A DNA stretch of 64,000 nucleotides from Argopecten irradians. Taxonomy: Eukaryota; Mollusca; Bivalvia; Pectinida; Pectinidae. This document shows, piece by piece, positions 1 to 64,000 of this stretch. The number at the start of each line of letters is the position of its first letter. The first letter of the stretch is position 1. The position numbers were made by a program, and so were the translations under genes. The notes beneath the pieces were generated by a model, which saw only the letters and a list, made by a program, of their open reading frames with translations, did no database searches and was not told the DNA's origin. The stretch spans positions 5,551,501 to 5,615,500 of the forward strand of contig NC_091144.1 of NCBI RefSeq assembly GCF_041381155.1, in the 5' to 3' direction.

Positions 1-2960
1 TTATAGCGATCTTCAAATGTCTTCTGTTTTAAAAGGAGGCAACGAATATCAAATCTAATTTCCAAATAAGTTACTAGTGCAGAAATGTTAATGTAAACTT
101 GTATGGATAAAGTGTGCATGGACAAATGGGGATATTGTCCGCTCTGGCTTACAATAAAGGTTACCATACACATCAGGAATTGGTTTGCTACTCTACTGAA
201 TATTTGGACGTATGGAGACCAAGTATAGTTGTAAGTCAGGCTCAAAATAAAGGTTACATTCCCTCTCCACCCTAAACTTATGTTTTTTTTTAATTCAACT
301 TTTCTTTGATACGAAATATTTAAACAGCATTTAATGAATGACAAAAGAAAATGTACTATTTACTTGACGATAGTGTCAACAACACAAATGACCTAATACA
401 TTTACAACTAAGTATTATCTGTTCGTAGAATTACTCGTGATACAATTCAAGCCAAACAACATTTAAGTCATGTCAAAAAAACCGGAGAGAATGTGTTAAT
501 TAATAACATAAATAGTAGAATAGATAAATGGACCTAACAATGTTTTAATAAAGTGAATGACACCAACGAAGCTGGAAAAACAGACTGAACCAACGAGTAC
601 AAAATGTATAGGTAGATAGAGAAAATATTTTTTAAGCAATCTATCAATTTACGGTGTTCATCGTTAACCGTATCACTTTATTAACGAATCTGAAAACTTT
701 CATAGTTGATCGCTGACGAAGTAGAGACAACCATTGATTGTAGCCATGACTTTATATCAGTTCTGATCACCATGTGATTGTAGCCATGACTTTATATCAG
801 TTCTGATCACCATGTTTAGATTTGTGATCGTGTATCTGTAAACTGTTATGCCTTATGAATTAAAAGATAGCGAACGCTAGAACACGTTGTAAATGAATGA
901 AAGTGATTTTGATTGAAACATGTTTAATTCGTATCTAAGAACACAAAGTGCTCCGGCAAAAATCGGATACCAATGTAAATACAGCAAAAAAATGTTTATA
1001 ACCAACACGCTTACAGTGATTTCATAGAGATTTAAGGAAAACAGAGTTTTATTTTATTTGAACACTTAATTTAAATGAAATGGTCGGTCGAAATGTAAAT
1101 ATAAGGAATGATTTTTATTGTTTGTTGCTTACTGGTGTGTAAACTGCATTTTTTATACAGATATTTTAAATGACGCACCTTAGCGCGTCACGTTGAAAAT
1201 ACATACAATGTATCTTCAATGTTATACGATCGTTGGAACAGCCGGTCAATTGATGGACCTACAGAACAGCTGGCTTAAATTTGGCGGGAAATGTTGTCAA
1301 ATTCAGAGAGTACACAAAATATAGTTAATATTTTTTCATCCCATTTACAAAATATCTGTTAAAAATTTTATTTGCTGACATATAATTTCAGGTTTACATT
1401 ACATTTATACATGCAATATATTGATGATTTTTCATACAGATACAATAAGCCTATTCGGATGCGCATTCGCGGAAGTCAGTGTTCCGGTGTGTGTATTCTT
1501 GCGCGACAACTACTACGTTTACGCAAGTGTAAACGATTTCACGGTTATATAGAAAAGAGAAAACGGAAATGTAAATATAACATAGTAATGTTCAGTCACC
1601 TTCCATGTCCCTATCAGTTGTGTGTTACATGTATATAGCGAACTATATACTTATAACGAAGTGATGTCGTCGGTCCACTGAGGTTCGTGTTCATCGTTTT
1701 TTACTGTATAATGATGTTAATAAAAATTTGTTTTTACTGTTGTATTATAAAAAAACAATGGTATAAAATATAACATAAATCTAAAATATCACAAAATAAT
1801 TTAATAGTAAAATAAAGTGAAATGTTTAAAGTGAATAGTCGGGCGAAGAAAACCAGTCTAAATGCGTTCATTGGCCTTCCAAAAGTTCTCGCATATTAAT
1901 ACGACGGTCAAGTTCTGCTTACGTTTCCCAGTTCTGACCATTGAAATAAAGAAAGGTTGAAAGCATTGAAAGCGAGGCTGCGTGGAAATGTAACCACGGA
2001 CATAGTCAGCCGGAAGGACGTTTTAGGATTCCTATACTTAAAATTAATTTCTTCGTGCGCAGATAGATTTTGACGAGAAATTTTCATTTTTCTATTTCAT
2101 AAGAAATTATACTGGATACATTCACACCATTTTTACCGACTTTAGCCATCCTTGCCCGACTGTTCACTTTAATATCATTAAAACAAATAAATAGCGCAAA
2201 ATAAAAATGCTTATGATTTTTAAACTAAAACAAACAAATTTATATTAAATTGTGGGAAAACGTCATTTTATTACGTATACACAAGTAACATATATAATCA
2301 ATTAATGATTCTGCAAACAATAGCAGATATATTTGGTCAATGGTTTTCTTTCCTACATGTACAACAATTCATAAACATCATAAATATTTCACGAAAGTAT
2401 TTTATGATATCTAATCTTTCATGAAATAATGTTGGTGTATTAGTTAATATCATTAAACAATAAATATAATCGTAAATAATTTTGTCGTATAATAAATTAG
2501 TAATGTTATAATCAGCTTTGCTAAATGACAAAATAAATTACTGAAACTTAAATAATTATGATTTATGAGGACATTTGAAAAGCATCAATGAATGTTTGTT
2601 TGAATAGATAGATATGATAATGACAAATTTAAATATTTTCTTTCATTCTTATAAATAAACATAGATACGCATACAATCCTGGATTTCATCGGGATTTGAG
2701 TAAAAGTGTCATTCTGTTTCATTCGTTTCCATGACAACACATATTAAGCTAGCATCATTTAAACCTTCTCATAATCAACCTAGTTAACTGTTACCACGTG
2801 TAACCCTTTCACAACTAAATAACGCCATTTTTAAAATGCAAATTACGTCACGAATTTGTGCGACAACGACAAAAATTTAACTCATGACGTGTAACTCAAA
2901 ACCTCGAGGAGACAACTCTTCAATTCAGAGGAATCCTCGTTCGTTAATCTAGAGATGTTA
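1..2960. other. No recognisable gene; 3' flank of the minus-strand gene
   Basis: AT-rich sequence with only short, unconvincing open frames. The one clear structure is the 40-bp tandem duplication at 736-815. The interval lies downstream of the minus-strand gene ending at 2961 and must hold its 3' UTR. A possible minus-strand AATAAA is near 2270, too far away to call with confidence. Confidence 0.5.
736..815. repeat. 40-bp perfect tandem duplication
   Basis: Two identical 40-bp units, 736-775 and 776-815, each beginning gattgtagccatgac and ending gatcaccatgt. Perfect identity suggests a recent slippage or replication event. Confidence 0.95.
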
Positions 2961-3278
2961 TCAGCTATATGACTGATACAGGTGAACACTTTCTTCGAAG
3001 AACCCTAGAACGTCACGTAGTAGTATATAGAGCCAGGAATACCGCGAGGTCTGTGACATAGTTTTATAACTGCTCGGCATTCGAACCTGGATCCGTTCCA
3101 CTGGTATACCTCGACTCTTCAGCAATATAGACAATTCACAGAGGATCCCCTTCACTTGATTCATAATCGTACTGATACCCCTTTTGTACACGAGAGAAAA
3201 TTCGTTTTTCTTCGCTAATCTGACGAACGCCAATATTTTCTGTAAGCCTTCGAAGTTATGTAACAAAGTAGCATTCAC
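2961..3278 (-). CDS. Candidate helical cytokine A, last exon (helices B to D)
   Basis: This is the terminal exon of the minus-strand gene that continues at 7000-7092 and 7897-8135. On the minus strand a pyrimidine-rich tract ends in ..ttttaacag at 3279, and the exon opens with GTG in phase 0, giving 105 codons and a stop ending at 2961. The product is almost entirely predicted helix: a first segment with FEGLQ and A..RLA, a second with NQVKGILCELSILL, a variable loop, then a Trp-containing amphipathic helix (SWLYILLRDVLGFFEESV) at the C-terminus. An N-A-T glycosylation site lies at the start. The order of hydrophobic helices matches helices B, C and D of long-chain class I cytokines; that is inference, because no residue-level family signature can be proven by eye. 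The exon resembles 33105-33458 in position, phase and landmarks. Confidence 0.6.
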   Translation of the reverse strand: MNATLLHNFEGLQKILAFVRLAKKNEFSLVYKRGISTIMNQVKGILCELSILLKSRGIPVERIQVRMPSSYKTMSQTSRYSWLYILLRDVLGFFEESVHLYQSYS

Positions 3279-3670
3279 CTGTTAAAATAGACAAAATATG
3301 ACAGCTATTGCACATGTAGCAAATTAAAAAAAAACAAAAGAACTATCTCCTTTGTATACTATAATCCCTCGTCTGAAATGGAATAGACGATTTAATTTGT
3401 CGTTATGTCATTGATATGACTGGAGATGACAAAGTGGCGAAATACAATAGAACTGAACTCGGACTTAAATACGGTATAAACACACTTGAGTTTTTGTCCT
3501 CGGTCATCCTTCAGGTGATGTGATTGAATGTCAATGGTCGTGGAATTTACATTGTACAATGCATCTAGGTAGTTATCGTATAAATGTCCCTAATACTCTA
3601 GTATACCTACCATACACCAAAATAGTTTTAATTATTCCCATCCACACATAATGGTGATTCTGATCTACTA

Positions 3671-3760
3671 CTGTGATAATTATTGATAATATAACACTGC
3701 ATCCTGTTAGTCTGACTGTGATAATTATTGATAATATAACACTGCATCCTGTTAGTCTGA
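3671..3760. repeat. 45-bp perfect tandem duplication in intron
   Basis: Units 3671-3715 and 3716-3760 are identical and each starts ctgtgataattattg. They lie in the intron between the last two exons of candidate cytokine A. Confidence 0.95.
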
Positions 3761-4188
3761 AGGCTTATAATTACATAACGGAGAATATGCTATTGCAATT
3801 TAATGGGACCTAAAATGGAAACATGATCAGCACACTTTTAGCTTGCTATATAACGTGTATATTGCTGGATTAAAGTGATACCTGTATCCTAAAATAGCAT
3901 ATCTGCTTACGTCAGAAAAGTTTAAAGAGAATGGCACCAAACAGCATTTGATCATTTCTGACGTAACGACAGCTATATATATGCATATGATCAGATAATA
4001 TTTCTAAACGTGTCAATGCCAATAACCTGCCCTAGAGATACAGACCGTTCAACCGTTAACCCATCTAGTTAAGTATTAACCTAATAATTAAAACTCGGTG
4101 AAAATCTTCTTGTCAATATTGACAAATTTTTCACACTTGTTTAATTTATGCATGTTAGAATGGTTACCTACTATGACAACTACAAACT

Positions 4189-5283
4189 CAGTGGCGTAGG
4201 AAGATGAAACGTAATGGGGGGGCAAAGGTCCTCAATATTTTGTAAACCCCCCCCCCCCCCCCCCCCGCCGAACCTACAGGAGGAGATTAATTCAACTCCA
4301 ACCCATGTATGCTTTATGTACATTTTTCATATATCATTAAATTTAATCCTTGTACACATCTATAGACAGTGGGGTCGCTAAAAGGAAATTAACGAATACG
4401 CAAATTGGCCAAATTAGCGTGTGAGCGCCGAAGGCGCGAGATTTTGGGGTTTTAGGGGTCTGAGGGTGACCCCCGGGAAAAATATTGTAATTTAGAATGA
4501 CTGAGATGAGTTTTACAGTGTATTTTGATGATTTTGCGAGCGCCTGAAAGCGCGAGATTTTGGTGTTTGGGGGGTCCGGGGCCTCCCCCGGGAAAAATAT
4601 TATGATTTAGAACAGCTTAAATGAGTTTTGATGAATTTGCGAGCGCCCGAAAGCGCGAGATTTTGGTGTTTGGTGGGTCCGGGGGTTTCCCCCGGGAAAA
4701 AAATTACCATTTAGAATGGCTTAGATGAGTTTTACGATGCATTTTGATGAATTTGCAAGCGCCCAAAGGCGCGAGAATTTGGTGTTAGGGGGTCCGGGGG
4801 TCTCCCCCGGGAAAAAAAATTACGATTTAGAATGGCTGAGATGAGTTTTACGATGTATTTTAATGATTATAAAGCGTTCTCAACATGGTAATTTTTCGAT
4901 TTAAAGCTACCTGCATTTAGAAATGATAATTGTGTCGTCATAACATTATGCAACCCTACTAAATGAATTAATTGTCTCGCTAAGACATAAACAAATTGAT
5001 CTTTTAAGAGACATTTTTTTAAATAGTACATAGAATCCCTTGATGGACATGTTTAGTCTAATATTCGTGTGTATTGAATTTTCACTATTTAAGGTTTGAC
5101 ATTATATGCTTGAACGTTTTAGGAAATGCGTCGCGCAGCGGAAAATTTTCTAGAATGAAGTACGAAAAATGTGCAGGAGGACCCTTTTTCCTTTCAAATA
5201 AGCATTTTTAGAAAATTTCAGTCGGCGAAAATGGGGGGGCAAAAAGACATGTTTGCCCCCCCGTCCTGGGGAACGGGGGGGCA

Positions 5284-5329
<46 letters not shown>

Positions 5330-5344
5330 CTTCCTACGCCCCTG
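4189..5344 (+). mobile_element. Non-autonomous DNA element, poly-C/G family, copy 1 (complete)
   Basis: The element starts CAGTGGCGTAGGAAG (4189) and ends CTTCCTACGCCCCTG (5344). The ends are inverted repeats of 15 bp with one mismatch, flanked by a direct AAACT on each side (4184-4188 and 5345-5349), read as a 5-bp target duplication. Inside are a G7/C-run hairpin near the left end, four degenerate units of about 110 bp each carrying 'gagcgcc.gaaggcgcgag' and 'ccccgggaaaaa' (about 4420-4860), an AT-rich spacer, and a long C-run at 5287-5328. No transposase is visible. Copies 2 and 3 are at 39414 and 55226. Superfamily is not assigned. It sits in the long intron of candidate cytokine A. Long C-runs are prone to length errors in assemblies. 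Confidence 0.8.
4420..4860. repeat. About 110-bp internal tandem repeat of the poly-C/G element
   Basis: Four degenerate units start near 4420, 4537, 4638 and 4756. Each has a 'gcgcgag' palindromic core, a 'gggggtc..cccccggg' short inverted repeat and an AT-rich 'gatgagttttac' tail. Copy 3 of the element (55226-56157) has only two such units. Confidence 0.75.
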
Positions 5345-6697
5345 AAACTATCAATGGAGAATATCCCCGATTTACATATCTGTACAAATCATTGGCTAAG
5401 ATTCGTGTACAGGGCAAGGCGTTTTATTTTGCAAGCATATTGAATTACAACCGTGGTGTAGGAAATGTCTATATTATAGCTAGCTATATTATATAGGGAT
5501 TTTTTAATGTGTTTGTGGTTACATAAAAGATGCAAAGAAGTATACGTTTTTGGGACAAAATGCAGAATTTGTACATATCAAATAAATTGCTGCAATTAGT
5601 CATGCCATGGTAGTCATCATGTATGTATATAGGTTTCATATATATAGGCCATATTTGTGTCATTTAATAAAAAATCGCATTTGTATTTGAAGGTCAACTA
5701 GCATTCAATATTTCAAAAAGTGTGGGGAATATATATTTTGAATATTATAGCGTAAGTACAAATGTAATATGGTATAGTGTATTACCAATTGGTAAAGACA
5801 TGTAGTTGATTCATATAAGATGTATATTATATGCTGAAAAGTACAATTTTTCCATGATGTACAAATATTAGGAAACAAAAAAAAACAAAAAAAAAAGCAG
5901 CTGACTAATTTACACACTAAGAGCGAGATTTATTTTTAGGTATCATAGATACTAACCATTGATCATGTTACGGTCGTTAAACTGCGTTATAGGCTAAGCT
6001 AGCGTTTTACTCCCTACATGAACTTTGAAAGGTTAAACCAGCCTACACGACACTATAAGACAACTTTGCCCCCGTAAATTAAATACATTTCACTCCTACC
6101 TTTAAACATACCGATGGTACGATACAAGCTCGGAGCCATTCACAGTAAAACCACAAGTTAGATGAGATATTTACGGTTTACCTATACTACAAGCAAGAAC
6201 GTTCATTTTTGTAATTCCGGGTCGATTAACTACCAATTATAAATAGTAATGTAGACAGATGATATATGTGTAGGTTGAGGTTGTAACTTTATTAATTCTT
6301 GTATATGTTATTATTTTTTTATTGATAATTCGACAATTGTTTAGCTATTTCATATATAACCTATATTTATATATTTCAAACCAGATCATATCGTACATAT
6401 TTCAAACGAAGAGAAATGCTTCAGCCGACGTGCTTACGGCTTTTACATGAGAACATTTCATACTTAAGAGAGAGTACATCCTTTTCCCCGATAAAAATTC
6501 TTTTCATTGGTCATTTTCTTTAGACGTCACAATGTGGTATATAACATTTTTACTTTTTTTATACAAACAAACGAAAAATTGCCGCACAATAAAAAAACGT
6601 GTACTTTTGTGTAATTTGAAATGAAATAGAGCTTCTTAATCGGTATAGTGTTGAAGGCAAAGATAAGTACGATTTTTGAAATTCCTACTGTTATTGA

Positions 6698-6827
6698 AAC
6701 GTATCTTAATACTTCGATCAATTCGTAACTATTCGTAACAGTATCACCTACCCATCAACAAAAACGTATGTTAATACTTCGATCAATTCGTAACTATTCG
6801 TAACGGTATCACCTACCCATCAACAAA
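6698..6827. repeat. 65-bp tandem duplication in intron
   Basis: Units 6698-6762 and 6763-6827 are nearly identical, differing at about two or three positions. Each contains acttcgatcaattcgtaac. Located in the same intron as the poly-C/G element. Confidence 0.9.
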
Positions 6828-6999
6828 GCAAAGATCAGTTGTAGGAGCGAATGGTACGTTGAACGTGTATAGACTTAGCATGGGTTTTTTTATCACTTTT
6901 TATGTTTTGTATGAAATAAAATTTGTTGAAATTGAATTGTACGTTAAACGTGTTTTGAATCACTTAAATGTTCTTTGTTATACTACATAAGAAACGTAC

Positions 7000-7092
7000 C
7001 GTGGTTTCGGTGGGATTAGGGGGGAAGCCAGTCAACCGTGACGAAGAATGCAGCAGTGCAAGCAGACTAGAGTCCTGTATCTTATTGACAGC
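7000..7092 (-). CDS. Candidate helical cytokine A, short middle exon
   Basis: A 93-nt exon too short to appear as a separate long open frame. On the minus strand the acceptor ..gatttcag precedes GCT at 7092 and the donor ACG|GTACGT follows 7000; both boundaries are phase 0, matching the exons either side. It encodes 31 residues, beginning AVNKIQDSSLLALL and containing TGFPPNP. The paralogous exon at 31841-31942 has the same phases, almost the same size (34 codons) and a GFP at the equivalent place. In vertebrate IL-6 and G-CSF the third exon is also short (about 36-38 codons) and phase 0 on both sides; this comparison is from memory. Confidence 0.6.
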
Positions 7093-7896
7093 CTGAAATC
7101 AAATAAAACCATTTAGTTTAAACAATATTTAAATAAACAATGAATATAAATTATTTGAAAGAAAACTTCTCATTGATCATATTTTTCCATTGCATTTGAT
7201 GACATCCACCAAAACATCATGACTATAATGATATATTAGAAGCAGATATCAGAACAATATCAATGTTCTGTGATAACATTTCCATATAATAGAGTTATTG
7301 ATGATTTAAACTATATAAAATCCTTTCATATTCTAAATCCAACGCATGGCAATGCAGGATAAATTTGTAAGTATCGATATAATTGTATTTGTTTTATTAG
7401 TATACTACGCAGTTGAAGAGATCATTCAAACAATACGTAACGGTATTGTTCGTATTTATTTATGCTCTTTTACGAACTGTTTTGCTTGTATTTGAAATGT
7501 AAAATATGAATGACCCTCCGCTTCTCGACCCTTTACTTTATCTGAATAGTTTACCTGATGATACTGTATATCAATATAAAATTCATCATACTCTGTGGTG
7601 TACGTCCTATTGATTGCGTAATACGCCATTTCCCCTTATTTGAATTAAAAGTTACCAAATAATAGCAAATCGCCCATTATTTTCGGTATAAATAACTTAT
7701 GTCCCCGGTAGCAGTGTGATATGGAGGTTGATTTATCCTCGGATGTAATATTTCTCCTCCCCCCGGGCAAGGCCTCCGGAAATATCACACCTTCAGGTAA
7801 ATAAGCCTTCATATCACACTGCGACCGGGGCCATAAATACATTATATTAAAGTATCCATGTTCGTAATGAAAATTCATGATTTTTTTATTACTTAC

Positions 7897-8135
7897 ATAT
7901 TGCGATTTCAGATTTTTCGTTGTGTCGGCGATATATTGACATTTTATGACTAGTCGTTGTGACACCTCTGACAGGGAAACACTCTCCGCGCGTGCTGTAG
8001 CCAATGGGATCTCTGTAGTCAATGTCCCATCACCACCGTGTCCACCACAAAAACTGACATTGTCACTGTCACTGGCATTTCCAGTTCCGAATTGGTATAT
8101 CAAGAATATCAGCAACAGTTTACTTAATCCGGTCG
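7897..8135 (-). CDS. Candidate helical cytokine A, signal peptide and helix A exon
   Basis: Minus-strand exon with acceptor ..catcgacag before 8135 and donor TAT|GTAAGT after 7897. It opens with two bases completing a codon (phase 1 intron) and ends in phase 0. The 79 codons start with a hydrophobic stretch (LLLIFLIYQFGTGNAS) that reads as most of a signal peptide. A polar region follows with an N-V-S glycosylation site and a Gly-rich FCGGHGGDG, then a helix-prone SLSEVSQRLVIKCQYIADTT. The start codon must lie in a short upstream exon above 8135, which I could not identify. Reading through the acceptor would add an in-frame start at 8241, but it precedes a second hydrophobic stretch and is less convincing. 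Role inferred: secreted helical signalling protein. Confidence 0.55.
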
Positions 8136-11100
8136 CTGTCGATGAAACAATAGTGTGTGTTAAAGTGAATCTTATAAAAAAAAATACGAAACCTGTAATT
8201 AAATATTGTCTAATGTTCTTGATCAAGCATTTTCCATACATTTCTCATATCGAAATATTTTTTGCGGGGTTTATAAAAACATAAATGATGTTTTGTCTCA
8301 TTATTTGCATCATCAAACAGTACTATTCAATAATAATGATATGGAGACGTTATCTCTTTTCAATCCATATTCATAGCAGATGGATATTTTAGAGCAAATT
8401 ATTTTTCATAAAATATATAGCCATATCCTGAATTATCAGTGAAAACTTGGAATAATTTCCAACTCATTGTATTATTTGCAAATCAATAGAGAATAGAAGC
8501 TACAAGTGCTGATGTACATGTAAAATACCAATGAAATGAAAGGTTCTTCTAAATAATTACTATAAATACATACAAAGAGCAAGCATCGCCATGGTGCAGT
8601 AATGTTGATAGATAAAACAATGAAATCTCAATTTTCTGCTCTCCTTTTATACTCACCTTATCCATCCCTGTCGGCATTCGGTCACCCTTGCATTTTCTTG
8701 GATTTCCCACCAAACTATTACCTTAAACCAAGCCAAGAATCAAGCCTAGCTCCAAATATGGTTACGTCTACAATTGACGTTTGTACACGTGCCGGCGTTC
8801 TGTTGTTGGATACACGTGGTTTCCGGAATGCCTCTGGCTATTTCATACCAATGCAAGGTGGGCAGGTATATAATATGGTGTTTAGATACACCTACTGGAA
8901 AAATGCTTTGATATTAATTAAAAGGACTTTTTTAAATGCGGAACAGGATGTTTCTCCTTAAACACACATACAATCATACTAACGTAAAGTTAAGTTTCAA
9001 CCACTTCCATTCATGGCCCGTATGGGTGATGAGCCTCTTAAGCGTAAAATGAAGATACATTGAACAAAGCACACAATAAATGTGTAAAAACTAGATCGTG
9101 CTGGAAAGTTAAACATCAAATGAAAATATCTTGTGATGTCTCTAATACACTAATCTACGAAATCACGTTAAATGGTCCAATCCTTTTATTTCGAATTTCT
9201 TTTGTGAATTCCACTAAAACAATGAATTAATCTGCGATATGATGCATGACCTAACTTGAACACGTTTGTAAATATCGTACCATGAAAATCGTGATATCTT
9301 TATAGTGCAGTTCGGAGAGCAGATTTGGAGGTATTATAGTGCAATATATATTGAATGCTTTGGTCGTTAGTTCGCTTATTTTGTAAATACTTGACATGGA
9401 GTATGTTTTGAATTATTTCCTGTCATCATTTTGCTTTCATGCTCCCCTCTTGCTGTTTTCTATGGTCGATCACCATTGTACAATTAGTAGTAACATCTTA
9501 GGGCGGCTTTTCCTACCTAATCAAAGAACATCATATTTGCCACAGCATGTAGAAATAAATATTAATAACAAATGTAGCACAATTTACGTTGAAACATAAT
9601 TAAATAATAAACATTTATGTATTTTCTGAATCATTTGAATCAAAGCAATATTTTTTTCTCAGTGAAACATTGCGTTTGTGATTCATTTCCTGGTGTCTTC
9701 TGATAGACCAACATTATGTGGTACGTATAAGGAATAAACACAATTTGAGGAACTGTGGCAAATAAAAGAATACATAAGATATCGTCAAACTGACCCTATC
9801 ACAACTCAAAAAATAGGAAGGTGAACCCACATATAACATACTTTACTTTTATTTTGTATCTTATGTCCAACGGCTTTCCCCTGGCGATTCTATTTCGCAG
9901 TAGTTTTAAGTCATAAAATAGAATCATTATACAGTGATTGAAACTTTTTTGTGGCGATTATTTTAATCAGACTCTTATTACCCAAAAAATATGCGAAATA
10001 TGATCACACTCGTAAATAACACCGGGGTTCGCTTCTCCTTCCACTTTTTTATATATTTTTGAACGTATCATTTTTAACGTTCATGTTGTAGACGCTATAT
10101 TATTCGGACCATTTACTTGTAACGCCAAATAGTCAAATATAGCCAGAGAATGTATAACGATGGGCTCCGAAATACCACGTATGTTAATTACATGTTTGGT
10201 GTCTACTGATGTGGAGATCTGATAGAAAACACATTATCACATTGATCCAATGTGAAATTAAACGATAATGCGACATGACAGTGTAATGCTTGTATGACAT
10301 GCTTGGTGACCTAGTATCGAAGCGCTCCCACTTCCTGAGTGTCTGGTTCACTGCTCGTTGTAGGTATGTAGTTGTGGTGGTGTCTACAAGCTCATCTATA
10401 CTTTTTAACATGCGCCCTGTCTTTGTTAGTTTTTTTTATTTTATTCTTGTCCAGATATTCGTTTTTCCCCTTTAAATAAGTAATTAATGAAATATTTCAG
10501 CCAAGTCATTATGCATTGTTCATTGTAAATTGACAAAATTAAAAATCATCGATTATATCAATAATTAATGTTTCATGATGTTTTAGATTTGGGTTGCATG
10601 ACTAGTTGTTTGCACGGTTTTATGAATAGAAACACCATTTAATGTGAATGTTACAGTCAATCAAATTACTTGTTCCTGGTAAATGGACGTGTGGAGAATG
10701 ACGTCATCACTGTGACAAACGCCTGATTGGGGAATATCGTATGTTGTGTGGAGGAAAGGCTTGTAGCGTCCTCACGGTATGCTAGTGATTAATTGCACTG
10801 ATCCGCTGGAGCCATATTTCCTGGCTTTCGTATGACACTTTCATTTTCTATTTTAATTGAATAATCAAATATTCCATGTAAGATCTTAAAGGGTGTTAAG
10901 AAGAACAAAAAAAATAACGAATTTCATAAAATCTCGTTTTAAATGAACGTAAGCTTTGCAAATAATCTTAACGTCAAAATGTGTTGCGAAAATTCAGCGG
11001 AGATCGTCATTTTGTTACTACATCCTAGAATCATGACGTGATATTATTGTTTACTGACGTCAATTAAAGCCATATCGTCACAATGGTTAATGGTTTTCTA

Positions 11101-11299
11101 GCCAATGAAAAACGCTCCAGGATGTATATGCATATTACAATCTAGTGATATATGCAAAAAATATTAAAGAGCCGGACACTGGATATTCAAACGAGAACAA
11201 ACGTGATACTATAATACCCATGTATTTATACGATAGACTAAATTTACCTAATACACAAGCTGCTAAGGCATCTGTCATTTACTTCTATTAGCTCTTCCT
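8136..11299. other. No supported gene; upstream of candidate cytokine A
   Basis: AT-rich DNA between the first recognised exon of candidate cytokine A and the TTAA-flanked element. It should contain the missing 5' exon and promoter of that gene on the minus strand, but no ATG-plus-donor combination stands out. A plus-strand open frame at 8602-8961 has no splice context or recognisable domain. Confidence 0.4.
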
Positions 11300-11479
11300 T
11301 TAACCCCTTAACTCCCAAGAATTTTTAGCAGAGTTCCCGAAAATCCGACATTTTCTTTCAAAGTGATTTTTCACCCTTTTGCATCAACAATTTTGGTAAT
11401 CAACCCATATATATTTAGAAACTTTAGATCACAACCTTTTCAAATTTTGTAAGAAAAATAATGTTTTCACATTAATTAT

Positions 11480-11866
11480 GTTACCATGGCAACCGAAACT
11501 TTGGAATCTGACAAAAAAGTTAAAGTTTCCTACATTTATCACTCTTAAGATAACGAAACTTATCTAAATGTCCATTTATCAACCTGATCATCAAGTATAT
11601 TATTGCAGAAGGGTTGAAAATTTTATTGAAAGCCATAATTTCAATTTAATTTTGAATGTTACCATGGTAACCAACAACATTTAAAACCGAAGATTTTTGA
11701 AAATGTTAAAATTAGTGTTTTACCTGTCTTGCTTCAACTACAGAAAGTTTAATTTATATATCAGGCTTAGTAATCTTTTAACTTTCATATTAATTTCAAA
11801 AGAGGACGTGGCCAGAATGAGTATCAAATTATTATTTTTTTGCGTAAAAAATGTTACCATGGCAAC
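11480..11866. promoter_or_regulatory. Three RFX X-box-like motifs
   Basis: GTTACCATGGCAAC occurs at 11480-11493 and 11853-11866, and GTTACCATGGTAAC at 11658-11671. All fit the known RFX X-box pattern (GTNRCC, short spacer, RGYAAC). The spacings of 178 and 195 bp suggest they descend from a degenerate tandem unit inside the TTAA element. Function is not shown; presence of the motif is. Confidence 0.45.
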
Positions 11867-12619
11867 CAAAATATAAACTATGAAAAAATGCAGTTTTGCG
11901 CTGATAGAACCATTTCCATGGGTTTCAGTCGAATAACACATAGAAAAAAATGTATTGTGTTGCAAAATTGTTTGTTTGACATGTTACTGTTTACAACATT
12001 AAATATTTATATTCATACTCAGATCAATTCATTTTTTTGGAACGCCAACAACCACCAGTATAACATTATTTCATATCAATCATTTCCTTTGTCATCGTAG
12101 CAAGACGGCTTACAAATAGGTATGCGTGTGTTCTCCCAAATCAAGATGTTTAGATAAGATGTCTAAATATATATGTACTCAGCGAAAAAATGCAATGCAA
12201 GACATACGTATACTGCAGTAATTTTAAGTTAACAAGGCAACTATTTATCCATTTATATAGTGTCAGTTTCTTTAATTTATCCACACAAAAGTATCAATAT
12301 CCATCAACAAAATAAATCAATTCAGAGTAAAAGACAAGTAGACAAGTGTGCTTTCATGGACAAAAATTGTGTATTTTACTTTTACATGCACTCACGATGA
12401 TTTGCATGTACATATCTGATATTGATAGAAAAAAAACCCATCTCTATTCATCATTTATTATCTGTGTGTTCTATGTCCGGTCCTATATTGCTTCATAACC
12501 AAAAAGACAAGTTTATATGGCCTTAGGAACCCCCACTTTCCCCCAAATATACATGCATGCATTTACAAACAAAATGCAGCGTGCATATTCGTGTGTATAT
12601 GTGTGATATACTTTGCCAT

Positions 12620-13045
12620 TATTGTAGACACCATGTAATACACATACTTGTGTATTATGTCTTTATATGTACCATATTATAGATACATTGTATACGTTGT
12701 CTACAAACAAGTATGTGTTATGTCTTTACCTTATAATTATTGTATATACACTGCAGTGTCTATACATGCATGTTTTATGCATTGACCTTATTGTAGATAC
12801 ACTGCAGTGTCTACATACATGTATATGTATTGACCATACAGCAGTATCTACATGTAAATGTATATTGTATGTTTTATGTCTTATTTAGATTGTAGATACA
12901 CTTAACATGCATGTTTTATGTACTGTCAATATTGTAGATACACTGCAGTATCTATACAAGTATGTTTTATGAATAGTCCATATTGTAGATACACTGCAGT
13001 GTCTATACATCTATGTGTTATGTCTTGACAATATTGTAGATATAT
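12620..13045. repeat. Degenerate minisatellite, about 55-65 bp period
   Basis: About seven imperfect copies of a unit built from 'attgtagatacactgcagtg', 'tctatacatgcatg' and 'ttttatgtattgac'. Units vary in length and many contain a CTGCAG. Located inside the TTAA-flanked element. Confidence 0.8.
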
Positions 13046-13898
13046 ATAAAGTTCAGGTATAGAATCTCTTAAAATGTTTAAAATAAAAAATAAAATCACC
13101 ATTCCAGTTTCCATCTGCATAGCAAGATTATTCTGGTTCCAATGACTCTAGATCTATTGCCAGACTAAGTGAAGTGACATATCATACTATAGAATGTCTA
13201 TTATGTGGTGTTAGAGATAGAAGAAACTCTGGTTACTCTGAGCATCAGGTGCAGATTACATGAATTTTATTTTATCTTTTTCTTCACAATTTAACTAATG
13301 TAATATAATATGTTTTTCTAGTACATAAATCCTCTGGGTATCAATTTCTGGTATTCTATAGTAAATAATGAAGAGACAGATCATTGAAGTACATGTATGT
13401 AAACCTTGAACTGAGGGGTTGATCAACTTCAAGTTTGAATACCACCTACAAATGTATACATGGTCCATGTACACAGTACTTATACATCTTACCAGTTATA
13501 CATAAAATATAACTGAAACCATATACAATTGTGTATATGCACTGTATATCTGCTACTTAATTATTTATATTTGTTGTACATTCCATTTTAGAACAAAATC
13601 TGACATGACAATAAATGTTCATGTATTGCTTGAATTTGAACAAAAACATATCAAACATATGCATGTTAACACCATTTTAGCAACTTGAATGTGCAGTAAC
13701 ACTATACATTTACATCTACATGTAAGGGTGGAAATAGATTGTGACCACAACATATGTACACTGTATATTGGTCAAATTATGTTCTAAATCTGTAGAATTT
13801 ATTTGTAAAATGACAGAGCCTTTTCATTCATGTAATAATTACTCACACAAACCCATACACACAGATGTTATGGTATTCCAATAGGCCCACAGACAAAT

Positions 13899-13924
13899 AG
13901 TGTGTGTGTGTGTGGGGGGGGGGG
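13899..13924. repeat. (GT)n followed by G-run
   Basis: A short TG dinucleotide run that changes directly into a run of about 11 G residues. Confidence 0.9.
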
Positions 13925-15432
13925 TACCTATATTTATAATATGAAACATGCTATACTTTATATACAATGAATGATATCACAGTGCAATTCATGCTTATGA
14001 ATTTTGCTCTAGAATTACAACCTGATAATGCATTTTGTATATTTTTGTAAAGAGAAATTCAAATATACTTACTCAACATAAATGTGCCTTGGAATCCTTG
14101 GTGCAGTTACACTACAGTATAATTCAGCTGTCAATGTAAGTTCATAACAACTGTTATGTAGGCTTGTATCATCAATAACGTCGATATCACTACAAAGTTT
14201 GTTTGTTGAATATCCTAATCAGAAGGTTGGTCATGTTGTTTTGGTAACGATTTAGGTAAAATGTCCACATACATTCTGCACGTGGGCCCGTGTTGTAAAT
14301 CGAAAGTGGCTGTCCCGGTCAGGAAATACCCTACTACTATAAATAGATATCGCTGTCGTCAGCATCATATAATTCTTGTTCTTAGTCAAACAATGTTTTA
14401 AAATTCATTATTCTAATGATAAATTTAATATATTTCTTGTGTAAATTTTATCTTATATTTATATCGTTTGAGAAAATCAACTCAGAATCGATGCCCATCT
14501 TCCTCGCACAGGTGCTTGTTTTGTACCGATGACGTCAACATATTAGAAATTGTACCGGACCGCGATTTCCGTCGAAACTACTAGCAGATTTGTAGAGGCA
14601 ATAGAAAACTTATTTCGGCATGTAATGAATTACAAATTTGTGTATTTTGACCAGTGGTTTCTCGGCTTTCTTGGTATGTATGGTAAATGGATATTTTGCT
14701 TATTTTGTATTAGGATTTCGTCGAAGTTTACTGTGTAGTACACATGGTACTTATTACATGTACTAATGCTACGAGAAAAAATAATGTTAGAACGAATTTC
14801 TTTCAATATAATTAGTCACACATAAAATTGACATTATCAACTACAAAATCCGTGAAATACAAGTATTATTTCTTGCTACTTGTTGCATAATTCGAGATAC
14901 AATGTCGAATCTTCGCTCCGGCGATTTCGCCGTCTGACACACGACGTCAACAATTTAAAAATGCTCGGAATTAAGTTGGCATGAAATTTTAACTCATTGA
15001 AAGAGAAAAATGACGATGCCATATGAATTTTTTCTCAGAACAAAAGTTGTCGGCTATTATCTGTAGTTTTACAGGATGTAAACAGTATCCCAATAGCTCA
15101 ACAAATAAGGGAGATATTGCGATTTTTCTAACACCGACACGAAAATGCGTAGAAATGCGTAGTTGGGAGTTAAGGGGTTAAGTGATTACAACGTCATGTC
15201 TTGAAGTAATTTTGTGGCGTAACATCGGAAGGCGGGACTAATCGACGCCAATAGTACTCCATTTGGTGTTGCGAAACCCCGGTATTTATCGTTTCTCCAT
15301 GTTTTATATGATATTTACATTGTTTCAGCGTTATTTCTGGTATATGTGTTTCGATTTAATTTACTTAATAAGAAGCCATGGAGTATGTTTCTCCTAACCA
15401 ATGAAGGAAAGATGACACTTAGGAAGCGTTAT

Positions 15433-17489
15433 ATTGGCCCTAGACATGGAAGGGGGCATATTTGTCCTAACAATTGAAGGGGTAGGCTTATTCTAACCAA
15501 GGATGGGTGGAGGTTTGTCCTAACCAAGGAAGGGTGTAGGTTTGTCCTAATCAAGGAAGGGTGTAGGTTTGTCCTAACCAAGGAAGGGTGGAGGTTTGTC
15601 CTAACCAAGGAAGGGTGAAGGTTTGTTCTAATCAAGGAAGGGTGGAGGTTTGTTCTAATCAAGGAAGGGTGGAGGTTTGTCCTAACCAAGGAAGGGTGAA
15701 GGTTTGTTCTAATCAAGGAAGGGTGGAGGTTTGTCTTAATCAAATAAGGGTGGAGGTTGGTCCTAACCAAGAAAGGGTGTAGGTTTGTTCTAATCAAGGA
15801 AGGGTGGAGGTTTGTTCTAATCAAGGAAGGGTGGAGGTTTGTCCTAATCAAGGAAGGGTGAAGGTTTGTTCTAACCAAGGAAGGGTGGAGGTTTGTCCTA
15901 ACCAAGAAAGGGTGAAGGTTTGTCCTAACCAAGAAAGGGTGTAGGTTTGTCCTAATCAAGGAAGGATGAAGGTTTGTTCTAATCAAGGAAGGGTGGAGGT
16001 TTGTCCTAATCAAATAAGGGTGGAGGTTTGTCCTAACCAAGAAAGGGTGTAGGTTTGTCCTAATCAAGGAAGGGTGAAGGTTTGTCCTAATCAAGAAAGG
16101 GTGGAGGTTTGTCCTAACCAAGAAAGGGTGAAGGTTTGTCCTAACCAAGAAAGGGTGTAGGTTTGTTCTAATCAAGGAAGGGTGGAGGTTTGTCCTAATC
16201 AAATAAGGGTGGAGGTTTGTCCTAACCAAGAAAGGGGTGTAGGTTTGTCCTAACCAAGAAAGGGTGTAGGTTTGTTCTAATCAAGGAAGGGTGGAGGTTT
16301 GTCCTAATCAAATAAGGGTGGAGGTTTGTCCTAACCAAGAAAGGGTGTAGGTTTGTCCTAATCAAGGAAGGGTGAAGGTTTGTTCTAATCAAGGAAGGGT
16401 GGAGGTTTGTCCTAATCAAATAAGGGTGGAGGTTTGTCCTAACCAAGAAAGGGTGAAGGTTTGTCCTAATCAAGGAAGGGTGAAGGTTTGTCCTAATCAA
16501 GGAAGGGTGGAGGTTTGTCCTAACCAAGGAAGGGTGAAGGTTTGTCCTAACCAAGAAAGGATGGAGGTTTGTCCTAATCAAATAAGGGTGAAGGTTTGTC
16601 CTAACCAAGAAAGGGTGAAGGTTTGTCCTAATCAAATAAGGTTGGAGGTTTGTCCTAACCAAGGAAGGGTGAAGGTTTGTTCTAATCAAGGAAGGGTGTA
16701 GGTTTGTCCTAATCAAATAAGAGTGAAGGTTTGTCCTAACCAAGGAAGGGTGAAGGTTTGTCCTAACCAAGGAAGGGTGTAGGTTTGTCCTAATCAAATA
16801 AGAGTGAAGGTTTGTCCTAATAAAATAAGAGTGAAGGTTTGTCCTAATCAAGGAAGGGTGGAGGTTTGTCCTAACCAAGGAAGGGTGAAGGTTTGTTCTA
16901 ATCAAGGAAGGGTGGAGGTTTGTCCTAATCAAATAAGGGTGGAGGTTTGTCCTAACCAAGAAAGGGTGAAGGTTTGTCCTAACCAAGGAAGGGTGAAGGT
17001 TTGTCCTAATCAAGGAAGGGTGAAGGTTTGTCCTAACCAAGAAAGGGTGAAGGTTTGTCCTAACCAAGAAAGGGTTGAGGTTTGTCCTAACCAAGGAAGG
17101 GTGGAGGTTTGTCCTAACCAAGGAAGGGTGGAGGTTTGTCCTAACCAAGGAAGGGTGGAGGTTTGTCCTAACCAAGGAAGGGTGTAGGTTTGTTCTAACC
17201 AAGGAAGGGTGTAGGTTTGTTCTAATCAAGGAAGGGTGGAGGTTTGTCCTAACCAAGGAAGGGTGTAGGTTTGTCCTAACCAAGGAAGGGTGAAGGTTTG
17301 CTCTAATCAAGGAGGGTGGAGGTTTGTACTACCCAAGGAAGGGTGTAGGTTTGTCCTAACCAAGGAAGGATGTAGGTTTGTCCTAATCAAGGAATGGTGT
17401 AGGTTTGTCCTAATCAAGGAAGGGTGTAGGTTTGTCCTTACAAATTAAGAGTTATCTTGGTCCTAGACAAGGAAGGACGAATTGTTCAG
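15433..17489. repeat. 27-bp minisatellite array, about 75 units
   Basis: The unit is gaagggtggaggtttgtcct followed by aaYcaag (27 bp). Common variants are ggtgaagg, ggtgtagg, caagaaagg and caaataagg. Degenerate edge units on both sides share 'cctagacaaggaagg' (near 15441 and 17461). Certain variant triplets recur as blocks (a ttctaatcaagg unit, then a caaataagg unit, then a ccaagaaagg unit), showing higher-order duplication. Because 27 is a multiple of three, the minus strand is open for over 600 codons as a nine-residue RTNLHPxLV repeat. A single extra G near 16235 shifts the frame between 16229 and 16222. I regard these frames as by-products of the array. Confidence 0.95.
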
Positions 17490-19740
17490 TCTAGAAAAAA
17501 AAAGATTGCATGGCATCCTTGACGTGTCCTTACTCCAAGAAGGATTATTGGTATGATGTATACGGTTTTTTGTTTATTGTATCTCCTAATTGAACTTATT
17601 TGCTGAACTTGCTTACACAATCCTAAATACACATCAGGATGCTAGATGATATAGCAGCATCATAGTTCACGGAAATATCGGGGACAAATTTGGGAGCAGT
17701 ACAATATCTTTATTTTACAATATAAAGTCTAGGAAATATTAAAAATGGCTATACCTATGCATGTTATATTGCAACATTTCGTTATATTGAAGAGTGTATG
17801 ATGAATGGCGTAGTATTAATCAGCGATCTATATTTAGGAAATAAAATACCAATTCGTAAGAATACATTTATTCATAATTTACATGTGTATATGATAACCG
17901 CATACCTTGCGAAATTTTACACCGTCATACAGCAAGGTAGGGGTCACAAAGTACAATAAAGCGCACATGACGATTTATGATGACTTGATCACATTTGGAT
18001 AACTCAGCATCAATAAATGTGACACTGACTCGATACTCTAAACTTTGTATATGGTATATGACTAGGTGTGTTGGTCCCCAGGCGATTTATGTAAAATGGG
18101 GATAAGATTTATGTCATCTCATTCATGCAAAGTTGATGCACAGTAACAAGCTAGTTTTGTACATACGTGTAATTTGCCCATCAACAGGTGTCACTGGTGT
18201 AATATAACTAGTGTTGCATGATAGAATTTACAACGAGACATGCGGTTTGATGATGGTGGCATCAAATATCTGCTTTACGGAAGAGGAATATGGCAAAATG
18301 AAGATAATTTCATGAAGTCATCTAAATCTCATTTGAACTTAATTTTTATGTTAACTTCTATATATATACTATCTGATCATAGATATTTTCTGTTGATTAG
18401 TTGTCTTTATTGTCACAAATCTGTCTCTCAGATAATGCACAAGTGCAGTATGACCTCCATTGAACACAAATCACCGAGGATCTTTATACGCTGTTGCAGT
18501 TTGACCTACGATTTGACACTGGTATCGCAAATGATTTTTTACATGACCGATTTACGAAATGAAATAATGAAAACGAAACTAAGATTTGCCTATTCTTTGA
18601 TATCGCGGAAAATGTTTGTTTTTAATTTCCAGTTACTGATATTTTTTACGTGATGACCACTCCTGTAGTCTGTGTGACCGTTAGCAAATATTAACATGCT
18701 GACAGGGGTTACTATAAATAGATTTAATGATCGCCAATGTAATCAAACTAAAATATTCATCAAGAAAACAATTCTATATCGCATTGATGATGCACGGAAC
18801 ATTATGATGACAAAGCAATCATCTCAATAAAATCTCGCCCTTCAAACGATAACATCCACACTTTACCAATAAATCAATTAAGAGTTAATTTGGTAATGAT
18901 TTACGATAAAATTGCTTCCCAAATACTTTTCGCAGCTATTATAAGCTAAGAATACTACAAACAATAGCCTTGTTTTTATCTTTTATCAGTAGCTTTATAG
19001 GAACGCATCAAACTCCTACAACGTAGACAAATAATGAATTTGTTACATTGCAAAATTTACTTTTGAGTATTTGGCGTCGTAGATCAGTTTTTAATGATAT
19101 GTATTGGCGTTTGGAATTATTTTTAATACCGGCGTCATTGGAATAAGAATAGTTTTATGTTTGTTTGAAAATACTAATTTGGCTTTTTCGTATGGTTAAA
19201 AAATATATTCATCGTTTTATTTATTTCAAAAGTCAAAAACGAAAATTCATTTGTCATTCCGGGAATCATCATCGATATCTTAGCCGAAACCAAATCATCC
19301 ATTCAATCTACTAAATCCCCTAAACATCGTAAAATCAGCATTTTCAGTCTGTTCTATAAAATATTCAAATCATTCTTGATAGAAATAATAACATCGTTTT
19401 GTGACGTACAAACACGCCCCTTCGTCCCGGACCCCATATGAATGGGATATTTTAACCACCCCAGGGGATTCTTAATAACGTACTCGCCCACGGAATCTAT
19501 ACAAACAGTAAAGAATAATTAGTAAAGCAAGTGAAAACCATTGGTGCTGTGGTGCCATTTATGTAACATATATAGGTATTACAGATAACGGAGTGTATTT
19601 TTGATACATGGCATTCTGATTTGATAACGATTTACAGGCCTAAATTGCTTCCTGTGTTGTGGGTGTATTGTGGGCTAAAATCACAAACCACATATAAGTC
19701 ACAGCCACATTTTCTAGTCCTATTAGGTCACAGTTACCAT
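17490..19740. other. No recognisable gene or repeat
   Basis: AT-rich DNA between two tandem arrays. A 137-codon plus-strand frame at 18240-18653 has no domain, signal peptide, splice context or sensible composition and is not called. Confidence 0.4.
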
Positions 19741-20291
19741 ACAAATGTAGATCACAACAAAACCTACCACACAATCTAGGTAAATTGATACTTGTCAAAC
19801 AAATGTAGATCACAACAAAACCTACCACACAATCTAGGTAAATTGACACTTGTCAAACAAATGTGTAGAAACCTCACAATCTAGGTAAAACACTTGTCAA
19901 ACAAACAAACCTACACACAATCTAGGTAAATTGATACTTGTCAAACAAATGTAGATCACAACAAAACCTACCACACAATCTAGGTAAATTGATACTTGTC
20001 AAACAAATGTAGATCACAACAAAACCTACCACACAATCTAGGTAAATTGATACTTGTCAAACAAATGTAGATCACAATGAAACCTACCACACAATCTAGA
20101 TAAATTGACACTTGTCAAACAAATGTAGATCACAATGAAACCTACCACACAATCTAGGTAAATTGATACTTGTCAAACAAATGTAGATCACAAAAACCTA
20201 CCACACAATCTAGGTAAATTGATACTTGTCAAACAAATGTAGATCACAACAAAACCTACCACACAATCTAGGTAAATTGACACTTGTCAAA
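19741..20291. repeat. 58-bp minisatellite, about 9 units
   Basis: The unit contains aaatgtagatcacaac, then aaaacctaccacacaatc, then taggtaaattgatacttgtc. Most units differ by one to three bases. One is shortened (about 19860-19920), and others lose a few bases (for example caaaaacc near 20190). Confidence 0.95.
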
Positions 20292-20311
20292 CATATCTAC
20301 GTAACTACAAG

Positions 20312-20509
20312 ACACAGCATACAAACCTAAATCACCAGTCATATAAGTACATAGGTCAGTGCGCGACCTGGCATACAAACCTAAATCACCAGTCATGTAT
20401 TATGCGGACTGTCATATTAGTACATAGGTCACTGCGCGACCTGGCATACAAACCTAAATCACCAGCATAGTCATATTAGTATATAGGTCACTGCGCGACC
20501 TGGCACTAT
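20312..20509. repeat. About 60-bp tandem repeat, three units
   Basis: Three units carry 'gcatacaaacctaaatcacc', 'agtacataggtca' and 'tgcgcgacctggca'. They directly follow the 58-bp array and share the 'aggtca' word with the next array. Confidence 0.85.
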
Positions 20510-20522
20510 AATCATGATACAT

Positions 20523-20680
20523 ACTCTATCTAGGTCACAATGACTCCCATCCACATATTCTAGGTCACAATGACTCCCATCCACATATTCTAGGTCACAA
20601 TGACTCCCATCCACAAATCTAGGTCACAATGACCCCTATCCACGAATCTAGGTTACAGTGACACCAGTCAGCTAAATCTA
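20523..20680. repeat. 29-30 bp tandem repeat, about five units
   Basis: Units of 'tctaggtcacaatgactccc' plus 'atccacatat', decaying toward 20680. This is the third member of a run of three adjacent arrays, each built around a CTAGGT or TAGGTCA word. Confidence 0.85.
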
Positions 20681-22173
20681 GGACCGTTTGTGTTGGTGGC
20701 ACTACTCAAGTTTAATGGGGCTTATATTAGATTTAGATACACATTAATTTATTTTTCAATATTTATTTTCAGGTTGGAAATTTCTTTTATGTACAGATCT
20801 TTTTATCTTTATAACCGATACATATTAAGTATGATGCTTCGATGATTAGTATAGCTGTCATCAATATTATACAAATGATCAGTTGAGCATATGACACAAA
20901 GTTTTGAGAGTGGTTTGCTAACACTTGTGTGTTTGTAAAATGTTTCCACACAGGTAAATATTGGTTTGATGCTTGAGTTTCACTTTCGTATCGACATTTA
21001 CAAATATTACTGTGTTTGACAAGCATACCAGACGATTACATGTACTTATTTTACGTCACGACGATCGCTATTTAGCTTTTCAGAAAACATTTAGCCGGAA
21101 ATGAAGTTCAATGTTAAATGTATCTTTTACTTTAATCTGCTACCTAGTTTAAATTTCAGAAAAAAAATCTAAAAGTAACTAAAATAGTTAAATATAGCGG
21201 GTTTTTTTTTCTTTGACGTAATAGTTGCTCCTTGCTTTGACTTTGGTTTGTTATAAACATAGCTACAATCTTTTATCATTGAATTAAAACTTCAATAAAT
21301 CCAATTAATTGTTGAACAAGTACCACATACGTTATGTGATGTTTGTTTATATTTACCGCGTGTATATAGGTTATGTTATGACAACCACTGACAGGGGCCT
21401 AGCTATAACATCAGCTTATTCTGTATCGTGATTCATTTTCGCGTGCGGTTTTTACCGCATTTCGCAGGCGATCAGGGAATCGCAAACATCAGTGGCTGCG
21501 AAAGTGTACCAGATATGTACGGTCTAAATTTAGCGTACATGTACATATGTATGTCGCAGGCGATAAGAGAATCACAAACATTAATGGCCACGGAAGTGTA
21601 CCTGTACAGTCTAAGTCAATTCGTGTATTGAGACAAACTAACCATATGTTCCTTTTATAGATTTATAAATTTTAATTTGTAAATTATTACTTATATTCAA
21701 TATCAATAGCCTCGTATGACACATGATAAGAAAATGATCAGGACTAGCCATATTAAAATGGGGTCAATATTGAAGTAAAATAAATCATGAAATTTCTTAA
21801 AGTCACACAATACATAACTGTCAACAAAACGTCATGTCAGATTTGACTCTGATATTGCTAGTTTTTGAAGATGTAGTTCAAATTAAGTTATATCAAAGAA
21901 TATTTAAAACGATTTACTAATAACTTTGGCACAGCAGTTGTTGAAAGTCGATACTTGTAAACATGTCTTCATTTGAAACTGGCCGCCATAGAATCGAAGT
22001 TACGATTATTTGATTTAAACATATTTTATTTGCATTGTTAGAGTACCAAAAGGATTTGGCAGAAGCTAAAAAAAACCTTATATTAATTAAGCCCGTTCCA
22101 GTTATTTTTAACGTATACAAGCAAATGGATGACCAAAGTTATATGCAAAAACTTTATTAAGATAAACTTTATT
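20681..22173. other. No recognisable gene; 91-bp imperfect duplication
   Basis: No gene seen. Two diverged copies of about 60 bp, at about 21463-21530 and 21554-21616 (offset 91 bp), share 'tcgcaggcgat.ag.gaatc' and 'gaagtgtacc'. The rest is AT-rich with no further structure. Confidence 0.5.
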
Positions 22174-22243
22174 AAGAGAGAGAGAGAGAGAGAGAGAAGA
22201 GAAGAGAGAGAGAGGGGGAGAGAGAGAGAGAAGGGGAGAGAGA
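22174..22243. repeat. (AG)n microsatellite
   Basis: About 70 bp of AG repeats interrupted by AAG and GGGG. A purine-only plus strand. Confidence 0.95.
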
Positions 22244-25200
22244 TTATCAGTATTTTGATATAAAATATACAAGCATATACTATAATGATAATTATTAAAA
22301 TACTAGAGTAATGGGTCTTTTCCAGCTCATGTGACAATCACATCAAAGTTACAAATATTACCGAACGGAGTCGGAAAATTCATAACCCGTACCCGGAAGA
22401 CTTAGGTCAGACGTTACGTATTAAAAAATTAACCCATTTATTTCTTTGACCTATAATTTGAATATAAAACAGCTAATCTAGACTTACAATCAATGGGAAG
22501 ATTTCAAAGGTCCGCGTTTTAATTGGTTGTCACTTGCAGTAAAGATATCGACAGCCTCAATATATATAACACTATATATCGTCGGATATGTTTATAACAT
22601 TAGTTTAGAATTATACTCTTAGTTAAAACTCAGACCACTTTAAAAAATTGAAAAATAGATTCGTATGAAAAAATAAGATAGAAGCATGGAATTTATGTAG
22701 GTTCATCTCAACATGATATGTTGCGTCTGTCAGCCCAACTGTATTTCTTTTAAATCACTTCTTTCGAAACAAAATGGCGTTAATTTCATCATCACTGACT
22801 AGTCTAGAATGACTACCTTGTAATGTGGGAACTGGCTTTCATGTTTAAGAGTTTAAAAATTAGTTTGTGTTAAGAAACATTTGTGGCTGACCTATTATTC
22901 AAATAATCCGTGGCTTTACAGCACCAAAGAAAACAAGGTCAGCTTATGTATAACGAATATTTCCTGTAATACAGATCAATATATCGTATATTCTTCATCC
23001 TATTTTTATTGTAAGAAGTGGATCAGACAGTGTAAATAATACATACATTTGACCATATGTATTAGACTGCGTGGAAGCAGCAAGTTCTTTGAATTAATAC
23101 TTGTCATAGTGATGTCTTTAACAACATTTTGAAAATTAAAGCACCGCCGAGGAACAGTGGACAAACGTATGCACGCGTCTAGCATTAAATTTATTTTATT
23201 TGATAAAAAGACATTTCTTTATAACGTCTAGGCAAGCAATACAGATCCCCTAGACCTCCTGTTATTCAACAACTTAATGTTCTGATCACGTGATATGAAT
23301 GTATTCTGGGATAGGTGATAACATCCTTGTTCAGAAGGATATGTACTGTCGCAATTTTTAAACAAATTAAGACAAAGACGTCATAGTCGTCTGCGCTCCT
23401 GCATTAACCATAATGTCTACATTTAGTAGTAGTGGATTGATTTCAGTCAAATTGTATAAAAGATTAACGACTTTATCATTAAATGATATATAGTTATATG
23501 TAGAGTGATGTGGTGGCATTAAAGAACCCGAACACACATTTAGCCGTCATTGCGTAATACAGAGTTAACTCCCCTGCGGAAAGGTGTCTATTATGACGAC
23601 ATTATTTTTCTACAATAATTGACGTTACCCTCGCAAACATATTACGTCAGAAATAATTCCAATACGCAGGGGCAGATAACGCTTTATATGCAAAGACGGA
23701 ATACATTTTACTTATAAAAGTAGAAAAGTACGAGGAGCATCGAATTTCCTAAAACCGACCTATTTCCGCGGTGACCTATTTTTACGTTATCGTGTTTAAC
23801 CACTGTTTCGAGGTGATTTCATTTTGCGATTCAGATTGTGTCTATGTGGTTTCATTTTACTGGTAGATTTCTACTTTTGAAATTTACCCTCCGATTCATC
23901 TTAAAGATCACTTATTTCATGTGAAAACTGGATAACAGTGTTACTCTTTGTGACTAAAGAACTTGTAAAACATTTAAAATTGATCAGTTACCAGTTTCAT
24001 TAAGTGATCTTTATATCCCTCACTCTCACGATATATTATACTTCAGAAACATATCATTTAGGAGCTTTGTTTCTATGAGCCTCAGTGCTATGAAGTTTTA
24101 TAAAGAGTATATGAATCTGTTATCTGATATTGTTGACATGCCATAATATAAACCAACCATCTTGCTGAACTTGACAGCTGTGTATTTATAAGCGAAAGTA
24201 TCTATGTATACAGACTTACAATTACGATTTTTCTTAACAAAAGTCATTAGAAGATGTATTATGCAATTTTCGGTTAATCTAAGTGTTTAAAGGAGTAATG
24301 ATTAAAACATTTCAAAATATAATCTGATTCATGAAACAATGCTTGGCTTACTGCATGGAGTTGTGAAATGTATGCATTCTCATTATTTTAACATTTAGAA
24401 AGCGTTGGAAAGCACTGGAGTTAGGTTATTTAAAATTGACCACCAAATTAATATTTATTTCGAAATATCTCATAATATTGCAAATATTTTAAAGAAATAT
24501 CGAACGACAAGGAAAAAATTCTAAATCTGGAAATTCACAAAGTGCAAACCAGGAAGAGGCGAAGCATTAAGATTATGTATATAGATGATATATCTGTCAT
24601 CTGTCACTTACTTAGTGACAGGTCGCGTGATGTCATTCTGTACGTGCTTAGATCATTGTTGTTTTAACTTAGTTACTAATGTAAAAATACCAGTGGAAAT
24701 TTGATCTGATTCACGTATAAGCTGGTACACATAGTCCTGCATCGTCAGTCAACAAGCATGCATTACCAGAGCTATTTACTGGGTCATAAAGACTACCTTT
24801 GCAGAATACTAACGGATGCCGTGATGCTATGATAAGAAATTGAATTCGTCACAACTTCTTTTAATATTACACAAGCACAACTATCATATTTACGTTTTCT
24901 TTTATTGTACATGTCTCCATCGATTAAATTTTTTGTTAAACAAAAACTAACTAATTGAGTTTAATAATGTTCTAGTCGCTTACTTTCATTTTCTTAAAAT
25001 CATTCCATCGTTTTGCCATATGCCACATTGAATGATTGATAGACGCTTGCATTTCTGTGTGTTTCAATAATTACTTATTTCTTTGATAGAAACACGAATA
25101 AATAACAACGAGTAAAAACACCTTTATAAAAAAATCAAAACACATTTTGAATATATTTAAATGTACTGTAGAGTGGATTAAAGTAAAGTGTAAAATGGAA

Positions 25201-25317
25201 TAAAGTAGAGTGCGATGTGGATATTTTTGTGTATTTCACTTTCGATATCCGTGAATGTTTTCACGTGCATGCATATCAACAAGTGGAAATCTTGTCATTA
25301 CCAATTTAATCAAAGAT
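22244..25317. other. No recognisable gene or repeat
   Basis: About 3 kb of AT-rich sequence with stop-dense frames on both strands. No repeat unit or coding signal seen. Confidence 0.4.
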
Positions 25318-27300
25318 GCATAATATCCACAAATATAAAAATATCCAAACACAAAAATATTAACACACAAAATATCATATAAACACACAAAATATAAACA
25401 CACAAAAATATCCATACACAAAATATCAACACATAAAATATCCGTCCACAAAATATCATATAAACACACAAAATATAAACGTACAAAAATATCACCACAA
25501 AAAATATCCACACACAATATATCAACAAACAAAATATCCACACACAAAATATCAACACACAAAAAATCCACACACAAAAATTCCGCACACAAAATATCAA
25601 CACAAGAAATGTAAAAGCACAAAATATCCACGCACAAAAATACACAAAAATATCAACACATAAAATATCAGCACTCAAAATTTCCACACACAAAATATCC
25701 ACACATAAAATGTCATATTCACACACAAAATATCCACACACAAAATATCAACACACAAAATATCAACACACAAAATATCAAATCAAAAAATTATCACACA
25801 CAAAAATATCAACACATAAAATATCATATCAACACACAAAATATAAACACACAAAATATTAACGCATAAAATATCTTATCAACACAAAAATATCCACACA
25901 CAAAATATCAAAACACAAAATACCATCTCAGAAAATATCCACACACAAAATATCAACACACAAACTATCCACACAAAATATCATATCAACATACAAAATA
26001 TTAACACACAAAATATCAATACACAAAATATCAAAACACAAAATATCAAAACACAAAATACCATCACAGAAAATATCCACACACAAAATATCCACACACA
26101 AAATATCCACACACAAAATATCAACACTCAAAATATTAACACACAAAAAATCATATCAACACACAAAATATCAACACACAAAATATCAACACACACAAAT
26201 ATCATATAACACACACAAATATCATATAAACGCACAAAATATCATATAAACACACAAAATATCAACACACAAAATATCAAAACACAAAAATATCAACACT
26301 CAAAATATCAACACACAAAATGTCAACACACAAATTACCAACACACAAAATATCAACACTCAAAATATCAACACACAAAATATCAACACTCAAAATATCA
26401 ACACTCAAAATATCAACACACAAAATACCAACATACGAAATGTCATATCAACACACAAAATATCAACAAACAACATATCCACACACAAAATATCAACACA
26501 CAAAATACCAACACACAAAATGACAACACACAAAATATCATATCAACACACAAAATATCAACACACAAAATATCAACAAACAACATATCAACACACAAAA
26601 TATCAACACTCAAAATATCAACACACAAAATGTCAACACACAAAATACCAACACACAAAATACCAACACACAAAATATCAACACACAAAATATCAACACA
26701 CAAAATATCAACACACAAAATATCAACACACAAAATACCAACACACAAAATACCAACACACAAAATATCATATCAACACACAAAATATCAACACACAAAA
26801 TATCAACAAACAACATATCCACACACAAAATATCAACAAACAAAATACCAACACACAAAATGACAACACACAAAATATCATATCAACACACAAAATACCA
26901 ACACACAAAATGACAACACACAAAATTTCATATCAACACACAAAATATCAACAAACAACATATCCACACACAAAATATCAACACACAAAATATCAACACA
27001 CAAAATACCAACATACGAAATGTCATATCAACACACAAAATATCAACAAACAACATATCCACACACAAAATATCAACACACAAAATACCAACACACAAAA
27101 TGACAACACACAAAATACCAACACACAAAATGACAACACACAAAATTTCATATCAACACACAAAATATCAACACACAAAATATCAACAAACAACATATCC
27201 ACACACAAAATATCAACACACAAAATACCAACACACAAAATGTCAACACACAAAATCAACACAAAAAAATATCAACACACGAAAATATCAACGCACGGAA
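25318..27300. repeat. 15-bp minisatellite array, about 130 units, G-depleted plus strand
   Basis: The unit is aacacacaaaatatc, with variants aaaacca, aaaatgaca, caaacaacatatcc and an extra 'atcat' insertion that recurs at intervals. Left units are diverged; right units (26280-27260) are nearly identical and show higher-order blocks of roughly 150-170 bp. The plus strand is almost without G, so the array is strongly strand-asymmetric. Open frames of up to 264 codons (HTKYQ or HTKIS repeats forward, DILCV reverse) follow from the 15-bp period and are not called as genes. Confidence 0.95.
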
Positions 27301-27551
27301 ATGTCTGCACATAATAACACAATCATAAAATTAGAGGAAAATGATAACAGAACAATAATAAAGATAAAACAGTATACTGTCTGAGCAAGCTCAACTCAGT
27401 ATCACGTTTTTTACGATATTTTAAGAAGTTCTGGGTCGAATACGTGTCATTTTAATTCATATAGCAGTCTGAAATGTGGAACTTTCTGGAATATTCGTAT
27501 AAACTCATTTATTTTTCTAAAGAGTTCTGGCACTGATATCAATAGCAAATG

Positions 27552-27861
27552 TTAAAGATGCTCCACCGCCGACAGAGCATAAAAGATATTCATCACTTGA
27601 ACAATAATTGGTGTTTAATCGTGTATATATATGTCTAATTAACACAAAAAATGATATAGAATAATTTATTTCGCCTTTGGTGCATGCGCAATTAATTATT
27701 TTTCTGATTTTTAACTTGAAGTAAAATTAGAAGCTCATACTCTTCAATAATGACAATGGTGTAAAGTCAGTAACTTTTGTAACCGAAGAAAAATACTAAA
27801 TCGTCTACTCATGTTTTTGATAGTGAAAAATTATCATTTGTCAGCGATGGAGCAACTTTAA
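27552..27861. mobile_element. TTAA-flanked MITE, about 310 bp
   Basis: Begins TTAAAGATGCTCCACCGCCG at 27552 and ends with the inverted form CGATGGAGCAACTTTAA at 27861. The terminal repeats match at about 20 of 23 positions and both outer tetranucleotides are TTAA. The interior is AT-rich with no coding capacity. The ends resemble a repeat I recall from bivalve sequences. Confidence 0.7.
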
Positions 27862-29441
27862 GTGAGCTTTATGGAGAGTTTAGATCTGTTTCATGTGAAC
27901 GATGAATGAAGAGGGCACTCAATATGCATGGTGTGCGGATGGCGGTAAAGGAACTTAATTAAAGTGATATCCAAGATGAAGAGGGGAAATACGTCTTCAT
28001 TGAGCAGAAGGACAAGTAGTATTTATCAATTAGGTCATGATACCAACCATAAAACTTCCCCTCAGTCTTCTTAAACCTGATCCAGTTATAATAACATTGC
28101 ATGGATAGCCATTCCTTAAAGCCTCAGATAACATGATATAGATATCAGGAATATATATCCATAGATAAATATTTAACACCATTGCTCACATAATTAAAAT
28201 TTCGCAAATACACGCACTAATTAAAGCACGACTATCAAGAAATGTTTGAAATTAATAGTGGATCAGAAATGATAATCGTAAGACTCGATCAACCGTTAAC
28301 TACCTTTGTTATCCCCCCACAGCAAGTTACTATAGCATGACCTACTCAGCGGGATCCGGAAAGTGGAATACAAATCTGACCTGAATTTACACATTCCAAA
28401 AAGCCATGTGTTTATGTCACTCACTACACTAAATAATTTTGTAAATCTAACATGTCTGTTTGTCATTTGAAACTGAGAAAACGAAAGTCGTTGTCGCTAT
28501 TTAGATACATTGTAGTAGTATTTCTATGACAGCGGTCCAGACACCTTAGCGCACACAAAAACTAACTGTAACGAAACAGTACGAAAAACGCATTACAGTG
28601 TGACCTGACAAGATGCAAAAATCAAACTCAATTGCTACCCCAGTTTTAAACCAAAATGTAAGTTCTATTTTCCATAGTCGTACAAATGTAATCGCTTATT
28701 TAATATTCGTTTAGTAACTTCAACATGGTAATACAAAAAAAAACTATAATGTCCCCTCAAAGAGACTTCTGAATAAGAACGATGTAAATAAAGCAGTTTG
28801 CTCCGTCGGTGCAAGTGACATCTGCTTCCGTATCCGCCCTAGCTGTCTAGATCAGACATGGTTATGTCAAATGTCAAAATTAATAACGCTGCACGCCCGA
28901 ATATGGTGTTAATAAAGCAGAATGTATATAGTATGACTCTCATTAATGGTATAGTTATGATTATTCGATGCTATTAAATGTAAGTTTTATCATTAATCGT
29001 TTTGTCATGAATATGTTAGCTAGAATGATATTATCTCATAAATCTGTTATTTTTTGAAATACCAAATTCTAAGCAATTCAAAGTCTAAGTGTATAGCCTA
29101 AAAAGAGCGACGAAACACTAATCAGACAGAAATTAACAGATTTTGCCTTTAATGATAATCGACCGAATTCAAAATGCTACAATTTTTTTGTTTATTATTT
29201 AACTTGATTTTTTTACATGCAATTAAGGGTTTAAAAGCATCACCTGCAATATATAAAAACGCATATATGTGACAGTCTAGTAATGAAAATAAAACTTTAT
29301 TTAAAGAGGATTACATGCTCAGCCAAAGGCTAATCTACCCTAAGGTCCTCAAAGGTTAGAACAGCATTTTATGGTTAGAAAAAATACATTTTACATGAAT
29401 ATTAATAACATCAGAGTCACGTGAGTCTTACCCTCGGAAAC
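27862..29441. other. No recognisable gene or repeat
   Basis: AT-rich sequence between the MITE and the 17-bp array. Nothing supportable was seen on either strand. Confidence 0.4.
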
Positions 29442-29813
29442 CTAGTGTCTAAACTCAACTAGTGTCTAAACTCCACTAGTGTGTAAACTTAACTAGTGTC
29501 TAAACTCCACTAGTGTGTAAACTTAACTAGTGTCTAAACTCCACTAGTGTGTAAACTCCACTAGTGTGTAAACTTAACTAGTGTCTAAACTCCACTAGTG
29601 TCTAAACTCCACTAGTGTGTAAACTCCACTAGTGTGTAAACTCCACTAGTGTGTAAACTTAACTAGTGTCTAAACTCCACTAGTGTGTAAACTCCACTAG
29701 TGTCTAAACTCCACTAGTGTGTAAACTCCACTAGTGTGTAAACTTAACTAGTGTCTAAACTCCACTAGTGTGTAAACTCCACTAGTGTGTAAACTCCACT
29801 AGTGTGTAAACTT
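29442..29813. repeat. 17-bp minisatellite, about 22 units
   Basis: The unit is taaactccactagtgtg, with two main variants (ccactagtgtg and taactagtgtc) that alternate in blocks. Every unit contains the palindrome ACTAGT. Confidence 0.95.
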
Positions 29814-31363
29814 TACTATACGTCCCGTTTATGTCGGGTAACTGGCAATGCATCAGTCAATCAGATAGCCCTATATTATCATTAAGATACTTGTTAAATA
29901 CATCATTGATAAGTGAACTATTACACACTGTATATCACAGTCAGCGTTAATTACAAGTATCACAGAATGCACAAACAATAGTTGCACAAAGTTGATTTGT
30001 CACTTAAATGGTATTACTACCGCATAATGTATATATCAATTATCATTATTTAACATGGGGTCGTTTAATCATCTCGTTTCTAATATATGAATCTATTGCT
30101 ATGTCCTTACAAAACACTTGGGTAAACTTGATTATAACTTTTAGTTTCACTACATATCCAAATTCGTGAAAATAAACAGAAGAGACTGTTTTCACTATAC
30201 AGACATCTGATATGGAACGGATGATTCCAAAAAACAACCAAATGCTACAAAATTTCCCAAACTAAAACGTATTTAATTGATTTTGACCGAACATTTCTCG
30301 AGTATTAAGTAAAAATTGGAAGGAACATCGTGACACCTATTAATGTCAGCTATGCATTCATACTGTAAGTATAAAATTACATTTTACTTTTTTATAGTTA
30401 GTATATCTGAGCGATGTATGTATTCGGTGGGTGGTAACAATAGTGTTTGCCGTAGAATTAGGACAAACAATAGGAAAAGGTCTAAATAATACATAGCGTA
30501 TGACTTAAGATATCGGTGATTCAGTGTTTGTGAGTTGAAAGATACATTGAAGTATTTTCGAGGTGTCTCCGCTTTTTGTTGGAAGGTGAGAAGAAGAAAT
30601 TTTAAGACTGTATCATAATTGTTTATTCGGTTTAATCTTCCGAGTTGATGTCCCATTCGCCAATGCCTCAGTAGAAATACTCGCAATATACATGTAAACC
30701 CAATGAATGTTCATATTCTGGTCACCTAGTTCTCATAGGATTTTATTTACTACAGTGTTTTACTTTTAATGTACCACTGAAGCATTGATGTCAATCTGTT
30801 ATTTTTTTCCTTTGATTTTTTTTTATATTTTATATTCTGCATCATATTCCATTACAAAACATTATCTCTTTGGGGACTGAAAATACTCGAAAACTGTTTG
30901 AATATACGAAGTGAGGTTTTATAAAGGTTTGCAACCAAATGATTTATTTCGGAGACTATAATTGAAAACATTTACACACATTTACTGAGTAGTCTTATAT
31001 GATTCCAAACATAGAACATTTTGGTTCATTAGTAACAGCGTAGCATGCCTACAATGTATTATGACGTCACTTTGAAGTTCTGTATAATACAAGATACGAA
31101 AAACAACCAGAACAGTGCATTTAAACAACAGATAAAATATATTTTAAAATGTTTTACTTATAAACTCCTGGTCATTGCTCAAACATACACAGAAATCTTC
31201 ACTCACAAATGTACACATATTTCTTTTTTTATCATAAAACACATTTTTGCATAGAATACAATTTAGGATTCCTTTCGTAAACCTGAGTCAGTAAGTGGTG
31301 GGTTACATGTGTCGGACGATGTAGTCGCAATCTAAACATAATAATAATGATTCATTTTTTCAG
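29814..31363. other. No supported exon; upstream of candidate cytokine B
   Basis: AT-rich DNA. The short first exon and promoter of the plus-strand gene starting at 31364 should lie here. A consensus donor GTAAGT is seen at 31291, but no ATG-led frame leads into it, so no exon is assigned. Confidence 0.4.
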
Positions 31364-31680
31364 ACTTTGGTATCTGTTTCGTTGTGCTAATCTTGCCATG
31401 CGCACAAACCAGACCCGCAAACAGGACAACGAGTAACCTTGACGATCATCGCTGGAACCATCCCTGCTCTGCTAATTCACTTCCGGTTCTTCACGCAATT
31501 GTCATCAGCGTTTTGCCTGCGAATCAAGAACTTCCAGACTATGACATCAGGCGGATTCTATCGTCATCTCTAATGATAATAAAGGAAACGATTGAAATAG
31601 TAAATTCAGCATTGGTCACGATTGAAGGAAACATACCTCACTCCCCCTATCACACAACTGCCAGGAACATGATCGACGTG
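31364..31680 (+). CDS. Candidate helical cytokine B, signal peptide and helix A exon
   Basis: The acceptor ..ttttttcag ends at 31363 and the donor GTG|GTATGT follows 31680. The exon opens with two bases (phase 1 intron) and ends in phase 0, as in candidate A. It begins with a hydrophobic core, FGICFVVLILPCAQ, read as the rest of a signal peptide. An N-R-T glycosylation site follows, then a Cys (HPCSAN), then helix-prone sequence around DIRRILSSSLMIIKETIEIV. It gives 105 codons. The initiating Met is not in this exon; the start is expected in a short upstream exon. The product is inferred to be a secreted four-helix signalling protein. Alternatives are another small secreted helical protein such as a saposin-like or lineage-specific effector. 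Confidence 0.6.
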
Positions 31681-31840
31681 GTATGTTTGAGAGTAATAAA
31701 ATCATGATTTCAAAAAAAGGATTTAAAAGCACTGAATCCAATAGAAAAATAAGGTATTGTTTCCATACTTACGGAACGGTACTGTAGAATATAAAATGTT
31801 ATATAATATGACGTTGATCATTGGAACGTCATTATTTCAG

Positions 31841-31942
31841 ACAACCTCCCGAGTGAGCTGTAGCGACATGACAGACTTGATAAGCAGAGTTTTCTATGAC
31901 GGGTTCCCGAGATGTTCCATACAAAATCTCTGTACTCCAGAT
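31841..31942 (+). CDS. Candidate helical cytokine B, short middle exon
   Basis: A 102-nt exon between acceptor ..ttatttcag (31840) and donor GAT|GTAAGT, phase 0 on both sides. It encodes 34 residues with three Cys and the sequence MTDLISRVFYDGFPRC. The GFP lies in the same place as in the 31-codon exon at 7000-7092. Extra Cys residues (VSC, PRC, NLC) are absent from candidate A, so disulphide patterns probably differ. Confidence 0.65.
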
Positions 31943-32859
31943 GTAAGTATGATTAATAAAACCAGCATAACAAACAAAACTTTGATGGCGGATAGTTAGC
32001 AGAAATTAAATTCGTGTAATAAATCTGAAATACGATAAACAGATTAAGCCACGCGAGAAATAACAAGTTGAAAACCATTTTTAACTTTAGTTAGTACTTG
32101 TATCATTCTGTAATTTTTTTGTAATGTAAAGAAACATTTTCCTGCCATGTATACGCTTAAATGTGTTATGGGATTCATATTTTTGTCTTCTTTCTACCGA
32201 TTCTTTGTTGTCAGTGCCTCATATTCTCTATAGTAAGGTAGAGTTCTGTCCCTTATGGTCCAATGACAATGATGGTTTCTGTACCTGTTGAGCCTTCAGT
32301 ACCCAGAAAATAGGAGAATGACTCGCCGGATGTAAATATTTTGTGTTCATGGCGTTCATACACAAATATCACTCTATATATACAAAACAAAAGTAATAAC
32401 TGCCGACAGCATAAAATCATTACACCTGAATAAACCTTCTATTTTGAGTCCCCGAAGAGAACGTCGATCATTTCATTTCATTTACATTCAATCAAGCTTT
32501 CAGTTGATTTGAAAATTTCATATGGTATAAAAAGTGAGTTTCCTGATTGTAACGTACAATAACTTCCTGTTTATGTGTAGTTCACACGTATGTACGTTCC
32601 ATATTTATTCTTCGACTACTACTGAAAGATATACATCTCTTTCGCTCTGAGAATTATTTTAACCTCAGAATAAATCATAATAGTTATTTCAATGTGAAGT
32701 ATTTATACAGCAACTTACTTTACAGCGTTGGCATTAACACTAGTATGCATCTGAGGAAAAATACGAATTGAAAATGAAATATGTTTCAGAGAACACAAAA
32801 TGTGGTGCAAATACGCCAGAATCCATCTTTATAGTATTCATTTGGTTTGGTGTATTATA

Positions 32860-32985
32860 TGAACGTCCTATTAACGTCCTAGGGTCATTTAAGGGCCTCC
32901 TGTGTGTGTGATGTGTGTGTGTGTAACGTCCTATTAACGTCCTAGGGTCATTTAAGGGCCTCCTGTGTGTGTGGTTTCTTGCGTG
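32860..32985. repeat. Bivalve-type dispersed repeat, duplicated, with GT-rich tract
   Basis: Two copies of 'cgtcctattaacgtcctagg' plus 'gtcatttaagggcctcctg', about 60 bp apart and separated by (TG)n. This word closely resembles a repeat I recall as abundant in bivalve genomes. Lies in the last intron of candidate cytokine B. Confidence 0.65.
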
Positions 32986-33104
32986 TGTGAAGTGCGAGGT
33001 GCGTGTTTTGAAAGACTCTTGTATATCTGTGATGTGATTTACTCTTACCCTTTTTACTTGTTACCTTTACTTATAATATTCGAAATGTTTTCATATATTT
33101 TCAG

Positions 33105-33458
33105 GTATACCGGCTGGAGATGTGTTACGAAGACCTACAGCTGACAGTGATAGCTCTGGAACGACTGGCACTCGGCAGTATACACCAATGGAGAGCTCAG
33201 TTCCCCTCTGAGGATGTCAACAGATTAATCACTAAAATATACGAAGTCATGTGTTTCTTTCTCGACGTGAAGACAGTTTTACAGAACAGAGTGGATTTGG
33301 GTGAATTCTATTCTTTATCAAATGGTAGATTTGAGGAGGTCGGAACAATGAGTGGGAGTGATTTCCAAGAACTGTCGTATATATCACTGCGGGGGATGAA
33401 GAAACTACTGTCACATCTAAAATCTATCATCGACATTCGAATCAGTATTCTCCAATGA
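33105..33458 (+). CDS. Candidate helical cytokine B, last exon (helices B to D)
   Basis: The acceptor ..atattttcag ends at 33104. The exon opens GTA in phase 0 and runs 117 codons to TGA at 33456-33458. Three long helix-prone segments are visible: YEDLQLTVIALERLALG; NRLITKIYEVMCFFLDVKTV; and a C-terminal segment, ELSYISLRGMKKLLSHLKSI, that ends in SILQ. Between the last two is a polar, Gly-rich loop, as in the long C-D crossover of long-chain cytokines. The pattern [FY]E[GD]LQ followed by A..RLA is shared with the last exon of candidate A. Spliced length from the three visible exons is 256 codons. A 34-bp minisatellite starts at the last base of the stop codon, so it forms the beginning of the 3' UTR. 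Confidence 0.65.
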   Translation, partial: VYRLEMCYEDLQLTVIALERLALGSIHQWRAQFPSEDVNRLITKIYEVMCFFLDVKTVLQNRVDLGEFYSLSNGRFEEVGTMSGSDFQELSYISLRGMKKLLSHLKSIIDIRISILQ

Positions 33459-33593
33459 TGTCTTAGAGGTGCAAACATTGAATTATATCGGTTGTCTTAG
33501 AGGTACAAACATTGAATTATATCGGATGTCTTAGAGGTGCAAACATTGAATTATATCGGATGTCTTAGAGGTACAAACATTGAAATATATCGG
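33458..33593. repeat. 34-bp minisatellite in 3' UTR, four units
   Basis: Four units of atgtcttagaggtgcaaaca plus ttgaattatatcgg. They differ only at the gtg/gta position and in single bases, and begin at the stop codon of candidate cytokine B. Confidence 0.9.
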
Positions 33594-34399
33594 AGTTCAT
33601 GACATAACAAAACAAAGAGGAAACCTCGATATCTGTATACATTGTAGTCATTTATGAGTATTTTTTTATTTTAATTTTACTGTTTTACACCAGATATCAA
33701 AACAGTATCTTCCAAGTTTGTGTTCAAGTGTGTTATGTAACCGTATCTGCTGCACCAGTTTTATTTCTTTTAAACTCATAAGTGAGAAATGTAATAGCAA
33801 TGAAGTCCTCCCATATCCGTTTGGATAACACTTTATTTTTATTATTCTTTCTGTTATTTCGCTGTTAGTATAAGAAAGTTATGTACCAATTGTTTTTTAA
33901 ATATTTCAAAAATTTCCTTTAACTTTTTGTTTTTTCCAAAATAGGATATTTATGCTTCCCTTACCAAAAATATCATAATGATTATAAACATAATTTTTCA
34001 TGCTTTTCGAATTCAATTTTGATTATTTGTTTCCGAATGAAATAAACAAAACACACAAGAAACTTCATACGAACATAAATACGTTCTTTATGTATAAGAC
34101 ATATGATTTTCGCATCGCATACGACTTTGTACAACATATCGCCAACATTGTCATATGTTATGAGAGTGATCTCCCGTTCATCTATATTAAAATCACACTT
34201 CTTGGTTTGATGTTGATATTCTATTATCATTTGTTGATATTTGATTACACATGTGTGTATATACTTTGTTATTACTAGTCTTCTTTTATTCAAACTAAGA
34301 AAAAACAACATGTATGCTCCTTGGCAAACCTAGAGCATTACATACTGCAGGAGTTTTAGAGCTAGAATAAGACAATTACATATTAAACGCAGTCACTAC
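33594..34399. other. 3' flank of candidate cytokine B
   Basis: AT-rich, T-run-rich sequence. A plus-strand AATAAA near 34041 could end the transcript, but it is about 580 bp from the stop and not certain. Open frames here on either strand show no recognisable features. Confidence 0.35.
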
Positions 34400-35275
34400 A
34401 TAAAAAGTGCTAGGAGTACACATCGATCACACCCTTGGTTGGAATGAACAAGTCAATAAGGTTTACTCTAAATTGGCTACTAGATTAGCCCTCCTCAGAA
34501 AATTAAATACCTATTTGTCAAAATACGCGAAACTGTTGTATTATTATGCTTACATCTCACCAATTCTTGACTATGCGTCTATTGTCTGGGGAAATTGTAC
34601 TAAAGAACAGATAAAACAATTAACAAAAATTCAAAAGCAGGCATTGAGAATAATTCTTAATAAACCACCTCTCACACCTTCTAAGGAAATGTTTAATGAA
34701 CTCAAAATACTACCTTTTGAGTATAAAATCAAATACCACATGTGTGTTAAAATATAAATCAATTCACGGAGTGGCCCCTGAATACATATCAACATTATTT
34801 ACACCAGTCTCATCCAGCTGTTCGTAAGGTCTAAGGTCAGCCTGTGCTCCCAAAGCCTCGTACAGAACTAATGAAAAAGCCATTTAGCTACTCTGGAGTG
34901 ATTAACTGGAATTTATTACCCAGGCAAATTAAAGAATGTGCGCCACTTGCTAATTTTAAATACCGATTAAAAATGCATTTATTGCAAATGTATATTGAAA
35001 TTGTTTAAATGTTGTAAACAACACAATCGATATCCTGTCCTTAAATATTATGTGATGTATTTATTTTTACTTTGATTCATTTAACTAGATTTCTAGTCGT
35101 AGCTGATACACATATAAATGTAAATGTTTTTCGTGTGTTTTTTTTTTAATAATTACCTTAGATTTATTTCTATCTATACATGTATAATATGTCATATTAT
35201 TGTTTATTGTATTGCATGCTTTTGTGTCGAGGCTCAATGGGTCATCGACGTTTAAATAAAGTTATTATTATTATT
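34400..35275 (+). pseudogene. LINE fragment (CR1/L2-like reverse transcriptase C-terminus and 3' end)
   Basis: An open frame at 34407-34757 encodes the region after the reverse-transcriptase core. It opens LGVHIDHTLGWNEQVNKV, followed by YAYISPILDYASIVWGN and then IQKQALRIIL, the standard order in jockey, CR1 and L2 type LINEs. Downstream the frame is lost, but related sequence continues ('HGVAPEYIS..' and 'WNLLP'-like words) to about 35000. The 3' end at about 35250-35275 has AATAAA followed by (ATT)n, a typical LINE tail. The 5' part, including the catalytic FADD box, is missing: a 5'-truncated dead copy. Confidence 0.75.
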
Positions 35276-37302
35276 GTGAAAGTGTTACTTAAACCAAGTA
35301 AATAAAGTATCATTTTACTATTGTTTTTTGTTTTGTTAAATTGAAACCAAACGACTTTGACTAAAATAATATGCTGACAAATACAAAACTTTATTTTAGA
35401 AATAGCATCAACTAAGATAAAACGACGTTAGGCCTTATTCATAAGTTTATCTTCATTTTATATGTATGTTTTACCAAAAATATCCAGAGATTCTAATAAA
35501 AGAGTATGTATTTATCCAGTCTGTGTCGTAAAAGGCATGATTAAGAAATTAATATACGGTCGTGGGGTTTTTTTTCTTCGAAAGGTAATAAAAATAAATT
35601 AGTTATATTTACTGTAAAGAAATCAAACATGTGAAAATCTTTAATTTTCTTTTATTTCGACATATTTTTTTCTTTCTTTTTCATCTTCTAAAATCGATTT
35701 ATTATTGTCTAATAAAAACACAGTACTAGTATATCACGTATTTGCTGACACCACTAAGCTGCCTCATTTGTGAATTAAACATAGTATTACAAACGTTTGA
35801 AGCCTTTCAACGATATTACTGTTTGCAATATCGTGTTTATACAGAAAGAATACAGTCTATGCAAGTATAATCAGAATTCATGATGACCTCTCAGATAAAA
35901 TACCCGGGTATAAACAGTAGATAACGGTCCCACCTCCTACAACGTGCGGAGCAGTTCAATGTTCGATTCATTGTATATGTTTGATCATCGGAAACCACTT
36001 GATAGCATGGAGAAAATGTGTTAATCCTTAGGAGTCATTATTTTAAGTTCCAAATAGCTGTGTTCCCTTCATAAGCCATAAGAAATATCTTAATAGGAAA
36101 AGTTTATGTTTGAGGCTTACAAGTGGATTATCTTGATTGGACCTGTCATCAAAGATAAAACTCAACTTCAAACTTAAATAAAAATGTCCACTCATTATAA
36201 AATAACTTGGCTCTAAGTATGGTAAAATGTTAAGGCAGTTTTTGTTTTGTAGAAAAACAAAATCTTTCAATTAAAAAACCCAATATAATCTAATGTACAT
36301 GTATTTTTTGAAATTTTTTCAACGAAATTATTCACATGCCCTTTGAAGATATGCTTGTGATGTTACCAAAATATTTTGGTTCAGATGATGCACAAGTATG
36401 AAAGAAAAGTCTTAAAATACATAATGTATTAAATTAGAATCTACTTACTTTTTGTTTGATGATTTAAGTGCAAGAGAGGGACTTATTTTTAATCTAATCC
36501 TATCAATGACGAGTTTTGCTATCGATGAACATTTCAGTGTTTGTAGTATGACATGTACCAATATTTCAGCCTTGACGATGTATTTTTTATCAAAACTCTC
36601 TGTTTTGTTTAAGTTCCGTGAGCCGTAATTGGGCGAAACATTTTGACATGCTATGTTTTCGTTAAAAATCTATTGAAAAACTATAAGTTTCAATGAATTA
36701 ATCTGTGAAAATCATTCCTGACAAATCAAACATATATGATGCCTTATAAACGTTATTTAGTTTTGTACACTAAAAGTTCCTGTTTTATGTTTATGAAAAC
36801 ATACATTGTATCTCCAAAAAGTAACTTTACAATTACAAATAACATTGTAGAAATGTGAATTGAAATTGTAGACCATAACTTGGCTTCATGGTTTGACCAT
36901 ATGTATTCATTTTGCTACACTATAGACGTAAATATCATCGCTTTCAGCAGTACTTCCAAAATTCATTTTAAACTTCGTATATGTCTGAATAATATGTATG
37001 TTTTTGAAATTAAGACGTCAAACAGTAGACAGGTGCTTGTTTGTGTAGAGGAAGGACTAACTATTTTCTCACAGTTAACAGTTTATTACAAATAACAGAT
37101 ATTAAATATTTAAAACAAAAACAGAGACATCATATCATATATGGCGAATCCTAAGGTATCAATTATCTATAATTTCATAGCCAAAAGGTAATGAAAAAAG
37201 TTTGATACATCAAGTTAGATATTAATACTTCATATCATGGATTGATTCCTTTCATTGTATATTGTACAAAACATTAGCGATATTTTCCCCAGAGGCATCT
37301 AC
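35276..37302. other. No recognisable gene
   Basis: AT-rich DNA containing one copy of a dispersed repeat (35872-35996). A minus-strand AATAAA at 37082-37087, about 215 nt beyond the stop of the gene ending at 37303, is a plausible poly(A) signal. Confidence 0.4.
35872..35996. repeat. Dispersed repeat, copy 1 (partner at 54194-54326)
   Basis: Shares 'cggtcccacctcctacaacg' and 'ttgtatatgtttgatcat' and intervening sequence with 54194-54326, at about 85-90% identity by eye. Read on the minus strand, both copies keep an open stretch with SARCRRWDR and LLFIPG. No splice sites are shared, so I do not call an exon. Confidence 0.7.
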
Positions 37303-37913
37303 TCAACCTTCATTTGTCCTTTCTAATTCTTTTAATAAACTATTGCCAACAGAATCAGGAATAAAGGGAAAGCTGCCTGTTGATTTTCTGTATTTGTGAA
37401 GAACACTTGCAACATTTCCTAATTTAAGCTGATTTTGATACACAGATAATTTTGATCCCACTTTAGAAAAGAAATGTGCTTTTTCTGCTTTTAAAATGTC
37501 CATTAGGCCACTACACAAATATTTATGATTGACCACGATCCAGGCCACTATAACAGCAACTACATTCACGGCCAGTGTATCTTTCACGGCAGTTCCGATA
37601 TTTATACCACTACTTTCCAGTAGAACATCATGCTCGGATTCATAAAAATAAATCACCATCTCTGTACTCGAAATTCCAATACATGGGATCAGATAATGAC
37701 TGCTCTCGGGATGTCTGTGTTGCTGAAAGAATGAAAATAATATAGTTGTAGCAATAATTTGAGGATTTTTCTGTAAACATTTCTCTCCCTTTTTCATCTC
37801 TTCAGGAGACTTTTCACCAGGAGAGTCAGATTCTCCATCTTCTTTTGTTGTCTGAATAGCAAGTTCATCCTTGATGATTATGTCCATGTTCCCATGCCAA
37901 ACTTCCCCATTTC
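37303..37913 (-). CDS. Uncharacterised bivalve family protein, exon 3 (C-terminal)
   Basis: Terminal exon of a three-exon minus-strand gene. The acceptor ..tttttcag precedes 37913; the first two bases complete a Gly codon begun in exon 2, then 203 codons including the stop. The spliced junction reads GDTSIG|NGEVWHGNMDIII. An acidic, low-complexity linker follows (DGESDSPGEKSPEEMKKGEK), then hydrophobic helices (QIIATTILFSFFQQ) and a C-terminal helical region with SKLSVYQNQLKLGNV. The G.VWHG..DI block followed by a Q-led helix is reminiscent of PD-(D/E)XK nuclease folds, but an E-x-K is not convincingly placed, so this is only a suggestion. I recall similar sequences as an uncharacterised multigene family in bivalves. 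A poly(A) signal candidate lies at 37082-37087. Confidence 0.75.
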
Positions 37914-38399
37914 CTGAAAAAAATGAGGGAAATCAGAGTCTTAACGTGAAGTCTTCTGAAAATAAGCTCAATATCAATATTTCAAGCCTAGTAATGACAT
38001 ATTTCACAAGTCAAATTCAAGATAGCTGCCATAAGGTTTAATTGGTTGATTCCAAATCAGGCTTAAAATCAGCAGGGCATAACTTTGGACTAAGGAAAAT
38101 TTAATTCCAAGGCAAATTTCAAGAAGTCAAGTTGGACACTAGCCAATTAAGTCCATTAGTCCCCTGGCAGCCATTTTGAATCCAACAAGAGGCCCAGAGG
38201 GCATGTATTCCACCTCACCTAGTTTGTAATGCCAAGTAATGTTCTGAATACAGTTTAATTGTTTCTTTTCTAAAGGATTATTTTGGTAGCCCAAAAAAGC
38301 TGAATTTCCTCTTGTGGAGCTGAATTTTTTAGTGCATATGCATATTTTTAGTGTGCATTAGGAAATTTAGTGCGACATGAGAAAATTCAGCTTTAGATG

Positions 38400-38725
38400 T
38401 AGATCTGATCTAGTCGTTAAAGATTTTAGACTATCTGACCCAAGTGGCCTTGAACAAAGATCAACATCGTCCATCTGAACAAACTTGGTAGTCCCTTAAC
38501 CCAAACATGGTACAGGTCCAATATCAGCTCTCTAAGCGTCATGGTTACTAAGAAGTTATTATTTTTTTAGCCTATCTGACCCCAATCATACCATAAAGAA
38601 AGGTCAAGGTCAATTATTTGAACAAACTTGGTAGTCCTCTACCAAGCATGCTACAAGCCCAATATCAAGTCCCTGGAGCCTCTTACTTATTGAGAATAAA
38701 GTCATTGAAAAGTTTGGGCAGGTGA
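38400..38725. repeat. Bivalve-type dispersed repeat, two tandem copies in intron
   Basis: Two copies of about 150 bp (near 38405-38560 and 38570-38720) share 'ctatctgaccc', 'gaacaaacttggtagtcc' and '..catg.tacaagcccaatatca'. A third, more diverged copy is at 39270-39390. All lie within introns of the uncharacterised gene. The word set matches a repeat I recall as common in bivalves. Confidence 0.7.
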
Positions 38726-38992
38726 TCATGGGCTTATGATGGAGCTTGTGTATATTATATAAGAGCAAATTCGTGGAATTTATATCCCCTGCTTTCATTA
38801 ATCAAAGAGCCATAACTCCGCCAAATAAGGTCCTATATTTAAGCATGTTCAGAAAAACGAGCTGAAATTAAAATAATGGATGTTTATAGCCAGAGTAACT
38901 GTTATATCCATGAATGGCTTTTACAGTTTCTGAACAATAAATCCTAATATCTTTTTGTTGTATAACTTTTGTTTTAATGCAAATATTCTTAC

Positions 38993-39193
38993 CAATACTT
39001 GTATCCCCAAAATCCCCAGTCAATTTGCATGTAGGTAATGAACAGGGACAGTTTTCTCCTTTCCACTTGCATTGCCTGTTCATGAGATAATCAGATGATG
39101 TGGACAGCTTCCCAAACAGATGGTTTGCAAGAAGAATTGTTGTCTCTGTTCCATCCTTCAGTCTATCTAAATTTTGCAGAGGGTCACATTCAC
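38993..39193 (-). CDS. Uncharacterised bivalve family protein, exon 2
   Basis: 201-nt exon with acceptor ..acatttttag before 39193 and donor ATTG|GTAAGAAT after 38993. Both flanking introns are phase 1, so the reading frame passes cleanly from exon 1 to exon 3. It encodes ECDPLQNLDRLKDGTETTIL, a short helix, then a Cys cluster (CKWKGENCPCSLPTC, spacing C-x6-C-x-C-x4-C) that could bind a metal, then KLTGDFGDTSI. Confidence 0.8.
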
Positions 39194-39269
39194 CTAAAAA
39201 TGTTAATAAAGTCAACATGCAGTTAAGATCAAAGAATACAGTGTAAATGAAACTTCAAGGATAATTAAA

Positions 39270-39413
39270 GACTCCTTTGACCTTAAATGAAGGTCAAGGT
39301 CATTAATTTGGATATACTTGGTATATATTGCCCTCCATCTCAGCATGCTACAGGTTTACATGCTACAGGTTGAAATGATTACCCTGGGCCTTTCGGTTAT
39401 TGTTATACGTGTA
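39270..39413. repeat. Bivalve-type dispersed repeat, third copy
   Basis: Contains 'gaaggtcaaggtcattaatt', 'tacttggtata' and 'cagcatgctacaggt' with a short duplication of 'acatgctacaggtt'. The poly-C/G element copy 2 is inserted directly at its right side (39414). Confidence 0.6.
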
Positions 39414-39994
39414 CAGGGGCGTAGGAAGCGGGGGGGCAGGGGGGCAAATGCCCCCCCCCCCCCCCCCCCCGTTCCCCAGGACAGGGGGCAAACATGTCTT
39501 TTTGCCCCCCCATTTTCGCCGACTGAAATGTTCTAAAAATGCATATTTGAAAGAAAAAAGGGTCCTCCTGCACAATTTTCGTACTTCATTCTAACAAAAT
39601 TTCCGCTGCGCGGCGCATTTCCTAAAACGTTCAAGCACATAATGTTCAAATCTTTAATAGTAGTAATTCAATACACATGAACTACACTAAAAGTGTCCAT
39701 TTAGGGATTCTACGTTCTGCATTTGTATTTCAAAAAATGTCTCTTAAAAGATTACTTTGTTTATATGTCTTAGCAAGACAATTAATTCATTATTATTTTG
39801 AGTTACAAGACAATGTGCCGATGGTGTGAACCCGGTATGTTCAGATCGAGCAGGGCTGCACAATGATATGACGACACAGTTATCACAATTATCACAACTA
39901 AATGCAGGTTACTTTAAATCGAAAAATTACCATGGTAAGAACGCTTTCAAATCATCAAAATACATTGTAAAACTCATCTCAGCCATTCTAATCA
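39414..39994 (-). mobile_element. Poly-C/G element, copy 2 (reverse orientation, truncated)
   Basis: Starts with the terminal repeat CAGGGGCGTAGGAAG at 39414. A C-run, 'aaacatgtctttttgccccc', and 'cgctgcgcggcgcatttcc' follow, all as the reverse complement of the right half of copy 1. Homology fades near 39994 after 'actcatctcagccattcta', so the half with the 110-bp units is missing. It lies in intron 1 of the uncharacterised gene. Confidence 0.75.
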
Positions 39995-40068
39995 GATGAC
40001 CCAAAATATAACCATTAACAAATACATTGCCTTAGGGTTAATAGTCTAACATTTACATCGTATCATAC

Positions 40069-40522
40069 CTAACCTATCATATTTTTTTGCATTTTCACCT
40101 TTTTCAGTCGAATTGTGTATGAAGTGTAAAAGTTTTGCCAAGATGAATCTTTCTTGTTTGTTTTCGGGTATTTTCCTTTCCTTCCTGGCGGTATAATCTA
40201 TCAGAAGTCGAATTCCTGTTTCAAACAAGGAGGCAAACAAATATCGTTTCTCTTTTCGAGCGACACTACAAAATGCCTCAGAAAACGAATACGGCTCATC
40301 AGCATTACAGTTTCCAATCGACAAAGTGGTTACTGTCATCCCTTCATACATAATAAAGTTCAACGCAGCAAATAGAAACCCCTTTCTAAGACTTTCAGGA
40401 AAATCTGAAAATATGGTACAATGACTTTTGGAACAATGCTGGCCTGTGCATGTAATGCAACTTTTCTTTTCCGGTGATTGTTCATCTTCACAACTGTTTC
40501 CCCTATCACACAACGCAGCCAT
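40069..40522 (-). CDS. Uncharacterised bivalve family protein, exon 1
   Basis: The start codon is at 40522 (MAALCDRGNS). The exon has an N-terminal Cys-rich stretch, CITCTGQHCSKSHC, then helical sequence (KGFLFAALNFIMYEG, KRYLFASLFETGIRLLIDY). No signal peptide is visible. Two phase-1 donors are possible: GTATGA after 40069 (AG|GTATG) or GTGAAA after 40099 (AAG|GTGA). Both keep frame; the longer choice gives a 421-residue protein. A TA-flanked element holding a 3.65 kb LINE begins only about 155 bp upstream of this ATG and may displace or supply promoter sequence. Confidence 0.75.
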
Positions 40523-40816
40523 GTTTTGTAAAAGTCAGTCGGAACCCCTCGTACTTTTGGCTAGGCTTGTGGCTTAGGTAGCAGTGTACAGTAGATTTGT
40601 AAAATTCAGTAAAATAAAGCGCATGCTAAACCCAGCTATCTAACCATACAAATATACTGTATGTGTAGGTCGAACTAGAGTACATGGGTAATATTTCGGT
40701 CAGTGTCATATTTCGGTCACATTTTGATTATTAACCAATAAAATGATTCTAGTCACACCCTGCTTCAGTGTTTTTGTTTCAAAATACGAGAAGTCTTACT
40801 ACCATTATTCCTACTC

Positions 40817-43378
40817 ATGACCTTTACGACAATATACCATCAAGAAGATATTTTCTCAACATGTTCCTCCAATCCCACCTGGAACATTTTTGTCCAACAT
40901 GTTAAACTGTTCCCCTCGATCACTAGTAATCATGCCTTGTGTCATTATCATCTAACACCTGTTGACACAGACTGTCAGATTCGTCCATCTAACATTCATA
41001 TGACACATAATTTCATCCAATATACTCTTGCCAGCATTCTACTTAAAAAACCTAAATACCTAGTTACCAAACTTAAACCGGGGAGAACCCTTGCGTTTTA
41101 CCTCATCTTATTAATCCTAATAAATTCAAATGACATTGAAGTAAACCCTGGCCCATGTATTGATAGCACAAAATTTATGTGTGGTTCCTGTGAATCAACT
41201 GTTACTTGGGACCACAGAGCTATTGTCTGCGACTCTTGTGACCAATGGTTCCACATAAACTGCCAAAACATCCACTCTGAATCATATGAAAATCTTAACG
41301 ATAGTATGGTGAGCTGGTATTGTTTACAATGTAATAAACCAAACTATAGTTCAATCACATTTGACTTACACAGAATCAGCACCTCAAATAGGTTTGAAGA
41401 TCTCCAGTCCATCACTAATGAAAATATAGATCCTCCTATACCTATCCATTCCTCAACTCCAAACAGAAAGAGGAAAACATCGAAACCACAAACCCCCCTT
41501 AGAATTCTGAATATAAACTTCCAATCAATTAAAAACAAAAAACCCCTTTTTGACAATATACTAGAAAGTACAAAGCCAGATATTATCATCGGCACAGAAA
41601 CATGGTTGAAACCAAACATCAAAGACTCTGAATATTTTCCACCTCAATTCAATGTATACCGAAATGACAGAGAACACTCTGATGGGGGTGGTGTTCTGAT
41701 CGCAATAAATAAGGACTATTTAAGCACAGGGGTTGAAGTTCTTGAACCAGATCAAAAGTGTGAACTGGTATGGGCTAAAATAGAAATGGCTGGTAAAAAA
41801 TCATTATATATCTGCTCATACTACAATCCTAAAACATCTAACGAAATGGGTGCTCAAGCCTTTGAAAAATCGATTCGGCGTGCATCACAAATTAAGAATG
41901 CATCACTCATTATTGGTGGGGACTTTAATCTTCCTGGGATAGACTGGAGAACCAACCAAACCAAACCCAATACGACCCATCAGACCATACATTCCAAATT
42001 TCTTGATCTCCTAGATGATACAGGTCTCACTCAATTAGTCAAAGAACCCACTCGCCAAAACAACATATTAGATCTCTTAATTACAAATTTTCCAAACCAA
42101 ATTCAACGCACAGATATTCTTCCAGGACTTTCAGACCACAATATCGTATTTGCCGAGTACCTATGCACACCAAGCAAAATCCCGCAGAAACCCCGTAAGA
42201 TAACACTTTATAAACGAGCTAAGTGGGACAACATACGGAGCGATCTAAAACAGATGTACGAAAACATCAAAGGGGACAATAACATCACAACTGAACAAAT
42301 TTGGCAAATGTTTAAGGGTACTGTTCATGAAAGCATTAAAAGTAATGTACCACACAAAACAGCAAAAACAAAAGACAGTTACCCATGGATCACCCCTGAA
42401 ATTAAACACTTAATACACAAACGGGATCGTATGTACAAAAAAATGAAAAAATCAGGCCATGAAGACCTTAAAACTAAATTTAAAAGTCTAAAACACCAGA
42501 TTCAAAAACTCACTCGACAAACATACTGGAAATATATTGAAGGTATCATTACCCCTCAAAAGGAAAGTGATCGACCTATGAAAAAGTTTTGGACCTACAT
42601 AAAGCATAGGAAGGCAGATCACAACGGTGTAGCACCACTCAATAAAGATGGCAAACTAATTACCGACTCCTTCAATAAAGCTGTAGTCTTAAATGACCAG
42701 TTCAAATCTGTTTTCTCTAAAGCTACCAACCTAAACAGAGAACAATTCCAACAACAATACAACATGCCACAGACTGACCATCCTACACTTGAGAGTATAA
42801 ATATCTCTAAAGAGGGAGTCCAAAAACTCTTAAATAATCTGAATCCATCTAAAGCTGCAGGTCCAGATAACATCAAACCATTATTCTTAAAAGAAATGTC
42901 ATCAGAAATTGCTCCCATTCTAACCCTGTTATTTAAGCAATCACTAGCTTCAGGTGATGTACCATCAGACTGGAAAGTAGCCCATGTGTCACCTATCTAT
43001 AAAAAAGGTAATAAATATAGTCCTGAAAATTATAGGCCAATATCGCTCACTTGTATCTGCAGCAAACTCCTAGAGCATATTGTAGTAAGTAACATCATGT
43101 CTCATGCCGACCGAAATAACATCCTCTATCCTCTCCAACATGGCTTCAGACAATCCCGGTCATGTGAAACTCAACTATTAGAATTTTTAGATGATGTCTC
43201 CAGAAATATTGAAAATAACAAACAGACAGATGTGCTCATTCTTGACTTCTCAAAAGCTTTCGATAAGGTCAGTCACACTCTTCTTATCCATAAACTATAT
43301 AGCTATGGCATCAGGGGGGACGTTAACAGATGGATCAAAAAACTTTCTCGAGAACAGAACACAATCTGTAATCCTTGA
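40817..43378 (+). pseudogene. LINE ORF, first segment: 2A-like, PHD finger, endonuclease, RT N-terminal half
   Basis: 853-codon frame. A hydrophobic segment at residues 91-102 leads into DIEVNPGP at 106-113, an exact match to the 2A consensus D-[VI]-E-x-N-P-G-P that causes ribosome skipping. A C4HC3 PHD finger follows with ligands C122, C125, C138, C141, H146, C149, C169 and C172. An APE-type endonuclease spans about 227-450, with TETW (259-262), GGDFN (367-371) and SDH (439-441). The reverse transcriptase begins near 700, with YRPISL (739-744), HGFRQSRS and motif A LDFSKAFDKV (809-818). The frame ends early because of an indel at an A-run near 43340; the next segment continues in another frame. 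Confidence 0.9.
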
Positions 43379-44038
43379 CGGCGAACTTTCCCCCCACCAC
43401 TCTTTGTAGAATCGGGGGTCCCCCAGGGCTCTGTTCTCGGCCCAAGTTTGTTTTTATATTACATCAATGATATGCCACTTAACCTCTCATCTTCAGTTAG
43501 ATTGTTCGCCGATGACACTATCTCATACATAACCATTACATCGAAAAAAGATTCAGAAACACTCCAAAATGATCTAGATAAACTAGCTGACTGGGAAAAA
43601 AGGTGGAAAATGGAATTCCACCCCCAGAAATGTAATGTTCTTTCGATTACCAAGACTAAACATTCAATCAAACATAATTATTATCTTCATGGTCACTGTT
43701 TGGAACACACTGATAAGGCAAAATATCTGGGCGTAACAATCCAACACGACTTCAAATGGGACTCCCATATCAGCAACATCACCTGCACAGCCAATAAGAC
43801 CCTTGGCTTTATTAGACGAAATCTCAAAATTAATTCAAAAAAGATTAAAGAACAAGCATACAAATCCTTAGTACGTCCCACACTTGAATATGCCTGTACA
43901 GTGTGGGACCCATACCAGAAGGGAGACATTAATAAGCTAGAAATGGTCCAACGCAGAGCTGCTCGATATGTCACTAACAGATTCCATAACACCTCAAGCG
44001 TTAGTGACATGCTTGAACACCTAGAGTGGCCTAAGTAG
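43340..44038 (+). pseudogene. LINE ORF, second segment: RT catalytic box and thumb
   Basis: Sequence matching the RT continues in one frame to about 43390 (..FLENRTQSVILDGE), then after a C6 run shifts again to a frame containing ESGVPQGSVLGP and FLYYINDMP. The open part at 43448-44038 carries the catalytic LFADDT box, then WEKRWKMEFHPQKCNVL, AKYLGVTI and CTVWDPYQKGDINKLE. It ends at TAG 44036-44038, where a third indel near 44030 breaks the frame. Both early shifts sit in homopolymers and could be assembly errors. Confidence 0.85.
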
Positions 44039-44312
44039 CTTATCGGCTAGAAGGAAAAACGCACGGCTTACTATGCTTTTCAAAATCACTCACGGCATAG
44101 TAGCTATTAATAAAGACCAATACTTGACCTCACAGTTACGCCCTACCAGACACTCCCATACACTTGCATACCAAATACATTACTGTAGAACTGATTCTCG
44201 CAAACACTCCTTCTTTCCCCGCACTATCCAAGACTGGAACTCTCTTCCGCAAGATCTTGTAATCTCAAAGTCACTTGAATCCTTCAAAACTAGTCTTTCA
44301 TCTCTAAATTAA
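44039..44312 (+). pseudogene. LINE ORF, third segment: C-terminal tail
   Basis: In the next frame the C-terminal part continues (LSARRKNARLTMLFKITHG, then SFFPRTIQDWNSLPQDL) to a stop at 44310-44312. The 'R.SFFPRTI..WN.LP' pattern is the usual ending of CR1 and jockey-type proteins. Confidence 0.8.
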
Positions 44313-44924
44313 TTATTTTCTTCTCTTCCCCTGTTCATAGCCACACCTTCAACAATATCGACATGATCTTCAATATGATGAAGTAGGTCGATTATTTGGT
44401 AGATGTAGATGTAGATGTAGAGTTCAGTCAGGATCTAATAAACGTTTACCGAATACGATTGGCGATCTGTTGGACCTGTGATAGAGTTATCTCCCCTCAT
44501 ATACACATTGCTAGCTATTAGTTTGGTTCCCGGTAGATGGCCTTTCCGAAAGCCGCAGCGATTTTGGCCATAACATCACCGGAATAACCCATGTGACTGT
44601 TGCGATGCGAAAGTGACCAAAATATTACCCATGTACTCTATAATTAAATTCTACACAACATTTGCAGTTGTTATGCAGTGGTCATATTTGGATGAGATTT
44701 TTTTGCAGTTTTCAAGCATGTAAATCTCATGGTAACCATATATATAAATAAAAACGCATAAAAACAGAATTTTAACCCCGTCAGTATATATAGAATGTAA
44801 TGTATATTCTAGATTTTTTTCTTGAGCACATTGTAAAACCATGCATCGTTTTTAGTGTGATAGCGGAAATGAGCCTATATCTGATATATAGTGGTACACT
44901 AAAGATTTGAGCAATTTCATCTCG

Positions 44925-46010
44925 TGTCGCGGGTATTGACCAAGGCTCAGTCCTCGGTCCCTTACTATTCATCTTGTAGTCTATATTAATGATATAACCG
45001 ATAATCTTGATTGTATTTCAAAAGTATTTGCTGATGATACTTCAAAACTATGTTTAGATGAATCTCCTTTAGTCATCGAAAATAAAATTAATAACGATCT
45101 TTCTTCTATCCAAACTTGGGCGAATAAATGGTTAGTTAAATTTAATCCAGCCAAAACAGAAGCTCTGCTGATTTCTCATATAGAATTAGACCATGTTATT
45201 GACATCAACTTTAATAACGTAAGTGTAGACTTTGTTGACCAACATAAACACCTAGGTGTATTTATTGATTCAAAATGTAAATGGAGCTACCACATAAATC
45301 ATATACAATGTATCTGAACAAGCTTCAAAACTAGTTGGTATCTTAAGAAAATTAAGTATATTTTAAATCGTAATACACTGAACAAGATCTATAGAACATA
45401 TATAAACTACCAACTGTCGAGTATTGCTGTGAATTATGGGATGGGTGAAGTGTTGCAGATGCTGACAAATTAGAGAAAATTCAACTAGAAGCTGCTAGGA
45501 TAGTGACAGGACTACCTTCATATACTAGAAGGCAATCTCTTTATTCTGAAACGGGCTGGGAAACCTTATCTGACCGTAGATCTAGACGTAAAATTAACTT
45601 ATTTTTCAAAGTACATAATGGACTAACATCCTCTCTACTCCCTCCTTTGAATTCTGAAAACACTACATTCACACTAAGAGACTTCGAAAAATACACTTTA
45701 CCCAATAACCGTCTGGAAACAACTTATATGTCAATCTTTTCATCAGCTATGCGGCTCTAGAACAAATAAGAAAATAATATTAGACAGATAAACAGATTAA
45801 GCACTTTTAGAGAGATACTCTCCGTAAAAAAACATAATTCATGTCCATTCTATCCATTTCTCCTTGGTGACCGGAAAACTAATATCTTGCACTGCAGACT
45901 AAGAAATAAATCCAGTATCCTAAAATGGGACCTGTTAATCTTTCTGACGACCAAAGCTGTGCACGTGCTTCTCAATGTGAAAATGCATATCACTATTTTT
46001 TAATGGTATA
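44925..46010 (+). pseudogene. Decayed LINE reverse-transcriptase fragment
   Basis: Frames through this region give DQGSVLGPLLFI, then a stop, VYINDITDNL, VFADDTSKLC (about 45025-45050, RT catalytic box), LSSIQTWANKWLVKFNPAKT and HKHLGVFIDSKCKWSYH, all in RT order. Later parts carry several stops and shifts. An open piece at 45503-45760 gives TGLPSYTRR and FFKVHNGLTSSLLPPL, near the normal C-terminus. The endonuclease and N-terminal RT are absent. It is a different, older family member than the LINE at 40770, lying directly downstream of its host element. Confidence 0.8.
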
Positions 46011-46089
46011 GCTTATATGCACGGCAACGTATAGAACTTTTTTACAGAAATTTAAACGATTTTGTTCGGTGATTCTAACTTAAAATCTC

Positions 46090-46123
<34 letters not shown>

Positions 46124-46557
46124 GGAGTATGTAAGAAAAATGGAAATGTACATTGTATGTTTAAAACTACTGCGTTTATTCTATGTTAATATTGATTTCG
46201 AGTATGCATGAGATTTCGTTTCTGTATAACGTTTAAAGTCTGCCATCTTCAAATGTTGATAATTTATATTTGTAATATTGTTGGAGAGGACTTGAAGTAA
46301 GTTGAAATAACTTGTGCTCAATCCCTTTGTTTCAATAAAATATGTTTAAACTAAATATTGACCAATCATTAAATATTAAGGTAGAACTGTTTTACACGCA
46401 CATTTGATTTGGATACCCTCTAAACCATTAATTTCGAACCATTTTTTCATTTGTCTAGATGTGAAAACTCTCTATATTGAATACATTTATTTTATGACAT
46501 ATATTTAAAAAAGAAAATACATATATTACAATCTTATAAAAGTTAGACTTGTACTTT
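46011..46557. other. No gene; microsatellite at 46086-46123
   Basis: AT-rich. A compound (CTGT)n(CT)n microsatellite spans 46086-46123. Nothing else was seen. Confidence 0.6.
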
Positions 46558-46645
46558 CCGCTCCACTGTGGAGCAATGGTTAAGGTGTTGGACTTTGGAG
46601 CCAAAGATAAGTGTAAGCTATGTGGGTTCAAGTCCTGCCAGGAAA
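46558..46645 (+). repeat. tRNA-like sequence (tRNA pseudogene or SINE head)
   Basis: Contains an A-box-like tggagcaatggttaagg, an anticodon-like ttggactttggagccaa, an extended variable region, and a B-box gggttcaagtcc. The anticodon stem has a mismatch at the loop and no clean seven-pair acceptor stem can be drawn. I read it as a tRNA-derived SINE head or pseudogene, not a working tRNA. No clear SINE body or tail follows. Confidence 0.45.
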
Positions 46646-46947
46646 ACGTAAGCAATATAAAAAATGTGTTTGTGTATGTTATCAATGTACTTACATAACC
46701 ACATTACCGAATATGGTACCTTGTATATGAAAACATTACGGAATATATAAAATATCACATGGATCCGATTAAAATAGATAAAAATGTATTGAGAGAACTA
46801 TATATTTTTATTTTTCATTTTTTTTTTACTTTTTTATTTAATTATTTTTAATCCAAAAAAGACCAAGCCCCAGTCTTTCTTGATACCCCCTAAAAAGAAC
46901 CCATTTCAGATTTCAGACACTTGACTAAAGCGAGAAAATAAAATTGG

Positions 46948-46962
46948 AGGGGGGGGGGGGGG
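46948..46962. repeat. G homopolymer run
   Basis: About 14 consecutive G residues inside AT-rich sequence. Length may be unreliable in assembly. Confidence 0.8.
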
Positions 46963-47049
46963 TTTAAAAGAAACTCTGTCCTATCGAGGATGCGAAATGG
47001 GTCACCTCAGCATTTGTATTGGAACGGACTTACAAGTCTAATTTTAATT

Positions 47050-48690
47050 AGATTGCATATATCAAAACATTGCCGGACTATCTGCTAAATGGTCGATCGT
47101 ACATGTACATGCAATGTACTATGCAAGACGAGGAAGACTGCAGCTTGAGAGTTGGCGAAGGAGGCAAAAAGAACATCCCACTGGCTATAATGTACATTAT
47201 AGATCTATGCGCTGAGGCGAGAGTAGCTGGAAGTCAACCATCAGAGGGACATATCACCCCTACTGACCCATCATGAGGAGAGAGTTTCAGGGAAAGGGTT
47301 GAAACACTCGAAGAGGGTATATGACGATAACGGTTAAGCAGCAACAGAAATATCTGTACAGTGTATATCATGATCAAGTATCATATTCTACATCTGGAGG
47401 AACCCAGTAGCTACCAGGGAAGACTAATTGACAACCGAGAATACAGCGGTAACTTCCGAGTCTGGGAAGACAGCAACGACCAGATTCAGATATCTGATCC
47501 TGAAGAAAGGCCGAGTGACGAGATATTTCTCCTTTTTATTCAGGGAGAGGAAATTCCATCTATAGGGGGCAATCCTATAAAGACTCCAACAATAACAGCA
47601 AGGTAGAGCAGCAAGTTTGTGAAGGACTGAGAGATACCGACAAGACAGACCTACCAGAAAATTTCAAGGCATTGATATTCCAACAAGGACTACTGCCACG
47701 ACTATCCTTAGTCCTTACCATTGATTTTGTAAAAGATCTCTGAGAGGAGAACAAGAAAACATCTCCGGAGATTGTTAGGGGCTCCTCAGTGCTTCTCATC
47801 AACAGACTATACAATCGTACATCAAAACTACAGCTCCCACTAACATCATAGGCGGATGAGTTCAAAACTGGTAAAGCACGACTCGCCATGACATCCAAAG
47901 ACACCAGGAATGGAAAGTAAGACAAGCAGGCGTTCTGGAGTAGAGAGTGAGAACAGAAAGGCGGTAGCCAGTGAGTAAGACTGTATCTGAGGCAGAGAGC
48001 TGGCTTCGCCATACGAATATTATTGAGTCAGTCCTCATGGCAAGACAGGTGTTAAGAAGAGGTCAGACAACAAGGTGGATAGAAGCCAATGTAACAGAGA
48101 GAAGACAGTAAGTACAGAGCTAAGTTAACAAAAAGATAAAAGGCAATGGTAGTAAAACTGGGAGTCATGGAACATGGACTCGACCGAAAACAGAAGACAG
48201 AAATTGTTCTGAAATATCTGGAAATACACACCATGGCAGCTCTACTTCGTCTTGAGAGCAGTATACTATGTACTTGCAACACCAACCATCTTCATAGATG
48301 GGTCTGGTGGAAGAACCAAAATGCCAGCAGTGTGACAAGGGTTGCTTACTGGAGCGCATCATCTCTTATTGTGAAGTGGTACTGGCTCAAAGGCGATACA
48401 ATAGAGGCATGACCATGTGATTATACAGCTTGCGGACGCATTGAAAAGAGAGAGGAAGAAGGCGAAAAGATACAAATGGGATCAACATTTATCCAGTTTC
48501 AAAAGGAGGAGAAACACAGATGAAATATGCTAACAATACTAATCTAAAGCATCCTAGGATATGCAGGCGACTGGGAGATGCGTGTCGTTATGGAAAGTTG
48601 ACTTTCCCAGGGGTGCTGGAGACAGCACTAAGGCCAGGAATAGTGTTGTTATATAGATAGAAGTAACCGGTAATGGTGGAACTGACTGGG
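47050..48690 (+). pseudogene. Heavily decayed retroelement tail with RLE-like signature
   Basis: Multiple stops and frame changes, but words in order resemble the C-terminal part of LINE-like proteins with a restriction-like endonuclease. Around 48330-48420, across frames, come CQQCDKG..LLERIISYC (Cys-Cys-His-Cys knuckle-like), then RHDHVIIQLADALKRER (about 48405-48460). Near 48590-48650 come GKLTFPGVLETALRPGIVLL and a remnant of an ELT box. I recall 'GRY.WRHD.VL..LAD' followed by 'RPD.VL..ELT.PWE' from such proteins in molluscs and cnidarians. The upstream half (47070-48050), including open pieces 47070-47276 and 47361-47606, is unassigned and may be the same element. Confidence 0.45.
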
Positions 48691-48700
48691 ACTTGCAACA

Positions 48701-48960
48701 CATGCAAGCACCTGCACTATAATGTAACAATAGACGTTTAATACGGTAGTTTGTAAATAGGTCGCTGACTTATTCATGCACGACAATTGATTATAATCAC
48801 ACAGGTATTCAGAGGTTTGTAAGTAACAATGGCTACATACGTCGTACAATAGGTATACACATGCCTACCTCGGAATTTATCATTCGTACCTTAAATCAAC
48901 TACATTAATTGTACAAACCCAAACATAGACTGACATGTGGGTAAAATTTCTACATTCAAG
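48701..48960. repeat. Dispersed repeat, copy 1 (partner at 54919-55169)
   Basis: About 260 bp, roughly 90% identical to 54919-55169 by eye, from 'catgcaagcacctgcactat' to 'ttctacattcaag'. Same orientation in both places. It directly follows the decayed retroelement, so it might be part of that element's 3' region. A short related word (tatcaaatataatctttga) just beyond the repeat recurs near 60225. Confidence 0.8.
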
Positions 48961-49227
48961 ATATCAAATATAATCTTTGAACAACAATGACTCAGCTCTT
49001 ATTTATTCCATAAATTGAATATCGAACGGGTTAAGGTTTAACAATAACGTCCTGCCATGAAGTAACCTTTCTCCACAATACAAATTTTGGAGAATTTAAA
49101 ATAATTTCACGAAAACGCAAATTTAAATGATTTTTTTTCGCAAATAATAGATCAAAACGTATGAATACATGATTACCAGTAAGAAGCCTTGATTGCGAAT
49201 TTCTGTCTCCAATAATACTAAGAAAAT

Positions 49228-52200
49228 AACGAAGACACGAACTACATGTGTTGTATCAGTGGTTTACAGTACCTGGTTCCAGGCCCCAATAACGAAGACA
49301 CGAACTACATGTATTGTATCAGTGGTTTACAGTACCTGGTTCCAGGCCCCAATAACGAAGACACGAACTACATGTATTGTATCAGTGGTTTACAGTACCT
49401 GGTTCCAGGCCCCAATAACGAAGACACGAACTACATGTATTGTATCAGTGGTTTACAGTACCTGGTTCCAGGCCCCAATAACGAAGACACGAACTACATG
49501 TATTGTATCAGTGGTTTACAGTACCTGGTTTCAGGCCCCAATAACGAATGCACGAACTACATGTATTGTATCAGTGGTTTAATGTACCTGGTTCCAGGCC
49601 CCAATAACGAAGACACGAACTACATGTATCATATCAGTGGTTTACAGTACCTGGTTCCAGGCCCCAATAACGAAGACACGAACTACATGTATTGTATCAG
49701 TGGTTTACAGTACCTGGTTCCAGGCCCTAATAACGAATGCACGAACTACATGTATTGTATCAGTGGTTTAATGTACCTGGTTCCAGGCCCCAATAACGAA
49801 GACACGAACTACATGTATTGTGTCAGTGGTTTACAGTACCTGGTTCCAGGCCCTAATAACGAAGACACGAACCACATGTATTGTATCAGTGGTTTACAGT
49901 ACCTGGTTCCAGGCCCCAATAACGAAGACACGAACTACATGTATTGTATCAGTGGTTTACAGTACCTGGTTCCAGGCCCCAATAACGAAGACACGAACTA
50001 CATGTATTGTATCAGTGGTTTACAGTACCTGGTTCCAGGCCCCAATAACGAAGACACGAACTACATGTATTATATCAGTGGTTTACAGTACCTGGTTCCA
50101 GGCCTCAATAACGAAGACACGAACTACATGTATTGTATCAGTGGTTTACAGTACCTGGTTCCAGGCCCCAATAACGAAGACACGAACTACATGTATTGTG
50201 TCAGTGGTTTACAGTACTTGGTTCCAGGCCCCAATAACGAAGACACGAACTACATGTATTGTATCAGTGGTTTACAGTACCTGGTTCCAGGCCCTAATAA
50301 CGAAGACACGAACTACATGTATTGTATCAGTGGTTTACAGTACCTGGTTCCAGGCCCCAATAACGAAGACACGAACTACATGTATTATATCAGTGGTTTA
50401 CAGTACCTGGTTCCAGGCCCCAATAACGAAGACACGAACTACATGTATTATATCAGTGGTTTACAGTACCTGGTTCCAGGCCCCAATAACGAAGACACGA
50501 ACTACATGTATTGTATCAGTGGTTTACAGTACCTGGTTCCAGGCCCTCAAAACGAATGCACGAACTACATGTATTGTATCAGTGGTTTAATGTACCTGGT
50601 TCCAGGCCCCAATAACGAAGACACGAACTACATGTATCATATCAGTGGTTTACAGTACCTGGTTCCAGGCCCCAATAACGAAGACACGAACTACATGTAT
50701 TGTATCAGTGGTTAACACTACCTAGTTCCAGGCCCCAATAACGAAGACACGAACTACATGTATTGTATCAGTGGTTTACAGTACCTGGTTCCAGGCCCCA
50801 ATAACGAAGACACGAACTACATGTATTGTATCAGTGGTTTACAGTACCTGGTTCCAGGCCCCAATAACGAAGACACGAACTACATGTATTGTATCAGTGG
50901 TTTACAGTACCTGGTTCCAGGCCCCAATAACGAATGCACGAACCACATGTATTGTGTCAGTAGTTTACAGTACCTGGTTCCAGGCCCCAATAACGAAGAC
51001 ACGAACTACATGTATTGTATCAGTGGTTTACAGTACCTGGTTCCAGGCCCTAATAACGAATGCACGAACTACATGTATTGTATCAGTGGTTTACAGTACC
51101 TGGTTCCAGGCCCTAATAACGAATGCACGAACTACATGTATTGTATCAGTGGTTTACAGTACCTGGTTCCAGGCCCTAATAACGAATGCACGAACTACAT
51201 GTATCATATCAGTGGTTTTACAGTACCTGGTTCCAGGCCCTAATAACGAAGACACGAACTACATGTATTGTATCAGTGGTTTACAGTACCTGGTTCCAGG
51301 CCCCAATAACGAAGACACGAACTACATGTATTGTATCAGTGGTTTACAGTACCTGGTTCCAGGCCCCAATAACGAAGACACGAACTACATGTATTGTATC
51401 AGTGGTTTACAGTACCTGGTTCCAGGCCCCAATAACGAAGACACGAACTACATGTATTGTATCAGTGGTTTACAGTACCTGGTTCCAGGCCCCAATAACG
51501 AAGACACGAACTACATGTATTGTATCAGTGGTTTACAGTACCTGGTTCCAGGCCCCAATAACGAAGACACGAACTACATGTATTGTATCAGTGGTTTACA
51601 GTACCTGGTTCCAGGCCCCAATAACGAAGACACGAACTACAGGTATTGTATCAGTGGTTAACAGTACATGGTTCCAGGCCCCAATAACGAAGACACGAAC
51701 TACATGTATTGTATCAGTGGTTTACAGTACCTGGTTCCAGGCCCCAATAACGAAGACACGAACTACATGTATTGTATCAGTGGTTTACAGTACCTGGTTC
51801 CAGGCCCCAATAACGAAGACACGAACTACAGGTATTGTATCAGTGGTTTACAGTACCTGGTTCCAGGCCCCAATAACGAAGACACGAACTACATGTATTG
51901 TATCAGTGGTTTACAGTACCTGGTTCCAGGCCCCAATAACGAAGACACGAACTACATGTATTGTATCAGTGGTTTACAGTACCTGGTTCCAGACCTCAAT
52001 AACGAAGACACGAACTACATGTATTGTATCAGTGGTTTACAGTACCTGGTTCCAGGCCCTAATAACGAATGCACGAACTACATGTATTGTATCAGTGGTT
52101 TAATGTACCTGGTTCCAGGCCCCAATAACGAAGACACGAACTACATGTATCATATCAGTGGTTTACAGTACCTGGTTCCAGGCCCCAATAACGAAGACAT

Positions 52201-53190
52201 GAACTACATGTATTGTATCAGTGGTTTACAGTACCTGGTTCCAGGCCCCAATAACGAAGACACGAACTACAGGTATTGTATCAGTGGTTTACAGTACCTG
52301 GTTCCAGGCCCTAATAACGAATGCACGAACTACATGTATTGTATCAGTGGTTTAATGTACCTGGTTCCAGGCCCCAATAACGAAGACACGAACTACATGT
52401 ATTATATCAGTGGTTTACAGTACCTGGTTCCAGGCCCCAATAACGAAGACACGAACTACATGTATTGTATCAGTGGTTTACAGTACCTGGTTCCAGGCCC
52501 CAATAACGAAGACACGAACTACATGTATTGTATCAGTGGTTTACAGTACCTGGTTCCAGGCCCCAATAACGAAGACACGAACTACATGTATTGTATCAGT
52601 GGTTTACAGTACCTGGTTCCAGGCCCTAATAACGAAGACACGAACTACATGTATTGTATCAGTGGTTTACAGTACCTGGTTCCAGGCCCCAATAACGAAG
52701 ACACGAACTACATGTATTGTATCAGTGGTTTACAGTACCTGGTTCCAGGCCCCAATAACGAAGACACGAACTACATGTATTGTATCAGTGGTTTACAGTA
52801 CCTGGTTCCAGGCCTCAATAACGAAGACACGAACTACATGTATTGTATCAGTGGTTTACAGTACCTGGTTCCAGGCCTCAATAACGAAGACACGAACTAC
52901 ATGTATTGTATCAGTGGTTTACAGTACCTGGTTCCAGGCCTCAATAACGAAGACACGAACTACATGTATTGTATCAGTGGTTTACAGTACCTGGTTCCAG
53001 GCCCCAATAACGAAGACACGAACTACATGTATTGTATCAGTAGTTTACAGTACCTGGTTCCAGGCCCCAATAACGAAGACACGAACTACATGTATTGTAT
53101 CAGTGGTTTACAGTACCTGGTTCCAAGCCCCAATAACGAAGACACGAACTACATGTATTGTGTCAGTGGTTTACAGTACCTGGTTCCAGG
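49228..53190. repeat. 63-bp minisatellite array, about 63 units, highly homogeneous
   Basis: Each unit reads cccaataacgaagacacgaa, then ctacatgtattgtatcagtg, then gtttacagtacctggttcca, then ggc. Most units are identical or differ at one or two sites. Linked variants (gaatgcacg, then tttaatgtacc, then tatcatatc) recur together near 49545, 49735, 50552, 52066 and 52319, showing block duplication. The period is a multiple of three, so two plus-strand frames stay open for hundreds of codons. They are broken by ggttaacactacc (50713), an extra T near 51216, and ggttaacagtac (51658). No start context, signal or intron signals support a gene. Confidence 0.95.
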
Positions 53191-53315
53191 CCCCGATTTC
53201 TCGAATTAAAAATAACAACTTAAGTCTAAACTTACGTTATTTCTATTATGTAATCAATGTTAATAATTTTACCTTTAGTTCATTTTATTTTTTCATGTTT
53301 CGAGAAATCGGGGCC
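53189..53315. repeat. 17-bp perfect inverted repeat closing the 63-bp array
   Basis: GGCCCCGATTTCTCGAA (53189-53205) pairs exactly with 53299-53315 around a 93-bp AT-rich loop. The left arm overlaps the ggcccc of the last array unit. Inside and just outside are 'acttaagtctaaactta' and 'cagttaagactta', also roughly inverted. The array therefore ends in a MITE-like palindromic element. Confidence 0.8.
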
Positions 53316-53384
53316 AGCATCATGAAACAATCTTAGACTTCAGTTAAGACTTAGCCAATCAGAAATGTCATCGTGCACCGTTCG

Positions 53385-53995
53385 TCGTCGTGCGCCGTGC
53401 GTAAACTTTTCTTTTAAATCGCTACTAGTCAAAAAGTCTTTCATGGATTTTAACCAAATTTAGCCAGAAATATCCTTAGGGGAAGGGGAACAGATCTTGT
53501 ATAAATGGTGATTCTGACCCTCTTGGGGCCTGAGTGGCGGGGCCCAATAGGGGAAATTTTAGTAATTCTTTAAAACGCTATTTGTCAACAAAATTTCAAC
53601 GGATTTTAAATAAATTTTGCCAGAAACGTCCTTAGGGGGGGAGCATATTTTTATAAATGGTGACTCTGACCCTCTGGGGCAGGAAAGGCGGAACCCAATA
53701 GAGGAAATTTTGGTAATTCTTTAAAACGCTACTAGTCATAGAGTTTCGAAAGAATTTCAACCAGATTTGGTCTCAAATATCTTTATGGGAAGGGGAACAG
53801 ATTTTGTTTAAATGATTACATTGACCTACCCTCCAGGGGCAGAGGGGCGGGGCTCAAGAGGGGAAATAGAAGAAAATTCCTTCAAAACGCTACTAGTCAT
53901 AAAGTTCGTATTGGATTTTGACCAAATTTGATCAGAAACATCTTTGGGGAAATGTGAAGAGATTTGTATAAATGATGGCTCTGACCCCCCTTTCC
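53385..53995. repeat. About 155-bp tandem repeat, four units (bivalve-type dispersed family)
   Basis: Units begin near 53421, 53577, 53728 and 53889 with 'cgctactagtca'. They carry 'ggattttaaccaaattt', 'atcctta.ggg.aagggg', 'ttgtataaatggtg.ctctg' and 'ggcggggcccaatagggga'. The family resembles a repeat I recall from bivalves, including the preceding 'gtcgtgcgccgtgcgtaaac'. Confidence 0.85.
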
Positions 53996-54116
53996 TCTTG
54001 TTATAATTTATGTAGATGCTTTTCAGATGACCGTTATGAAGTCATACATGTACAAAAAAAATGAAGGGAAATTTTTTCTCATAGATTTGGCGTCTATGAA
54101 TAAGGTCCTTCTGTGG

Positions 54117-54137
54117 TTTTTTTTTTTTTTTTTTTTT
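54117..54137. repeat. T homopolymer
   Basis: 21 consecutive T residues. No SINE or retropseudogene is recognised beside it. Confidence 0.9.
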
Positions 54138-54193
54138 GTCTATAAATTCTTCATATCCACAAAAGATTATTGAGAGTATATAATGCTTAAATA

Positions 54194-54326
54194 TTCAGAA
54201 TTCATGGTGATCTCCTCAATCAAGATAAAAATTCCGGGTATAAACAGTAGAGAACGGTCCCACCTCCTACAACGTGCGGAGAAGTTCATTGTTCGATTTA
54301 TTGTATATGTTTGATCATCAGAAACA
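54194..54326. repeat. Dispersed repeat, copy 2 (partner at 35872-35996)
   Basis: Same orientation as copy 1 with a few small indels. On the minus strand the region reads VVSDDQTYT.NRT..SARCRR, preceded here by a hydrophobic stretch (QLLLCLILAATRN). The hydrophobic part is not shared with copy 1 and the frame lacks an ATG start, so it is annotated as a repeat only. Confidence 0.65.
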
Positions 54327-54705
54327 ACATTGCGTGTGGCTGCCAATATTAAACACAACAAAAGTTGTGTACACAAAGTAGTACATGTTAAAGGACACCG
54401 ACTGTATTGTTGAGGAGAGTTACCTCCCCGTCAGACAATTCTCCACAGGGCAACGTTAACCTTACCGAAGTCTATAAGGAAGGTTCGTTGACATAGGCCT
54501 GTTTATGTAATATATCCATTATGAGATTATCAAATTGAAGAATCCCTATAGTGTAACATACCATGTACAAAACACTATGAATGTCAGCCGACACATTTTT
54601 GTAGGCTATACAATGTATGTTCAGCAACTGTTCAATCGCAGACAAATGCATTTATCTGATCTAATATCTTGGTTGTTGATATTCTTACGTCACAGAAACA
54701 TTCTT

Positions 54706-55226
54706 CAACTTCAGTAATATTGTCCTACAGATAATCTTTTGCCGAAGTTTTCCTTAAAAACTTTGTAGCCAAACAATTTATAACTAATAATCTCCAGGAT
54801 ACAATGATAGTACTTTAGTTGTGTTTTTGAATACTATTATTCTATTAAGTTTTCTAGTGTGTAGTGTAGGGCGATGACCTTGTTGTGTAGAACTGTCTGC
54901 AGTAATAAGCTGATAAATCATGCAAGCACCTGCACTATATAACGTAACAATAGACGTTTAATACGGTAGTCTGTAAATAGGTCGCTGACTTATCCATGCA
55001 CGACAATTGATTATAACCACACAGGTATTCAGAGGTTTGTAAGTAACAATGGCTAAATACGTAGTACAATAGGTATACACGTGCCTACCTCGGAATTTAT
55101 CATGCGTTCCTACATTAATTGTACAAAGTCATATGTAGGACAACATGCCGTTAAATTTCTACATTCAAGTCTTTTTAAGGAAAACTTCGGCAAAAGATTA
55201 TCTGTAGGACAATATTACTGAAGTTG
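54706..55226. repeat. Perfect 55-bp inverted repeat with 411-bp spacer
   Basis: 54706-54760 and 55172-55226 are exact reverse complements (left arm starts caacttcagtaatattgtcc). The spacer contains the dispersed repeat copy 54919-55169. The right arm ends exactly where the truncated poly-C/G element begins. It could be the ends of an inserted element or a fold-back rearrangement. Confidence 0.9.
54919..55169. repeat. Dispersed repeat, copy 2 (partner at 48701-48960)
   Basis: Homologous to 48701-48960 in the same orientation. Here it fills most of the spacer of the 55-bp inverted repeat. Confidence 0.8.
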
Positions 55227-56157
55227 GGGGGGCAAAGTTCCTCAATATTTCGTAACAACTCTCCCCCCCCTCGGGCGCCCCGCACCCACAGAAGGTAATT
55301 GATATACTTTTTTCATGTATCATTACATATAATCCTTGTACATTTCTATAAACAGTGGTGTCGCTAACAGGAAAAATAATGAATATGCAAATAAAGGGTA
55401 TCCCCTGGAAATATGATAAAGAACGACTGAGATAAGAGTTTTACGATGGAGTTTGAGGATTTTGCGAGAGCCGAAGGCGCGAGATATTGGTGTTTGGAGG
55501 GTCCGGGGTCTCCCCCGAGAAAAAAAATACGATTTAGAATGGCAGAGATGAGTTTTACGACGCATTTTGTTGAATTTGTGAGGGCCGAAGGCGCGGGATT
55601 TAGGTGTTTGGGGGTCCGGAGGGGTCTCCCCCAAGAAAAATATTACGATTTGGAATGGCTGAGATGAGTTTTACAATGTATTTTGCTGATTTTAAAGCGT
55701 TCTTAACGGGGTAATTTTTCTATTTAAAGTTACCTGCATTTAGAAATGATAATTGTGAGTTCGTTATATCCTTATGCAACCCTGCTCGATCTGAACATAT
55801 CGGATTCACACCATCAGCACATTGTTGTGTAACTCAAAGTAATAATAAATTGAAGACATATAAACAAAATAATCTTTTAAGAAGCATTTTTTAAATAGCA
55901 TAATCCCTTGTTGGACATTTTTAGTCTAGCTCGTGTTTATTGAATTTTTATTATTACATGTAAAGGTTTGAACAGTACGTGCTTTATCGTTTTAGAAAAC
56001 GCGCTGCGCAGCGGAAAATTTTGTAAAATTAAGTACAAAAATGTGCATGAGGACCCTTTTTTTCTTTCAAATGTGCATATTTAGAACATTTCACTCGCCG
56101 AAAATGGGGGGGGGGGGCAAAAAGACATGTTTGCCCCCCCTTCTTCCTACGCCCCTG
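55226..56157 (+). mobile_element. Poly-C/G element, copy 3 (5' truncated)
   Basis: Same orientation as copy 1. It starts in the G-run ('ttggggggg..caaagttcctcaatattt') without the left terminal repeat, and has two of the 110-bp units (about 55460 and 55576). An AT-rich spacer follows, then 'gcgctgcgcagcggaaaatttt', and the intact right end CTTCCTACGCCCCTG at 56157. The C-run of copy 1 is much shorter here. Confidence 0.75.
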
Positions 56158-57231
56158 TTCTTTATTCCGTAGTAAAGTGTTGATGCAGAATGGGTTTAAG
56201 GTTTAAAATCACCGTCATCATTCTATCATGAAATACACTTCGTTTTCCCAGGAACTTAGAGAAATTAAGAGCAACGCAAACTCCAATATTTTTCGTATAT
56301 GGTATATTCATAAATGCACAATTGTCAGTAAGAGTCCTTCATCCCTGATTTATGTTTTCTGGAATCAGAGATTTAAATGGTATTATCAAATATTGACTCC
56401 TTGTATTATCAGTAGTAGCCATACCTTTCCTCATCTACATACCAGGAGAACTAAGGACATGTAAATATTGAATAATCGATACACATGACAATCGTTTTTA
56501 ACAGGTCTGTTTTCTGGTAAAATACAATAATTATCACTGACTGAACATATATAGCCCTAACTGTTCTATTTAATTTCGGTAGTTTTTTTAGAGTTACATA
56601 TTAAGCAAATGCACATCTTATACTGGAGGAACATGGAGGCGTATGTATTGGTGATAATGTTTTAAAATAGCTAATCAAATTATTTGAATTGAACATTCTC
56701 AATATTTCTCATTACCAAAAGGAAACATTTGATTATAAATAATTTCTGTCATACATCGTAGAATCACATTAATTCGAGAAGAAGCTGATTTCTCAATGAA
56801 GAACCAGTGTATATTTGATCTAATTAGTAATTGTGTAATTAGTAGAGGTGTTTGGCTCACTTTACTGAAACATAATGCAATAGTACAAATCGATATGTAA
56901 ATTATTTCTAAATGAGCCAGACACCCATTAAAATATGAAAAACATAATTAACGCTTCGACAAATGAAATAAAAATAGAAACAAACGACAAAGACAATTTT
57001 TTGTTTTTATCTTTTATTTGACTGACTCAACTTTACAAAAATATACTCGGACTTTCAGTGATACCAGTAAAATATAAAATTATGGACGGAATATAAATTA
57101 ATTCTGTGAACAAAACCACACAGTTCTAGGTAAAATCAAAACCAGTATGGATTAACAAAACATTGTAAATTTTACCCTTACTGTAAAATATCTTATTGTC
57201 GCGGAGACCTATTTACGTGAGTACATTTTTT

Positions 57232-57362
57232 ATACTCTACCACTGGGATATACCCAAATTGTAAACTCTACCATTTCTGTAAAACATTTTGTTTACTCTA
57301 CCATTGGGGTACATTTTCTTTACTGTACCATTGGGGTACATTTTGTTTGCTCAACCATTGCC
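57232..57362. repeat. About 28-bp degenerate tandem repeat
   Basis: Four to five units of 'actctaccattggggtacat' plus 'tttgttt', diverged on the left side. Confidence 0.7.
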
Positions 57363-58354
57363 CATTACATACATGTATTCGTAGCGATTGGTTTCGTGAT
57401 TTCCTATCACCCGTAAAACAAGCGTAATTTAATCACACACAACAACAATAAGGTGGTTTACTGTTAATATCATAGGACAGATTTTTGTTAATGATTCTGC
57501 TGATTTCTGGCGGACACATTTATAAACACCTGTATGGTACCCCTTACACGTCCTCCAGTGTAAATTATGACTATACAATATAAACACAATTAACAGTTAT
57601 TGCAGCATGATAGAGTATTCAGTATTACAATGAAACCGATTTGTGCTTCATGCAGCACTGTCAAAACCAGGATCGACTACATACAATCTGTCAGTGTTGC
57701 CAAACACAGTATAGATGTATGTAGTCTAAAATCAGAAAGGAATGTTCACCGAGTTGTACATACAATGTACTTTATTCAAGACATTTTAAATTAATCGAAG
57801 CCCAATAGGACAAATAAAACTATCGAAAATTCAGGTTTATCAAGAATTTCACAATGCAGTTGACACACGAATGGTACTGTGTGCTGCGATTAGGTTTATA
57901 TTGGAAATCATAGTAGTATCTGATAAATATGCTAAAGGCATAGCAATATGTTTCCATGTCTGAACTTACCAAATGTCGCAGCACAGCTTCATAAACAAAC
58001 ATGCGCAGGTTAAAAAACTTATTTACTGAACTTTCTTACACCCTTTCACAAATCCAGTGCCAAAAGTTTTAACATGTATATTGAAAATAAGATTACTGAA
58101 ACAAAAAATACATGCATTGGCACAGGGAAATTTCATGCCAGGTCCCTGTATGCATCAGTGAATGGTCTCACAAAATGACAGTACGTGTTTAAAACAAGAT
58201 TACAAAAAAAAAGTACACAGGTAGCAAAATATTGTAATATGGCACGTAGGAAAACATTAGTCCCATACATTTATATGTAAACTTTCTAACGAGACACTAA
58301 ATAAAACAGAAATAAGTTAGTTTTACATTTGTCTTAGAGGTGTATTAGCCAGTG

Positions 58355-58535
58355 ATTATGGTGTTGTGGGAAAAGTCGGAGTGCCAGGAGAAAAACCACC
58401 ATCCTATAGCCAGTACTTGCCAACTGTCACACATAGACCCCGTATTACAAAAAGAGGTACCAGGTACTGACCACATGTTGGTTGGTTTTTTTCGGGATAC
58501 TTCGGCTTCTCTCCACCTCCAAGATCTGACATGTC
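58355..58535. repeat. Possible dispersed bivalve repeat
   Basis: 'cggagtgccaggagaaaaac' followed by 'ccagtacttgccaactgtca' and 'ctctccacctccaagatctga' resembles an interspersed repeat I recall from molluscs. There is no second copy in this window to confirm it. Confidence 0.35.
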
Positions 58536-60893
58536 CATCTGTATAGATAGTGTTATAAAACAAAACATAGGAATCTCTAAATTGTCATAACTTATCCTCA
58601 CTATATCTTAACGAGTTCGTCATGGTAACATGTCATTATAAGATTATTGTCTTTTTATCAAATAAATTAAAACAGATTTAACTTTAACAAACAATTAAAA
58701 GCCCTACAAAAGTCGCCATTGTTAGTGTATTCAAAATACATGTATGTGGAATATTTTTATAGTGTTTATAAAAACAATTTATGTAAAAAAATTCAATGAA
58801 CAAGATAAACCTTGTCAAATGATTTAAATTCTTGTCAACAAGACAATGGTGATCTCTAACACTATTGATTTTTAACCTACGCTTTGACTACGTGTGTGTG
58901 TGTGCACTTTAAAAATCAAAGGGAAAGAGACAAAAATATATCCTATACAGTCTGTAGGTGCACTGAGAAATGAGAAGCTATCTGTAATCCTAATGCAGGA
59001 CAGTACTAGCCATCGAAATGTTATCTAAACATAAAATTGTCAGCAAAACCTAGTCTAGTTTGTGTTAATACAATTTGTTTAACCTTTGTTGCACAAAATT
59101 ATTTCAAGTGTAAAAGTTACAGGAACCTTATAAAAATTAAAACCCTGATACCAACAGACATTTTACACATATTAATTACTATGACCAATGTGTGTGTAAA
59201 TTGTTATTGATTTCAGCCATACCAGACATTGTATAGGAAAACGTAAAAAGGACATTCCAGAAATGAGGACATTCCAGAAATGCATATCGTCTATCATGAA
59301 TGCACAAAGACTAAACAATAGAATTATCATGTGTTCACATGTTAGGATAATAAAACATTAATCATGTGTTAGCTTATCACCTCTTCTCATATGATTCATC
59401 AACAAGAGGAATTATAAAATCACACTGTATAAGGACCTCTCTGATTACATGCCTGATGGGTTAACCAATGGGGAGCAAATGAGCTCACATGAAAACAAAC
59501 ATATATGCACTTCATAATCATGTGTTTGCTGGCCGTAAAAGAAAGTTACCAAAAGGGTTTAAAGTCGTAATTTCACAATATAACCAAGTGTTGTGAAACG
59601 TATGCACATGAAAAAGTGAATTTCATGACCTCATTGCTCAGAAAATCTCTAAAAATATCTTAAGTCTGGTTGATTTGAGAAAATCATGGACCAAATGAAA
59701 TACAAACAATGACAATAAAAACCTAGGAAAAAACGGGTGATTTAGTGAGTGAGATTCCATGGGATGTTTTGAAATTCAGAGAGACTCCAGGAGAATCCGA
59801 GAGGGTTGACAGGTACAATGAATGTTAGGTTCAACATTTAGCTATCACCACCAACTTGGCTCCAAAATCCTACAACCATCTACGACCTCCCCATGTGACC
59901 TTGCCCTTAAGCTTGCTGTCAGTAGAACCGTATACTGTATTTGGCAAATAAATTATTCAAATCACACGTGCAGCGTTCTGCTACAATAGATTTTTACCAT
60001 ACTTTCCAGTAACGAGCTCGAGGTTACTGACTTCTCCATGTACGTATAAAGCATAATTACCTGGTGTTAAGGGGTCTTTTATTGGGTACACTATATAGGT
60101 ATAAACAGTACAGGTCCGTTATTACTTATGTGTCTGTGTACACACACCTTACAGCGCCTTAAAACGCTAGTGTAGGTTAACACGCCGTCAAAATTGTCAA
60201 TTGCCAAAATTCTAAATACCGGTATCAAATATAATCTTTGACATTCATCAAACACTGGCTCAGATTCATTGTTATATTTCATGCCCTGAAATGATAACAC
60301 TACACATTTGTAACCCAGCTGACCTAGCTAGTATTCCAAGGTGTCCTTGATAGAGCAGAGAAAGCTTTCCTTTAAGGACCCCCCTGGTTCTATCATTCCT
60401 GTGCCTCTTCTGGAACGATGGCAATATCAATATTCTGTTATGATTTTCCCCTAATCTAATGAATTTAGAATACAATGTTATATAACATGGAACGCTGTTT
60501 CAATATGTTAATACTTTGATGTGACAAGACTGCATTCAGTGCTTGTGAGTAAACACATCCTACCTACTATCAATGTTCTTATATCAGCTACATCCTGGTA
60601 AGCCATTTCATTAATTGATATATATTGGATGAGAGGGTGAAATGTTTAGATGACGTAGTCAGACTCAATAAGTGAAGGTGATGTGTTTAGGCGTTGTTTG
60701 TCACTTAGCACTCTCCTTAAAAGCCACTTTATATTAATAATATACCCTGTAACATCTTCTCTGAAAAATAAAATGGCACCAAAGATAATGATAACCATTA
60801 AGACGACATTCGGTCCTTGGAGTGTGCTTATCAACAATATCAAACAACCTACAGCTTTATCGTCTCCAAATTGTTCAGACATTAATTAAAGTT

Positions 60894-61058
60894 CCACCTA
60901 ACATATACCAGCAGATCTGCAAAATGCCACCTAACATATACCAGCAGATCTGCAAAGTGCCACCTAACATATACCAGCAGATCTGCAAAGCGCCATCTAA
61001 CATATACCAGCAGATCTGCAAAATGTCACCTAATATATACCAGTAGATCTGCATTTAA
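60894..61058. repeat. 33-bp minisatellite, five units
   Basis: The unit is ccacctaacatataccagca followed by gatctgcaaaatg. Units are near identical, with decay in the last one. Each contains AGATCT. Confidence 0.95.
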
Positions 61059-62019
61059 GTAAATACAGGAGAATCTATAGATCCAGTTACAAAGAACAAT
61101 AGCTTTAAATAGTTACAATGATTGGTATTGACTTTGCACATTTCTGACATTTCTAAAACTGCTTGATCTTTGTTTTTAACTGCAGCAACAACAAGTATCA
61201 CCAAAGACAAAGACAGAAGTGTATACTGTTTTGATTATATGACACGACTACTATTTCTTCTGATTATTGACAAGCCTTTGTGCCGTATACAGAATTAATT
61301 CTTCAGTGCAAAGATTTTGCATCATTTTCATACTTGCCAGAGGATTATAATTATGGTCAGTTACAAGGATCTGGAGAAGTATAGTTCCTATAAAATAGAG
61401 AAAGGTTGCTGCAGGTTGTTTATTTTCTATCTCGGGATGTACAGCTTAGTGGAGAACTATTTCAGGTCGTTTCAGGTACATGTGTTACAAATTACCTACT
61501 GGCGACACTCATCTGATAGAGCGTCTAGACCCAAATAACACAGAGAGGATACATGTATATTTTAGTAGTGAATAGACTTTACCAACACAGTTCTGATATA
61601 CACTAGATATCTGGATATTTCATCTATAGAAACCATTTGTGGACATAAATAATACAAAATCATATGTCAGAAGTTACCCATATACCCGTAACATAAACAT
61701 ATAATTGCATGTAATTTATGTGCAAATGTCAATTCATTTTCAGTAAGTATATTTTATATAGTACAGCTGGGTATTTTCAATGGTGAAAAAATTCATAATA
61801 ATGACTAAAACTGATGAATAATGAAACAAAATAAAAAACATGATACCTATTTTCAATTTACCATAAATCAATTTTCTGATTACATGACAAGATCTTGCGA
61901 AATCACAAAAACAAATTAATAATTCTTGCCATAAGGTATCTTGGCTGCAGGTAGAATGACACTTTGCTATTACTAATTCACATAAATTAAACGTACCGTT
62001 TCTGGTTCAGTGATCTAAC

Positions 62020-62104
62020 GAGAGTGAAACAAAGGTCGATCTGAGACGAGAATGAAACAAAAGGTCTATCTGAGAAGAGAGTGAAACAAAGGTCGATCTG
62101 AGAG
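62020..62104. repeat. About 28-bp tandem repeat, three units
   Basis: Units of 'gagagtgaaacaaaggtcga' plus 'tctgaga' with a few substitutions and one inserted A. Confidence 0.9.
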
Positions 62105-63352
62105 TTCTGATGTTACATAACAAGTGTAATGACTTCACTGTAGTAACATTAGAAATTACTAATTAATTAGTAGATATTAATTAACCAGCTGTTGTAAAGA
62201 GTAGCTTTATGTCTTCATCACTAGCTGATTGTAACATCTAACTAAAATTGATGGTACTGTATTTGACCTAATAAGCGTCCAGTCTCTATATAAGCGTCTC
62301 CAGCTTCTTTTTAATGCCTCACATTCACTTTCATGTAGTCAAACAGGTCTATAAAGACCAATCAAAGGACAAAAAAAACAGTCTTTTATAGCCAGGTGTC
62401 TTTATATACAGGGTAAATGGTGTTGAAATTGACCACTTAGGATTGAAAGAAAGTGTCTTATCAAGCAAGTGGTCTTTAAACAGAGGTTGTTTGTAAGGTA
62501 GCTTCGTTTTACAGTATCTGGAATATATATTATCATAAAATGTTCACTGAAAACCTTCACATTTTTGGGGTAATTGATTAGAAGTGGTTTTCTGCAAACT
62601 TTTGCAAAAGGTTTAAATCTGGCGTCATGAAATATTCCCCTCAATGTTCTGGTTTTTTTTCTGGTTTTTTTTATTGCTCTCAGGACACTTATGGGGTGAA
62701 ATATGGATGTGCAGTTAGAACAGGAACATTAGGATGTTCTTACAAGGAATGTAAAGTCTTAACAAAAGTTTTTTAAAAATACATCAAATATATACATGGT
62801 ACATGTATTTTAACAACAAAGTACTGTACTCTTTTAACAAACAAGGTAATCAGCGACCACTATACAAAGAGCAGATAATTCTCTCAGAAGTGTTCTACAA
62901 CAACCTATATGATTCCAGATTTGTTTAATGTAGGACCAAGTTTTCCTCTGTCAAGTCAAAAGAAAAGTTAAAGTTCATAACAAACTATGATTAATTTCTA
63001 TAAAACGCTAGGCACACAATAGACGATAGGAATTTAAATATGTCAAAATATTACGCAACGTTGATTATATATTCTGTGTATAGTCAACAGTGATATTATA
63101 TGATACTTTGTCACACAGCACAAAAATCAGCAATTATAATTATGTAAGTATGAAAAATTCATTGATATATTTACCTCACAATGTGGGGACGTCAGCTACA
63201 TCAACATTAACAATATCTTTTTTATAAATAGAACAGAAATAAATAATACATGGTACCGGTATACAAAAATATCATTCACATTCAAATCATTTGCAAAAAA
63301 CATTGCATGAAGCCCCATACAGGTTTTATATGACATAACAAATCTTTAAACC

Positions 63353-63506
63353 TGTACACAAAGTTAACATTTAAATACTTTTTTACTGGAATGTATTCCA
63401 GTTTTACACACAGTTAACATTTAAATACTTTTTTACTGGAATGTATTCCAGTTTTACACACAGTTAACATTTAAATACTTTTTTACTGGAATGAATTCCA
63501 GTTTAC
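63353..63506. repeat. 50-bp tandem repeat, three units, each with a hairpin
   Basis: Units start at 63362, 63412 and 63462 with agttaacatttaaatac. Each ends in ACTGGAATGTATTCCAGT (GA in place of GT in the third), a perfect 8-bp inverted repeat with a 2-bp loop. Confidence 0.9.
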
Positions 63507-64000
63507 ACTTGATTTAGTGACACGATATCCGTTTGAGCTTGATAACAACATTCGCATACACCATAAAACATAACAATTTTCCATGTTGGTTTTAAAATGG
63601 ACGGGATCAGGTAAAAATAAATAGATTATTATTAAGTGATCAAACAACACAGAAAAAGAAATTTATCATCAGTTAGTTCTAATGTTTACTACAAAATGTC
63701 AGACTTTGTAGTAACGAGGTAGGGATGTTTCTTTGATTTTAGCAATAAGTTTTGAAATAAATTTAATTTGAATACAGTATTCAACCCAATAAACCTCCAG
63801 GCAAGGCAGCTTAAAACATTGGAAAAATAAAAGGGTGCTTAATACTAATAGCGGACTAAATTTGGACTAACATTTCACAAAATTATTGTATATCCATTAA
63901 TTTGCAGAAGATATCAAATAGAGAAACCTAGGCAGTTTTCCTATGATCAAAATTGATGCCACAAAAAGATTTGGGAATGGTGCTTATGAGTGGTCTACTG

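Follow-up and report, generated by a model that had tools for sequence, protein, structure and literature searches.

Background

Long-chain class I helical cytokines of the IL-6/G-CSF/EPO type are four-helix bundles of up-up-down-down topology with long A-B and C-D crossovers; they bind class I (WSXWS) receptors and signal through JAK/STAT. In the genes for G-CSF and IL-6, a phase-1 intron lies within the signal peptide and a short third exon, of 36 and 38 codons, encodes the A-B loop and begins and ends in phase 0; in both proteins a C-X9-C cysteine pair, the second disulphide, links the A-B loop to helix B and spans the exon 3/4 junction. LIF and CNTF are not known to have an intron before helix D or a separate mini-exon.

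The G-CSF gene is described as having five exons (PMC6389648), as is that of EPO, whose exon 3 is given as nt 160-246, or 87 nt (PMC5473850). For teleost type I interferon genes, four phase-0 introns are described (PMC4929537). Among invertebrates, Upd3 appears in the title of one cited work as an ancestor of the four-helix bundle cytokines (PMC7378365), and the oyster protein CgIFNLP is presented as a secreted, helical, interferon-like molluscan protein of class II-like structure (PMC9756803, PMC8218723). A 2026 survey gives IL-6-family ligands from vertebrates only, while following IL6R back as far as molluscs and both JAK and STAT as far as sponges (PMC13203501). On that account, and leaving insect Upd ligands aside, the gap in the IL6R/JAK/STAT module outside vertebrates is the ligand. 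No report of a molluscan class I helical cytokine appeared among the literature matches listed, in a search covering few subscription papers or preprints.

In the present work, we analyzed a 64,000-nt stretch of the Argopecten irradians genome (hereafter, the window), in which an earlier note had proposed two helical cytokine genes, here called A and B. The explanation we favor, at about even odds, is that they are diverged paralogues built on the IL-6/G-CSF/EPO gene plan, and that their products are secreted four-helix cytokines of long-chain, class I-like type.

Results

Two candidate genes with a common exon plan

The exons, splice sites and phases described in the earlier note are present in the sequence (Table 1): all six acceptors are AG, and the four donors read GTAAGT (twice), GTACGT and GTATGT. 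Phase-1 entry into exon 2 is forced in both genes by the exon lengths of 239 and 317 nt together with the phase-0 exit, and a hydrophobic, signal-like start follows. The mini-exons (31 codons in A, 34 in B) are phase 0/0 and contain GFP; both last exons begin with Val and carry FEGLQ or YEDLQ and A..RLA, again as had been claimed. Reading frames are open through all three exons of each gene, and the genes lie about 23 kb apart. Exon 2 of gene A has an alternative usable acceptor at 8192, likewise phase 1. For exon 1, a scan of 6 kb upstream yielded four candidates per gene, no one of them preferable.

Table 1. Exons of genes A and B, in window positions
Feature	Position	Strand	Length	Splice sites	Phase	Content
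Gene A exon 2	7897..8135	-	239 nt	AG acceptor, GTAAGT donor	1 in, 0 out	Signal peptide remainder, N-terminal tail, putative helix A (helix by eye)
Gene A exon 3	7000..7092	-	93 nt, 31 codons	AG acceptor, GTACGT donor	0/0	Putative A-B loop with GFP
Gene A exon 4	2961..3278	-	318 nt including stop	AG acceptor		Putative helices B, C, D
Gene B exon 2	31364..31680	+	317 nt	AG acceptor, GTATGT donor	1 in, 0 out	Signal peptide remainder, tail, putative helix A (helix by eye)
Gene B exon 3	31841..31942	+	102 nt, 34 codons	AG acceptor, GTAAGT donor	0/0	Putative A-B loop with GFP; first Cys of C-X9-C
Gene B exon 4	33105..33458	+	354 nt including stop	AG acceptor		Putative helices B, C, D; second Cys of C-X9-C

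Specificity of the plan and coding signal

We scanned 283,999 bp on both strands for a phase-0/0 exon of 27-40 codons with G[FIYLVW]P and a good acceptor and donor, requiring that an acceptor and a non-repetitive terminal frame of 95-130 codons follow within 4.5 kb. Exactly two pairs were returned, B on the plus strand and A on the minus strand; of 20 dinucleotide shuffles, each scanned on one strand, a single one gave any pair at all. As the criteria were derived from A and B themselves, this result shows specificity and provides no independent P value. The three-exon plan without the motif was rejected as a specific signature: it gave 239 combinations on the plus strand, against none in 10 shuffles, and those among the matches listed lay mostly in tandem repeats or transposon frames. 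A stricter version of the three-exon scan returned nothing, failing to recover even A and B.

G+C content is higher in the exons (0.42-0.53) than in the introns (0.28-0.36). In the joined coding parts of gene B, 3-base periodicity exceeds that of shuffles (23/2000 reach the value, as do 6 of 50 background stretches), while in gene A it does not (766/2000 shuffles and 18 of 50 background stretches reach the value).

These observations bear on the very unlikely alternative that splice-like signals and open frames have arisen by chance in AT-rich DNA, or that A and B are pseudogenes in decay. Such an origin would fit the failure to locate exon 1 within the 6 kb scanned upstream of each gene, the periodicity of gene A and the frequency of the loose three-exon plan within repeats; it sits poorly with the open frames, which in each gene run through all three exons, and with consensus-like donors, G+C-rich exons, hydrophobic signal-like starts and the rarity of motif-scan pairs in shuffled sequence.

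Relationship between A and B

Over the whole chain, the similarity of A to B is at chance level. When the comparison is confined to the opening 29 residues of exon 4, in the register set by the exon start, A and B score z 3.4 (13/2000 shuffles), about equal to the benchmark of IL-6 versus G-CSF in the same test of the helix-B stretch (z 3.5, 12/2000). No second copy of either gene was found in the 846-Mb genome, and tblastn over a 284-kb region gave no convincing tandem paralogue (the best foreign match, E 0.042, was for the 31-residue exon). A search of IMG/VR with both exon-4 proteins gave no viral relatives, and Rfam had no matches within the window.

It is conceivable, if distinctly improbable, that one of the two genes alone is cytokine-like and that the common plan is coincidental. 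Whole-chain similarity at chance would be expected in that case, and the supporting features are divided between the genes, with a cysteine pair and codon periodicity above shuffles in B only and a fairly confident helical model (see below) in A only. The in-register similarity of the helix-B stretch, and the recurrence of the same plan about 23 kb away, argue against coincidence.

Comparison with known families

Like G-CSF and IL-6, A and B have a phase-1 entry in a signal-like stretch and a short phase-0/0 third exon; unlike them, they have no intron between the part encoding putative helices B-C and that encoding putative helix D, no C-X5-C pair and no significant sequence match. In not placing putative helix D behind its own intron they resemble LIF and CNTF, from which their own mini-exon sets them apart. 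Counted from the start codon, the described exon 3 of EPO would be 29 codons in phase 0/0, a likeness of exon plan alone. The phase-1 entry to exon 2 breaks the all-phase-0 plan described for teleost type I interferon genes. Drosophila Upd proteins, secreted invertebrate ligands of a gp130-like receptor (Domeless), resemble A and B by description only; CgIFNLP, also by description, shares with them secretion and a (putatively) helical, cytokine-like character, but is class II-like.

In gene B, a C-X9-C pair spans the exon 3/4 junction (LCTPD|VYRLEMC); gene A lacks it. With six cysteines placed randomly, C-X9-C would arise by chance in 0.5% of cases, or 2.3% if X7-X11 is allowed. In spacing, the pair equals the disulphide-forming C64/C74 of G-CSF, as described, and the second IL-6 pair. 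These cysteines are described as not conserved in carp G-CSF (PMC6389648).

Neither A nor B matched Pfam profiles or PDB members. We do not count this against the cytokine reading: such misses are uninformative because LIF, CNTF and IL-6 miss one another in the same PDB search, in which human LIF and CNTF match no other cytokine family and IL-6 reaches G-CSF only at E 1.6. Aligned globally with G-CSF, LIF, CNTF and IL-6, A and B gave positive z in all eight comparisons (means 1.85 and 1.58), and in each of the eight the value was lower when the target was reversed (means 0.27 and -0.19). The whole-chain scores are only slightly above chance; gene A scores best with CNTF (z 2.5-3.6 across the alignment settings used), and both A-LIF and B-LIF are near chance. 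Exon by exon against G-CSF, three of six comparisons stand out, namely A exon 3 (z 2.6, 37/2000), B exon 4 (z 2.6, 19/2000) and B exon 3 (z 3.0, 24/2000), the last with an alignment that is not sensible.

Predicted fold of exon 4

AlphaFold2 single-sequence models covered exon 4 alone, the part with putative helices B, C and D. The model for A (pLDDT 80.7, pTM 0.68) has three long helices and one short (residues 3-25, 34-55, 69-73 and 76-103); that for B has low confidence (pLDDT 49), with helices at 2-32, 36-60, 65-76 and 84-116. The three helical segments proposed for exon 4 are thus borne out for A by a fairly confident model and for B only by a low-confidence one. Fold matches were unspecific and outside the expected register, and the cytokine topology was not seen in these exon-4 models; as generic bundles score higher and the register is wrong, we do not take the models to prove a cytokine fold. 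No class I cytokine was among the fold matches listed for the B model, which proves nothing.

The earlier class I-like reading is supported in part. Its argument from the exon plan stands up to the checks made, while family membership does not follow, given the absence of a profile or PDB match, the modest pairwise scores and a fold prediction that covers exon 4 and lacks the cytokine topology. We did not assign A and B to the IL-6 family, the pairwise scores being weak and the fold model confined to exon 4.

The same data speak to the possibility that A and B do encode secreted helical signal proteins, but ones that belong to a lineage-specific family without homology to class I cytokines, be it class II/IFN-like, such as oyster CgIFNLP, or a new family of helical hormones. 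We regard this as rather unlikely, though in its favor there is no profile match, the alignments to vertebrate cytokines are weak, the exon-4 fold matches are indecisive, and a class II-like molecule has been reported in oyster (PMC9756803, PMC8218723). Set against it are the C-X9-C of gene B and the combination of a phase-1 entry with a short phase-0/0 exon, which fits the plan of long-chain class I cytokines and not that of teleost interferons.

A possible signaling role

If A and B are class I-like cytokines, the last two exons of the vertebrate plan would correspond to one exon here; exon 2 would encode helix A, the mini-exon would supply the A-B crossover, and exon 4 would hold helices B-C-D. 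The proteins may be released from cells such as haemocytes, and each ligand would clamp two class I receptors of the gp130/Domeless type, leading to JAK activation and STAT phosphorylation. In the same genome, two loci exceed the cut-off of the STAT DNA-binding profile; the receptor profile PF09240 is silent in this genome and equally silent in its 14-genome control.

More tentatively, and at somewhat less than an even chance, we suggest that the bilaterian ancestor already had long-chain class I ligands with the vertebrate exon plan, and that A and B are a surviving linked pair, invisible to sequence searches, representing the missing ligands of the molluscan IL6R/JAK/STAT module. If A and B are class I cytokines, the ligand-receptor system would predate jawed vertebrates by far, and the exon plan could guide searches beyond the reach of sequence similarity.

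The 3' flank of gene A contains 10 ATTTA in 700 nt, a count reached by 58 of 1070 GC-matched windows, and we therefore treat an AU-rich element there as a mere hint; the 3' flank of gene B contains two ATTTA in 600.

Gene models and exon plan

When the exons of the minus-strand candidate (gene A) and the plus-strand candidate (gene B) were rebuilt from the DNA, the plan described in an earlier note was confirmed: in both genes the open frame crosses into exon 2 in phase 1, within a hydrophobic, signal-like stretch, and the short third exon (the mini-exon) and the Val-initiated terminal exon are as claimed. Acceptor sites read AG; donor sites read GTAAGT (twice), GTACGT and GTATGT. G+C is higher in the exons than in introns and flanks, and codon periodicity is above shuffles in gene B (23 of 2000 reach its value) and not in gene A (766 of 2000). 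By motif count, A has two N-glycosylation sites and B one. Exon 1 was not found for either gene; each has four upstream candidates, none preferable.

Features in the window and its flanks (window-relative coordinates)
Feature	Position	Strand	Remarks
Gene A exon 2	8135-7897	minus	Rebuilt from DNA
Gene A exon 3	7092-7000	minus	31 codons, phase 0/0, contains GFP
Gene A exon 4	3278-2961	minus	Opens with Val, stop at end
3' of gene A	2261-2960	minus	Ten ATTTA pentamers in 700 nt, one TTATTTAWW
Gene B exon 2	31364-31680	plus	Rebuilt from DNA
Gene B exon 3	31841-31942	plus	34 codons, phase 0/0, contains GFP
Gene B exon 4	33105-33458	plus	Opens with Val, stop at end
Tandem-repeat arrays	15429-17328, 25236-27384, 49193-53336		Long; several frames open
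Gene-like open frames	37303-37932, 38868-39254, 40046-40534	minus	Few kb from gene B
Non-LTR retrotransposon frames	40742-44038	plus	PHD finger, endonuclease, reverse transcriptase
Near-identical 453-aa frames	108347-109705, 112474-113832	minus	C11, right of window
TIR-domain open frame	133101-133835	plus	C11; TIR 22.9 bits (cut-off 21.3)

IL-6, G-CSF, GH and IL-11 share intron phases 1, 0, 0, 0 and a short third exon; A and B differ from the IL-6/G-CSF plan in lacking the fourth intron, which precedes helix D. For fish as well as mammalian G-CSF five exons are described (PMC6389648), and likewise for EPO, whose exon 3 is given as nt 160-246 (PMC5473850), that is, 29 codons in phase 0/0 provided that the count begins at the start codon. 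Teleost type I interferon genes are described with four introns, all phase 0 (PMC4929537), so the phase-1 entry of A and B counts against class II.

A loose three-exon plan yields 239 combinations on the plus strand and is common in repeats among the matches listed. A stricter scan of 283,999 bp on both strands, combining a G[FIYLVW]P mini-exon with a non-repetitive terminal exon, returns exactly two pairs, A and B, and 1 of 20 shuffles (one strand each) gives any pair; as the criteria were derived from A and B themselves, this outcome counts for specificity only.

Sequence comparisons

A and B align at chance over the whole chain, and exon 4 aligned globally gives z 0.35. Over its first 29 residues (the putative helix-B stretch), with exon starts in register, z is 3.4 (13/2000 shuffles), matching FEGLQ-KILAFVRLA in A with YEDLQLTVIALERLA in B; IL-6 against G-CSF gives 3.5 in the same test. 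The motif at this exon start is the one described in the earlier note, and the test is post hoc, the motif having been spotted beforehand. Against vertebrate helix B, neither stretch is above chance.

Pfam and PDB searches with A and B gave no match, a silence of little power since known cytokines barely match each other: in control PDB searches human LIF and CNTF match no other cytokine family, IL-6 against G-CSF yields only E 1.6, and G-CSF against IL-6 no better than E 0.33. Global alignment z against G-CSF, LIF, CNTF and IL-6 is 1.4, 1.0, 3.6 and 1.5 for A and 1.9, 0.8, 1.6 and 2.0 for B, dropping in 8/8 comparisons when targets are reversed; under other settings A-CNTF spans 2.5-3.6 and most remaining values 0-2. 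Against G-CSF, exons 2, 3 and 4 give 1.6, 2.6 and 0.7 for A, and 0.4, 3.0 (alignment not sensible) and 2.6 for B. Shuffling five blocks, cut by the author, ranks the true order among 120 at 20, 58, 5 and 53 for A and 6, 39, 20 and 17 for B, with vertebrate pairs at 1, 1, 52, 2, 1 and 34; this test is less favourable.

Gene B carries two Cys with nine residues between them, LC-TPD/VYRLEM-C, with the exon 3/4 junction (slash) in between; in IL-6 and G-CSF the exon junctions likewise fall between the two Cys. The spacing itself recurs in IL-6 (sequence letters) and in G-CSF, where C64/C74 is described as a disulphide (PMC2346455). Random placement of six Cys gives such a pair in 0.5% of cases (2.3% allowing X7-X11), a probability computed after the motif was noticed. 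Gene A has no C-X9-C pair and carp G-CSF is also described without the conserved cysteines (PMC6389648), which makes the pair a supporting feature rather than a defining one.

Interpretation

The proposal that A and B are class I-like cytokines is plausible, its chances evenly balanced, an estimate that does not rest on the EPO exon phase, the cysteine pair or the A-CNTF range. Starting from the observed gene plan and signal-like start, the most likely mechanism would be that of secreted ligands with a signal peptide, N-glycosylation, four putative helices and two putative receptor-binding faces; such a ligand would clamp a gp130/Domeless-type receptor, with JAK activation and STAT phosphorylation to follow. 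One survey, as described, traces IL6R to molluscs and JAK and STAT from sponges onward, and places IL-6-family ligands in vertebrates only (PMC13203501). In this genome, only two loci exceed the STAT profile cut-off.

Genomic surroundings

The window lies at C11:5551501-5615500. Searching the 845.8-Mb assembly at E up to 10 returned three matches for each gene, all its own exons, and no second copy of either.

ATTTA and TTATTTAWW occur in unstable cytokine mRNAs; the pentamer count 3' of gene A is reached by 58/1070 GC-matched windows.

Near gene B, frame 37303-37932 resembles carboxypeptidase-inhibitor family ACI44 (E 2.1e-4, 21.8 bits, below the threshold of 27), and its two neighbours gave no match in the family search. 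The non-LTR element, its domains scanned in pieces, is broken by an in-frame stop.

Beyond the window, the fetched flanks encode a receptor of the rhodopsin type, a TIR protein and the ligand domain of a nuclear receptor; PDB matches of the last are vitamin D receptor (best, at only 98 bits), nematode-type DAF-12 (81 bits) and LXR (75 bits). These modest scores, the low number of STAT loci and the PHD finger of the non-LTR element, a type with a taxon bias, hint indirectly at an invertebrate genome. The TIR-domain frame is an immune-type neighbour ~100 kb from gene B. The twin 453-aa frames, spaced ~4.1 kb apart, are either a recent tandem duplication or an assembly duplicate.
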